From assembly GCA_902805735.1 (NCBI GenBank), contig CADCTW010000153.1, positions 1 to 44,038 of the forward strand: DNA of 44,038 nt, in the 5' to 3' direction. The position numbers and the translations under genes were made by a program. Below the pieces are notes generated by a model. The model was not told the origin of the DNA. It did not search any database and saw only the letters and a program-made list of their open reading frames with translations. Of the stretch, positions 1 to 44,038 are shown one piece after another (within the stretch, counting starts at the first letter, position 1; the number at the start of each line of letters is the position of its first letter). The stretch comes from an uncultured Gemmatimonadota bacterium (GTDB lineage: Bacteria > Gemmatimonadota > Gemmatimonadetes > Longimicrobiales > Longimicrobiaceae).

Positions 1-1
1 C

Positions 2-118
2 TTCCGCCGCCTCGCGCGCAACTACGAGCGGCTACCCGACACCTTCGCCGCGCTCCACTTCGTCGCCTTTGCCGCTCTGATGCTCAGCCGCTACGCCGCT
101 CTGCTCCAAAGTGCCTAA
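2..118 (+). pseudogene. C-terminal tail of an IS5-type transposase (cut by window edge)
   Basis: The reading frame is open from the window edge to a TAA at 116-118 and gives 38 residues with the motif NYERLPDTFAALHF followed by a hydrophobic end. This resembles the extreme C-terminus of IS5-family DDE transposases (the arginine-rich, NYERLP-like tail). The catalytic residues lie outside the window, so I cannot tell whether the element is complete. A GTGCCTA repeat tract begins directly after the stop. The assignment rests on the short tail only. Confidence 0.65.
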
Positions 119-125
119 CAGGCTC

Positions 126-195
126 TAGTGCCAAGTGCCTAGTGCCTAGTGCCAGGTGCCAGGTGCCAGGGGCCAGGTGCCAGGTGCCAGGCTCT
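126..195. repeat. degenerate GTGCCTA/GTGCCAG heptamer tract
   Basis: About ten 7-bp units, mixing GTGCCTA and GTGCCAG, lie between the transposase tail and the amine oxidase gene. The same heptamer recurs on both sides of pth (8159-8262 and 8917-9089). No gene is seen in 119-317 apart from this tract. Confidence 0.8.
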
Positions 196-317
196 GGCGG
201 GCGGGTCCTGAACCGCGGCGGGGCGGGAACTGCTACAAACCTTGCGGACGCCACCGCGGGTGAGCATTTATGGTCGCTTTACAAGCCCGCGGTACCCACC
301 CCCCTCCTGGAGCCCCG

Positions 318-2189
318 ATGCCCGTCATCCCCAATCTGCGCCGCACCACGGACAGTGCCGCGCCCACTCCTCCGCCTACCCCGGTCACCTACGTGGACAC
401 GCCCGCGATGGACTACGTGGCGTGGCTGCGGGGCGCGGGGAGCGCCATCGCCCACTTTCCCACCACGGACCCGTCGCAGCAGAAGGTGGCGGTGATTGGA
501 TCCGGCGGGGCGGGGCTCGCCGCCGCGTACGAGCTCCTCCGCTGCGGATTCGACGTGACGCTCTTCGAGGCCACCGGGCGCGTGGGCGGGCGCCTCTTCA
601 CCTCGCCCTCCAGCACGCGCGACAACAACGTGTTCGAGATGGGAGCGATGCGCTTCACCCCGTCCGAGCAGGTGCTCCACTACTATGGCGAGGTCTTCAA
701 CGACTCGGGCGCGGCCAGCATCATCTTCGACAAGGGGCCGTTTCCCGATCCGGGGGTCAACAACACGTACATCGCCTTCCAGGGGAAGACGTACTACTGG
801 GTGACGGGGGAGAAGAACACCCTTCCGCCCAGCTTCTACGTGTGCAAGGACGGGTGGGACGCGTTCATGAAGGACGGGTTCAGGAGCGCCGACGGCACCA
901 TCCACCTGGCCGCGCCCGATCGGATCACCACCTGGCTCACCGACCCGCGGACCAACCACGACGCCATCGTCGAGGCGTGGGCAGGATACATCGACGCCTT
1001 CGTCAACAGCAGCCTCTACGAGGCGGTGCTGCGCATCTTCACCGATCCCAAGGCACCGAACGGCAAGCAGTGGAACGAGACGGACCTGGAATTCTTTGGG
1101 GCGCTGGGGACCGGGTTCGGCGGCTTCGGGCCGCTCTTCCCCATCGGCTTCCTGGACATCATGCGCTTCGTGATCAACGCCGTGGACTCGGACCAGCACG
1201 AGCTGGTGACCGGCGTGCAGTCGCTGGTGAACGGCTTCATGCGCCAGCGCATCGCCCAGCCCAACGGCGCGGTGACCTCGGTATCGGCGCACGTGGTGCT
1301 GAACTCCCCGGTCACGGGTATTACCGTGCGGCAGCCCGGCTACACCCTTTCGCTCCCCGGCGGGCCCTCCGGCCTGTTCGACCGCGTGATCGTGGCGACC
1401 TCGCACCGGTCCATGGAGATCACGATGGGGCTGGGCGTCAGCCAGGAGGGCCTGCCGCTGGGGGAGCCCGTGGCCGACGCGGTGCGCCGCCTGCACATGG
1501 AGAACTCGTCCAAGGCTTTCGTGGAGACTTCCTCGTTCTGGGAGCGGCAGGACCCGGCCACCGGCTCCACCTTCCCGCGCAACGTGGTGGGCGACACGCT
1601 CCTGCGGAATTTCTACACCCTCACCTACCCGCAGGCCCCGCGCAACACCGGCGCGCTCCTCTTCAGCTACACGTGGGCGGACGACTCGGTGAAGCAGCAG
1701 ACCATCCGCGACCCGCAGCAGCGGATCCGGCTCCTCCTGGGCGACCTCGCCAACGTGTCGCCGGAGCTCGCCGCCGTGGTGGAGCAGAGCATCCGGATGA
1801 ACACGGCGCAGGTGATCGATTGGCAGAACGAGGAGTTCTTCTTCGGGGCGTTCAAGCTGAACCAGCCGGGGCAGGACGCCTACGTGCAGTCGCTCTTCTA
1901 CGATTTCCTGAAGGCCGGGACCTCCGAAGACACCGGCCTGTACCTGGCGGGTGACAGCATCGGCTTCCTTGGCGGCTGGGTGGAGAACGCCCTGCAGACG
2001 GGGGTGAACGCGGCCGCCGCCGTCGCCGTGTCGCTGGGGGGCGTGCTGAACGCCAGCTCGCTCAGCCCCTTCACGCAGCTCAAGCCGAACACCTACACCT
2101 ACACCAAGTCCAGCGCCGCGAGCAGTGTCCCCATGCGCGTCCGCGTCCCGTCCATCGCGTCCGACGCGCCGGTGCCGGCCGGCGACTGA
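318..2189 (+). CDS. flavin monoamine oxidase, tryptophan 2-monooxygenase/L-amino-acid oxidase-like
   Basis: The 623-residue protein carries an N-terminal FAD-binding Rossmann motif (GSGGAGLAAA at about 61-70, followed by a typical E-A-x-GRVGGR segment). It has the signature EMGAMRF seen in bacterial tryptophan 2-monooxygenases (IaaM) and a C-terminal FAD-contact segment, YLAGDSIGFLGGW. Members oxidise aromatic or other L-amino acids, giving either the amide plus CO2 or the keto acid, ammonia and peroxide; the substrate cannot be fixed from sequence. I chose the ATG at 318 because GGAG sits five bases upstream and the protein then starts with a plausible low-complexity leader; an in-frame ATG at 270 is possible. 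No iaaH-like amidase is adjacent, so an indole-acetamide pathway is not shown. It converges with the toxin module and is separated from it by a palindromic repeat. Confidence 0.85.
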   Translation: MPVIPNLRRTTDSAAPTPPPTPVTYVDTPAMDYVAWLRGAGSAIAHFPTTDPSQQKVAVIGSGGAGLAAAYELLRCGFDVTLFEATGRVGGRLFTSPSSTRDNNVFEMGAMRFTPSEQVLHYYGEVFNDSGAASIIFDKGPFPDPGVNNTYIAFQGKTYYWVTGEKNTLPPSFYVCKDGWDAFMKDGFRSADGTIHLAAPDRITTWLTDPRTNHDAIVEAWAGYIDAFVNSSLYEAVLRIFTDPKAPNGKQWNETDLEFFGALGTGFGGFGPLFPIGFLDIMRFVINAVDSDQHELVTGVQSLVNGFMRQRIAQPNGAVTSVSAHVVLNSPVTGITVRQPGYTLSLPGGPSGLFDRVIVATSHRSMEITMGLGVSQEGLPLGEPVADAVRRLHMENSSKAFVETSSFWERQDPATGSTFPRNVVGDTLLRNFYTLTYPQAPRNTGALLFSYTWADDSVKQQTIRDPQQRIRLLLGDLANVSPELAAVVEQSIRMNTAQVIDWQNEEFFFGAFKLNQPGQDAYVQSLFYDFLKAGTSEDTGLYLAGDSIGFLGGWVENALQTGVNAAAAVAVSLGGVLNASSLSPFTQLKPNTYTYTKSSAASSVPMRVRVPSIASDAPVPAGD

Positions 2190-2200
2190 CAACATCTGTC

Positions 2201-2264
2201 TCACACAGAGACACAGAGGCACAGAGAAAAAGCATCTTCTCTGTGCCTCTGTGTCTCTGTGTGA
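2201..2264. repeat. CACAGAG palindromic repeat, full-length copy A
   Basis: Two perfect 27-bp inverted arms (2201-2227 and 2238-2264) surround a 10-base loop. Each arm consists of CACAGAG units at 8-bp spacing. It lies between convergent genes, 12 bases after the amine oxidase stop and 6 bases from the toxin stop, so it could form a bidirectional RNA hairpin. It is identical, loop included, to the copy at 2954-3017. Confidence 0.95.
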
Positions 2265-2270
2265 GCCCGG

Positions 2271-2621
2271 TTACGGGATGGTCAGAAAGTAGCCGATTTG
2301 CGTGAGCGTCTGCCTGAGATACTTCGTCTCGACCGCGCCGAGCAGGCGCAGGAAGCGGGCAGCCGACACCGTGCGGATCTGGTTGGACAGGAGGTATGTG
2401 TCGTCCGCCACCCCACCAGTCCCCCGGGGGAGCTTGACCCGGCCCGGCAGGTTCTTGTGGGTTCGGGTACCCGGGACGACCATACAGAGGCCGGTCCGAT
2501 TGAGCTCGTTCCGGGAGACCACCAGCGCAGATCGGATTCCCTCCTGCTCGTGCCCTACAATCGGGCTGAAGTTCGCCATCCAGACCTCACCCTGGAGCGG
2601 TCCACGCACGGTCGCGCTCAC
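2271..2621 (-). CDS. MazF/PemK-type endoribonuclease toxin
   Basis: The 116-residue protein has the MazF-fold opening GEVWMANFSPIVGHEQ, followed by an arginine and a hydrophobic strand (SALVVS), as in PemK/MazF/ChpB toxins that cleave mRNA. The start is set to the GTG whose last two bases overlap the TGA of the upstream small gene (GTGA at 2618-2621). That 4-bp overlap implies translational coupling, and starting farther upstream would only add arginine-rich out-of-frame sequence. Length matches the family (about 110 residues). The gene ends 6 bases before a palindromic repeat. Activity is assumed from the fold; the sequence specificity of cleavage cannot be read. Confidence 0.88.
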   Translation of the reverse strand: MSATVRGPLQGEVWMANFSPIVGHEQEGIRSALVVSRNELNRTGLCMVVPGTRTHKNLPGRVKLPRGTGGVADDTYLLSNQIRTVSAARFLRLLGAVETKYLRQTLTQIGYFLTIP

Positions 2622-2815
2622 GCGGGCTCGTCCTCGAGGCCGTCCATCAGGGTTCCGTCCAGCGCACTCCACTCCGCGTCGAGCTCGGCGGATGCAGCGG
2701 GATCTTTGCGCAACTCCGCGTGCGCCTCTTCGTACTCCTTCAGGAACAGCTCGCAATCCCGATCGCGAGGAACCTGCCGCCCCGCAAGGGGAGCTTTCAG
2801 AGCCGATCGATCCAT
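2618..2815 (-). CDS. putative antitoxin of the MazF module
   Basis: A 65-residue acidic protein (ending DGLEDEPA) lies directly upstream of the toxin and overlaps it by four bases, the normal antitoxin-toxin arrangement. I do not recognise an AbrB/MazE swapped-hairpin motif or a clear ribbon-helix-helix; the function is inferred from position, size and acidity. Part of it (residues 22-40, rich in E, K and L) probably forms a helix that would dock on the toxin. The ATG at 2815 has a purine-rich AAGAGG sequence upstream. The first in-frame stop upstream and the promoter at 2860-2889 support this start. Confidence 0.7.
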   Translation of the reverse strand: MDRSALKAPLAGRQVPRDRDCELFLKEYEEAHAELRKDPAASAELDAEWSALDGTLMDGLEDEPA

Positions 2816-2846
2816 GATGCCTGCCTCTTAGGGAGAACCGGGCCGT

Positions 2847-2889
2847 CACTTACACGTGAAGTGTACCGACCCCGCGAATCTCCTGTCAA
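2847..2889 (-). promoter_or_regulatory. promoter and candidate operator of the toxin-antitoxin module
   Basis: On the minus strand a consensus -35 TTGACA (2884-2889) is followed after 18 bases by TACACT (2860-2865), 45 bases upstream of the antitoxin ATG. A 17-bp inverted repeat, CACTTACACGTGAAGTG (2847-2863), overlaps the -10 element, where a bound antitoxin or toxin-antitoxin complex would block RNA polymerase. The motifs are read directly; autoregulation is inferred from how such modules usually work. Confidence 0.7.
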
Positions 2890-2953
2890 CGGCACGTGCG
2901 TACACCGCTAAGTGCCCAACACAGATGCATTTGCGCTGGCGATTTACAAGCGC

Positions 2954-3017
2954 TCACACAGAGACACAGAGGCACAGAGAAAAAGCATCTTCTCTGTGCC
3001 TCTGTGTCTCTGTGTGA
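2954..3017. repeat. CACAGAG palindromic repeat, full-length copy B
   Basis: This copy is identical over 64 bp to the one at 2201-2264. It ends 11 bases from the ychF stop codon. Together the two copies bracket the toxin-antitoxin module. Confidence 0.95.
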
Positions 3018-3028
3018 GCCCCTTCTGT

Positions 3029-4129
3029 TCAGGCGCTGGTGCGGAACAGGAGGATGTCGCCGTCCTTGACGACGTACTCCTTGCCTTCGGAGCGCATCAG
3101 GCCCTGCTCGCGGGCGGTCTTCACGGAGCCCGTCTTCACGAAGTCGTCCCAGGCGACGGTCTCGGCGCGGATGAAGGCGCGCTCGAAGTCGGAGTGGATG
3201 ACGCCGGCGGCCTGCGGGGCGCGGGCACCCACGGGGATCTCCCAGGCGCGGACTTCCTTTTCGCCCGCCGTGAAGTAGACCTGCAGGCCCAGCAGGGCGT
3301 AGCCGGTGCGGATCAGGGTGTGGAGGCCGGGCTCGTTGAGGCCCAGCGACGAAAGGAACTCGTCGCGCTCCTCCGGGGGGAGCTCGGCAAGCTCGCTCTC
3401 GATCTTGCTGGAGATGGGGATGATCTCGGCGCGCTCGCCGCTCGCCGCCACGGCCGCGCGCAGGGCGCGCACGTGCTCGTTGTCGCCCTCGGGGAGGTCG
3501 TCCTCGGCCACGTTGGCCAGGTAGAGCACCGGCTTGCTGGTGAGGAGGTTGTACGAGCGCAGGATCTTCTCCTCCTCGTCGCTCGCGTCCACCACGCGCG
3601 CGGGCTGCCCGGCCCCCAGCGCCTCCAGCAGCCGCTCCAGCAGGCCCACCTCGGCCAGCGCCTCGCGGTCCTGGCTGCGGGCCGCCTTGCGGGCGCGGTC
3701 CAGGCGCTTCTCCACCACGGCGAGGTCGGAAAGGGCGAGCTCCAGGTTGATCACGTCGCGGTCGCGCACCGGGTCCACGCCCCCCATCACGTGCACCACG
3801 TCCGGGTCGTCGAAGCAGCGGACGACGTGCACCACCGCGTCCGTCTCGCGGATGTTGCTGAGGAACTGGTTGCCCAGGCCCTCACCCTGCGAGGCACCCT
3901 CCACCAGCCCGGCGATGTCCACGAACTGCACGACGGCGCGCAGCACGCGCTGCGGCTTCACCTTCTCGGCCAGCAGGTCCACGCGGGGGTCGGGCACCTC
4001 CACGTTCCCCACGTTGGGCTCCACCGTGCAGAACGGGTAGTTGGCCGCGTCCGCGCCGGCGGCGGTGAGAGCGTTGAAAAGGGTCGACTTCCCCACGTTG
4101 GGGAGACCCACGATCCCGAGCTTCAGCAT
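3029..4129 (-). CDS. ychF: redox-regulated ATPase YchF (Obg-family, ribosome-binding)
   Basis: The 366-residue protein starts MLKLGIVGLPNVGKST, which is the G1/P-loop of YchF. It has the G3 motif (DIAGLVEGAS) and, in place of the GTPase NKxD motif, NVAED, the change that gives YchF its ATP preference. The C-terminal TGS domain ends with a typical DGDILLFR segment. Length agrees with the family (about 363). YchF associates with the 70S ribosome and acts in translation and stress control. The ATG at 4129 is chosen because the P-loop must start within the first ten residues; the longer open frame upstream is a shadow. The gene is commonly next to pth; here hppA and two GH25 genes intervene. Confidence 0.97.
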   Translation of the reverse strand: MLKLGIVGLPNVGKSTLFNALTAAGADAANYPFCTVEPNVGNVEVPDPRVDLLAEKVKPQRVLRAVVQFVDIAGLVEGASQGEGLGNQFLSNIRETDAVVHVVRCFDDPDVVHVMGGVDPVRDRDVINLELALSDLAVVEKRLDRARKAARSQDREALAEVGLLERLLEALGAGQPARVVDASDEEEKILRSYNLLTSKPVLYLANVAEDDLPEGDNEHVRALRAAVAASGERAEIIPISSKIESELAELPPEERDEFLSSLGLNEPGLHTLIRTGYALLGLQVYFTAGEKEVRAWEIPVGARAPQAAGVIHSDFERAFIRAETVAWDDFVKTGSVKTAREQGLMRSEGKEYVVKDGDILLFRTSA

Positions 4130-4224
4130 ATCGGCAGTCCACGATTGGATCGGCAAACGAAGCGGCCGGGACACCCCACGGGGGCCCGGCCGAGTGATGG
4201 AATCTAACCCGCGCGCGGCGAGCG

Positions 4225-4916
4225 TCAACTGCGCTCCGCGAACCTGCGCAGCTCCTCGTGCGTCCCGCGGAACCAGTTGCGGTCCACCCACGGCCGGATT
4301 CCGTCCACCCGCCCGCGCTCGGAGTGCTGCCAGAAGGTCCAGCGGCGCCATCCGCGGGGCACCGCGGGCCCGTTGCTCCGGTAGTCCGCGATCCAGAGCG
4401 GGTAGTCGCCGAACTGCGCCGCCAGGTGCGGCGCGAAGCGGCGGCTCACGTAGATGATGGGCCGCTTCCCCGTCTCCGCCTCCACGATGCGCAGCCAGTT
4501 GCGCACGCCGCGCCGCAGCGTGGCGCTGCTCACCCCATCGGTCGCCTCCACGTCCAGCACGGCCGGAAGGTCGTTCTTCGCCAGCCGCACCCGGCGCAGG
4601 AAGTGGCGGGCCTGCACGGCCGAGTGCGTCTGCGGGCGGTAGTAGTGGTAGGCGCCGCGCATCACCCCCGCCTCCCGCGCGCGCCTCCAGTTGCGCGCAA
4701 AGGCGGGATCGGTCCAATCTCCCCCCTCCGTCGCCTTGATGAACGCGAAGCGGATCCCGTCACGGCGCACCGCCGTCCAGTTGATGGGGCCCTGGTGGTG
4801 CGACACGTCGATCCCGGCGTGCGGCGACGCGCGTCGTCGGCCTGCAGGGGGGTCGCGCCAATCGCGGCGGCGGAGAGCGTCGCGAGCACGAAGGCGCGGA
4901 GCGAGCGAGTCTTCAT
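4225..4916 (-). pseudogene. GH25 lysozyme-like muramidase, single frameshift after the signal peptide
   Basis: The GH25 domain is well preserved: GIDVSHHQG, then FAFIKATEGG, GAYHYYRP, LDVEATDG and a C-terminal WTFWQHS. These carry the acidic catalytic residues expected of Chalaropsis-type muramidases, which cleave the N-acetylmuramic acid linkage of peptidoglycan. The only plausible start (ATG at 4916) and signal peptide (MKTRSLRAFVLATLSAAAIG) lie in a different frame. The frames join if one base is restored, most simply in the run of six G at 4847-4852 (plus strand). I therefore call it a frameshifted gene: either a real recent lesion or a homopolymer sequencing error. It is a tandem paralogue of the intact gene at 5137-5862. 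Confidence 0.8.
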
Positions 4917-4980
4917 CTTGGCCGAGCGGGCGGGAAGGTGTGCGGGTTGTGGAATCCAGCAAGTGCCGGGGTTCTGACCA

Positions 4981-5107
4981 GAGCGATCGAAATCGCCGCT
5001 GGACCTAACGCGAAGACCGCCTTCGCGGCCTGTACCTTCCGCCGGGGGTAGACCGGACAGTCCTCGCAGGGGACTTCGCGTGGTTCCAGCGGCGATTTCA
5101 ATCGCTC
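4981..5107. repeat. 127-bp element with imperfect 34-bp terminal inverted repeats
   Basis: The left arm begins GAGCGATCGAAATCGCCGCT (4981-5000) and continues to about 5015. The right arm (5074-5107) is its reverse complement with one substitution and a few changes near the inner end. It lies between the two GH25 paralogues, where it could fold as a long hairpin or be a remnant of a small mobile element. There is no coding potential. Confidence 0.75.
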
Positions 5108-5136
5108 CTGGGATGCGGGCGCTATGCCGCGGCGGA

Positions 5137-5862
5137 TCAGCGTGCGGTGAGCATCCGCCGCGGGCCGGCGACGAGCGCGGCGAGCTGCGCCCTGCCGCCG
5201 TTGAAGCGGTTCTGGTCCACGTCGCCGACGATGCCGGGGACGCGGCCGGTGCTCGTGTACTGCCAGAAGGTCCAGTCCGTCCAGCCGATGGGGACGAGCG
5301 GCTGGTCGCGGCCGTAGTTGGCGATCCAGAGCGGGTAGGGGCCGACGGGGCCCGACGCGTACCGGTTCCAGAAGTCCGGGTAGGTGTAGACGATGGGGCG
5401 CTTCCCCGTGGCGCGCTCCACCGTCTCCAGCCAGGTGCGCACGGCGCGGAGGAGCGCGTCGCCCGCCACCCCGTCCGACGTCTCCACGTCCAGCACCGCC
5501 GGGAGGTCGTTGGGGCCGATGCGGGCCGCGCGCAGGAAGTTCTCCGCCTGCGTCACGGGGTCCACGTTGGGGCGGAAGTAGTGATACGCCCCGCGCATCA
5601 CCCCGGCGTCCGCCGCCGCGGCCCAGTTGCGCGCGAAGCGCGGATCGGTGTACGTGCCGCCCTCGGTCGCCTTGATGAAGGCGAAATCGACCCCGCTCCC
5701 CCGCACGGCAGCCCAGTCGATGCTCCCCTGCCAGTGCGAAACGTCGATGCCGTCCAGCGATTCGTCCAGAGTCGCGGGCCCGGTGGGGAGATCCGTGCAG
5801 GCCCCCGCGAAGAGCGCCAGCGCGACAGCCGCGGCGCGAAGTGACTTCTTCAGCAAATCCAT
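5137..5862 (-). CDS. GH25 lysozyme-like lipoprotein
   Basis: The 241-residue protein begins with a lipoprotein signal (MDLLKKSLRAAAVALALFAGAC, lipobox Cys at 22), so the mature enzyme is probably anchored to a membrane facing the periplasm or outside. The GH25 fold follows: GIDVSHWQG, FAFIKATEGG, GAYHYFRP, LDVETSDG and WTFWQYTS, including the expected D and D-x-E acidic residues. Its role would be muramidase cleavage of peptidoglycan, either for self wall turnover or as an attack enzyme. The ATG at 5862 is chosen because it gives the signal peptide; the upstream extension reads into repeat DNA. It is a close paralogue of the frameshifted gene downstream, implying a local duplication. Confidence 0.9.
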   Translation of the reverse strand: MDLLKKSLRAAAVALALFAGACTDLPTGPATLDESLDGIDVSHWQGSIDWAAVRGSGVDFAFIKATEGGTYTDPRFARNWAAAADAGVMRGAYHYFRPNVDPVTQAENFLRAARIGPNDLPAVLDVETSDGVAGDALLRAVRTWLETVERATGKRPIVYTYPDFWNRYASGPVGPYPLWIANYGRDQPLVPIGWTDWTFWQYTSTGRVPGIVGDVDQNRFNGGRAQLAALVAGPRRMLTAR

Positions 5863-5929
5863 ACGTCGGTTCAGGTTACGTTCGCTCCCCCATCTACACG
5901 AAACGTACCCCGTAAGGTCCCCCACGCAA

Positions 5930-5977
5930 CACGGAGGCACCGAGATCTTCTCTCTGTGCCTCCGTGCCTCTGTGTGA
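5930..5977. repeat. CACAGAG palindromic repeat, diverged copy
   Basis: The arms contain GGAGGCAC and GTGCCTCC variants, and the right arm is longer than the left. It ends 10 bases from the hppA stop codon, between hppA and the start of the GH25 lipoprotein gene. Confidence 0.85.
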
Positions 5978-5987
5978 GCCAATCAGT

Positions 5988-8126
5988 TCAGCCGCGCGGA
6001 ACGTCCCCCCCTGGCGCGGCCATCGATTCCTCCTGCACCGGCTGCGGGAGGGGGGTGACCTCCTGGCCGCGCAGGGAAAGGAACCAGGGCGCGAGCACCA
6101 GCGCGATCACCGCCATCAGCTTCACCAGGATGTTGAGCGCGGGGCCCGCCGCGTCCTTCATGGGATCGCCCACGGTGTCGCCCAGCACGGAAGCGTTGTG
6201 GATGTCGGAGCCCGGCGTCGTCTCCGGCTGCGCCTCGATCCACTTGCGCGCGCTGTCCCACGCGGCGCCCGCGTTGGTCATGAAGAGCGCGAGGAGGATG
6301 CCCGCCACCGTGGCGCCCACGAGCACCCCGCCGAGCGCCTCCGTCCCCAGCGCCGCGCCGACCGCCACGGGGATCAGGATGGCCAGGGCGAAGGGGGCGA
6401 TGGTCTCGCGCAGCGAAGCGTGCGTCGCCATGTCCACGAGGCGCCCCGAGTCCGGCTGCACCGAGCCGTCCATCAGCCCCGGCGTCTCCGCGAGCTGGCG
6501 GCGTGCCTCCGCGGACAGGATGGCGGCCGTGCGGCCCACGCCTGCCAGCGTCAGCGCCGCCACGAAAAAGGGCACGCCGCCGCCGATCAGCAGCCCCAGC
6601 AGCACGAAGGGGTGGATCAGGTCGATGGACTCCAGCCGCACGGCCGACGCGTACGCCGAGAAGAGGGCGAGCGAGGTGAGCGCCGCGGCTCCGATGGCGA
6701 TCCCCTTCCCCCCCGCCGCGGCGGCGCTGCCGGCGGCCTTGAGGCGCTGCGTGATGCCGCGCGTGTCGCTCCCCAGGTGGCTCAGGCGCGCGATGCCGCC
6801 CGCCGTGTCCGAGATGGCGGCGAAAGCGTTGAGCGTGATCGACACGGCCACCGTGGCCAGCATCCCCACCGCCGCCACCCCGATCCCGTACAGCCCCGCC
6901 GCCTCGTTCGCCAGCCAGGTGGCCGCCGCGATCAGGAGCAGGGGGAGCGCGGTGGACTCCATCCCCACCGCCAGCCCCATCAGGATGGCCGTGGCCGGCC
7001 CGCCGCGCGCCGCCTCCGCGATGCGCCGCATGGGGCGCGCGGCGGTGTAGAAATCCGTCGCCGCGCCGATGCCCACGGCCACCAGCACCCCGGCGCAGAT
7101 CGCCCAAAAGGGCCCGAAGCGGTGGTAGGTGCGGCCGGTTGCGTCTTCCAGGTCCAGCCCCAGCAGGCTCACCGTGACGAAGGCCAGCACCAGGAAGAGG
7201 GCAGCCGCGCCCAGCGTGGCCGCGCGCATGGCGAGGGCGGGATTGGTGTTCTTGATGGCCCGCACCGCGCCCAGCGCGATCAGCGAGGCCAGGAAGCCCG
7301 CCGCCGCCAGCAGCAGCGGGAGGGCGACCGCCTCCACGCGGTTGTTGGCGTAGGCCGCGCTGTACGCGCCCAGCGCCACGGTGGCCACGATGGCGCCCAC
7401 GTACGACTCCAGCAGGTCCACGCCCATCCCGGCGGTGTCGCCCACGCAGTCGCCAACGTTGTCGGCCACGGTGGCGGGGTTGCGCGGGTCGTCCTCGGGG
7501 AGGCCGGCCTCCGTCTTCCCCACCAGGTCGGCGCCCACGTCCGCCGCCTTGGTGAAGATCCCGCCGCCCATGCGCGCGAAGAGCGCCACCGACGACGCGC
7601 CCAGCGCGTACCCGGCCAGCACCTCGCCGAAGCGCGCGAACTGCTCGGGCAGGTAGGCGTTCTGGACGTAGATCAGCGCGAAGTACAGGGCGCCCAGCCC
7701 CACCAGCCCCAGCGCGGACACCGCCAGCCCCGCCACCGCCGCCCCGCCGAACGCCACGTGCAGCGCCGGGGTCTCGCCGGCCACGCGGGCGGCCTCGGCC
7801 ACGCGCACGTTGGCGCGGGTGGCAGCGTACATGGAAACCCATCCCACCGCCAGCCCCGTAGCCCCGCCCAGCGCGAACGCCCCGGCCGTGGCCAGCGAAG
7901 CGGTGGGCCACAGCAGGAGCGCGGCCACGGCGATGAAGGCGGCCAGGAAGATGGACTGCCTGCGTAGGAAGGCGTTGGAGCCGCGCTGGATCTGCACGGC
8001 CCAGTCGTTCATCGCCTCGTTGCCGGCGGGCTGCCGGCGGACGTACGAAAGGGCGCCAAACGCCAGCAGCAGCCCCACTACCCCCAGGGGCCAGCCGGTC
8101 CATGCGGTGAAGTCCGTCAGCGACAC
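5988..8126 (-). CDS. hppA: membrane-bound ion-pumping pyrophosphatase
   Basis: The 712-residue polytopic protein hydrolyses pyrophosphate and pumps H+ or Na+ across the membrane. The signature DVGADLVGKTE (about 196-206) is followed by EDDPRNPATVADNVGD with the Mg-PPi-binding aspartates. About 15-16 hydrophobic segments cover the length, and size is normal for the family. In the segment matching the GNTTxA region of other M-PPases it reads GSAAAAGGKG, placing alanine rather than lysine at the position that separates the subclasses. I infer the K+-dependent type; H+ versus Na+ is not decided. The start is a GTG at 8126. A heptamer repeat array lies immediately upstream and replaces any obvious promoter. 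Confidence 0.96.
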   Translation of the reverse strand: MSLTDFTAWTGWPLGVVGLLLAFGALSYVRRQPAGNEAMNDWAVQIQRGSNAFLRRQSIFLAAFIAVAALLLWPTASLATAGAFALGGATGLAVGWVSMYAATRANVRVAEAARVAGETPALHVAFGGAAVAGLAVSALGLVGLGALYFALIYVQNAYLPEQFARFGEVLAGYALGASSVALFARMGGGIFTKAADVGADLVGKTEAGLPEDDPRNPATVADNVGDCVGDTAGMGVDLLESYVGAIVATVALGAYSAAYANNRVEAVALPLLLAAAGFLASLIALGAVRAIKNTNPALAMRAATLGAAALFLVLAFVTVSLLGLDLEDATGRTYHRFGPFWAICAGVLVAVGIGAATDFYTAARPMRRIAEAARGGPATAILMGLAVGMESTALPLLLIAAATWLANEAAGLYGIGVAAVGMLATVAVSITLNAFAAISDTAGGIARLSHLGSDTRGITQRLKAAGSAAAAGGKGIAIGAAALTSLALFSAYASAVRLESIDLIHPFVLLGLLIGGGVPFFVAALTLAGVGRTAAILSAEARRQLAETPGLMDGSVQPDSGRLVDMATHASLRETIAPFALAILIPVAVGAALGTEALGGVLVGATVAGILLALFMTNAGAAWDSARKWIEAQPETTPGSDIHNASVLGDTVGDPMKDAAGPALNILVKLMAVIALVLAPWFLSLRGQEVTPLPQPVQEESMAAPGGDVPRG

Positions 8127-8158
8127 GAGGTCTCGTGGGGATGGGGTGGGTAGAGAAA

Positions 8159-8262
8159 GTGCCTGGTGCCTAGTGCCTAGTGCCTAGTGCCTAGTGCCTA
8201 GTGCCTAGTGCCTAGTGCCTAGTGCCTAGTGCCTAGTGCCAGGTGCCTGGTGCCAGGTGCCT
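8159..8262. repeat. GTGCCTA heptamer tandem array, left of pth
   Basis: About 15 direct copies of a 7-bp unit, mostly exact GTGCCTA with GTGCCTG and GTGCCAG at the ends. It lies between the pth stop and the hppA start. A mirror-image array sits on the other side of pth. The 7-bp unit is not a multiple of three, and no start or known protein motif goes with it. Confidence 0.95.
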
Positions 8263-8326
8263 AGTCACTGCAGTTCAGCGCCACGACTTCTGTTACTGGG
8301 CACTCGGCACCGGGCACTGGGCACTT

Positions 8327-8899
8327 CTATCCGTTGTACCGATTCATCGCGGCTTCCACGCCTTCGTCCATCCACAGCCGCACGGCGTCGATCAGCTCGG
8401 GGAAGCGGTCGAGGATCGCCTGGCGCGCGGCATTGGGCGGGGGGGAGAGCACCCAGTCGGCCAGGTCCATCGCGGGGGGCTTGGCGCCCACCCCGATGCG
8501 GAGGCGGGGATAGTCCTTCGTCGCCAGCGCCTGCTCCACCGATTTCAGGCCGTTGTGGCCCCCGGGGGAGCCGGTGGCGCGGAAGCGGATCACGCCCGGC
8601 TCCAGCGCCACGTCGTCCACCACCACCAGCAGGTCGCGGGTGATGTCGATGGCGTTCATCCGCGCGATGGGGCCCAGCGCGGCGCCGCTGCGGTTCATGT
8701 ACGTCTGGGGCTTGATGAGGCGCACGGCGTGCGGCTCCATCCGCCCCTGGGCCACGGCGGCGTTCTTGTCCAGCCGGAAGCGGCCGAGCCCCCACGAATC
8801 GGCCAGGGCGTCCACCAGCCACCACCCCACGTTGTGCCGCGTGAGGGCGTACTCCTTCCCCGGGTTCCCCAGTCCCACGATCACTTTGAGCCCCGCCAC
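8327..8899 (-). CDS. pth: peptidyl-tRNA hydrolase
   Basis: The 190-residue protein frees tRNA from peptidyl-tRNA that drops off the ribosome. It carries the family opening VGLGNPGKEY, with N12 and the catalytic H22 (TRHNVGWW), the KPQTYMN segment, D95 and N116 (SPGGHNGLKS), all matching the four key residues of the E. coli enzyme. Length is normal. It belongs to the conserved prs-rplY-pth block. The gene is enclosed by heptamer repeat arrays in opposite orientation, so its 5' and 3' flanks are complementary to each other; whether this affects expression is unknown. Confidence 0.97.
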   Translation of the reverse strand: MAGLKVIVGLGNPGKEYALTRHNVGWWLVDALADSWGLGRFRLDKNAAVAQGRMEPHAVRLIKPQTYMNRSGAALGPIARMNAIDITRDLLVVVDDVALEPGVIRFRATGSPGGHNGLKSVEQALATKDYPRLRIGVGAKPPAMDLADWVLSPPPNAARQAILDRFPELIDAVRLWMDEGVEAAMNRYNG

Positions 8900-8916
8900 T
8901 CGACCTCTCGAAGAAA

Positions 8917-9089
8917 AGTGCTCAGTGCCTAGTGCCCAGTGCCTAGTAACAGAAGTCCTGAGTCCAGGGTCCTAAGTCCCAACAGCAGTTCAGCACTCGG
9001 CACTGTTCACCAGGCACTAGGCACTAGGCACTAGGCACTAGGCACTAGGCACTAGGCACTAGGCACTAGGCACTAGGCACTAGGCACTA
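8917..9089. repeat. AGGCACT heptamer array and relatives, right of pth
   Basis: From about 9012 to 9089 there are about 11 direct copies of AGGCACT, the reverse complement of the array left of pth. From 8917 to 9011 there are related degenerate units plus CCTGAGT/CCTAAGT motifs. The segment GTGCCTAGTAACAGAAGT here matches, in reverse complement and 17 of 18 bases, a segment at about 8286-8303. A similar CCTGAGT sequence recurs at about 26655-26700. Confidence 0.9.
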
Positions 9090-9092
9090 TCT

Positions 9093-9722
9093 TCACGTTC
9101 CCTGCGGCCCGCGCGCCGTGATCACCTCGGGCTCGCCCGACGCCGTGTCGGCATCGCCGGCGGGGCCCGTGCTCGCCCCGACCACCGACGCGATCGGCAG
9201 GTCGCCGTCGGCCAGCACGCGGACGTTCTCGGCCTTCACGTCGTGCACGCGCACCGACTCGCCCACGGCCAGGTTCGTGACATCCACCTCGAACGCCTCG
9301 GGGATGTTCCCCGGCAGGCACTCCACTTCCAGGTCGTAGATCACCTGGTCCAGCACGCCGCCGCTGTCGCGCACGCCCACCGGATTGCCCGTGATGCGCA
9401 CCGGAATCTTCATCCGCATCACCTCGCCCGCGTGGAGCTGGATGAAGTCCACGTGCAGCACCTCGGGGCGGTACGGGTGCATCTGCACCTCGCGGATCAG
9501 CACGTCCTTGGGCGCGCCGCCGTCCGTCACCAGGCCGATCACCGTGTTCTCCACCGAGATGGCGTGGAGGAGCAGCTCCAGCTCGTGCCGGTCCAGCGAA
9601 AGCGGCACGTTCTTGTCGCCGTGGCCGTACACCACCGCCGGCACCTTCCCCGTAGCGCGCAGCTTGCGGGCCCCGCCCTTCCCCGACCCGGTGCGGGCCG
9701 TCGCATTCAAAGTAGCAGCCAT
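9093..9722 (-). CDS. rplY: 50S ribosomal protein L25/general stress protein Ctc
   Basis: The 209-residue protein has the L25 N-terminal domain (RKLRATGKVPAVVYGHG, then VLIREVQMHPYRPEVLHVDF), which binds 5S rRNA. The longer TL5/CTC C-terminal beta domain follows (EAFEVDVTNLAVGESV), and the C-terminal tail is acidic. I start at the second ATG (9722) because GAGGAA lies six bases before it, whereas the first ATG (9728) abuts the Shine-Dalgarno sequence. The position between prs and pth is the standard context. The stop lies just inside the heptamer array. Confidence 0.95.
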   Translation of the reverse strand: MAATLNATARTGSGKGGARKLRATGKVPAVVYGHGDKNVPLSLDRHELELLLHAISVENTVIGLVTDGGAPKDVLIREVQMHPYRPEVLHVDFIQLHAGEVMRMKIPVRITGNPVGVRDSGGVLDQVIYDLEVECLPGNIPEAFEVDVTNLAVGESVRVHDVKAENVRVLADGDLPIASVVGASTGPAGDADTASGEPEVITARGPQGT

Positions 9723-9782
9723 CGTCATTTCCTCATGATGAGTGTTCGCGCGCGGACGTCGCCGTCAGCGCTTCGCGCGCGT

Positions 9783-10739
9783 TTACGGCGTTTCGAAAAG
9801 CGAGCTGACGGATTCGTTCAGGTGGGTGTACCGCACCGCGCGGGCCAGCAGCTCCGCGACGGAAAGGACCGTGAGCGTGGGGAAGCGCTTTTCCTGGGGG
9901 ATCGGGATGGTGTTGGTCACCACGATCTCCTTGAAGGGCGCGTTCACCAGCCGCTCCACCGCGGGCCCGCTGAGCAGGGCGTGCGTGGCGCAGGCGTACA
10001 CGTCCCGCGCGCCGCGCTCCTTGAGCGCGCGCGCGGCCTCGGCCATCGTCCCCGCGGTGTCGATCATGTCGTCCGTGAGAAGGCAGTCCTTCCCCTCCAC
10101 GTCGCCGATCACGTTCATTACCTCGGCCACGTTGGCCGAGGGGCGGCGCTTGTCGATGATCCCCATGGTGGCGCCCAGCCGCTTGGCGAAGCCACGCGCC
10201 ATCTTGGCCGACCCCACGTCCGGCGACACCGTCACCAGGTTGGTCAGGTTCTTGTCGCGGAAGTACCGGGTGAACACCGGCGCCGCGTACAGGTGGTCCA
10301 CCGGGATATCGAAGAAGCCCTGGAGCTGGTGCTGGTGGAAGTCCACGCTCAGCACCCGGTCCGCGCCGGCGGTGGTGATCAGGTTGGCCACCAGCTTGGC
10401 GCCGATGGCCACGCGCGGCTGGTCCTTGCGGTCCTGCCGGGCGTAGCCGAAGTAGGGGATCACGGCCGTGATGCGCGCCGCCGAAGCGCGCTGCGCCGCG
10501 TCGATCAGGAGCAGCAGCTCCATGATGTTGTCGGCGGGGGGCACGGTGCTCTGCACGATGTACAGGTCGCGCCCGCGCACGTTCTCGTCGATCCGTACGA
10601 AGATCTCTCCGTCCGCGAAGCGTTGCGTGGTCACCACTCCCAGCTCGACGTTCAGGCACGCCGCCACCGCCTGGGCGAGCGGCACGTCCGCCGAGCCGGA
10701 GAGTACCATCATGGAGTTGCTGGAGAGCGCCTCGGTCAT
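9783..10739 (-). CDS. prs: ribose-phosphate pyrophosphokinase (PRPP synthetase)
   Basis: The 318-residue cytosolic enzyme makes phosphoribosyl pyrophosphate from ribose 5-phosphate and ATP for nucleotide, His and Trp synthesis. Recognisable segments are FADGEIFVRIDENVRG, the flexible loop YFGYARQDRKDQPR, VDFHQHQLQGFFDIPVDHL, and the PRPP-binding loop DDMIDTAGT. Length equals the class I bacterial enzyme. The ATG at 10739 follows an AGGAAG sequence with tight spacing; upstream codons read through promoter DNA and are rejected. It is the first gene of the prs-rplY-pth block, with rplY 60 bases downstream. Confidence 0.97.
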   Translation of the reverse strand: MTEALSSNSMMVLSGSADVPLAQAVAACLNVELGVVTTQRFADGEIFVRIDENVRGRDLYIVQSTVPPADNIMELLLLIDAAQRASAARITAVIPYFGYARQDRKDQPRVAIGAKLVANLITTAGADRVLSVDFHQHQLQGFFDIPVDHLYAAPVFTRYFRDKNLTNLVTVSPDVGSAKMARGFAKRLGATMGIIDKRRPSANVAEVMNVIGDVEGKDCLLTDDMIDTAGTMAEAARALKERGARDVYACATHALLSGPAVERLVNAPFKEIVVTNTIPIPQEKRFPTLTVLSVAELLARAVRYTHLNESVSSLFETP

Positions 10740-10771
10740 CTTCCTGTTTTCTGGGGTGGGCTGAGCGCGAC

Positions 10772-10801
10772 AGAATAGGCCGAGCCCCGATCCAACGTCA
10801 A
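10772..10801 (-). promoter_or_regulatory. putative sigma70 promoter of prs
   Basis: On the minus strand TTGACG (10796-10801) is followed after 18 bases by TATTCT (10772-10777), about 33 bases upstream of the prs start. It lies immediately downstream of the palindromic repeat, as expected if that repeat ends the preceding transcript. Confidence 0.55.
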
Positions 10802-10808
10802 GGCGTCC

Positions 10809-10865
10809 CACACAGACAGAGGCACAGAGATGAAGTCATCTCTGTGCCTCTGTGTCTCTGTGTGA
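10809..10865. repeat. CACAGAG palindromic repeat
   Basis: The inverted arms surround the loop TGAAGTCA; the left arm lacks one unit. It ends 11 bases from the rpmA stop codon and precedes the prs promoter. Confidence 0.92.
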
Positions 10866-10876
10866 GACTTGCTGTT

Positions 10877-11188
10877 TCAGTCCGCCGCGACGTCCATCTC
10901 CGCGGGCACCTCGGCCGAGATGACCTCGAGCGCCTCGAAGGGGATCACCGACACCTTCTTGCGCGACTTGTCCTTGCGCCCGAACTGCACCACCCCGTCC
11001 ACCGTGGCGAAGAGCGTGTCGTCGCTGGCGCGCATCACGTTGGCGCCCGGGTGGAACTTGGTGCCGCGCTGGCGGATCAGGATGTTGCCGGCGAGCACGC
11101 GCTCGCCGCCGTACTTCTTGACGCCCAGTCGCTGGGCGTTGGAATCGCGGCCGTTGCGGGTAGAGCCGCCGCCCTTCTTATGTGCCAT
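10877..11188 (-). CDS. rpmA: 50S ribosomal protein L27
   Basis: The 103-residue protein starts [16 protein letters not shown], the basic N-terminal tail that reaches the peptidyl-transferase centre. It continues with the canonical [13 protein letters not shown] and [15 protein letters not shown] segments. There is no N-terminal cleavage extension of the Firmicutes kind. An acidic C-terminal tail is slightly longer than in E. coli. It follows rplU by 12 bases and is surely co-transcribed with it. Confidence 0.98.
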
Positions 11189-11200
11189 GGGTGCGCTCCC

Positions 11201-11515
11201 TTAGCCCAGGTTGACGTCGTTGATGCGCACTTCGGTGAACTTCTGCCGGTGGCCCTGCTTCCGGCGGTAGTTCTTGCGGCGCTTGAACTTGAAGATGATG
11301 ATCTTTTCGCCCTTGCCGTGGCGCACGACCTCGGCGGTCACGGCTGCACCGGCAACCGTGGGGATCCCCACCTTCACGGTGTCGCCGTCGCCGCCCAGGA
11401 GGACGTCGTCGAACGTAAGGCTCTGCCCCGGCTCGATGTCGACGGACGGAATGCGAAGCGTCTTGCCCGGCTCGGCACGGAACTGCTTGCCGCCGGTGCG
11501 GATGATGGCGTACAT
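11201..11515 (-). CDS. rplU: 50S ribosomal protein L21
   Basis: The 104-residue protein starts [17 protein letters not shown] and ends with the basic [16 protein letters not shown] segment followed by VRINDV, diagnostic of L21 (23S rRNA binding, needs L20). The ATG at 11515 is fixed by the family N-terminus, although no strong Shine-Dalgarno sequence is visible. It leads the rplU-rpmA unit, downstream of rng, a frequent bacterial order. Confidence 0.98.
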
Positions 11516-11567
11516 GCTTGAGGAAACCCCGGTTACACGGACTCGTCCAAAGGGACAGAAGACAGGC

Positions 11568-11596
11568 AATATCGCCGCGCATGGCGAGATTGTCAA
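11568..11596 (-). promoter_or_regulatory. putative promoter of rplU-rpmA
   Basis: On the minus strand a consensus TTGACA (11591-11596), a 17-base spacer and GATATT (11568-11573) lie about 53 bases upstream of the rplU ATG. The short leader contains a small stem (GTCC CTTT GGAC). The strong match agrees with high ribosomal protein expression. Confidence 0.65.
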
Positions 11597-11649
11597 CTGG
11601 GGGGAGCGGGAGCGGGTGACGGGGAGGAGGCTGGCGGCGCGCTGAAAGG

Positions 11650-11830
11650 GGCCCTCACCCCCCCGACCCCCGCTCTCCCAATAATGGGAGAGGGGGGCGC
11701 ATTCCATACATCCAGCCTCGCCCGGGCACCTCGCATCCCGCGGCCCCCGTGATGCCCGGCTCGCGCGCGGACACCGAAGATGCGCCCCCTCCCCCAGCGG
11801 TTTGGGGGAGGGGGTTGGGGGGTGAGGGCC
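11650..11830. mobile_element. MITE-like paired-hairpin element E1
   Basis: Outer inverted arms start GGCCCTCACCCC (11650) and end GGGGTGAGGGCC (11830). Each arm itself contains a hairpin (for example CTCTCCC AATAAT GGGAGAG). The inner side of the right arm, CGGACACCGAAGATGCG, is shared with other copies. There is no coding capacity. It lies between rng and the rplU promoter. Confidence 0.8.
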
Positions 11831-11872
11831 ACCGTCAGCGCGCACCCACCCATCACCCGTCCCCCGCGGTTC

Positions 11873-13441
11873 CTACTCCGAAACGTACCGCGCCGTAAGG
11901 TCCACCTGCGACTGCGGCACCAGCAGCCGCACCTCGTCGGGGCGCATCAGCGGGTCGTCACGGAGGCCGACCTGGAGGCGGAACTGCTTTTCCAGGCCCC
12001 TGAGGAAGCCGGGCTCCTCTTCGATCACGTACAGCGCGACCTCGGGGTGCACGCGGAACTGGAGGGCCTTCTCCTTCCCCTCCGAGGCCACGCGGCGCAC
12101 GGAGCGCTCGATGCGGCGCACCAGCGTCTCGGGGGTGAAGACGCGGCCGGTGCCGCCGCAGGTGGGGCACGCCTCCGTCTGCGTCTGGTAGAGCGACGGG
12201 CGCACGCGCTGGCGCGTCATCTCGATCAGCCCCAGCTCGGAGACCTGGAACGCCTTGGTGCGGGCCCGGTCGCGCGCGAGATGGGTGCGCAGTTCCTGCA
12301 GCACCTTTTCCCGGTTCTGCTTCGACTCCATGTCGATGAAGTCGCAGACGATGATCCCGCCCATGTCACGCAGACGAAGCTGCCGCGCGATCTCGCGGGC
12401 CGCGTCCACGTTGGTCTTCAGGATCGTCTTCTCCGGGTCCTTTTTCCCCGTGTAGCGGCCCGTGTTCACGTCGATGGAAACCAGCGCCTCCGTGGGCTCC
12501 ACGATGATGTAGCCGCCCGAGGGGAGGTTGACGCGGCGCTGGAAGGCGTCGCGGATCTCGCTCTCCAGTTCGCGCGCGTCGAAGAGGGGCACGGAATCCG
12601 TGTACAGGTGCACCCGCTCCACCAGGGTGGGGTCCACCTGCTCCAGGTACGCGCGCACCTCGTCGTACACGCTCTGCTGGTCCACCACCAGCGAGTCCAC
12701 CTTCTGCGAAAACAGGTCGCGGATGATGCCGGAGGTCAGCTTGGCCTCGCGGTGCACCGGGGCGGGCGCGCGCGACTTGGTGGCCTTCTTCTGGATGCTC
12801 TTCCAGGTGCTCATCAGCGAGCGCATCTCGCGCTCGAAGGTCTCGCGCGTGAGCTCCTCGCCCACGGTGCGCACGATCACGCCGCCCGCCTTCTCGGGCA
12901 GGATCTCGCGGGCCAGGGCGCGGAGGCGGGCGCGCTCCTCCTTGTCTTCGATCTTGCGCGACACCCCCACGTGGTCCGACCCCGGCATGTACACCAGGAA
13001 GCGGCCGGGAAGGGAGATGTTTGCGGTGACGCGGGGGCCCTTGGTGCTGATGGGCTCCTTGGAGACCTGCACCACCAGGTCCTGCCCCTTCTTCACCACC
13101 TCCTGGATGGGCGGGTAGCGCTTCCCCCGCCGCCCGCCGCCGCCGGAGGCGTCGTCCTCCTCCGCTACCGCGGGAACCGGCACCGGGGCGTCGTCATCGT
13201 CCTCGCCGTCCTCCTCCAGCGCCACGTCGGACACGTGCAGGAAGGCGGCCTTTTCGGTGCCGATGTTGACGAAGGCGGCCTGGATCCCCGGGAGGACCGC
13301 TTCCACCTTGCCCTTGTAGATGTCGCCCACCATCCGCGCCGCGTCGGGGCGCTCCACCATCAGCTCCACGAGCACGTCGTCTTCCAGGATGGCGACGCGC
13401 GTCTCCTTGGCCGTGGTGTTCATCAGGATCTCGCGCTTCAC
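11873..13441 (-). CDS. rng: ribonuclease G/E family endoribonuclease
   Basis: The 522-residue protein has an N-terminal S1 RNA-binding domain (DIYKGKVEAVLPGIQAAFVN) interrupted near residues 75-105 by an acidic and glycine-rich insert. The RNase G/E catalytic core follows: GGYIIVEPTEALVSIDVNTG, with the metal-binding D, and GGIIVCDFIDM. A Zn-link CPTCGGTG lies near the C-terminus. It lacks the long unstructured tail of RNase E, so RNase G is the better name. It cuts single-stranded AU-rich RNA in rRNA and mRNA processing. The start is the GTG at 13441, preceded by GGGAGG at good spacing. Confidence 0.95.
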   Translation of the reverse strand: MKREILMNTTAKETRVAILEDDVLVELMVERPDAARMVGDIYKGKVEAVLPGIQAAFVNIGTEKAAFLHVSDVALEEDGEDDDDAPVPVPAVAEEDDASGGGGRRGKRYPPIQEVVKKGQDLVVQVSKEPISTKGPRVTANISLPGRFLVYMPGSDHVGVSRKIEDKEERARLRALAREILPEKAGGVIVRTVGEELTRETFEREMRSLMSTWKSIQKKATKSRAPAPVHREAKLTSGIIRDLFSQKVDSLVVDQQSVYDEVRAYLEQVDPTLVERVHLYTDSVPLFDARELESEIRDAFQRRVNLPSGGYIIVEPTEALVSIDVNTGRYTGKKDPEKTILKTNVDAAREIARQLRLRDMGGIIVCDFIDMESKQNREKVLQELRTHLARDRARTKAFQVSELGLIEMTRQRVRPSLYQTQTEACPTCGGTGRVFTPETLVRRIERSVRRVASEGKEKALQFRVHPEVALYVIEEEPGFLRGLEKQFRLQVGLRDDPLMRPDEVRLLVPQSQVDLTARYVSE

Positions 13442-13588
13442 ATCGCCTCCCGCGGGAGGGGGCGAGCGCGGCTCCCGGGCTCAAAATGACGAGCGCGGGA
13501 AGCGCAGGGGCGCTCCCCGACCGGGGTGTCTCCGACCATGTAGACCTCTGGAGCCGCCCCCCCGCGCCGGCGGGGACGGCCGTTTCCG

Positions 13589-14800
13589 TTAGGCGCTGAG
13601 CTCGCGGAGGATGTGGCGCGCGATCACCATGCGCTGGATCTCGCTGGTGCCCTCCCCGATCTCGCAGATCTTGGCGTCGCGCATCATGCGCTCCACCGGA
13701 TATTCCTTCGTGTAGCCGTACCCGCCGTGCACCTGTACCGCCTTCGTGGTCACGCGCATGGCGACCTCGGAGGCGAAGAGCTTGGCCATCGACGCTTCCT
13801 TGGAGAAGGGCTTCCCCTGCTCCTTGAGCCACGCGGCGTTGTAGACCAGGTGCTTGGCGGCTTCGATCTCGGTAGCCATGTCGGCCAGCATGAACTGCAG
13901 GCCCTGGAACTCCGCGATCGACTTGCCGAACTGCTTGCGCTCGCTGGCGTACTTCACCGCCTGCTCGTACGCGCCCTCGGCGATCCCGAGCGACAGCGCG
14001 CCGATGCCGATGCGGCCGGCGTCCAGCGTCTTCATGAAGTTGATGAAGCCCATCCCGGGCTCCCCCAGCACGTTCGCGTCCGGCACGAACGCGTCCTCGA
14101 ACACCAGCTCCCGCGTGTCCGAAGCCCTCCACCCCATCTTGTCTTCCTTCTTCCCCGCCCGCACCCCTTCGATGAACTCCAGCTCGTCCGAGTGGCCGAC
14201 CCCCAGCTCCCGGGCGCGCTCCAGGTCCGTCGTGGGCTTGGTGACGATGAAGGAGGTGATACCCTTGGACCCCTTCTCGCGGTCCGTCACGGCGGTGGCC
14301 ACGAACACCTCGCCGACGCCCGCGTGTGTGATGAAGATCTTGCTGCCATTCAGCCGCCACCCGCCGTCCACCTTCACGGCGGTGGTCTGCGTGCCGCCCG
14401 CGTCCGACCCGGCGCCCGGCTCGGTGAGCCCGAAGCCGCCCAGCACCTGCCCGCTGGCCAGGTGCGGGACGAAGCGCTCCTTCTGCTCCTGCGTGCCGAA
14501 GGTCATGATGCGCGACGTGCCCAGCGTGGTGTGGGCGGACACGGTGATGGCGTGCGACGCGTCCACCCGGGCCAGCTCGTGGATGGTGATCATGTAGGCG
14601 ATCCCGTCCATCCCCGCCCCGCCCAGCTCCTCCTCCCAGGGCACGCCCAGGAGGCCCAGCTCGCCCATCTTCTTGACGTTCTCCCAGGGGAACTCCGACT
14701 TCTGGTCCATCTCCCCCGCGACCGGGGCGATCTCGTTGGTGGCGAACTCGCGCACCATGTCGCGGATCATCAGGTGGTTCTCGTCGAAGTACCGTTCCAT
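13589..14800 (-). CDS. acyl-CoA dehydrogenase
   Basis: The 403-residue FAD enzyme introduces the alpha-beta double bond into acyl-CoA substrates. Visible marks are FGLTEPGAGSDAGGTQT (flavin contact), WRLNGSKIFITHAG, RKQFGKSIAEFQG and the C-terminal GEGTSEIQR that carries the catalytic glutamate of short- and medium-chain enzymes. It has a short additional segment around ELEFIEGVRAGKKEDKMGWR just before the usual FEDAFVP stretch. It stands alone between rng and rsmI, with no ETF or enoyl-CoA hydratase gene near, so the chain-length or branched substrate is open. The start at 14800 is set by the conserved N-terminal helix. Confidence 0.93.
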   Translation of the reverse strand: MERYFDENHLMIRDMVREFATNEIAPVAGEMDQKSEFPWENVKKMGELGLLGVPWEEELGGAGMDGIAYMITIHELARVDASHAITVSAHTTLGTSRIMTFGTQEQKERFVPHLASGQVLGGFGLTEPGAGSDAGGTQTTAVKVDGGWRLNGSKIFITHAGVGEVFVATAVTDREKGSKGITSFIVTKPTTDLERARELGVGHSDELEFIEGVRAGKKEDKMGWRASDTRELVFEDAFVPDANVLGEPGMGFINFMKTLDAGRIGIGALSLGIAEGAYEQAVKYASERKQFGKSIAEFQGLQFMLADMATEIEAAKHLVYNAAWLKEQGKPFSKEASMAKLFASEVAMRVTTKAVQVHGGYGYTKEYPVERMMRDAKICEIGEGTSEIQRMVIARHILRELSA

Positions 14801-14888
14801 CAGACTCTTTTATGTCGATTTGGGCGATTTCCGGACTTGCAAACCGGTGGAATGTACGGGGAGCGGAAGAAAACCGAAAGACGGGGGC

Positions 14889-14936
14889 TCACACAGAGGC
14901 ACAGAGGCACAGAGAAGACCTTCATCTCCGTGCCTC
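14889..14936. repeat. CACAGAG repeat, decayed copy
   Basis: The left arm is intact (CACAGAGGCACAGAGGCACAGAG) while the right arm is cut to about 13 bases, followed after about 20 bases by the paired-hairpin element. It is the one copy not next to a stop codon: it is about 90 bases upstream of the acyl-CoA dehydrogenase start. Confidence 0.8.
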
Positions 14937-14957
14937 GCCGGCTTGGCGCCTGCACCC

Positions 14958-15157
14958 GGCCCTCACCCCCGTCCCCCTCTCCCAAACAGCTGGGAGAGGG
15001 GGCGCATCTTCTGTATCCGCGCGAGCTTGTGGGGGCGCGATTCGTCGCGCCCGCCCTCTCGGCGCGCTGGGTGGCAGCTCGCCGCACACGCCTTGGTCCC
15101 CTCTCCCAGGGCAGTTGCTGGGAGAGGGTGGCAGCTGTAAGCTGCCGGGTGAGGGCC
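14958..15157. mobile_element. MITE-like paired-hairpin element E2 (mixed arm types)
   Basis: The left arm (14958-15006) is of the CTCTCCC AAACAGCT GGGAGAG type. The right arm (15097-15157) is a second type with two stems, CTCTCCCAG GGCAGTTG CTGGGAGAG and GGCAGCTGTAAGCTGCC, ending GGGTGAGGGCC. The inner sequence CGCATCTTCTGTATCCGCGC matches the other copies. It ends 10 bases before the rsmI stop. Confidence 0.8.
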
Positions 15158-15167
15158 ATGTGAGGCC

Positions 15168-16016
15168 CTATTGCTGTTCCGCGGCTTCCTGGGCGATGCG
15201 GTAGGCGTCGTTGCGGGAGATGCCCAGGCGGCGGCGGAGCTCCTTGGCGATGGCGCTGGGGGATTGGCCCTGGGACAGGAGGGCGTCGGCCATGGAGCGG
15301 GCGGCGAGCTCGTCCACCGCGCCCTCGGCCGGGGCGTCCGCCGTGCGGCCGGCTACGACGACGACGATCTCGCCCAGCACCTCCCCCTGGGCGAAATGGG
15401 CGGCGGCCTCGGCGGCGGTGCCGCGAAAGAACTCCTCGTGCATCTTGGTGAGCTCGCGCGCCACGGCTACCCGGCGGTCCCCGCCGGCGGCTTCGGCGAG
15501 GTCGGCCAGGAGCTTCGCGACGCGGTTGGGGGATTCGTAGAGCACCGTGGCGCGGCGGGAAGAGGCGATCTCGTCCAGGAGCTCGGCGCGCTCGGGGCCC
15601 TTGCGCGGCGGGAAGCCGGCGAAGGTGAAGGTGTCCGCCTCGATCCCCGACGCCACCAGGGCGGAGAGGAGCGCGGAGGCGCCGGGGATGGGGATCACCT
15701 GGAAGCCCGCCGCCACCACCTCGCGCACGATGCGCGCGCCGGGGTCGGAAAGGAGCGGGGTGCCGGCGTCGGAGACGAGCGCCACCTGCTTTCCCTCGCC
15801 CAGCATGGCGACCACGGTGGCGGCGCGCCCCGCCTCGTTGTGCTCGTGCGCGGAGACCAGCCGCGTCTGGATGCCCAGGTGGCGCAGGAGGATGGCGGTG
15901 CGGCGCGTGTCCTCGGCCAGCACCACTTCCGAGCCGCCCAGGATCTCGGCCGCACGCCGGGTGATGTCGCCCAGGTTGCCGATGGGGGTGGAGACCACGT
16001 ACAGCGCCGCCGCCAC
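15168..16016 (-). CDS. rsmI: 16S rRNA (cytidine(1402)-2'-O)-methyltransferase
   Basis: The 282-residue tetrapyrrole-methylase-fold protein opens LYVVSTPIGNLGDITRRA and contains VLAEDTRR, HEHNE and VALVSDAGTPLLSDPG, the SAM-binding hallmarks of RsmI, then TFAGFPPRKG and VLYESPNR. It modifies C1402 in the decoding centre. A C-terminal helix-turn-helix-like domain (SPSAIAKELRRRLGISRNDAY) is common in the longer forms. The start is a GTG at 16016 whose first base is the last base of the TAG of the preceding gene, so the two are translationally coupled. Confidence 0.95.
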   Translation of the reverse strand: MAAALYVVSTPIGNLGDITRRAAEILGGSEVVLAEDTRRTAILLRHLGIQTRLVSAHEHNEAGRAATVVAMLGEGKQVALVSDAGTPLLSDPGARIVREVVAAGFQVIPIPGASALLSALVASGIEADTFTFAGFPPRKGPERAELLDEIASSRRATVLYESPNRVAKLLADLAEAAGGDRRVAVARELTKMHEEFFRGTAAEAAAHFAQGEVLGEIVVVVAGRTADAPAEGAVDELAARSMADALLSQGQSPSAIAKELRRRLGISRNDAYRIAQEAAEQQ

Positions 16017-16993
16017 TAGAGCGCCACCGCCCACGGGAGCCGCGCGAAGAAGCCGTGCTCCTGCAGCACGAACCGGCTGTCGCGCGCCACCCGCTCCACC
16101 ACGGCCGACGGGTCCACCCCGTCGTAGCGCGACCCGGCGACCAGCGCCGCCGTCAGCCACGCCGCCACCGCCTCCGTCAGCCCGTCCGGCGAGGCCACGG
16201 GGTCGCCCGCGATGCGCCCCTCGTCCGTCAGGCGGAAGGCGGCCACGGCGGGGAAGCGCTCGCCCACGCTGGCCTGCGCCTCGCGGATCACCGCCACCGC
16301 GGGCTCGCGCCCGATGGCCGACGAGAGCTCCAGCAGCACGCCCCCCGTCAGGCGGCGGTACAGGTCCACCAGCCCCGGCCCGGCCTGCACGGGGAGCTCG
16401 GGGAGCGCGGGGTACGGCGCCACGCGGGGCGCGTCGCCCTCGAAAACCGAGCGCACGAAGTCGGGGATGGGCACGGCGTCGTTGCGCTCCGTGAAGTAGC
16501 CGGAGCGGAAGGCGCCGTCCTCGAAGATCATGTAGTGGTGCCGCCCCGCCGCGCACAGCTCCAGCACCCCGCTGAACTGCCGCTCGCGGAGCTGCGGGAA
16601 GAGCAGCTCGGGGCGCTGGTTGCTGACCGTGGAGGCCCACTCCACCGGCTCCTGCACCAGCGTGGCCAGCATCGCCTGGAGCTGCGCCTCCGGTGCGCCG
16701 AAGTAGCCGATCTGCCCCGCCTCCCCGCGCTCGCACTCCGTGGCCGCGATGCGCACCACCTCGGAGAGCGCGGCGGCTCCCCGCCCCTCCGCCGCCTGCA
16801 GCCGCGCCGAGTGGAAGGGCTCGCCGTTGCGCAGGAAGATCAGGTAGCACCGCTCCCCTAGCTGGATGCACACGAAGCCCGACACACGGGCCGCGCGGTC
16901 GCGCTTCCCGTCGCCCAGGATGCCCGGGAGATTGACGTAGCTGAGCTTGGTGCGCGGCAGGAACGCCGCTTCGTGGGGGAAGTGGTGGATCAT
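16016..16993 (-). CDS. unknown protein with two DUF4388-like repeats, coupled to rsmI
   Basis: I do not recognise this 325-residue protein. It shows two similar segments: residues about 15-65 (LSYVNLPGILGDGKRD, then SGFVCIQLGERCYLIFLRNGE) and about 125-170 (QFSGVLELCAAGRHHYMIFEDGAFRSGYF). The pattern of a glycine followed by a beta hairpin and an ED/NGE turn recalls DUF4388-type domains of regulatory proteins. There is no signal peptide or membrane segment, so it is probably cytosolic. A C-terminal helical part ends at the rsmI start. The one-base TAGTG overlap with rsmI is seen directly. The start ATG at 16993 avoids reading into the upstream repeat. The function is open. Confidence 0.75.
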   Translation of the reverse strand: MIHHFPHEAAFLPRTKLSYVNLPGILGDGKRDRAARVSGFVCIQLGERCYLIFLRNGEPFHSARLQAAEGRGAAALSEVVRIAATECERGEAGQIGYFGAPEAQLQAMLATLVQEPVEWASTVSNQRPELLFPQLRERQFSGVLELCAAGRHHYMIFEDGAFRSGYFTERNDAVPIPDFVRSVFEGDAPRVAPYPALPELPVQAGPGLVDLYRRLTGGVLLELSSAIGREPAVAVIREAQASVGERFPAVAAFRLTDEGRIAGDPVASPDGLTEAVAAWLTAALVAGSRYDGVDPSAVVERVARDSRFVLQEHGFFARLPWAVAL

Positions 16994-17054
16994 GCGGGGC
17001 CGCGGGAAATTGGGTGACGCCCCAATCGTATACTTTCCGCCGGTGAACTGCAAT

Positions 17055-17117
17055 CTCACACAGAGACACAGAGGCACGGAGACGACTTCATCTCTGTGCC
17101 TCTGTGTCTCTGTGTGA
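17055..17117. repeat. CACAGAG palindromic repeat
   Basis: The two 27-bp arms carry one mismatch (GGCACGGAG against GGCACAGAG) around the loop CGACTTCA. It ends 9 bases from the trxA stop codon. Confidence 0.93.
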
Positions 17118-17126
17118 GCCCCGGGC

Positions 17127-17462
17127 TTACGCCGCGAGGAGCTGCTTGATCTTGTTCTCCAGCGCCGGGCGGGGGACCGCGCCGATCACCTGGTCCACCA
17201 CCTTGCCGTCCTTGAAGAACAGGATGGTGGGGATGGAGCGCACGTTGAACTGCGCGGCGCTGCGCTGGTTGTTGTCCACGTCCAGCTTGCCCACCGTCAC
17301 CTGGCCGGCGTACTCGTCCGCGAGCTGCTCCACGATGGGGGCGACCATGCGGCACGGCCCGCACCATACGGCCCAGAAGTCGACCATCGAGAGCCCCGGC
17401 TGCCCGGTGACCTCGCTGAAGTTGGCGTCGGTGATCTCCACTACGTTTGCGCTATCCGCCAT
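17127..17462 (-). CDS. trxA: thioredoxin
   Basis: The 111-residue protein has the thioredoxin fold with active site WAVWCGPCRMVAP and the cis-proline segment SIPTILFFKDG. It reduces disulfides of cytosolic enzymes using NADPH through thioredoxin reductase, which is not in this window. A strong AGGAAGGAT lies just upstream of the ATG. It is divergent from the epimerase gene, the two starts being separated by 103 bases that must hold both promoters; I could not read clear boxes there. Confidence 0.96.
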   Translation of the reverse strand: MADSANVVEITDANFSEVTGQPGLSMVDFWAVWCGPCRMVAPIVEQLADEYAGQVTVGKLDVDNNQRSAAQFNVRSIPTILFFKDGKVVDQVIGAVPRPALENKIKQLLAA

Positions 17463-17565
17463 CTGATCCTTCCTCTTCCGAAGTCCGGTAGCCGCCCCCG
17501 CGGGTCGGGGCTAACTTGGCGGCCACCTGATGCATTTACTACACCCGTCACTGCCGAGAGAGCCG

Positions 17566-17976
17566 ATGACCGAGCGGGCGCTGGACCACGTTGGGATCGC
17601 GGTGCATTCCCTGGACGATTCGCTTCCCCTCTTCGAATCTATCACCGGAGGCAAGGGCTACGGCCGCGAGGTCGTGGGCAGCCAGGGCGTCGAGGTGGTC
17701 TTCGTGGGCTCCGGCGCCGGCCGCGTGGAGCTGCTCGCCCCCGTCCGCGAAGACTCGGGCGTAGCGAAGTACCTCGCCCGGCGCGGCCCCGGCATGCACC
17801 ATCTGTGCTACCGCGTCGACGACGTGGCCGCGGAGCTGGAGCGCTACCGCGCCGAGGGCGCCCAGCTCATCGACCAGACGCCCCGCCCGGGCGCCGCCGG
17901 CCACCTCGTGGCCTTCATCCACCCCAAGTCCACCGGCGGCGTGCTGGTGGAGCTGCTCCAGGCCGGGCACGGGTAA
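17566..17976 (+). CDS. mce: methylmalonyl-CoA epimerase
   Basis: The 136-residue vicinal-oxygen-chelate protein starts LDHVGIAVHSLDDS and has the family marks MHHLCYRVDD, GAAGHLVAFIHPKSTGGVLVELLQ. The first histidine, the HHLCY histidine and the final glutamate fit the metal ligands. It interconverts the 2R and 2S forms of methylmalonyl-CoA in propionate, odd-chain and branched amino-acid degradation, matching the peptide-degrading gene set here. I chose the ATG at 17566 (GAGAG upstream) over the ATG at 17530, which adds 12 residues of no family similarity. No mutase gene is adjacent. Confidence 0.93.
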   Translation: MTERALDHVGIAVHSLDDSLPLFESITGGKGYGREVVGSQGVEVVFVGSGAGRVELLAPVREDSGVAKYLARRGPGMHHLCYRVDDVAAELERYRAEGAQLIDQTPRPGAAGHLVAFIHPKSTGGVLVELLQAGHG

Positions 17977-17985
17977 AAACGGGGC

Positions 17986-18013
17986 TCACACAGAGGCACA
18001 GAGGCACAGAGAA
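17986..18013. repeat. CACAGAG repeat, single-arm copy
   Basis: Only the left arm is present. It lies between convergent stop codons, 9 bases after the mce stop and 5 bases from the stop of the lipoprotein gene. Confidence 0.9.
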
Positions 18014-18018
18014 AGGGT

Positions 18019-18462
18019 CTAGAGCGGGGTGCGGGTGATTCGCTCCAGGTCCACCTGCTCCACGAGCCAGGCGTTGCCGAAGCGGACGACGGTGAACGGG
18101 ACGGCCTTGCGCTGGCCGCGGTTGGTGATGTTGACGGTCATGCGCACGGCCTCGCCGTTGCGGCCGGGGATCTGCTCTTCGTTGACGATCGCGAAGCGCT
18201 CGTGCTTCAGGATCTCGGCGATGGCGTACATCCGCTGCTCCACCTGCCGGCTGGGGTCCAGGCGGTAGATGGTGCCCTCGCGGGTGCCGAAGACGAGGCC
18301 CATCTCGCGGTAGTTCTTTGCGGTCGCCAGGCTGAGGAAGCGCTCCACCGCCGCGGCCGGCGCCGCCGCGCCCGTGGGGCCGGCGGGCACGCTCCCGCGG
18401 CTGCCGCCGCACGCGGCCAGGAGTACCAGGATGGCGAGCGAAATGATGCGCCTGAGCTGCAC
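18019..18462 (-). CDS. small lipoprotein of unknown function
   Basis: The 147-residue protein begins with a lipoprotein signal (VQLRRIISLAILVLLAACGGS, lipobox LAAC), followed by an Ala/Pro-rich spacer. A compact domain then starts with AVERFLSLATAKNYREMGLVFGT, a pattern seen in NTF2-like or DUF4878-like folds, and ends with LVEQVDLERI. I start at the GTG at 18462 because GGAGG precedes it and the lipoprotein signal begins there; an in-frame ATG at 18498 would put an extra arginine-containing leader in front. It is upstream of nothing obvious on its strand and has its own likely promoter. Confidence 0.75.
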   Translation of the reverse strand: MQLRRIISLAILVLLAACGGSRGSVPAGPTGAAAPAAAVERFLSLATAKNYREMGLVFGTREGTIYRLDPSRQVEQRMYAIAEILKHERFAIVNEEQIPGRNGEAVRMTVNITNRGQRKAVPFTVVRFGNAWLVEQVDLERITRTPL

Positions 18463-18497
18463 GGAGCCTCCGCGGAAGAATAGGGGTCGGTTGTCCA

Positions 18498-18526
18498 AGA
18501 GTAGGCCGGGCTACGCTGAAAAGCAA
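18498..18526 (-). promoter_or_regulatory. possible promoter of the small lipoprotein gene
   Basis: On the minus strand TTGCTT (18521-18526), 17 bases, TACTCT (18498-18503). Both boxes are only half-consensus, so this is tentative. It sits directly after a full palindromic repeat. Confidence 0.35.
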
Positions 18527-18529
18527 ATC

Positions 18530-18592
18530 TCACACAGAGACACAGAGGCACAGGGAAACGGCTTTTCTCTGTGCCTCTGTGTCTCTGTGTGA
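18530..18592. repeat. CACAGAG palindromic repeat
   Basis: Full-length arms around a short loop with one change in the left arm (CACAGGG). It ends 2 bases from the clpB stop codon. Confidence 0.93.
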
Positions 18593-18594
18593 GA

Positions 18595-21204
18595 TTACAC
18601 AACCGCTTCCGCGCGGAACACCAGCTGGTGCGAGCCCGGCTCCCGATCCACGATCACCGTGTCGCCGTCGTTGAACTCGCCCTCCAGCACGTGCATGGCG
18701 AGCGGGTTCTGCACCAGGCGCTGGATGGCGCGCTTCAGCGGGCGCGCGCCGTACGCCGGGTCGTGCCCCTCCTCGGCGATCCACTGCTTGGCCGCGTCCG
18801 TCACCTGCAGGGTGAGCTTGCGCTCGGCCAGCATCCGCTCCAGGCGCTTGAGCTGCAGGTCCACGATGGTGGTGAGCTGCTCCGTGCCCAGCGGCTTGAA
18901 GACGATGATGTCGTCCACCCGGTTCAGGAACTCCGGACGGAAGTGGTGCCGCAGCTCGCCCAGCACCGCCGCCTCCACCTCCATCGCCCCCGCCGGGTCC
19001 GCCATCAGCCGCGACCGCTCCAGGATCAGCGGGCTGCCGATGTTGGAGGTCATGATGATGACCGTGTTGCGGAAGTTCACCGTCCGCCCCTGGGAGTCGG
19101 TCACCCGCCCGTCGTCCAGGATCTGCAGGAGGACGTTGAAGACGTCGGGGTGCGCCTTCTCGATCTCGTCGAAGAGCACCACCGAGTATGGGCGCCGCCG
19201 CACCGCCTCCGTGAGCTGCCCGCCCTCCTCGTACCCCACGTACCCCGGGGGCGCGCCGATCAGGCGCGAGACGGCGTGCTTCTCCATGTACTCGCTCATG
19301 TCGATCCGCACCATGGCCTCTTCGCTGTCGAAGAGGAACTCGGCGAGGGCGCGCGCCGTCTCCGTCTTCCCCACCCCCGTGGGGCCCAGGAAGATGAAGG
19401 AGCCGATGGGGCGGTTGGGGTCCTGCATCCCCGCCCGCGAGCGGCGTACGGCGTTGGCTACGGCCTCCGTGGCCTCCGTCTGGCCGATCACCCGCCGGTT
19501 CAGGTGCCGGTCCAGGTGCGCCAGCCGCTCGCGGTCGCTCTGCAGCATCCGCGTCACGGGGATCCCGGTCCACTTCGCCACCACCTCGGCGATGTCGTCC
19601 GCGTCCACCTCCTCCTTGAGGAAGCGCGACGTCTTCTGCAGCTCGCCCAGGCGCGCCTCCGCCTCGCCGATCTCCTTCTGCAGCGCGGGGATCTGGCCGT
19701 ACTGGATCTCGGCGGCGCGGTTCAGGTCGCCCGTGCGCGAGGCGCGGTCCAGCTCCACCTTGAGCTCGTCCAGCCGCTCCTTGCGCCCGCGCAGGTCCGC
19801 GATCACCGCCTTCTCGCTCTGCCACTGCGCCTTCATCCCCGACGAGCGCTCGCGCAGCTCGGCGATCTCCTGGTCCACGCGGGCCAGGCGGTCGCGGCTC
19901 TCCGGGTCGCTCTCGCGCTGCAGGGCGTTGCGCTCGATCTCCAGCTGCATGGTGCGCCGCTGCACCTCGTCGATCTCCTGCGGCAGCGAATCGATCTCGA
20001 TGCGCAGCTTGCTGGCCGCCTCGTCGATCAGGTCGATGGCCTTGTCGGGCAGGAAGCGGTCGCCGATGTAGCGGTTGCTGAGCGTGGCCGCGGACACGAT
20101 GGCCGGGTCCGTGATGCGCACCCCGTGGTGCACCTCGTAGCGCTCCTTGAGGCCGCGCAGGATGCCGATGGTGTCTTCCACGCTGGGCTCGCCCACGAAC
20201 ACGGGCTGGAAGCGCCGCTCCAGCGCCGCGTCCTTTTCGATGTACTGGCGGTACTCGTCCAGCGTGGTGGCGCCCACCAGCCGCAGCTCGCCGCGGGCCA
20301 GCGCCGGCTTCAGCATGTTCCCCGCGTCGGGCGACCCCTCCGTCTTCCCCGCCCCCACGATGGTGTGGAGCTCGTCGATGAAGACGATGAACTTGCCGTC
20401 CGAGTCGGTCAGCTCCTTGAGGACGGCCTTGAGACGCTCCTCGAACTCGCCGCGGTACTTGGCGCCGGCCAGCATGGCGCCGATGTCCAGCGACACCAGC
20501 GTCTTGTCGCGCAGCCCCTCCGGTACGTCGCCGTTCACGATGCGCTGCGCCAGCCCCTCCGCGATGGCCGTCTTCCCCACCCCCGGCTCGCCGATGAGCA
20601 CGGGGTTGTTCTTGGTGCGGCGGCTGAGCACCTGCACCACCCGCCGGATCTCCTCGTCGCGGCCGATGACGGGGTCGAGCTGCCCGCGCCGGGCGCGCTC
20701 CGTGAGGTCCACGGAGAAGCGCTGGAGGGCCTGGTACTTGTCCTCGGGGTTCTGGTCCGTCACCCGGTGCGAGCCGCGCACCTGCTGCAGCGCGTCGGCC
20801 AGCGTTTCGCGCCGGGCGCCCTGGGCGCGCAGCAGGTCGCGCGTGGTGAAGCCCTTCTCCGCCAGCGCCAGCAGCAGGTGCTCGGTAGAGATGTACTCGT
20901 CCTTGAGGTCGTGTGCCTCCTGCTCGGCGCGGTCCAGCACCTGGTGAAGCTCGCGCGAAAGCGTGGGCTGCGCTCCCGACTGCCTGGGGAGGCGCGCCGC
21001 CGCCGCGTCGTTCTCGCTGCGCAGCCGCGCCACGTTCACCCCCACCTTCTGGAGGATGGGCACGACGATCCCCTCCTCCTGGTCCAGCAGCGCGGCCAGC
21101 AGGTGCGAGTCCTCTATCTGCGGATTGCCGGCCTGCCGCGCGGCGTTCGACGCCGCCTGCAGCGCCTCGCCGGCCTTCACCGTAAGACGTTCGAAGTTGG
21201 TCAT
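18595..21204 (-). CDS. clpB: ATP-dependent disaggregase ClpB
   Basis: The 869-residue Hsp100 chaperone has an N-terminal Clp repeat domain (about 1-145), a first AAA+ module with GEPGVGKT and FIDELHT, a long middle coiled-coil domain (about 405-525, rich in E, R, L), and a second AAA+ module with [17 protein letters not shown] and the pore loop GYVGY. The middle domain and the absence of the IGF-type loop separate it from ClpA/ClpC. It works with DnaK/DnaJ to dissolve aggregates after heat stress. AAAGGAG precedes the ATG. I saw no CIRCE element or clear sigma32 promoter in the 78 bases upstream. Confidence 0.98.
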
Positions 21205-21282
21205 ATGTGCTCCTTTGGATCGGGCCTTGGGCCGCGGTCTAAAGGAAGTTCTGTGCCCGGCGAAACTGCCACAACGGCAGAC

Positions 21283-21309
21283 TCACACAGAGACACAGAG
21301 GCACGGAGA
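21283..21309. repeat. CACAGAG repeat, single-arm copy
   Basis: One arm only, ending 1 base from the yhaV stop codon and in the clpB upstream region. Confidence 0.9.
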
Positions 21310-21310
21310 A

Positions 21311-21841
21311 CTACATCAGAGCGGAGATGCGCTTGAGGCGGCGCACGGTGCCGGGGGTGGTGCATGCCTTCAGGAGGTCGTCCCCGTCGTCCGGTGGGTT
21401 GTCCTCGTCCAGCATGCGGGCGAAGGTGGCGTAGGCGTCCGTCGAGCTGCCGTAGGTCCGCAGGGAGCGCTCGTCGTTGACCCACGCAAAGATGAGGATG
21501 CGCTCCCGCAGCCGATAGCGGAAGAAGAGCCGGTACCGTCCGTTGCCGAACTTCGCGCGGAACCAGTGCTTCCGGCTGCCGCCAAGGGTGTGGCCCTGCC
21601 GGTAGGTGCTCCTCGTGGGGTCCGCCGGTACGTCCACGAACATCAGCTGCCGCAGGCTGGCGAGGATCTGGGCCGGCTGCGAGCGCTTGCCAGATCCCTG
21701 CTCCACCGCGGCGATCAGGCGTTCGAGCTGGAAGAGCAGCTCCGGGTGGAAGCCGATCCGCCAGCCGTTCACGGCGAAAAGCTCCGCCCCCGGATCGGGT
21801 ACGGAGCCGCTAGAGCTGGAAGTCGCCTTCGATCGGCGCAT
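21311..21841 (-). CDS. yhaV: YhaV-type endoribonuclease toxin
   Basis: The 176-residue protein matches the YhaV toxin of PrlF-YhaV modules: NGWRIGFHPELLFQLERLIAAVE near the start, then KHWFRAKFGNGRYRLFFRY and ILIFAWVNDERSLRTYGS, the RelE-like core that cleaves ribosome-associated mRNA. It begins 32 bases inside the upstream antitoxin gene in another frame, so translation is coupled. The start ATG at 21841 gives a serine-rich N-terminus before the conserved part, slightly longer than in E. coli. It ends one base before a repeat. Confidence 0.9.
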   Translation of the reverse strand: MRRSKATSSSSGSVPDPGAELFAVNGWRIGFHPELLFQLERLIAAVEQGSGKRSQPAQILASLRQLMFVDVPADPTRSTYRQGHTLGGSRKHWFRAKFGNGRYRLFFRYRLRERILIFAWVNDERSLRTYGSSTDAYATFARMLDEDNPPDDGDDLLKACTTPGTVRRLKRISALM

Positions 21842-22136
21842 CGTAGTCGACCTCGACCCCTTCGGTGAGCTCGGCCAGGTAGTCGGCGAAGTCCTGGGTG
21901 GCGAACAGGACGCGCCCCTTGTTCTTCGCGATGTCGCGCTCGAGCAGGTCCAGGAAGCCCGAGAGCGCCGGGTCTTCCTCGTCGCTCAGCTTCCGGATTA
22001 CCGCCTGGTCCCCCTCAATGGTGTACGCGATCTGGTCGCCCGCGCGCAGGCCGAGCGCCTTGCGCACGCCCGACGGAAGCGTGGTCTGCGCGCGGGAGGT
22101 GACCTTGCTGGCGAGGCGGGCAGCTTTGGACTTCAT
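21810..22136 (-). CDS. prlF: PrlF/SohA-type antitoxin (AbrB-like DNA-binding)
   Basis: The 108-residue protein has the swapped-hairpin AbrB motif SKVTSRAQTTLPSGVRKALGLRAGDQI near its start, the DNA-binding part. An acidic tail follows (DYLAELTEGVEVDYDAP) that would bind YhaV. I chose the ATG at 22136; an ATG at 22163 would add nine residues beyond the family N-terminus. A perfect palindrome 24 bases upstream is the likely operator for autorepression. The overlap with yhaV fits the module type. Confidence 0.9.
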   Translation of the reverse strand: MKSKAARLASKVTSRAQTTLPSGVRKALGLRAGDQIAYTIEGDQAVIRKLSDEEDPALSGFLDLLERDIAKNKGRVLFATQDFADYLAELTEGVEVDYDAPIEGDFQL

Positions 22137-22159
22137 CACCTGATCTCCACTTTCTGAAG

Positions 22160-22177
22160 ACAATGCATATGCATTGT
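22160..22177. promoter_or_regulatory. 18-bp palindrome, candidate PrlF operator
   Basis: ACAATGCATATGCATTGT is a perfect 18-bp palindrome, A+T-rich in otherwise GC-rich DNA, ending 24 bases before the prlF ATG. On the minus strand TACAAT overlaps its edge (22173-22178) and could be the -10 element. No convincing -35 at normal spacing was found. Binding by PrlF is inferred. Confidence 0.7.
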
Positions 22178-22213
22178 AAGATAATCACCAACGCATCGAC
22201 TTCCAAGAGACAC

Positions 22214-22243
22214 TCACCTCTGTGCCTCTGTGTCTCTGTGTGA
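22214..22243. repeat. CACAGAG repeat, single-arm copy
   Basis: One arm (right-arm orientation on the plus strand) ending 3 bases from the MATE gene stop codon, upstream of prlF. Confidence 0.9.
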
Positions 22244-22246
22244 GAT

Positions 22247-23638
22247 TCAAATCTTACGCGTCTTCCACTTGCCGCGGCGGAAGAGTAGGGCGCTGACGAC
22301 CGCGAGGGTGGAGAAGGCGATGGTGATGGACCAGAAGACGCCGCTGGGGCCGAAGCCCAGGTGGATGGCCAGGATGTAGGCCAGGGGGATCTCCCACAGC
22401 CAGAAGACCACCAGGTTTATGAGGGTGGGGGTGAGGGTGTCGCCCGCGCCGTTGAAGGACTGGGTGAGCACCATGCCGTAGGCGTAGAAGAGGAAGCCGC
22501 TCGCCACCACGCGCAGGCAGGAGATGGCGTGCACCGCCACCGCGGGGTCGGTGGTGAAGAGCCCGACCAGGCCCGGCGCGAAGAGGACGAAGAGCGCGCC
22601 GATGACGCCCAGGAAGATCAGGTTGTAGAAGCCGGCCTTCCACACGGCCTCTTCGGCTCGCTCGGGCTTGCCGGCGCCGAGGGCCTGGCCCACCATGGTG
22701 GCGGCGGCGTTGCTCATCCCCATGCTGGGGAGGAGGGCGAAGATCACCACGCGGATGCCGATGGTGTACCCCGCCAGCGCGGAGCTGCCAAAGGTGGAGA
22801 TGATGCGCACCAGCCCGATCCAGCTCGCCGTGCCGATGAGCGCCTGCAGCGAGGCGGAGCCGGAAAGGCGCGCGATCTGCCCCATCAGCCGCGGCTCCGG
22901 GCGCAGGTGGCGGCGCGCCACGGGGATGCGGCCGCCGGGGCGGGTGAGGCGCCAGATGGCGTAGGCCGCCCCCGTGGCGCGCCCGATGGTGGTGGCCACC
23001 GCCGCGCCCGTGACGCCCAGCTCCGGGAACGGGCCCAGCCCGAAGATCAGGCAGGGGCCCAGCACGATGTTGAGCGCGTTCGCCATCCACAGCACCCGCA
23101 TGGCGATGGCCGCGTCGCCGGCGCCGCGGAAGACGGCGTTGACCACGAAAAGGAGGATGATGGCCGCCTCGCCCCCCAGCATCACCCGCGCGTACGTCAC
23201 GCCGATCTCCAGCACCCCGGGCGACGCCCCCATCAGCGCCAGCAGGCGCGGCGCGTAGAAGGCGCCGAGCGCCCCCAGCACCAGCGAGATGCCGAGCGCC
23301 AGCAGGAGCGACTGCACCGCCGAGCGCGCCGCCCCCTCCGGGTCGCGCTCGCCGATGCGGCGCGCAACCAGCGCCGACGCGCCGACGGAGAGCCCCATCG
23401 CCAGGGCGTACACCAGCGTGAGCAGCGACTCGGTGAGCCCCACGGTGGCCACCGCGTCCGCGCCCAGGCGCGACACGAAGAAGATGTCCACCACGGCGAA
23501 GACGCTCTCCATCGCCATCTCCAGCACCATGGGGATGGAGAGGAGCATGATGGAGCGTCCCACCGGGCCGGTGGTGTAGTCCTGGTTCGAGCCCCGCAGC
23601 GCCTCCCTGATGGAAGCGCCGAGTGTGGTATCCGACAT
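22247..23638 (-). CDS. MATE-family efflux transporter
   Basis: The 463-residue inner-membrane protein has 12 predicted hydrophobic segments in two similar halves, with MATE hallmarks: GPVGRSIMLLSIPMVLEMAMESVF in the first helix, ADAVATVGLTESL, NAVFRGAGDA and, in the second half, GMSNAAATMVGQALGAGKPERAEEA and QSFNGAGDT. It would export drugs or metabolites against Na+ or H+. Subfamily (NorM or DinF-like) and substrate cannot be fixed. It is a single gene with repeats on both sides. Confidence 0.93.
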   Translation of the reverse strand: MSDTTLGASIREALRGSNQDYTTGPVGRSIMLLSIPMVLEMAMESVFAVVDIFFVSRLGADAVATVGLTESLLTLVYALAMGLSVGASALVARRIGERDPEGAARSAVQSLLLALGISLVLGALGAFYAPRLLALMGASPGVLEIGVTYARVMLGGEAAIILLFVVNAVFRGAGDAAIAMRVLWMANALNIVLGPCLIFGLGPFPELGVTGAAVATTIGRATGAAYAIWRLTRPGGRIPVARRHLRPEPRLMGQIARLSGSASLQALIGTASWIGLVRIISTFGSSALAGYTIGIRVVIFALLPSMGMSNAAATMVGQALGAGKPERAEEAVWKAGFYNLIFLGVIGALFVLFAPGLVGLFTTDPAVAVHAISCLRVVASGFLFYAYGMVLTQSFNGAGDTLTPTLINLVVFWLWEIPLAYILAIHLGFGPSGVFWSITIAFSTLAVVSALLFRRGKWKTRKI

Positions 23639-23654
23639 TCGTCCCGGTGGAAAA

Positions 23655-23704
23655 CGGAGGCACAGAGACCGGCCTGGTCTCTGTGCCTCCGTGCCTCTGT
23701 GTGA
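23655..23704. repeat. CACAGAG palindromic repeat, shortened left arm
   Basis: The left arm has two units and the right arm three, around ACCGGCCTGGT, which extends the stem. It ends 10 bases from the M16 peptidase stop codon. Confidence 0.9.
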
Positions 23705-23714
23705 GACTACTTTA

Positions 23715-26546
23715 TTACCGCGCGGTTTCCGGCACCAGCACCACCTGCACGTGGTTCTGCGCGTCCAGGAAGCGGCGGGCCGCGGCCTGCAGCGACGCGG
23801 AGGTCACCCGCTCGGCCAGCGCGGCGTCGTTGGGGATCAGCCGCGGGTCCCAGCCCCGCGTGTCGTACGACACCAGGTTGCCCAGCCAGTACTGGTTGAG
23901 CCGCAGGTTGGTCTCCGCGTTGCGGCGCTGCGCCTCGCGCACCTTGGTGAGGTCCGCCTCGGGAACGCCCTCGCTCTTGATCCGGTCGATCTCGGCGAAG
24001 GTGGCGCGCACCAGCTCGTCCGCGCGGTCCGGCGCGGAGGTGAACTGCACGTTGAGCGTGTAGCTTTCCACCGGCAGGCGCGACACGGACCAGTTGACGC
24101 TGGCCGAATAGGTGCCGCCCAGCCGCTCGCGCAGGGCCTCGGTGAGGCGGATCTGCAGCAGCTCGCTCAGCGAGCGGAGGCCGTGGACTTCCTCGGGGCG
24201 CACCGGGATGGCGCCGGTGAAGGCGAGGCGCGTCATGCTCTTGGGCTCCGTGCCGCGCCGCACCGTCTTGCGCACCACGCCGCGCGGCGGGCGGATCCCC
24301 ATGTCGCGCGGGCTCTCGCGGCGGCCGGCGGCCGGGAGGCTCGCGATGTACTTCTCCACCAGCGGCTTGAGCGAGTCCGGCCGCACGCTGCCCACGAACA
24401 CGAAGGTGAAGTCGCCCGCGTCGGCGAAGCGGTCGCGGTAGAAGGCCAGCGAGCGGGCGAGGTCCTGCGCTTCCACGGTGGCCGCGTTGAACGGCCGGGC
24501 GCGCGCGTGGCCCTGCGCCATCGTCACCTGCACCGTGTCCTGGAAGGCGGACTCGGGGTTGGCGTCGCGGTTGCGCAGGAAGCCGCTCATCTGGTTCTTG
24601 AACGCCGCCGCGGCCTCCGCGTCCGCGCGGGGCGCGGTGAAGTGGAGGTGGATGAGCTGGAAGAGCGTCTCCAGGTCCTTGGGCGACCCGCCGCCGCCCA
24701 GCCCTTCCTCGGTGCCGGAGATGAAGGGGTTGACCTGCACCGCCTTCCCGGCCAGCGCCTTCTGGAGCTGCACGCGGCTCATGGAGCCCACGCCCCCCGC
24801 CGCCACCGTGGCCGAGGCCATGGAGACCGCCGGGAAGTCCGCGTCCGAGGCCAGCGAGGTGCCGCCGGGGCTGTAGGCGCGGAAGAGCACCTCGTCCGCC
24901 TTGAACTCGGTGGGCTTCACCACGACCCGCGCGCCGTTGCTCAGGCGCCACTCGATGGTGCCGATCGCGTCCGTGCGCCGCTCGGAGACCACGCGGCCGG
25001 CGCGCGGCGCGTTGGCCAGGAGCGGGGCGGTCGCCACGTTGTCCACGTACGCCGCCACGGCCTTGCCCCGCACCTGCGCGAAGGCCGCGGCGAGCGCCTG
25101 CTCGGTGGGGAGGGTGACGCCCGCCTTCTGCGGGCCGTTGGCCATGACCACGCGGTTCTGGTCCGTGATCAGCTCGCGCGCCAGCCGGTTCACCTCCTCC
25201 AGCGTCACGCCCGGCACCAGCGCGCGGTGCATCTCGTACGAGGCGGCCGGCCCGGGGACGGGCTCGCCCTGCAGGAAGTGCGCGACGTAGCGGTCCACGA
25301 TCTGGGCGGAGCGCATCTTCTCCCGCTCGGCGTACGCCCGCTCCGCGCCGCGCAGCAGCTCGGTTTTGGCGCGCTCCAGCTCCGACGCGGTGAAGCCGTG
25401 CTGGCTCACCCGCTCCGCTTCGGTGAGCAGCGAGGTGAGCGCCGGCTCCACCCCGTTCTCCTTCGCGATGGCGTACAGTGTGTAGCTTTCCAGCGTGCGC
25501 ACGCTGCGCCCCTGGTTGGCGAAGGCGGCCACGAACGGAGCGTTGGGCGAGCGGGTGATCTCGTCGAAGCGCGCGTTCAGCATGGCGTCGTGCAGCCCCT
25601 CCACCACGCCGCGCCGGAAGTCGGCCACGGTGCGGGTGGGGCGCGCCGGGTGCTGGAAGCTCACCTGCACGGTGGTGTTGGTCGCCTCCGGGTCCGTGAC
25701 CACGGAGAAGCGCGGCTCCGCGTGCGGCGGCACCTGCATCACCGGGCGCGGCGGGGCCGAGCGCGGCGCGGCGAGGGAGCCGAACTTCTCGCGGATCAGC
25801 GCCTCGGCGCGCGCCGGGTCGATGTCGCCCACCACCACCACCGCCATCAGGTCGGGGCGGTACCAGTCGGTGTAGAAGCGGCGCAGGTCGGCCGCCGAGA
25901 AGGTCTGCAGCGACTCGCGCGTGCCGATGGGGAGCCGCTCGGCGTACGCGGACCCGGCGAACTCCACCGGGAACTGCTTGAGCGCCATGCGCATCCCCGC
26001 CCCGCGGCCGCGGCGCCATTCCTCGATCACCACGCCGCGCTCGCGCTCGATCTCCTCGTCGTCCAGCATCTGCCCGCCGGCCCAGTCCGCCAGGATCTGG
26101 AAGCCGCGCTCCACCACCCGCGCGCTGTCCGTGGGAAGGGGGAGGATGTAGACGGTCTCGTCGAACGAGGTGTACGCGTTGAGGTGCGCGCCGAACTGCA
26201 CGCCCACGGACTGGAGGTAGTTGACCAGCTCGTTCTTGGCGAAGTTGCGCGTCCCGTTGAACGCCATGTGCTCCAGGAAGTGCGCCAGGCCGAGCTGCTT
26301 GGGATCCTCCAGCACGCTCCCCGCGTTCACGGCCAGGCGCAGCTCCACGCGGTTGGGCGGCTCGCGGTTGGGCTGGATGTAGTAGCGCAGGCCGTTGGGC
26401 AGCGTCCCCGTGCGCACCGCGGGATCCAGGGGGATCTCCTGCGTGAGGGCGGGCTGCTGCTGGGCGACGAGCGGCGCCGGCGCGGGCGCCACGAAGGCGA
26501 GCGCCACGGCGGTGACTGCCGCCGGGAAGCGGATCATGTGTCGCAT
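23715..26546 (-). CDS. secreted M16-family zinc metallopeptidase (two M16 halves)
   Basis: The 943-residue protein has a signal peptide (MRHMIRFPAAVTAVALAFVAPAPAPLVAQ) and four M16 lobes in two halves. The first half has the inverted zinc motif HFLEH (HFLEHMAFNGT) with the third ligand glutamate in IERERGVVIEEW about 75 residues on. The second half lacks a zinc motif and serves as the non-catalytic partner, as in single-chain pitrilysin/insulinase relatives. It would cut peptides in the periplasm or outside the cell. The start at 26546 and the ATG at 26537 are equally possible; neither has a good Shine-Dalgarno sequence. Confidence 0.92.
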   Translation of the reverse strand: MRHMIRFPAAVTAVALAFVAPAPAPLVAQQQPALTQEIPLDPAVRTGTLPNGLRYYIQPNREPPNRVELRLAVNAGSVLEDPKQLGLAHFLEHMAFNGTRNFAKNELVNYLQSVGVQFGAHLNAYTSFDETVYILPLPTDSARVVERGFQILADWAGGQMLDDEEIERERGVVIEEWRRGRGAGMRMALKQFPVEFAGSAYAERLPIGTRESLQTFSAADLRRFYTDWYRPDLMAVVVVGDIDPARAEALIREKFGSLAAPRSAPPRPVMQVPPHAEPRFSVVTDPEATNTTVQVSFQHPARPTRTVADFRRGVVEGLHDAMLNARFDEITRSPNAPFVAAFANQGRSVRTLESYTLYAIAKENGVEPALTSLLTEAERVSQHGFTASELERAKTELLRGAERAYAEREKMRSAQIVDRYVAHFLQGEPVPGPAASYEMHRALVPGVTLEEVNRLARELITDQNRVVMANGPQKAGVTLPTEQALAAAFAQVRGKAVAAYVDNVATAPLLANAPRAGRVVSERRTDAIGTIEWRLSNGARVVVKPTEFKADEVLFRAYSPGGTSLASDADFPAVSMASATVAAGGVGSMSRVQLQKALAGKAVQVNPFISGTEEGLGGGGSPKDLETLFQLIHLHFTAPRADAEAAAAFKNQMSGFLRNRDANPESAFQDTVQVTMAQGHARARPFNAATVEAQDLARSLAFYRDRFADAGDFTFVFVGSVRPDSLKPLVEKYIASLPAAGRRESPRDMGIRPPRGVVRKTVRRGTEPKSMTRLAFTGAIPVRPEEVHGLRSLSELLQIRLTEALRERLGGTYSASVNWSVSRLPVESYTLNVQFTSAPDRADELVRATFAEIDRIKSEGVPEADLTKVREAQRRNAETNLRLNQYWLGNLVSYDTRGWDPRLIPNDAALAERVTSASLQAAARRFLDAQNHVQVVLVPETAR

Positions 26547-26591
26547 AGTGAGTGCGGGGGGATGGGCGAGGTCCGGAAGCGGACGGCGGGT

Positions 26592-26620
26592 AAAATCGCG
26601 CGCGGGCGGGCCGGCGTCAA
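26592..26620 (-). promoter_or_regulatory. possible promoter of the M16 peptidase gene
   Basis: On the minus strand TTGACG (26615-26620), 17 bases, GATTTT (26592-26597), about 46 bases before the start. The -35 is good and the -10 weak. From 26655 to 26700 there is only a low-complexity CCTGAGT-type sequence. Confidence 0.35.
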
Positions 26621-26706
26621 TGCGCGCCGGCCCGCCCCCATGGAACGTTAACCCTCCTGAGTCCTGCGTCCTGAGTGCGACTGCAGCTCAGCACTCAGCG
26701 CTTCCT

Positions 26707-29232
26707 TCACGGCCCCATCAGCAGCGCGTTGACGTACATCGGCTGCATGGAGCGCCAGAAGAGGCGGAAGAGGGGGTCGTCCGCGAAGAGGACGACGCTG
26801 CCCTGGCCCATGCGGCGCGTGGCCACGACGGCGCCCTGGCCCAGCCGCCGCAGGTTCTCGGGAGAGATGACGCCCGAGATGCGGGCCGGGCCCTGTGGGA
26901 GATACGCCACCGCCTCCAGGTTGGCCGCCGGCTCGAAGACGGTGGTGCCCTGGTGCAGGGTGAAGGTCTCGCCCGGGCGGTCGTCGAGGCCGGCGCCGTA
27001 GGCCAGCGGGTGCGCGGGGTCCAGGCGCACGGACAGGATGGTCCCGGGCACTTCCTGGCGCCACTCCTGGCGCTCGCGCTCCTCGCGGCCGGCCAGGAAG
27101 CGCGCGCGGGCGTTGCCCGTGTCGGCCGTGGCTTCGCGCACCTTGACGTCGGCCATCGCCGCCACGGCCTCGGCGCCGCCGGCCACCGCCACCAGGCGGC
27201 CGCCGCGCTGCACCCACCCCTTCAGCGCGTCGGTGGCGTCGCGCACGCTGCGGGGCGTTGCGTCCGGCAGCACGATCACGTCGTAGCGCGACAGGTCGGC
27301 GGAGGCCAGGTCGGTGGACTGGAGGGCGTCGAAGGGCAGTCCCAGCCGGTTGTCCAGGAACCACCAGTGCGCGCCGTACGAGGTGGGGCTGACGCCTTCG
27401 CCCGCCACCACCGCCAGGCGCGGCGTCTTCACCACGGGCACGTTGGAGCTGCCCAGGTCGATCCCGCTCTCCGCGAGGCCGCTGGCGACCGGGACGACGG
27501 CGGCGCCCAGCCCGGCGCGGGCCAGCCGCGCCTGCAGCGAGTCGTTGCCGCGGTTGGGGATGAACCAGGTTCCCGCCGGGTAGCGCCGCCCACCCAGGGT
27601 GGAGGGCCTGGTGAGCACCTGCGCGCGACCGCCCGCGCGCAGGAAGCCGACGACACCCAGCGACGCCTGCTCGCCCGGGAGCACCAGGTAGCCGTACGCG
27701 CTCCGCTGCGGCGCCACCTGCGCGGGGATCTCCTCGCCCGTGGCGCGCACCGGCGTCCAGCCCGTGCCGCCCGCGGCGGCCGCGCGGTACGCCGCCACGC
27801 CGTACGCGTAGGGAAGCGACCACGCGCTCACGTCGTACGAGTACTCGGCGCGCAGCGGCGTCTCCGGCTGCAGCAGGGTGATGGCGAGGCGGCCCAGCGG
27901 CTGGCGCGCACGCACGCGGTACGTGCCCGCGGGGAAGTCGCTGCGGCCGGTGAAGCCGGGGAAGGGCGTGGCGCCCGCGCGGAAGCCGGCCGCGGCGCGC
28001 TCCACCTCGATCCCCTGGCGGCGGAGGTGCGCCACCAGCGACTCCACCCGGCTGGCGTCGCCGCCGGGGACCAGGAGGAAGTCGCGCTCGCCCTGCCCGA
28101 CGGAGCGCTGGCCGGCCGCGTAGTCCGCCAGGAGCTGCGCCTTGCCGGACGCGGCGGTGCGCAGCGTGGCGTGGCCGGTGGTGCGGTGATGGAGCGCGCG
28201 GTCGCGAAGCGTCAGCGTGTCGCCCGACGACTGGACGATCGCCTCGCCCGCGATGCCGCCGCCGGCCTGCTCGTACGTCATCCCCACGGCGCCGGTGAGC
28301 GCGGGCCACGAGTCGCCGTAGCCCGGGTAGAAGAGGTCGTACGTGTCGCCCGTGAAGTAGGCCCACCCCTGCTGGTCGAAGGCGCGGGCGTTGGCCTGCC
28401 CGAAGCGCTTCCCCCACTCCAGGATGTGGGGCGGGTAGATGGGGTTGATGGGGGCCGCGGCCGGGAAGAAGAAGTAGCTGCTGTTGTACCCCATTTCGTG
28501 GAAGTCCACGTGCACCTGGGGGTTGTACCGGAACCAGGTGGCCAGGCGCGCGCGCGTCTCCGCCTGGGTGGCCCACGCCCAGTCGCGGTTCAGGTCGAAC
28601 AGGTAGTGATTGAAGCGCCCGCCCGGCCACGGCTCGCGGTGCTCGCGCGCGGCGGGGTTGGGGTTGGCCCGGGCGCCGCGCACCGACCGGTACCACTGCA
28701 CGTACCGGTCGCGCCCGTCGGGGTTGGCCACGGGGTCCAGGATCACCACCAGCGACTGCAGGACGCCCCGCACCTCGGGCGCCTCGCGGGCCAGGTCGTA
28801 CGCCGTCCACATCCCCGCCTCGGGCGACGAGCTCTCGTTGCCGTGCACGCCGTAGCTGAAGTACACCACCGCCGGGTTGTTGGCGGCGATCTGGCGCGCG
28901 CGCTCCGCCGTGGTTTCCGGGCGGGTGAGCTCGGCGTTGGCGGCGAGGATGGCGTCCATCCGCGCCAGGTTCTCGGGCGTGCCGATGATCAGCTGGAAGA
29001 GCTCGCGCCCCTCGTACGTCTGCCCGTACGGGCGGTACTCCACCCGGGGCGACGCCGCGTCCAGGGCGCGGGCGTACTGCTGCACCCCGGCGTACGGAGT
29101 GAAGCGCTCGCCCATCCCGTACCCCAGCACCTGTGCCGGGGAGGGCGGGTCCGACTGCGCCCGGAGCCCGGACGCGGTGCCGAGGAGCGCGGCCACCAGG
29201 AGCGGCGCGCTGCGAAGCGTGCGAAGTGCCAT
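26707..29232 (-). CDS. secreted M14-family zinc carboxypeptidase with C-terminal GATase-like domain
   Basis: The 841-residue protein has a signal peptide (MALRTLRSAPLLVAALLGTASGLRAQ) and an M14 domain with the zinc ligands HGNE (GVHGNESSSPEAG) and a later histidine in HVDFHEMG, plus the substrate-binding segment DPVANPDGRDRY. The C-terminal third (RYDVIVLPDATPRSVRDAT, GWVQRGGRLVAVAGG) resembles a class I glutamine-amidotransferase-like fold used as a structural domain. It probably trims extracellular peptides. The start at 29232 is chosen for the signal peptide; the open frame runs 160 codons farther into the divergent gene, which is a shadow. Its promoter must lie in the 151-base divergent gap. 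Confidence 0.9.
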   Translation of the reverse strand: MALRTLRSAPLLVAALLGTASGLRAQSDPPSPAQVLGYGMGERFTPYAGVQQYARALDAASPRVEYRPYGQTYEGRELFQLIIGTPENLARMDAILAANAELTRPETTAERARQIAANNPAVVYFSYGVHGNESSSPEAGMWTAYDLAREAPEVRGVLQSLVVILDPVANPDGRDRYVQWYRSVRGARANPNPAAREHREPWPGGRFNHYLFDLNRDWAWATQAETRARLATWFRYNPQVHVDFHEMGYNSSYFFFPAAAPINPIYPPHILEWGKRFGQANARAFDQQGWAYFTGDTYDLFYPGYGDSWPALTGAVGMTYEQAGGGIAGEAIVQSSGDTLTLRDRALHHRTTGHATLRTAASGKAQLLADYAAGQRSVGQGERDFLLVPGGDASRVESLVAHLRRQGIEVERAAAGFRAGATPFPGFTGRSDFPAGTYRVRARQPLGRLAITLLQPETPLRAEYSYDVSAWSLPYAYGVAAYRAAAAGGTGWTPVRATGEEIPAQVAPQRSAYGYLVLPGEQASLGVVGFLRAGGRAQVLTRPSTLGGRRYPAGTWFIPNRGNDSLQARLARAGLGAAVVPVASGLAESGIDLGSSNVPVVKTPRLAVVAGEGVSPTSYGAHWWFLDNRLGLPFDALQSTDLASADLSRYDVIVLPDATPRSVRDATDALKGWVQRGGRLVAVAGGAEAVAAMADVKVREATADTGNARARFLAGREERERQEWRQEVPGTILSVRLDPAHPLAYGAGLDDRPGETFTLHQGTTVFEPAANLEAVAYLPQGPARISGVISPENLRRLGQGAVVATRRMGQGSVVLFADDPLFRLFWRSMQPMYVNALLMGP

Positions 29233-29313
29233 GCCGATGCGTATGGAGGGTGCGTGCAAGGGGTTGCCCCCGCGGAAGCTACGTGCGCCCGCACGGGTGC
29301 GCAACGCGGCGGC

Positions 29314-29341
29314 TTGACACCGCGGGCCGCCCGCGGATACC
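29314..29341 (+). promoter_or_regulatory. possible promoter with palindromic spacer for the proline-rich lipoprotein
   Basis: TTGACA (29314-29319) is followed by the perfect 17-base palindrome CCGCGGGCCGCCCGCGG (29320-29336) and then GATACC or ATACCC as -10, about 42 bases before the GTG start. The palindrome fills the spacer, where a repressor could bind. The -10 match is weak. Confidence 0.4.
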
Positions 29342-29383
29342 CTCCACCGGGTCAAATCGTCCGTTCCCCGCGCCCAGCGCCCC

Positions 29384-29968
29384 GTGAAGCTCCGCACCGC
29401 CGCCGCCGCCGTGTGTCTCGCCCTCGCCGCCTGCTCAGGCGGCGAGCAGCCGGGCGGGATCACGCGCGAGCAGTTCATCCGCGCCAACACCGCCCTGCGC
29501 GCCGTGAGCGACTCCGCGCCCGACGTGGACTCGCTGCGCGCGCGGGCGCTGCGCTCGGAGAAGGTGACCGCGGCGCAGCTCCAGGCCTGGCTCCGGGCGC
29601 ACCTGGAGGACCCGGTGCTCCTGGCCGAAACCTGGTCCGAGATCGCCCGCCGCGCCGACGCCTCCGACCCCGCGCGCCAGGCCGCGAAAGCCGCCCCCCA
29701 GGTCGGCCCCCCGCTCACCCACGGCCCGCCCCCCGAGATCCAGCCGGCGCCTTTGCCCGCGCCCCCGCCCGTTCAGCGGCCCGTGGCGCAGCCGGGTCCG
29801 CCGCCGGTACCGACGCCCACGCCTGCACCGCGACCTGTAACGCCGCCTCCACCCACCTCCGGCGCGCCAGAGGAGGAGCGTCCCCGGCCGAAGAAGCCGC
29901 CAGCGCGCGACACGGTGCCGGCGAAGCGGGACTCATCCGCCGCCCGGCCGGATAGCGCGGCCGGCTGA
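29384..29968 (+). CDS. proline-rich lipoprotein of unknown function
   Basis: The 194-residue protein begins (GTG start) with a lipoprotein signal, MKLRTAAAAVCLALAACSGG (lipobox LAAC, Cys at 17). A short alpha-helical domain (about 25-95, TREQFIRANTALRAV and QLQAWLRAHLEDPVLLAETWSEIARR) is followed by a long disordered region from about 105 made of P, A, R and K. Such a tail could span the periplasm or contact peptidoglycan. I recognise no family. It is divergent from the M14 peptidase gene. The composition of the tail makes the exact frame less certain, but the lipobox and helical domain support it. Confidence 0.75.
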   Translation: MKLRTAAAAVCLALAACSGGEQPGGITREQFIRANTALRAVSDSAPDVDSLRARALRSEKVTAAQLQAWLRAHLEDPVLLAETWSEIARRADASDPARQAAKAAPQVGPPLTHGPPPEIQPAPLPAPPPVQRPVAQPGPPPVPTPTPAPRPVTPPPPTSGAPEEERPRPKKPPARDTVPAKRDSSAARPDSAAG

Positions 29969-29994
29969 ACCGTACATCCGCTCGTGCTGACGGA

Positions 29995-30326
29995 GGCCCT
30001 CACCCCCCCGACCCCCGCTCTCCCGATAACGGGAGAGGGGGGCGCATTCCACCTGTCTGCGCGTTGCTCTGTGAAGGTGCGGGCCGCGGGTGAGAGAGGC
30101 TCCTGCCCGCAGCACTGTGCCTACCGCCCCGTTCTTCACCCCGCGCCGCCGCACGCGGCGACGAGGTTCGGCCGAGCGACAGCGCGGACAGCTTCATCGG
30201 GCAGCCCCTGCGGAACCGTTGCTGTCATCAGTGCAGAGGACCGGGAGATCCCCATCGTCGCCGGATACCGAAGATGCGCCCCCCTCTCCCGTTATCGGGA
30301 GAGCGGGGGTCGGGGGGGTGAGGGCC
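29995..30326. mobile_element. MITE-like paired-hairpin element E3, perfect 52-bp terminal inverted repeats
   Basis: The arms at 29995-30046 and 30275-30326 are perfect 52-bp inverted repeats. Each holds its own hairpin CTCTCCC GATAAC GGGAGAG-type stem. The 228-bp interior has no credible gene. It starts 27 bases after the lipoprotein stop. Perfect arms suggest recent spread or gene conversion. Confidence 0.88.
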
Positions 30327-30627
30327 CCTTGCCGCACGTCCCCAACCCGCCGCCCCTACTCTCCCCGGGTGGCCCAAGATGTAGTGCGCGCCTTGACCGC
30401 TCTCGCGGATTTCCGCATCTTCAACTTGCAGGTAGAAGGTCCGTGCGCGATCCGCGCTCCACAAAACACCCCTGTCGCGCTTCCGTTGCAGGCCCGTCGC
30501 CGCGCTTATTCACACGAGCGCGACCTTGCTTGCAGCTTGCGCACGATCCTTGAAGAAAAGCGTGTAACCAGGCCGTATCCGAGGCGAGCCGCCCGTCCGG
30601 CCACTGCTGCAGAGAGGGCACATCCGT
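30327..30627. other. 301-base region without a recognisable gene
   Basis: Only out-of-frame shadows are present. It must contain the promoter of the HNH gene downstream; TTGAAG near 30550 has no -10 at normal spacing. No repeat or RNA structure was recognised. Confidence 0.5.
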
Positions 30628-31248
30628 ATGGGGTGTTTGGCACTCAACGCGTCGTTCGAGCCTCTTACCATCCTTCCCGTGGAGCGCGCCCTCCGGCTCG
30701 TCCTGGAAAGGAAGGCGGAGGTGCTGGAGGCGGACGACGCACGCATCTTCCGGTCGGAACGCTCGCGGATCGCCTGCCCACTGGTGATCCGCCTGAAGCG
30801 CTACGTGCACGTGCCCCGGCGCTTCCGGCGGCAGGTCACCAACACCTTCCTCTTCGCGCGCGACGGGTACCGCTGCCAGTATTGCCTGCGGCACCGCGGA
30901 ACGCTCAGGGGGCGGGAGTTCCTCACGCGTGACCACATCCACCCGCTCTCGCGCGGGGGCGAGAACACGTGGGAGAACGTGACCACGGCGTGCTCGCAGT
31001 GCAACAACCGCAAGGGCAACCACCTGCCGGACGAGTGCGGGATGATCGTGCACTCGGTGCCGCGCGAGCCCAACTACGTGGAGCTGGTGTGGGCCGTGCG
31101 CCGCGTGACCGACGTCCAGGCCAAGTACATCGCCATGTTCTACGGTGAAGAGGTGCTGGAGGCGCTGCGCCGCCACGATCGCGAGGCCGAAGCCCGCGGA
31201 GCGGAGCACCCCCAAGACGGGGAGCGCCACCTCGCGCTGCTGGCCTGA
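30628..31248 (+). CDS. HNH endonuclease family protein
   Basis: The 206-residue protein starts MGCLALNASFEPLTILPVERA, the N-terminal segment shared by a widespread bacterial HNH group. It carries the nuclease core CQYCLRHRG, TRDHIHPLSRGGENTWENV and CSQCNNRKGN: two CxxC pairs binding a structural zinc, the catalytic histidine in DHIHP and the asparagine of ENV. It would nick or cut DNA; its biological role is unknown and these genes often stand alone. A weak purine-rich site precedes the ATG. No methyltransferase or phage gene is adjacent. Confidence 0.92.
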   Translation: MGCLALNASFEPLTILPVERALRLVLERKAEVLEADDARIFRSERSRIACPLVIRLKRYVHVPRRFRRQVTNTFLFARDGYRCQYCLRHRGTLRGREFLTRDHIHPLSRGGENTWENVTTACSQCNNRKGNHLPDECGMIVHSVPREPNYVELVWAVRRVTDVQAKYIAMFYGEEVLEALRRHDREAEARGAEHPQDGERHLALLA

Positions 31249-31395
31249 ACGGGCGGGTCGCCACCTCGGCGGTCCGCCCTCTTCACGCCCACAGGGGCCT
31301 GTCGCGATCCGCGGCGGGCCCCTGTCGCGCGTCCCGGGGGTGACCTACCTTCCGTAGATCCTGAAAAACCGGTTCCCCGTCGCCCCCGTTCCCGC

Positions 31396-32643
31396 ATGCG
31401 CGCCTCGCTCCACACCGCCATCGCCGCCGCGATCCTCGCCACTCCGCTCGCGGCGCAGCAGTCCGCGCGCGTGCCCGACGGGCCGGGCGTGCGCAGGGCG
31501 CTGGCGTACGCCGTCCGCACCGAGCCGCAGACCATCGAGGAGCAGATCGCCATCTGCGAGATCGAGGCGCCGCCCTTCAAGGAGGCCCGCCGCGCCGCGG
31601 ACTACGTGCGCCGCATGCAGGCGCTCGGACTGCGCAACGTGCGCATCGACTCCGTTGGCAACGTGATCGGCGAGCGCCCCGGCGAGCCCGGACAGCCCGT
31701 GATCGTCATCTCCGGCCACCTGGACACCGTGTTTCCCGAGGGCACGGACGTGCGGGTGAAGCGCGAGGGGACGATGCTGCGCGGCCCCGGCATCGGTGAC
31801 GACTGCCGCGGGCTGGCGGTGGTGCTGGCCGTGGCGCGGGCCATGAACGACGCGCAGCTGCGCACCCGCGGCACCGTGCTCTTCGTGGGGACGGTGGGCG
31901 AGGAGGGCGCCGGCAACCTGCGCGGCGTGCGCCACCTCTTCGAGAAGGAGCTGCGCGGCCGCGTCACGCACTTCATCTCGGTAGACGGCACCGGCTACAC
32001 GATGACCAAGGACGCGGTGGGGAGCCACCGGTACCGGGTCGCCTTCAAGGGCCCGGGCGGCCACAGCTACGGCGACTTCGGGATGCCCAACCCCACCCAC
32101 GCCCTCGGCCGCGCCATCGCCCGCATCGCCGACTTCCAGGTCCCGTCCGACCCCAAGGTCACCTTCAGCGTGGGCGTGGTGCAGGGCGGCAGCTCGGTGA
32201 ACGCCATCGCGGCGGAAGCGAGCATGCTGGTGGACATGCGCTCCGTGGACCCCGCCGCGCTGGACTCCGTGGACGCCCGCTTCCAGGCCGCCGTGCGCCA
32301 GGCCGCGGAGCAGGAGAACGCCCGCTGGCCCGGCAGCACCGCCCGCGTGACGGTGGAGGTGCAGAGCACGGGCATCCGCCCCGCCGGCACCCAGCCCGCC
32401 GACGCCCCCATCGTCCGCGCCGCGCGCGCCGCCGGCGAGCGCCTCGGCTTCACCCCGGCGGCCACACCGTCCAGCACGGACGCCAACATCCCGATATCGA
32501 TGGGCATCTCGTCGCTGACCATCGACGCGGGCGGCACCGGCCAGGGCGCGCACTCCCTCGCCGAGAGCTGGGACTCCGCGGGGAGCGAGAAGGGCACGCA
32601 GTGGGCGCTGCTGCTGGTGCTGACGCTGGCGGGCATCCGCTAA
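31396..32643 (+). CDS. secreted M20-family metallopeptidase
   Basis: The 415-residue protein has a short signal peptide (MRASLHTAIAAAILATPLAAQ) and the M20 di-zinc ligands: GHLDTVFP (H and catalytic D), GIGDDCRG (bridging D), GEEGAGN (catalytic and ligand E), VDGTGY (D) and a C-terminal GAHS (H). A dimerisation lid domain carries the conserved GGHSYGDFG. It resembles PepT or carboxypeptidase G2 type enzymes that release amino acids from short peptides; the exact substrate is not readable. It fits the set of secreted peptidases in this window. Confidence 0.92.
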   Translation: MRASLHTAIAAAILATPLAAQQSARVPDGPGVRRALAYAVRTEPQTIEEQIAICEIEAPPFKEARRAADYVRRMQALGLRNVRIDSVGNVIGERPGEPGQPVIVISGHLDTVFPEGTDVRVKREGTMLRGPGIGDDCRGLAVVLAVARAMNDAQLRTRGTVLFVGTVGEEGAGNLRGVRHLFEKELRGRVTHFISVDGTGYTMTKDAVGSHRYRVAFKGPGGHSYGDFGMPNPTHALGRAIARIADFQVPSDPKVTFSVGVVQGGSSVNAIAAEASMLVDMRSVDPAALDSVDARFQAAVRQAAEQENARWPGSTARVTVEVQSTGIRPAGTQPADAPIVRAARAAGERLGFTPAATPSSTDANIPISMGISSLTIDAGGTGQGAHSLAESWDSAGSEKGTQWALLLVLTLAGIR

Positions 32644-32651
32644 AAAGCAAT

Positions 32652-32706
32652 CTCACACAGAGGCACAGAGGCACAGAGAAGAAGTTCGTCTCTGTGCCTC
32701 TGTGTC
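32652..32706. repeat. CACAGAG palindromic repeat, interrupted
   Basis: It starts 8 bases after the M20 peptidase stop. The left arm is complete; the right arm stops after TGTGTC, where a different hairpin element begins. Confidence 0.88.
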
Positions 32707-32709
32707 GGT

Positions 32710-32771
32710 GGCCCTCACCCGGCGGCCTGATAGCCGCCACCCTCTCCCAGTAACTGCCCTGGGAGAGGGGA
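32710..32771. repeat. solitary two-stem hairpin arm (paired-hairpin family)
   Basis: It contains GGCGGCCTGATAGCCGCC and CTCTCCCAG TAACTGCC CTGGGAGAG, the arm type also at 15097-15157 and 42721-42782 but in opposite orientation. It truncates the neighbouring CACAGAG repeat and abuts the stop codon of the broken hydrolase gene. Confidence 0.85.
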
Positions 32772-34485
32772 CTACTTCGATGGCGGCGAGCCCGGTTCTT
32801 GGGGGTTTCTTACCACGATAACCTGATCGTTGGACGTTAGTACTGCCACCGGTTCACCTCGTAGGGCCGCGGCGAGATACCAAACCCATTCATCGACCAA
32901 GCCGCCCATCTCGCGCTTACCCGTCAGCTTCACGCCGTAAAAGGTCCACCCCGCTGCTCTCGCGAGGGTCCGCCCTCCGTCGGGCGAGGAGCGCAGGGCG
33001 GATGCTAACGGGGGGACACCGGCTCCCAGAAGCTGCGGCGCCAGAAGGGGACGCGGGGATCGTTGAACTGGCCGTGACGCGTTGGACGGTTTCCGTACGG
33101 GGCGACGGTGGAATCACCGATCCCGAAGGCCTTGATGCTCACGCGACCCCGCACCTCCTGCGGAAAGACGTAGTGGTGGTCGAGGGCGTTCCGCCATTTG
33201 CCCAAGCGGAGGTCCAGCCGCGTGCGCGGCTTGGTCAGGTAATCGTCCAGCCACTCGAGCAGGCTGCCGCCGGGGAGGAAGTCCGTTCCGAGTGCCCGTT
33301 CGCGGATGTCCGCGCGCGGATGCAGGGTAAGGAGGTAAAGCGCGTGCTCGTGTTCTCGCGCATAAACGGAATGACGGATGTCTCTAGGTCGCGGACGGAA
33401 GACGCCGGAGCCATGTAAACGATGTCAGACACCGGGAGCTCGGGGTAGCGCTGCAGCAGTTCGTTCATGACGATAGCGCCCATGCTGTGCCCGATCAGCG
33501 TGATCGTGCGCGAACCCCGTTCTTCGGCGACAAGCGTGCTCAACGAGTCCATCAGCACGCCCAGTGCTCCCGAGGGCGCGCGGTAGTCGACAGTCCCTTG
33601 CTTCGCCATCGCCAGGGCAGTGCTCCGCTCGTCATCGGCTCGAAACATCAGGTGGATGCGCCGCAGCATGTTCTCCCAGGCGGGAGCCCCGAACCCGGCC
33701 ACGAAGGGGGAGCCGAACGCCCGGAACGGAGATCCGACCGTCAGTCCGCCAAATCGCTGAACCACCGGTGGGAGCCTGGCTACGTCGCCTCGCGACACCC
33801 GAATCTGGTTCGGCTGACCAAATTCTCGGCGCAACGAGTCGTACACGATGTCGTATGATTGGGGGCTCCGCCGTAGCGGGACCGTCCCGTCACCTACCTG
33901 CGAGCCCCAAGACGGGATCGCCTCCACCACGGAGTTTGCTAGTCCGCCAAAAAATGCGAGCGGAATCGTCAGCGGCGCCCAGCTTTCGCGCTCTCCCTGC
34001 CTCACGCAGCAGAGGTGCTCGCCCAAAGTCGTGGGGAGAGACGCGTGCCAGTTCACGAATATCGGGTAGTACTCACCCTCTGTCGTGATCGCCTTCTCCA
34101 TGACGGTGTTGTTCTCGAGGGCCCCCTGCAGCGTCACCAGTCCGCCGTGCGCGTAGAGCAGGACCGGAATACGCGGGCGTGCACGGAGCGCTTGCATCAT
34201 CTCGTGCAGGTATACATCGTACTCGCGATCGGTCATCAGCTTGCCCGCAGAAACTTGAGGAGACGTGTCACTCTCGACAGCGACCCGCATCGCCTCGCCA
34301 CGTCTGTTCACGAATATAGCGTGCTTTCTCAGGTCTGAATTCGCCCGGGGGACGACCAACGCGGCTCCCGTGGCTTGTCGGGTACGGGACGATTGCTGTT
34401 GAGCCGCAACATGGGGTGTGCCCGCGATCAGGAGGAGGAAGGCGGTGGCACACGGGCTGAACCGGCGGGGAGATCTGAACGACAT
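32772..34485 (-). pseudogene. secreted alpha/beta hydrolase, two frameshifts
   Basis: The start at 34485 (AGGAG upstream) gives a signal peptide, MSFRSPRRFSPCATAFLLLIAG. An alpha/beta-hydrolase domain follows with an oxyanion-region YAHGG and the nucleophile elbow TLIGHSMGAIVMNELLQRYPE. Around 33358 the frame changes by one base; the new frame continues sensibly (PRADIRERALGTDFLPGG, then KWRNALDHHYVFPQEV) to a TAG at 33005. Restoring one base in the six-G run 33009-33014 leads into a third open stretch (GWTFYGVKLTGKREMGG) ending at 32772. With both repairs the protein would have about 571 residues. Either it is a decaying gene or the sequence has errors; its base composition is also less GC-rich than its neighbours. 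The natural substrate is unknown. Confidence 0.8.
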
Positions 34486-34531
34486 TGGGGAAGCTCCTGC
34501 GAAGGTGGCCAGCGGAGAGTAACTCGGGTCA

Positions 34532-34560
34532 ATATTAGTAAGCGTTTGGGTGCGCATCAA
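34532..34560 (-). promoter_or_regulatory. promoter of the broken alpha/beta hydrolase gene
   Basis: On the minus strand TTGATG (34555-34560), 17 bases, TAATAT (34532-34537), 47 bases before the ATG. It lies in a locally A+T-rich stretch. Confidence 0.6.
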
Positions 34561-34886
34561 TAAGGTTGTTTCCTGCCTCGAGACACCTGATTGATGCTCA
34601 CCGGACGGCGATTCAGCCGCTGTCCACGCGAGTCAAGAGAGCTACGGCCGCAGCCCGGCCGTTCGCTCCACGACACAAGCGCCCTCCCCGAAACTGCCGG
34701 TGGGGGGTTGCGTGGATCTGTGTGTGGCGGATGGGGCCGGTGCGAGGGAAGACACCGGCAGAGATGTGGGGCGACCCCTACACAGCGTGGGATGCACGGG
34801 AAGGCTCACTCCCTCTTCTCCCGATGACTGGAGAGGCTGGCGCCTCTGTTAACGGGGGAGGAGGTTTGGGGGGACGAGGGCCCTGC
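34561..34886. other. intergenic region with a degenerate hairpin arm
   Basis: No gene is recognised between the hydrolase promoter and the priA stop. The last 90 bases (about 34795-34884) contain a decayed paired-hairpin arm (CTTCTCCCGATGACTGGAGAGG and a final ACGAGGGCCC) without clean symmetry. Confidence 0.5.
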
Positions 34887-37379
34887 CTAAAGGAGCGCGA
34901 CCGGATCCCGATCCAGCGCGATGCGCAGGTCGGCTTTGCTCTTGGGTGGATCGAAGCGCTCGTAGAAGTAGCGCGCGACTTCGCCGAGGAGCTTGGAGTT
35001 CTCGGAACGCAGGAGGAAATGCCAGCGCCAGCGGTTGCGGATGCGGTCGATGGGGCACGGGGCGGGGCCCACCAGCGCGACTTCCTTGAGCCCGCGTGAG
35101 GAGAGCAGGCCCGCGAGCCACTCGGAGGCTTGGACGGCGAGCTCCTGGGTGGCGGGCTCCTCCAGGCCGCTGAGGACGACGTTCACCAGGCGAGAGTGGG
35201 GGGGATACGTGGGCTCGCGGCGCGCCTCCAGCTCGCGCGCGGCGAAGCCCACGAAATCGTGCTCGGTGGCGCTCTCGATGGCGTAGTGGCTGGGGAGGGC
35301 GGTCTGGATGAACACTTCCCCGCCCTTGGGGCCACGCCCCGCACGCCCCGCCACCTGCGTCAGGAGCTGGAAGGTTCGCTCGGTGGCGCGGAAATCCGGG
35401 AGGTTGATCCCCACGTCCGCGTTGATGACGCCCACCAGGGTGACGTTGGGGAAATCCAGCCCCTTGGCGATCATCTGCGTGCCGAGGAGGATGTCCACTT
35501 CGCCGCGCTCCACGCGCCCCAGGATGTCGTGGTGCGCCCACTTGCCGCCCGTGGTGTCCACGTCCATGCGCGCGATTCGCGCCGACGGGAACGCCTCGCC
35601 CACCGAGCGCTCCACCTGCTCCGTTCCCACGCCGCGGAAGCTGAGGTCCGCGGAGCCGCACGCCGTGCAAGTCTTCGGCGACGGCTCCTCGTGCAGGCAG
35701 TAGTGGCAGGTCAGGAGGCCGCGCCGCCGGTGGAAGGTCAGCGACACGTTGCAGTTGGGGCAGTGCCACACGAACCCGCAGTCGCGGCACTGCACGAAGC
35801 TGGCGTAGCCGCGGCGGTTGAGCAGCAGGATCGTCTGCTCGCCCAGACGCATCCGCGCGTGCACCGCGTCCACCAGCACGTCGGAAAGGATGATGGGACC
35901 CATGTCCGCCTTCTGCAGCGGGCCCGCCGTCTCCTTCTGCCGCTTCCGCTCCTTGCGCAGGTCCACGATGCGGATGGGCGGGAGCGGCTGCCCGCCGACG
36001 CGCTCCGGGAGCTCCACGAGCTGGTACTTGCCGCTCTGCGCGTTGGTCCAGCTCTCCAGCGCCGGGGTGGCGGAGCCCAGCAGGCAGACGGCGCCTTCGA
36101 GGCGCGCGCGCACTACGGCCACCTCGCGCGCGTGGTAGCGCGGGGCGTCGGCCTGCTTGTACGAGCTCTCGTGCTCCTCGTCCACCACGATGGCGCCGAG
36201 GTTGGCCAGCGGCGCGAACACGGCCGAGCGCGCGCCGACCACGATCTGCTTCTCCCCCGCCCTCAGCGAGCGCCACTCGTCGTACCGCTCGCCGTCAGAC
36301 AGCGCCGAGTGGAGCACGGCCACGCGGTCGCCGAACACGGCCTTGAAGCGCCCCACCGTCTGCGGCGTCAGCGCGATCTCCGGGACGAGGACGATGGCCG
36401 TCTTCCCCTGCCGCTCCACCACCTCGCGCAGCAGCTCGATGTAGACCAGCGTCTTCCCCGAGCCGGTGACGCCACGCAGGAGAAAGGTGCCGGGCTCGCG
36501 GGTGCGCGAGGCTTCGGAGAGGCGGCGGATGATCTCGGCCTGCTGCGGCGTGGGGCGCAGCTTGGGCGCGGCGCCGACCTCGATGTTGGCGTACGGATCG
36601 CGCGACACCTCTTCCTCGGTGACGGACGCGAGCCCCTTCTCCACCAGCCCCTTCACGATGGCGCTGGAGAAGCCGAGCGTCCCCGTGAGGTGGCTCAGCT
36701 CGGCCTGGCCGGCCATGGCCTCCAGCATCTCGTACGCCTCGCGCTGGCGCTTCGCGCGCGAGAACAGCTCCTCTCGCTCCAGCAGCGATGGCACGTGGCG
36801 GACGAGGCGCACCACGCGGCGCGTGCGGACGGGCGGCGCCGTACGCGGCCCTTCGCTCACCACCTCCACGACCCCGGCGTCGGTGAGACGGCGGATGACG
36901 GGCCACCACGCGCGGTCGCCCATCTCCCGCCGCAGCCTCGCCACGGGCTGCGGCCCATCGCGGCTCTGCAGCCACCCGACGAGCTTGGCTTCCTGCGGCG
37001 ATAGCCCCTCCTCGTGCACCGCCGCCCCCGCCGCGAGCACCACGTAGTCCGTCGTGGACTCGGTGAGCCCGGCCGGCAGCGCCGTGCGCAGCACCTGGCC
37101 GAGGGGCGCCAGGTAGTAGTCGGCGATCCAGCGCGAGAGCTTGAGGATGACGGGCGTGGCGCTGGGCGCCTCGTCGAGCACGCCGGTGATCGGCTTGATC
37201 CGCTCCACCTTTCCCGCGGGCTCGCCGGTGGCCACACGGTCGATCCACCCGATCTTTTCCTTGCCCGCAAAGGGCACGAGAACACGCGCGCCCGGCCGTG
37301 CGGCCGGGCGCAGCTCGTCCGGCACCCGGTACGTGAAGGTGCGCGGGAGCGGAAGCGGGAGAGCGACTTCGACGAACAA
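34887..37379 (-). CDS. priA: primosomal protein N' (replication restart helicase PriA)
   Basis: The 830-residue protein has the PriA N-terminal DNA-binding domain (FVEVALPLPLPRTFTYRVP), helicase motifs LRGVTGSGKT (Walker A), VVDEEHESSYKQ, LLGSATPALES, a cluster of CxxC zinc pairs (CRDCGFVWHCPNC and later CHYC, CTAC), then LLGTQMIAKGLDFPNVTLVG and QVAGRAGRG. It reloads the replisome at stalled forks. The start is TTG at 37379; its Shine-Dalgarno AGGAG is formed by the edge of the adjacent CACAGAG repeat. The dipeptide epimerase gene is 40 bases upstream on the same strand. Confidence 0.96.
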   Translation of the reverse strand: MFVEVALPLPLPRTFTYRVPDELRPAARPGARVLVPFAGKEKIGWIDRVATGEPAGKVERIKPITGVLDEAPSATPVILKLSRWIADYYLAPLGQVLRTALPAGLTESTTDYVVLAAGAAVHEEGLSPQEAKLVGWLQSRDGPQPVARLRREMGDRAWWPVIRRLTDAGVVEVVSEGPRTAPPVRTRRVVRLVRHVPSLLEREELFSRAKRQREAYEMLEAMAGQAELSHLTGTLGFSSAIVKGLVEKGLASVTEEEVSRDPYANIEVGAAPKLRPTPQQAEIIRRLSEASRTREPGTFLLRGVTGSGKTLVYIELLREVVERQGKTAIVLVPEIALTPQTVGRFKAVFGDRVAVLHSALSDGERYDEWRSLRAGEKQIVVGARSAVFAPLANLGAIVVDEEHESSYKQADAPRYHAREVAVVRARLEGAVCLLGSATPALESWTNAQSGKYQLVELPERVGGQPLPPIRIVDLRKERKRQKETAGPLQKADMGPIILSDVLVDAVHARMRLGEQTILLLNRRGYASFVQCRDCGFVWHCPNCNVSLTFHRRRGLLTCHYCLHEEPSPKTCTACGSADLSFRGVGTEQVERSVGEAFPSARIARMDVDTTGGKWAHHDILGRVERGEVDILLGTQMIAKGLDFPNVTLVGVINADVGINLPDFRATERTFQLLTQVAGRAGRGPKGGEVFIQTALPSHYAIESATEHDFVGFAARELEARREPTYPPHSRLVNVVLSGLEEPATQELAVQASEWLAGLLSSRGLKEVALVGPAPCPIDRIRNRWRWHFLLRSENSKLLGEVARYFYERFDPPKSKADLRIALDRDPVALL

Positions 37380-37381
37380 CT

Positions 37382-37412
37382 GCTCCTCTGTGTCTCTGTG
37401 CCTCTGTGTGAG
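37382..37412. repeat. CACAGAG repeat, single-arm copy supplying the priA ribosome-binding site
   Basis: One arm spans the gap between the dipeptide epimerase stop (7 bases away) and the priA TTG. In the sense of transcription it ends CACAGAGGAG just before the start codon. Confidence 0.85.
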
Positions 37413-37419
37413 CCTGCTG

Positions 37420-38454
37420 TTATCGGCGCGTAACCCCCAGCCCGGGCGCGTCGTTGAAACGCAGGCTCCCGTCCGCCTCGATCCCCGGCCCCTCGAAGGG
37501 ATCGTTGGCGAGGAGGGCGGCGCCGTCCAGGTCCACGAAGTCTACCAGGGGTGTCAACTGCACGGCGGCGGCGATGCCCAGGGTCGACTCGATCATGCAG
37601 CCGAGCATCACCTGCATCCCGTGCGCGCGCGCCGCGTGGACGATGCGCAGCGCTTCGCGCAGGGAGCCGCACTTGGCGAGCTTGATGTTCACGCAATCCA
37701 CCACGCCGGCCAGCTTGGCCACGTCCGCCGCCACCTCGCAGCTCTCGTCCGCCACCACCGGGAGGCGCGAGTGCTCGCGGACCATGCGCAGGCCCGCCAG
37801 GTCGCCCTTTGCCACCGGCTGCTCCACGAAGGAGACGCCGAACTCCTCCAGCATGGGGATCAGGCGGATGGCTTCCTTGGTGGTCCACCCCGTGTTGGCG
37901 TCCACGTACAGCGTCTTCTCGGGCGCTTCTTCGCGGATCATGCGCAGGATCTCGGCGTCGCGCGGGGTGCCCACCTTGATCTTGAGGATGGGGTACGACG
38001 CGGCCTCGCGCACCTTTTGCCGCATCACCTCCAGCTCGTCGATGCCGATGGTGAACGACGACTTCGGCGCGGCGGCCGGGTCCAGCCCCCAGAGCTTCCA
38101 CACGGGCACACCAAGCCGCTTCCCCACCAGGTCGTGCAGCGCCGCCGAGACCGCCACCCGCGCCGCCGGGTTCCGCCCGATGTGCATCGCCAGCGCCGCC
38201 TCGATCCGCTCCAGCGCGAACGGATCGCCCTGCCCGGCATCCTCCAGCACCCCCGCCAGCCCCGGCAGCACCGCCGCCACCGTATCCACCGTCTCCCCGT
38301 AGAACGGAGTCGCCGGCGCCTCGCCCCACCCCTCCACCCCATCGTCATCAGTAACGCGCACCCACACCGTGCGCCGCGTGGGCGGCTCCTTCATCCGCGC
38401 GATGTTGAACGCGTGCTTCGTCCGCAGGTCGAGTATCTGGAAGTCGAGCTTCAT
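37420..38454 (-). CDS. dipeptide epimerase (enolase superfamily)
   Basis: The 344-residue protein belongs to the muconate-lactonising subgroup. It shows the catalytic K-x-K (PILKIKVG), metal ligands in YVDANTGW, SFVEQPV and VVADES, the second lysine in NIKLAKCG, and a C-terminal FVDLDGAALLANDPF segment that shapes dipeptide specificity. It epimerises L-Ala-D/L-Glu or related dipeptides, as in murein peptide recycling or peptide use. The ATG at 38454 fits the family start MKLDFQILDL. It is probably co-transcribed with priA. Confidence 0.92.
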   Translation of the reverse strand: MKLDFQILDLRTKHAFNIARMKEPPTRRTVWVRVTDDDGVEGWGEAPATPFYGETVDTVAAVLPGLAGVLEDAGQGDPFALERIEAALAMHIGRNPAARVAVSAALHDLVGKRLGVPVWKLWGLDPAAAPKSSFTIGIDELEVMRQKVREAASYPILKIKVGTPRDAEILRMIREEAPEKTLYVDANTGWTTKEAIRLIPMLEEFGVSFVEQPVAKGDLAGLRMVREHSRLPVVADESCEVAADVAKLAGVVDCVNIKLAKCGSLREALRIVHAARAHGMQVMLGCMIESTLGIAAAVQLTPLVDFVDLDGAALLANDPFEGPGIEADGSLRFNDAPGLGVTRR

Positions 38455-38617
38455 CGGCGGTCTTGTGTTGGATCTGCACCGAAAGGACGGGCGGCCACAC
38501 GGAGCCGCCCCTACATCGATCACCCGTTGTCGTCAGCCCTCCGCCCCGCGCCGAACCCGCGGTCGTGACAAATCACGCTCCCGTGTGGATCCGGAGGGCG
38601 TGGTGCGTGCGGAGAGA

Positions 38618-38800
38618 AGCCCTCACCCCCCAACCCCCTCTCCCGATAACGGGAGAGGGGGCGATTTCCACAGATCCGCCCATCCCTCATGCGTTGGCGC
38701 AACCGCGGCCCTGCCTGAAACCCCCAGGTCTCCGCCCGACACCGAAGATGCGCCCCCCTCTCCCGTTATCGGGAGAGCGGGGGTCGGGGGGGTGAGGGCC
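38618..38800. mobile_element. MITE-like paired-hairpin element E4
   Basis: The left arm (38618-38665) has small differences, while the right arm (38749-38800) is identical over 52 bp to the right arm of the element at 29995-30326. The inner flank CGACACCGAAGATGCG is shared. It lies between gvpF-like and epimerase genes. Confidence 0.85.
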
Positions 38801-38822
38801 TCTCTCAGCCCCCACCGTTCCC

Positions 38823-39473
38823 TCACCCCACCATCTGCACGAAATCGTACGCCGGCCACGGCCCCGTGAGGTCCAGCTCCAGCGCGGGATTCAGCTGCGA
38901 CAGGTGCTCCACGCGGTCGCGGAAGGCGGCGGAGGCGGCGCGCGGGACCAGGAAGGCAGCGCTCAGCACCCGCGTCTCCGTGGTGGGGGCCGGGATGGCG
39001 GAGCCGGCCATGCGGCGCAGCTCGGCGTAGATGTGCGTCGCCAGGTCCAGCGCCTTCGCGCTGGGGAAGGCCTGGTCCACCACGTCCACGTGCAGGCGGA
39101 ACTCCCAGCGGCCCGCGACCCGCGCCAGCGCGCTGCGCAGCATGGGGTACGAATCGGCCAGGAACCGCTGCACCTCCTCCTCTCCCGCGAACACCACCCC
39201 CGGCGGCGCGGGGACCACGTCGCCCTGCAGCAGCGCGCGGTGCACCTCCCAGTGACGCGCCGTGACATGTAACGGGTCCGTGTCGCAGCCCGTCGGGGGC
39301 GCGGTGCAGATGATGGCGGCCACATCCTGGTGTCCCACCAGCCGAACGCCCAGCCGCGGCTCGGCCGCGTCCCACTCCGGCACCACGCCGCCGTCGAGCG
39401 GGACCACGCCAAGCAGCGAGACCCCGCGGGCGGCGCGCCCCGCGTCGATCGGCACCACGTCCCGGTCGTTCAT
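38823..39473 (-). CDS. GvpF/GvpL-family protein
   Basis: The 216-residue protein ends ALELDLTGPWPAYDFVQMVG, which matches the diagnostic GPWPAYNFV end of gas-vesicle protein GvpF. The preceding segment (ETRVLSAAFLVPRAASAAFRDRVEHL) and the middle (VVFAGEEEVQRFL, WEFRLHVDV) also follow that family. In gas-vesicle clusters GvpF/L is a minor shell-associated or assembly protein. No GvpA or other gvp gene is seen here, so the role may differ. Its ATG overlaps the stop of the M24 peptidase gene (ATGA at 39470-39473), so both are translated together. Confidence 0.85.
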   Translation of the reverse strand: MNDRDVVPIDAGRAARGVSLLGVVPLDGGVVPEWDAAEPRLGVRLVGHQDVAAIICTAPPTGCDTDPLHVTARHWEVHRALLQGDVVPAPPGVVFAGEEEVQRFLADSYPMLRSALARVAGRWEFRLHVDVVDQAFPSAKALDLATHIYAELRRMAGSAIPAPTTETRVLSAAFLVPRAASAAFRDRVEHLSQLNPALELDLTGPWPAYDFVQMVG

Positions 39474-40693
39474 CCCAGGAATGGGTCGTCCCGCAGCAGC
39501 GCGTAAAGGCCACGCTGCGGACGCTCGGTGGTCACCTCGGGCCCGTTCGAGCCGATGAACATGTTGACCTCCGAGCGGAAGCCAACGTCGCCCGGGAGGT
39601 AGATCCCCGGCTCGATGGAGAAGCCGACGCCCGGGATCAGAGTGCGTGTGTCGCGCGTTTCCAGGTTGTCGATGTTGGGGCCGGAGCCGTGCAGCTCGCG
39701 GTCGATGGAGTGGCCCGTGCGGTGGATCACGTTGGCGCCGAAGCCGCGCGCCTCGATGATCCCCCGCGCGACGTCGTCCACCTCGAAGCCGGAGACGGCG
39801 TTCCCCGCGGCGAAGCGGTCGATCACCGCCGCGCACGCGGCCTCGCGCGCCTCCACCAGCACCCCGAACATCTGCTCCAGCCGCTCGGGGATGGTGTCGC
39901 CCACGAAGGCCATCCACGTCTGGTCCGCGTAGATGGCGTCGTCGTTCTCCTTCCCCCACAGGTCGATCAGCACGAGGTCGCCCGCCCGGATCTCCGCGTG
40001 GTGATCCGCGGATGGCGCGTAGTGCGCGTTGGCGGCATTGGCGTTGACCGCGACAATGGTGTCGCCGCCCACCTGGAGCCCGCGGCGCAGGAGCTCGCCC
40101 TGGATCCACTGGCGGATCTCCCACTCGCTCGTCCTCCCCTCCGCGCGGACGGCGGCGGCGATGCGCTCGAAGGCGGCGTGCGCCGTCTCGCGCACGGCCG
40201 CGGAGGCGCGGCGATGGCTGGCTTCACCTTCCGCGGACCAGCGGGCGGTGAAGAAGGAGATCAGGTCGCCGGACCCCTCCGGCTCGGCCCCGGCGGCGCG
40301 CACCATCTCCACCACGCCGGCGGGGACGCGGTCCACCACGGGGACGGCGTCGCCGGGCGTGTACTCCATCGCCAGCCGCCCCATCCCGCCGCAGATGGAG
40401 GCCAGCTCCGCCTCCATCTCGCGCCACGACGAGTACACGCGCTTGTCACCCGTCCACGTGGTCCACGGCTGCTGCTCGATGCGGTGCGTGAGCGCGACAG
40501 GCGTGCCGCGCGCGGGGACCAGGACGAAGTAGCGCCGCGTGAGCGCCGGGAGCCCCAGCAGGGTGCCGGCCACGGGGTTCTGCCCGCGGAAGTCGTAGAG
40601 GAGCCAGCCGTCCAGGCCGCGCGCCAGGAGCTCTTCCTGGATGCGCGCGACGGTCTCGGCGGTGAGGGCGACGGTCTGTTCGGTGACGGCCAT
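39470..40693 (-). CDS. M24-family Xaa-Pro aminopeptidase
   Basis: The 407-residue protein has an N-terminal creatinase-type domain and a C-terminal pita-bread domain. Its five metal ligands are in place: LIDLWGKENDDAIYAD (two Asp), the His of VIHRTGHSID, and the two Glu in FSIEPGIY and RSEVNMF. It removes N-terminal residues preceding proline, or is a related dipeptidase; there is no signal peptide, so it is cytosolic. It lies between a methyltransferase gene (12 bases upstream) and the GvpF-like gene (4-base overlap). Confidence 0.93.
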   Translation of the reverse strand: MAVTEQTVALTAETVARIQEELLARGLDGWLLYDFRGQNPVAGTLLGLPALTRRYFVLVPARGTPVALTHRIEQQPWTTWTGDKRVYSSWREMEAELASICGGMGRLAMEYTPGDAVPVVDRVPAGVVEMVRAAGAEPEGSGDLISFFTARWSAEGEASHRRASAAVRETAHAAFERIAAAVRAEGRTSEWEIRQWIQGELLRRGLQVGGDTIVAVNANAANAHYAPSADHHAEIRAGDLVLIDLWGKENDDAIYADQTWMAFVGDTIPERLEQMFGVLVEAREAACAAVIDRFAAGNAVSGFEVDDVARGIIEARGFGANVIHRTGHSIDRELHGSGPNIDNLETRDTRTLIPGVGFSIEPGIYLPGDVGFRSEVNMFIGSNGPEVTTERPQRGLYALLRDDPFLG

Positions 40694-40705
40694 TTCCAGT
40701 CTGCG

Positions 40706-41518
40706 TCAGAGGTTTTCAGCGGCTTCCGGCGTCCAGCGCGTGCCTTTGATCATCGTGAGCCCCAGCACCCGCTCGCGGGTGAGGAGGCGGTGGATCTCAC
40801 GCTCGCGGACGATGGCGCCGCGCACTCCGCGCCACCCCCACCGCCGCAGCGCGCGGCGCAGGATCGCCACCTTCTCGCGGAAGGTGAAGATCTCGCTGAA
40901 GTCCGGGAACGGCCCGCCCGCCGAAGGACGAAAGGGCGAGGGCGCGTCGGACCAGTCTTCGACGGTCAGGTCCACCACCCCCGCGTCGCGCAGGAGCTGC
41001 TTCCATTCGACCAGGATCAGCGGGCGCGCGCCCAGGTGCTGCACCAGGATCTCGCGGCGCTCGGGGTCCACGTTCCCCGTCCAGATGAGCTGCACCAGCA
41101 CCACGCACCCGAACGGCTTGGTGACGCGGGCCAGCTCCGCCACCGCCCGCCGCGGATCCGCCAGCGCCGCCAGCCCCAGCTCGCCGATGGCCACGTCGAA
41201 GATGCCGTCCTTGTACGGAAGGTCGTCGAGCGCGCCGGCCTCGAAGGCGAGCGGCACGTCCGGCATCTCTTCGCGGGTACGGCGCTCGGCCTCGGCCACC
41301 AGCACCGGGTCGGCATCCACGCCCACGCAGTGCACGCCGAACGACGCCAGGAAGCGGGTGGAGACGCCGCGCCCGCAGGCGGCGTCCAGCACCTCCATCC
41401 CGGAGCTCATCTCGGTGAGGCTCGCGATCTTCCGGTACAACGCCTCGCCGCCGGGCGGAAACACCGCCTCGCGGCTCAGGCGCACCAGGTCCAGCATGGA
41501 GGGAACGTGCGACGACAT
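40706..41518 (-). CDS. SAM-dependent class I methyltransferase
   Basis: The 270-residue protein has the SAM-binding motif I EVLDAACGRGVSTRFLA, motif II CVGVDADP, and a motif-III region around DGIFDVAIGELGLAALADPRRAVAELARVTKPFG. The substrate is not identifiable; the fold resembles UbiE/COQ5-type enzymes. A basic C-terminal tail (RRALRRWGWRGVRG) is unusual and could contact nucleic acid or membrane. It is the first gene of a tight three-gene unit with the M24 peptidase and the GvpF-like protein. Confidence 0.9.
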   Translation of the reverse strand: MSSHVPSMLDLVRLSREAVFPPGGEALYRKIASLTEMSSGMEVLDAACGRGVSTRFLASFGVHCVGVDADPVLVAEAERRTREEMPDVPLAFEAGALDDLPYKDGIFDVAIGELGLAALADPRRAVAELARVTKPFGCVVLVQLIWTGNVDPERREILVQHLGARPLILVEWKQLLRDAGVVDLTVEDWSDAPSPFRPSAGGPFPDFSEIFTFREKVAILRRALRRWGWRGVRGAIVREREIHRLLTRERVLGLTMIKGTRWTPEAAENL

Positions 41519-41571
41519 GGGGGTGGAGTATAGGGCGGGAGTCCCCCGGTCGCCAGCGGTGAACGGATTGG

Positions 41572-41600
41572 CTCACACGGAGGCACAGAGACACAGAGAG
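41572..41600. repeat. CACAGAG repeat, single-arm copy
   Basis: One arm with a single change (CACGGAGG), ending 3 bases from the stop codon of the HDAC-like gene and upstream of the methyltransferase. Confidence 0.9.
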
Positions 41601-41603
41601 GGA

Positions 41604-42467
41604 TCAGGCCGGCGGGAGGCCGATGAGGGCGCGGAGGTGCTGGACGACGGCGCGGGCGGTTGCGGTCGCGTCGTAGCCGCCTTCAAGGACTGAGACGAGT
41701 CGGCCGGAGGCGTGCTGGTCCGCCCATTCGCGGAGTACGCGGGTGATGTCGTACACCTCGCGCGGCTCCACGGCCAGTGTGCCGACCGGGTCGCCGGCCA
41801 GGATGTCGAAGCCGGCGGAGAGGAGGACGAACCCGGGGGCCGATGGGAGCGCTCCGAGGGCGTCACGCAGGGCGTCGGCGAACGCGGCGCCTTCCTGGGG
41901 CGTGTGGATGTCGATCATCTGCAGCCACGGCGCGGCCAGTACGCTGCGCAGGTGGGTGGCGGGGCTCGATCCCCAGCTCACCACGAGCACGCTCCGGGTC
42001 CCGCGGCGCTCGCGCAGGTGCCGGGCGGCGATGGCGACGGTGTTGAAGATGGAGAAACCCGCCGCCGCGTCCGGAAGCGCGTCGCGGCCCGGCGGACGCG
42101 CCAGGACGAAGGCGTTGCGCACGTCGCCCCCGAGCACGGCGTCCACCGCTGTCAGCGCACCGCCAACCGACGCACGCGCCGCCTCGTCGCTGGCCCCCGA
42201 GATGCGCACTCCATCGATCTCGGCCGCCTGCGCCCCCGCCGCCTCCCGCACCCGCCGCACGTACTCCGCGGTGTGCACCAGACGAAGATCCTCGTCCGTC
42301 GCCGGCACCGCCGAAAGCTCCAGCATCGGCTCGAACAGCGTCAGCATGTCCCTGTAGACCGCCCGCGCGATGGCCGGGATCCGCCCCTGGTGGTCGGGAT
42401 GGTTCCACCCCGTGTCGTGGCGCGGGATGTCTTCGTGGCTGACGAACGCCGTGATCTTGCTGGCCAA
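41604..42467 (-). CDS. histone deacetylase-fold protein lacking catalytic residues
   Basis: The 287-residue protein keeps many landmarks of AcuC/acetylpolyamine-type deacetylases: HDTGWNHPDHQGR, LVHTAEYVRRV, RPPG (124-127), GFSIFNTVAIAARHL, SAGFDILAGDP and LEGGYDA. However, the normal RPPGHH is RPPGRD (128-129 not HH), and the normal DxH zinc pair reads S164-x-x-S167 (VVSWGS). Only the third ligand, D221, and the tyrosine Y265 remain. I infer a pseudo-enzyme with a binding or structural role, or one with altered chemistry. The start is a TTG at 42467 with GGAGAG upstream. It shows no sign of frameshift. Confidence 0.85.
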   Translation of the reverse strand: MASKITAFVSHEDIPRHDTGWNHPDHQGRIPAIARAVYRDMLTLFEPMLELSAVPATDEDLRLVHTAEYVRRVREAAGAQAAEIDGVRISGASDEAARASVGGALTAVDAVLGGDVRNAFVLARPPGRDALPDAAAGFSIFNTVAIAARHLRERRGTRSVLVVSWGSSPATHLRSVLAAPWLQMIDIHTPQEGAAFADALRDALGALPSAPGFVLLSAGFDILAGDPVGTLAVEPREVYDITRVLREWADQHASGRLVSVLEGGYDATATARAVVQHLRALIGLPPA

Positions 42468-42532
42468 TTGCTCTCCGTGTGTGACGGGCGCCTGCGCCGC
42501 TGTTCACCCGGCCGGATTCGGCTCGCACTGCG

Positions 42533-42782
42533 GGCCCTCACCCCCCCGACCCCCGCTCTCCCAATAATGGGAGAGGGGGGCGCATCCTCTGTGTCCGCGC
42601 GAGACGGGTTTCGTCGGCCCGCGGCATGGGACACCGATCACAGCAAACGTGCATCGTAGGGCGAGGCATCCCTCGCCCGCCTGTCCGCGCGCCCGGCGCC
42701 CGCGCGCCGCGCCCGAGGTAGTCCCCTCTCCCAGGGCAGTTACTGGGAGAGGGTGGCAGCTGTAAGCTGCCGGGTGAGGGCC
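42533..42782. mobile_element. MITE-like paired-hairpin element E5 (mixed arm types)
   Basis: The left arm (42533-42584) is the CTCTCCC AATAAT GGGAGAG type. The right arm (42721-42782) is the two-stem type with GGCAGCTGTAAGCTGCC, like the element at 14958-15157. The interior includes TGTGTCCGCGCGAG, shared among copies. There is no gene in the 327-base gap. Confidence 0.83.
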
Positions 42783-42794
42783 CCCCCGCCCCCT

Positions 42795-44038
42795 TTAAAC
42801 CCGCCCCGTGAGCCTGCGGATCGCCCACTCCGTGCCCGCCGCGGCCACCAGCGCCGCGAACAGGAGCCACGCGAGCGGCCAGGGCGGCGCATCGTCAGGG
42901 CCGGCGCGCGCGGCGACTTCCCGTGCCAGCTCATCCGGCGGAAGGAGCCCGCCGCCGGAGGAGGAGGCGATCAGCGCCAGGCGCGCCCACCCGGCATCCA
43001 CCACACCGCGAGTCGCGCGGAAGCCGGCGCGGGCCGCGAAGTTGGGGACGGCCAGCGTGTACACGCCCTCTTCGGCCGGCACGAAGGAGGCGAGCAGCGT
43101 GCCGGGACGCGCCGCGGTGAGGCGCAGCGTGTCGGCAGGCCCGGAGGGGCGGCCAAGGAGCACGTAGGGCGGCGGCGATCCCTCCGCGAAGACGGCGACC
43201 TCCTGGCGCGTGCCGACGGTGCCCACGCTCTCGGCCGGGCGGAGGGAGACGGGGGCGCGCGGTGCGGAGGCGAGCCAGTCCACGAGGCCGCGCCAGAACT
43301 CGCGGTGCTCCTCCACGCGACCGCCCTCCATCCGCCAGCGCCAGCTGTCCGTGATGGCGAGCGATGCGGCCCGCCCGCGGCCCAGCGGACGCAGCGCGAG
43401 GAGCCCGCCCTGCGCGCTGGATGCCGCCAGCAGCGTCGCCGCGCCCGTGCCGGCGAAGGGGACAGCGGTGAGGCGGATGCGGTCGGTTGGGAGCGTGGCG
43501 AGCTCGGCGGGCGCCGTCCAGCGGATGGTGGCTGCGTCCACAGGCGCCTCGGTAGTCCCGCCGCGCACGGTGCCCAGCGCCGCGGCGCCCACCGCGTAGG
43601 CGGCGCCGATGGCGAGCCCCTCGCCCAGGTTGTGGAGCCCGATCCCGACCGCGATCACGGTGGCGCGCGAGCGCCGCTGGCTGGCCTCGCTCTGTCCGAC
43701 GCTCCGCTGGCCCCGGCTGATCGCGTCGAGGAGGAGCCACGTGCCGGCGACCCCGATCCCCACGAGGCCGACGCCCTGGTACGTGGCGCTCAGCGTCCCG
43801 GCCATCTCCAGCGCCTCGGCCGTCGCGTCGAGCCCGAGATACAGCAGCAGCCCCACGGTCGCCGCCGTCACGAACATCAGGGTTCCGGGGCCGACGCGCT
43901 CGAGGGCCGGCAGCCACAGCATCCCGAGCAGGACCGGCAGGATCCCGACGTACAGGCCGATGAGCGTGAAGCTCCACAGCGTGCCGGCCGACGCGCGCGC
44001 GGTCGTCGTCGCGACGGGGATCGAGGCGAGAAACGGGA
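42795..44038 (-). CDS. ZIP-like metal transporter fragment fused to C-terminal part of a membrane protein (5' end beyond window)
   Basis: The frame is open from the window edge to a TAA at 42795 (414 codons visible). The first part, to about 43568, is a multi-helix ZIP-type transporter fragment with the metal-site helix GIGLHNLGEGLAIG. Directly after AAALGT the sequence becomes soluble (VRGGTTEAPVDAATIRW) and then resembles the C-terminal half of BatA/VWA or glutamine-amidotransferase-like membrane proteins (LAITDSWRWRMEGG, REFWRGLVDWLA, and a last helix PPWPLAWLLFAALVAAAGTEWAIRR). The join falls where a ZIP helix should continue, so the transporter is incomplete. It may be a real recombinant gene or an assembly chimera. 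The true start is not in the window. Confidence 0.75.
   Translation of the reverse strand, partial: PFLASIPVATTTARASAGTLWSFTLIGLYVGILPVLLGMLWLPALERVGPGTLMFVTAATVGLLLYLGLDATAEALEMAGTLSATYQGVGLVGIGVAGTWLLLDAISRGQRSVGQSEASQRRSRATVIAVGIGLHNLGEGLAIGAAYAVGAAALGTVRGGTTEAPVDAATIRWTAPAELATLPTDRIRLTAVPFAGTGAATLLAASSAQGGLLALRPLGRGRAASLAITDSWRWRMEGGRVEEHREFWRGLVDWLASAPRAPVSLRPAESVGTVGTRQEVAVFAEGSPPPYVLLGRPSGPADTLRLTAARPGTLLASFVPAEEGVYTLAVPNFAARAGFRATRGVVDAGWARLALIASSSGGGLLPPDELAREVAARAGPDDAPPWPLAWLLFAALVAAAGTEWAIRRLTGRV

What the first reader, a model, noticed from the sequence alone, without database searches (positions are those of the whole stretch)
2201..41600. CACAGAG octamer palindromes anchored next to stop codons
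About 14 copies occur, at 2201, 2954, 5930, 10809, 14889, 17055, 17986, 18530, 21283, 22214, 23655, 32652, 37382 and 41572. They are built from CACAGAG units at 8-bp spacing, either as a two-armed palindrome or as one arm. Thirteen of them end within about 1-12 bases of a stop codon. Hairpin terminators would explain the full copies, but the single-arm ones form no hairpin, and both orientations relative to the gene occur. This suggests a targeted insertion or copying process that recognises gene ends, or strong selection against other sites.
Basis: seen in the sequence. Interest (0 to 1): 0.85.

Follow-up and report, generated by a model that had tools for sequence, protein, structure and literature searches.

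The report
Octamer hairpins that cap gene ends
A bacterium of the genus Longimicrobium carries very many copies of a short hairpin, built from three repeats of an 8-base unit on each arm, sitting close against the ends of genes where relatives often have ordinary transcription stop signals; the same unit recurs in unrelated bacteria, and what copies it is unknown.

Summary
In detail: 14 CACAGAG-octamer elements, 13 of 14 within 2-14 nt of a stop codon. In 676,506 bp of the same genome there are 162 elements; 113 of 153 intergenic ones lie within 15 nt of a facing stop, against 9.4 expected (maximum 22 in 1000 placements). They occur in 44 of 56 convergent gaps but 11 of 68 divergent gaps.

Nine congeners have 0-125 three-unit matches against 1208 here. 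At 23 comparable gene ends, 11 show a canonical terminator in at least one congener, 6 an octamer-type element, 7 neither nor an array. At 9 of 14 comparable gaps the 3' flank is non-homologous, with homology ending near the stop. Seven of 32 palindrome-bearing convergent gaps are exactly 75 bp, the element alone.

Best reading: a REP-like family of short palindromes, amplified in this lineage, whose octamers recur in other phyla, kept where a 3'-end hairpin can stand in for a terminator. Solo arms may be an older, decaying subfamily. No mobiliser was identified. Targeted insertion is possible but unproven. New variant of a known kind.

The parts
2201..2264 (.). two-arm palindrome, 3+3 octamers, loop AAAAAGCATCTT, between convergent stops (14 and 9 nt)
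2954..3017 (.). two-arm palindrome, 3+3 octamers, same loop as the 2201 copy, 14 nt from the stop of the gene 3029-4129 (-)
5931..5979 (.). palindrome with diverged left arm (CACGGAGGCACCGAG), 13 nt from the stop of the gene 5988-8126 (-); two congeners have an octamer palindrome here too
10809..10865 (.). two-arm palindrome, 14 nt from the stop of the L27 gene 10877-11188 (-); stands where three congeners have 158-174 nt with a terminator and 7-mer arrays
14888..14935 (.). three-unit arm with, by eye, a short diverged partner; the only window copy not next to a stop
17055..17117 (.). two-arm palindrome, 12 nt from the stop of the thioredoxin gene 17127-17441 (-); stands where two congeners have about 400-490 nt
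17985..18013 (+). solo arm that fills a 42-bp convergent gap (12 and 7 nt from the two stops); one congener has a CGCGGAG octamer palindrome here
18529..18592 (.). two-arm palindrome, 5 nt from the stop of the gene 18595-21204 (-)
21282..21311 (+). solo arm, inner side 2 nt from the stop of the gene 21311-21772 (-)
22213..22244 (-). solo arm, outer side 6 nt from the stop of the gene 22247-23638 (-)
23655..23706 (.). palindrome with a shortened 3' arm followed by T residues in the sense of the gene 23715-26537 (-); aligned straight through in three congeners
32651..32712 (.). two-arm palindrome (3+2), 12 nt after the stop of the gene 31396-32643 (+)
37382..37412 (-). solo arm, 11 nt from the stop of the gene 37420-38454 (-); one congener has a GGGGAAT heptamer array at the same place
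41572..41600 (+). solo arm, inner side 5 nt from the stop of the gene 41604-42467 (-)

Best explanation
It is a REP-like family of short palindromic elements. Each arm is CTC-(NCACAGAG)x3; two arms face each other across a loop of usually 10 nt, with a degenerate tail (A-rich, then GCGGGG) before the arm and its mirror after it. Shown: about 1,200 copies by extrapolation, many more than in any of nine congeners, placed close to stop codons; at 9 of 14 comparable gaps the 3' flank is not homologous to the congeners'. Inferred: the two-arm form makes a very stable RNA hairpin that ends or protects the transcripts of one or both flanking genes and could stand in for the native terminator; copies survive mainly where such a hairpin is harmless or useful. 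Inferred: solo arms are mostly an older subfamily in which one arm was lost. Inferred: the arms are recognised by sequence by some copying or binding factor, because they stay nearly invariant even in solo copies while loops and tails diverge. The factor was not found.
For: Position: 113 of 153 intergenic elements within 15 nt of a facing stop (null 9.4); elements in 44 of 56 convergent, 93 of 255 co-directional, 11 of 68 divergent gaps of 40 bp or more (convergent against divergent P=1e-12); two-arm forms are 37 of 48 elements in convergent but 1 of 11 in divergent gaps (P=5e-5). Replacement: 9 of 14 comparable gaps are non-homologous between the stop region and the next gene's 5' region, the own segment being shorter at 6, equal at 1, longer at 2; 11 of 23 element-bearing ends have a strict canonical terminator in at least one congener against 2 of 23 in this genome; coding identity is kept to the last codons (0.74 against 0.78); convergent gaps median 76 bp against 194-443 in four congeners (8-26 ends each), and 17 of 32 palindrome-bearing ones are 69-81 bp, 7 exactly 75. 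Hairpin: median RNA energy -57.5 kcal/mol for 76 palindromes with 12-nt flanks; the variable letters of the two inner units match the other arm better than in 1000 shuffles (71/76 against mean 60.7, max 69; 57/76 against 47.3, max 56). Older solos: pattern xGA in 21 of 51 solos and 8 of 127 palindrome arms (P=9e-8), with fewer exact units (2.21 of 3 in one-arm xGA against 2.78 in palindromic xAG).
Against: No transcript data. The T-rich tail lies roughly 5-10 nt outside the stem, not directly after it, and a strict terminator was scored at 26 of 177 element ends, about the rate at congener ends without elements. Similarity of the first 80 nt after the stop to congeners is at random level at element ends (median 8, random 9), but own non-element ends with gaps of 80 bp or more are also poorly conserved (median 15), so the contrast is weaker than a first comparison suggested (33.5, inflated by short gaps running into the next gene). 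Five of 14 comparable gaps align through in at least one congener. Only 20 of 49 non-majority letters of the left arm are matched in the right arm, outer flanks are not complementary beyond chance, and inner loop positions do not covary. Up to 65 of 162 elements are solo arms that form no such hairpin, yet most also lie near stops. No copying enzyme was found. Gene calls come from my script and the 676 kb were not chosen at random.
Confidence: 0.55

Rival explanations
1. Targeted copying at gene ends: an unknown machinery, perhaps acting through the RNA (for example cDNA of a transcript end recombining back), places the array directly after stop codons and removes the old 3' flank in the same event.
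For: Outer ends face a stop at a narrow distance (129 of 151 within 16 nt, median 12) and inner ends in 16 of 39; palindrome-filled convergent gaps cluster at 69-81 bp (17 of 32) and solo-filled ones at 37-49 bp (6 of 11); convergent gaps without the element are not shortened (median 220 against 75, 13 gaps); homology often ends near the stop; TAA stops 58 of 162 against 29 of 205 at non-element ends with gaps of 40 bp or more (P=2e-6).
Against: Insertion followed by deletion and selection gives the same end state. The tail belongs to the element also where no stop faces it (GTT in 38 of 75 against 60 of 125). REPs show the same stop adjacency. Gaps without the element hold other repeat families. 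Stop codons are not clearly more often changed at element ends than at other ends with gaps of 80 bp or more (same stop in 19 of 36 and 29 of 46 pairs; per end 7 of 15 against 8 of 37, P=0.096). Five of 14 comparable gaps align through. In G064 only 4 of 7 co-directional copies are nearer to the stop.
Confidence: 0.14
2. Host-evolved terminators only: no mobility; selection and gene conversion homogenised the stems of ordinary bidirectional terminators.
For: Sites are those of terminators; some copies have a shortened 3' arm and a T-tract like ordinary terminators; 6 of 23 ends have an octamer-type element in a congener too.
Against: Few or none in most congeners; the same octamer arms in other phyla; sequence kept in solo arms that form no hairpin (174 of 206 units exact).
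Confidence: 0.13
3. Solo and paired arms are binding sites of a sequence-specific protein or RNA-binding factor (for example a chromosome or RNA-processing factor); position at gene ends is secondary.
For: Arms nearly invariant while loops vary (68 distinct loops of 76); preference for three units (53 of 76 palindromes are 3+3).
Against: No candidate factor; conservation is also what recent copying gives; elements are rare in genes and divergent gaps (5 of 162 in CDS, 11 in divergent gaps).
Confidence: 0.11
4. DNA-uptake-type signal sequences, which in Neisseria and Haemophilus also form inverted pairs at gene ends (recalled, from no call).
For: High copy number and inverted pairs near stops.
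Against: Units are not scattered in coding sequence: 52 of 54 window units lie in arrays and 5 of 162 elements in CDS; the unit is a triple array, not a single word.
Confidence: 0.02

Closest known systems
REP elements (GTAG- and CGTC-tagged repetitive extragenic palindromes), PMC3733652 (abstract and section 15 seen)
   Same: High-copy short palindromes, mostly between convergent or co-directional genes, often less than 20 bp from gene ends; termini of GTAG REPs may supply the stop codon.
   Different: No GTAG/CGTC tag in most flanks (GTAG or CTAC 6, CGTC or GACG 10 of 152), stem built of three tandem octamers, solo-arm forms, no transposase clearly tied to it.
Heptamer arrays GGGAATC of Xanthomonas and GGGGA(C/T)T of Nostoc, PMC4692102 (abstract, sections 3, 13, 14 seen)
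   Same: Short intergenic arrays of 7-bp units, under-represented between divergent genes, many within 50 bp of stop codons, single or in inverted pairs.
   Different: Here period 8, mostly three units, no G-tracts; the Xanthomonas repeats are mostly conserved in place between two relatives (83%), these mostly not.
TAACTGA heptamer repeats of Beggiatoaceae, PMC4679880 (abstract and outline seen)
   Same: Short direct repeats with a patchy distribution across lineages that suggests transfer without an evident mechanism.
   Different: Most of them sit just before start codons and are direct repeats; these sit after stop codons and about half or more are inverted pairs.
Bidirectional intrinsic terminators (general knowledge)
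   Same: Hairpin between convergent genes with A-rich and T-rich flanks.
   Different: Stem sequence is shared by copies across the genome and by other phyla; the T-rich tail is roughly 5-10 nt away from the stem.

Membership tests
REP elements | more than 100 intergenic palindromic copies per genome | tested here: met
   162 elements in 676 kb, 76 plainly two-armed, 5 in CDS; about 1,216 by extrapolation
REP elements | located at 3' ends in convergent and co-directional gaps | tested here: met
   as described in PMC3733652 section 15
REP elements | GTAG or CGTC tag at one end of the palindrome | tested here: not met
   GTAG or CTAC in 6, CGTC or GACG in 10 of 152 16-nt outer flanks
REP elements | cognate Y1 (RAYT) transposase gene flanked by the same palindrome | tested here: inconclusive
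   two Y1_Tnp genes, each with its own different palindromes directly beside it. But CACAGAG elements also lie about 245 nt before and 156 nt after the Y1 match in L063; 35 of 548 called genes have an element within 300 nt on both sides, so this is not unusual. Y1 number does not follow element number. Assembly 86% complete.
Intrinsic terminators | GC-rich hairpin followed directly by a T-tract | tested here: inconclusive
   26 of 177 element-bearing ends pass the scan, shuffles 0-1%; the T-rich tail usually lies a few nt further out
Intrinsic terminators | transcripts end there | not testable with these tools
   no RNA data
G-quadruplex heptamer arrays | G-tracts repeated with a 7-nt period | tested here: not met
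   unit NCACAGAG, period 8, mostly three units
MITE | terminal inverted repeats with target-site duplication and a parent transposon | not tested
   inverted arms are present; duplications were not looked for, and no parent beyond the Y1 and reverse-transcriptase families was sought
DNA uptake sequences | single short word dispersed also in coding sequence | tested here: not met
   52 of 54 units in the window lie in arrays; 5 of 162 elements in CDS

The most novel reading that the evidence does not exclude
A copying machinery that acts at gene ends: it rewrites everything from the stop codon to the next gene's 5' region with a standard octamer hairpin, and related machineries with other 7-8-bp units do the same in other species, so that gene-end arrays are swapped wholesale between lineages and the units travel between phyla.
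Probability: 0.11. Interest if true: 0.93.

Novelty: new variant of a known kind. Interest (0 to 1): 0.6.

Why it matters
If right, one lineage has given a large share of its gene ends the same mobile-looking hairpin, in places where relatives have ordinary terminators: a case of wholesale turnover of a regulatory part by repeats, testable against living sister species. It also draws attention to short arrays of 7-8-bp units at gene ends, which recur with the same sequence in distant phyla and for which no copying enzyme was found here.

Tried and rejected
Cognate RAYT as mobiliser: not supported but not excluded. Each of the two Y1_Tnp genes has its own, different palindromes directly beside it; in L063 CACAGAG elements also lie on both sides within 300 nt, as they do for 35 of 548 called genes. 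Y1 counts (0-6 per congener, own 2; G003 has 6 and no three-unit match) do not follow element number. Reverse transcriptases: the genome has a group II intron maturase and a Drt6/Drt4-like gene; no octamer pairs within the 3.6 and 3.4 kb fetched. Loss of Rho as a reason for new terminators: Rho domain found in 10 of 10 genomes, own and nine congeners. Solo arms as ends of a larger composite: neighbouring solos show no excess of facing pairs (+- 8, -+ 9, ++ 20, -- 16). Local copying judged from loops: identical loops 2 of 33 pairs within 5 kb against 17 of 2817 others, too few to conclude. Element-made new C-termini: coding identity holds to the last codons. Stop codons swapped by the element: seemed so at first (same stop 19 of 36 against 57 of 75), not clearly once short gaps are set aside (29 of 46). 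Known RNA family: no Rfam match at gathering threshold in the window. tRNA: none in the window. Literature: literal searches of octamer strings found one unrelated paper each; in the listings of the term searches I saw no description of this array; only the held open-licence papers were searched. Context of foreign loci by greedy ORFs was judged unreliable (63 of 171 arms fell inside greedy ORFs) and is used only for flank consensus.

Papers: PMC4692102 abstract and sections 3, 13, 14; PMC3733652 abstract, outline and section 15; PMC4679880 abstract and outline; PMC12306157 passages found by term; all others only as search listings. The ribosome-stalling study is known only through the passages of PMC12306157.

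Odds changed for it: best explanation 0.58 to 0.55, targeted copying 0.17 to 0.14, novel case 0.13 to 0.11, host-evolved terminators 0.10 to 0.13, binding site 0.10 to 0.11; interest 0.62 to 0.60.
Full report
1. The observation. The window (44,038 bp; G+C 67-74% in 4-kb steps) holds 54 CACAGAG units against 5.66 expected. All 14 listed sites are real arrays at 8-bp spacing. With genes called by a codon-usage script 13 of 14 have an array edge 2-14 nt from a stop codon, and 10 of 10 scanned proteins next to elements match Pfam families. The genome belongs to the same genus as a deposit titled Longimicrobium sp. YPbin7: handle G004 (same genus) and the genome of locus L057 (G188) show identical match places.

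2. Anatomy. In 676,506 bp from 14 contigs (not a random choice: triple-unit density 0.238 per kb against 0.209 in the whole assembly) there are 162 elements: 76 with two plain arms, 86 with one. Of these 86, 21 keep a diverged partner arm, so at most 65 are solo. All 76 two-arm elements, as clustered, have the arms facing inward; 53 of 76 are 3+3 units; the loop is 10 nt in 42 of 76. Reading out of an arm the consensus is CTCTGTG-TGAGCCCCGCTGTTT; the tail is present whether or not a stop faces it (GTT in 60 of 125 and 38 of 75; 14% in control windows). Arms are nearly invariant (388 of 431 units exact in palindromes, 174 of 206 in solos) while loops are diverse (68 distinct of 76). Pairing: the letters between units match the other arm better than any of 1000 shuffles at the two inner units; the other variable positions do not exceed the shuffles clearly, only 20 of 49 minority letters are matched, the outer flanks are not complementary beyond chance, and inner loop positions do not covary. 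Solo arms differ in the letters between units (xGA 21 of 51 against 8 of 127) and one-arm xGA copies have fewer exact units (2.21 of 3) than palindromic xAG arms (2.78), one-arm xAG lying between (2.61). I read this as an older subfamily that has lost arms; a separately moving solo form is not excluded.

3. Position. Five of 162 lie in called CDS. Of gaps of 40 bp or more, 44 of 56 convergent, 93 of 255 co-directional and 11 of 68 divergent hold at least one element (convergent against divergent P=1e-12). In co-directional gaps 83 of 94 elements are nearer to the stop, median 13 nt against 81 nt to the called start. Against uniform placement in gaps, 113 of 153 within 15 nt of a facing stop compares with a mean of 9.4 (max 22); with each element kept in its own gap, mean 55.9 (max 67). 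Two-arm forms are 37 of 48 elements in convergent, 55 of 94 in co-directional and 1 of 11 in divergent gaps. Outer ends face a stop at a median of 12 nt (129 of 151 within 16 nt), inner ends in 16 of 39 within 16 nt. A second genome of another family in the class (G064, 420 kb) has 13 elements: 6 in convergent gaps (17 such gaps), 7 in co-directional (123), 0 in divergent (36), 0 in CDS; there only 4 of 7 co-directional copies are nearer to the stop, so the tight spacing is not repeated.

4. Comparison with congeners. Three-unit matches: own 612+596; G005 54+71; G006 23+21; G001 6+12; G004 9+4; G009 1+1; G002, G003, G007, G008 none. For 23 own gene ends that bear an element an orthologous end was found. 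In at least one congener 11 of 23 have a strict canonical terminator (13 by a looser rule), 6 an octamer-type element, 3 a 7-8-bp array, 7 none of these; in this genome 2 of 23 pass the strict and 15 the looser rule, the latter presumably because the element's own hairpin counts. Whole-gap alignments exist for 14 sites: 5 align through in at least one congener; at the other 9 the flank is non-homologous, homology ending near the stop and in some cases resuming 50-100 nt before the next gene. The own segment is shorter at 6 (e.g. 10809: 73 nt against 158-174; 17055: 86-94 against about 400-490), equal at 1 and longer at 2. Similarity of the first 80 nt after the stop is at random level at element ends (median 8 against 9 for random pairs). 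The fairer control, own non-element ends with gaps of 80 bp or more, is only slightly better (median 15); two congeners compared with each other at the element ends give 45, but how close they are to each other relative to this genome was not measured. So replacement rests on the aligned sites and terminator counts more than on this score. Convergent gaps have a median of 76 bp (75 with element, 220 without) against 369, 194, 443 and 247 in G006, G005, G009, G008, from 26, 18, 10 and 8 ends. Of 32 convergent palindromes 17 lie in gaps of 69-81 bp and 7 in gaps of exactly 75; of 11 convergent solos 6 lie in gaps of 37-49 bp. Coding identity at element ends is 0.74 in the last three codons and 0.78 in codons 21-40. 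TAA stops are enriched (58 of 162 against 29 of 205 at gaps of 40 bp or more, P=2e-6); stop codons are not clearly more often changed than at comparable ends (same stop 19 of 36 and 29 of 46 pairs).

5. Distribution. The fifteen genomes behind 16 of these loci, one of them the Longimicrobium, have 1 to 180 three-unit matches; backward controls are 0-2. A viral-contig scan lists 80 further stretches; whether these are phages or host DNA was not tested. Across 171 foreign arms (partly conditioned on the search pattern) the outer flank is A-rich at -8 to -13 and mostly ends TT(A/C)AC or TCA before the first unit, a layout like the one here. In 150 genomes of the phylum a broader octamer (CRCRRAG) triple occurs in 26, mostly in few copies, with 61+61 in G064 (control 4+0), 41+40 in G009 (0+1) and 27+24 in G156 (0+0). 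Arrays of other periods: own gaps hold 138 of period 8, 27 of period 7, 4 and 3 of periods 5 and 6, none of 9-12; G005 and G006 have 12 each of period 7 with other units and 5 and 4 of period 8.

6. Mechanism. Shown: many more copies than in congeners, non-homologous 3' flanks at 9 of 14 comparable gaps, position close to stops, conserved arms. Inferred: two-arm copies act as 3'-end hairpins (median -57.5 kcal/mol) that allow loss of the native terminator; divergent gaps tolerate almost only solo arms. Unknown: the copying enzyme. Y1 transposases, reverse transcriptases and Rho gave no lead. Insertion with later deletion, and direct targeted replacement, both remain. That convergent gaps without the element are not shortened speaks for a link between element and replacement, but those gaps (13) often hold other repeat families.

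7. Known or new. Stop adjacency, convergent preference and stop-supplying ends are described for REPs (PMC3733652 section 15; PMC12306157 passages), and intergenic 7-mer arrays near stops for Xanthomonas and Nostoc (PMC4692102). This family lacks the REP tag, has no clearly cognate transposase in this assembly and is built differently. It works like a REP and is not filed as a member. The octamer strings were not found in the held papers; most subscription journals and preprints are not held.

Noticed in passing
L033, L034, L047, L048, L054, L061 (Defluviitaleaceae MAG Th196P3bin142; genome handle G175): 89+91 three-unit arms, many as inside-out pairs (CTCTGTG arm first, then CACAGAG) around a similar AT-rich spacer of about 70 bp: looks like a separate MITE-like family.
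   Followed up: partly
own genome C1:53842 and congener loci L091-L094, L097: Other 7-bp arrays at gene ends (GCCTAGT, AAGTGCY, GGGGAAT), some in inverted pairs; periods 7 and 8 lead among intergenic arrays of this genus while periods 9-12 are nearly absent.
   Followed up: partly
own genome gaps, e.g. C1:78815-79030, C2:43800, C3:8497: A CCCTCACCC / CCCTCTCCC inverted family above a base shuffle (43+48 and 56+58 against 8 and 6 on one strand), with dozens of matches in G005 and G006, filling gaps without CACAGAG elements.
   Followed up: partly
congener loci L092, L094 (site of window 17055): A palindrome beginning GTCATCCTGAG; the word occurs 6 times in 115.5 kb of G005, 4 in 195.5 kb of G006, once in 676.5 kb of this genome.
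   Followed up: partly
L062 and L063: Two Y1 transposase genes, each with its own REP-like palindromes beside it; L063 also has CACAGAG elements within 300 nt on both sides.
   Followed up: partly
L247:1333-2289 (-): Reverse transcriptase related to Drt6/Drt4 defence enzymes, 318 aa, matching only about the first 300 positions of the longer models.
   Followed up: no
window 21311-21772 (-): Gene matching Pfam Toxin_YhaV, with a solo arm 2 nt from its stop.
   Followed up: no
L220-L239 (G064): In another family of the class the arms have TTGC ends, and in some gaps two arms flank a longer interior that by eye is itself inverted: a larger relative of the element.
   Followed up: partly
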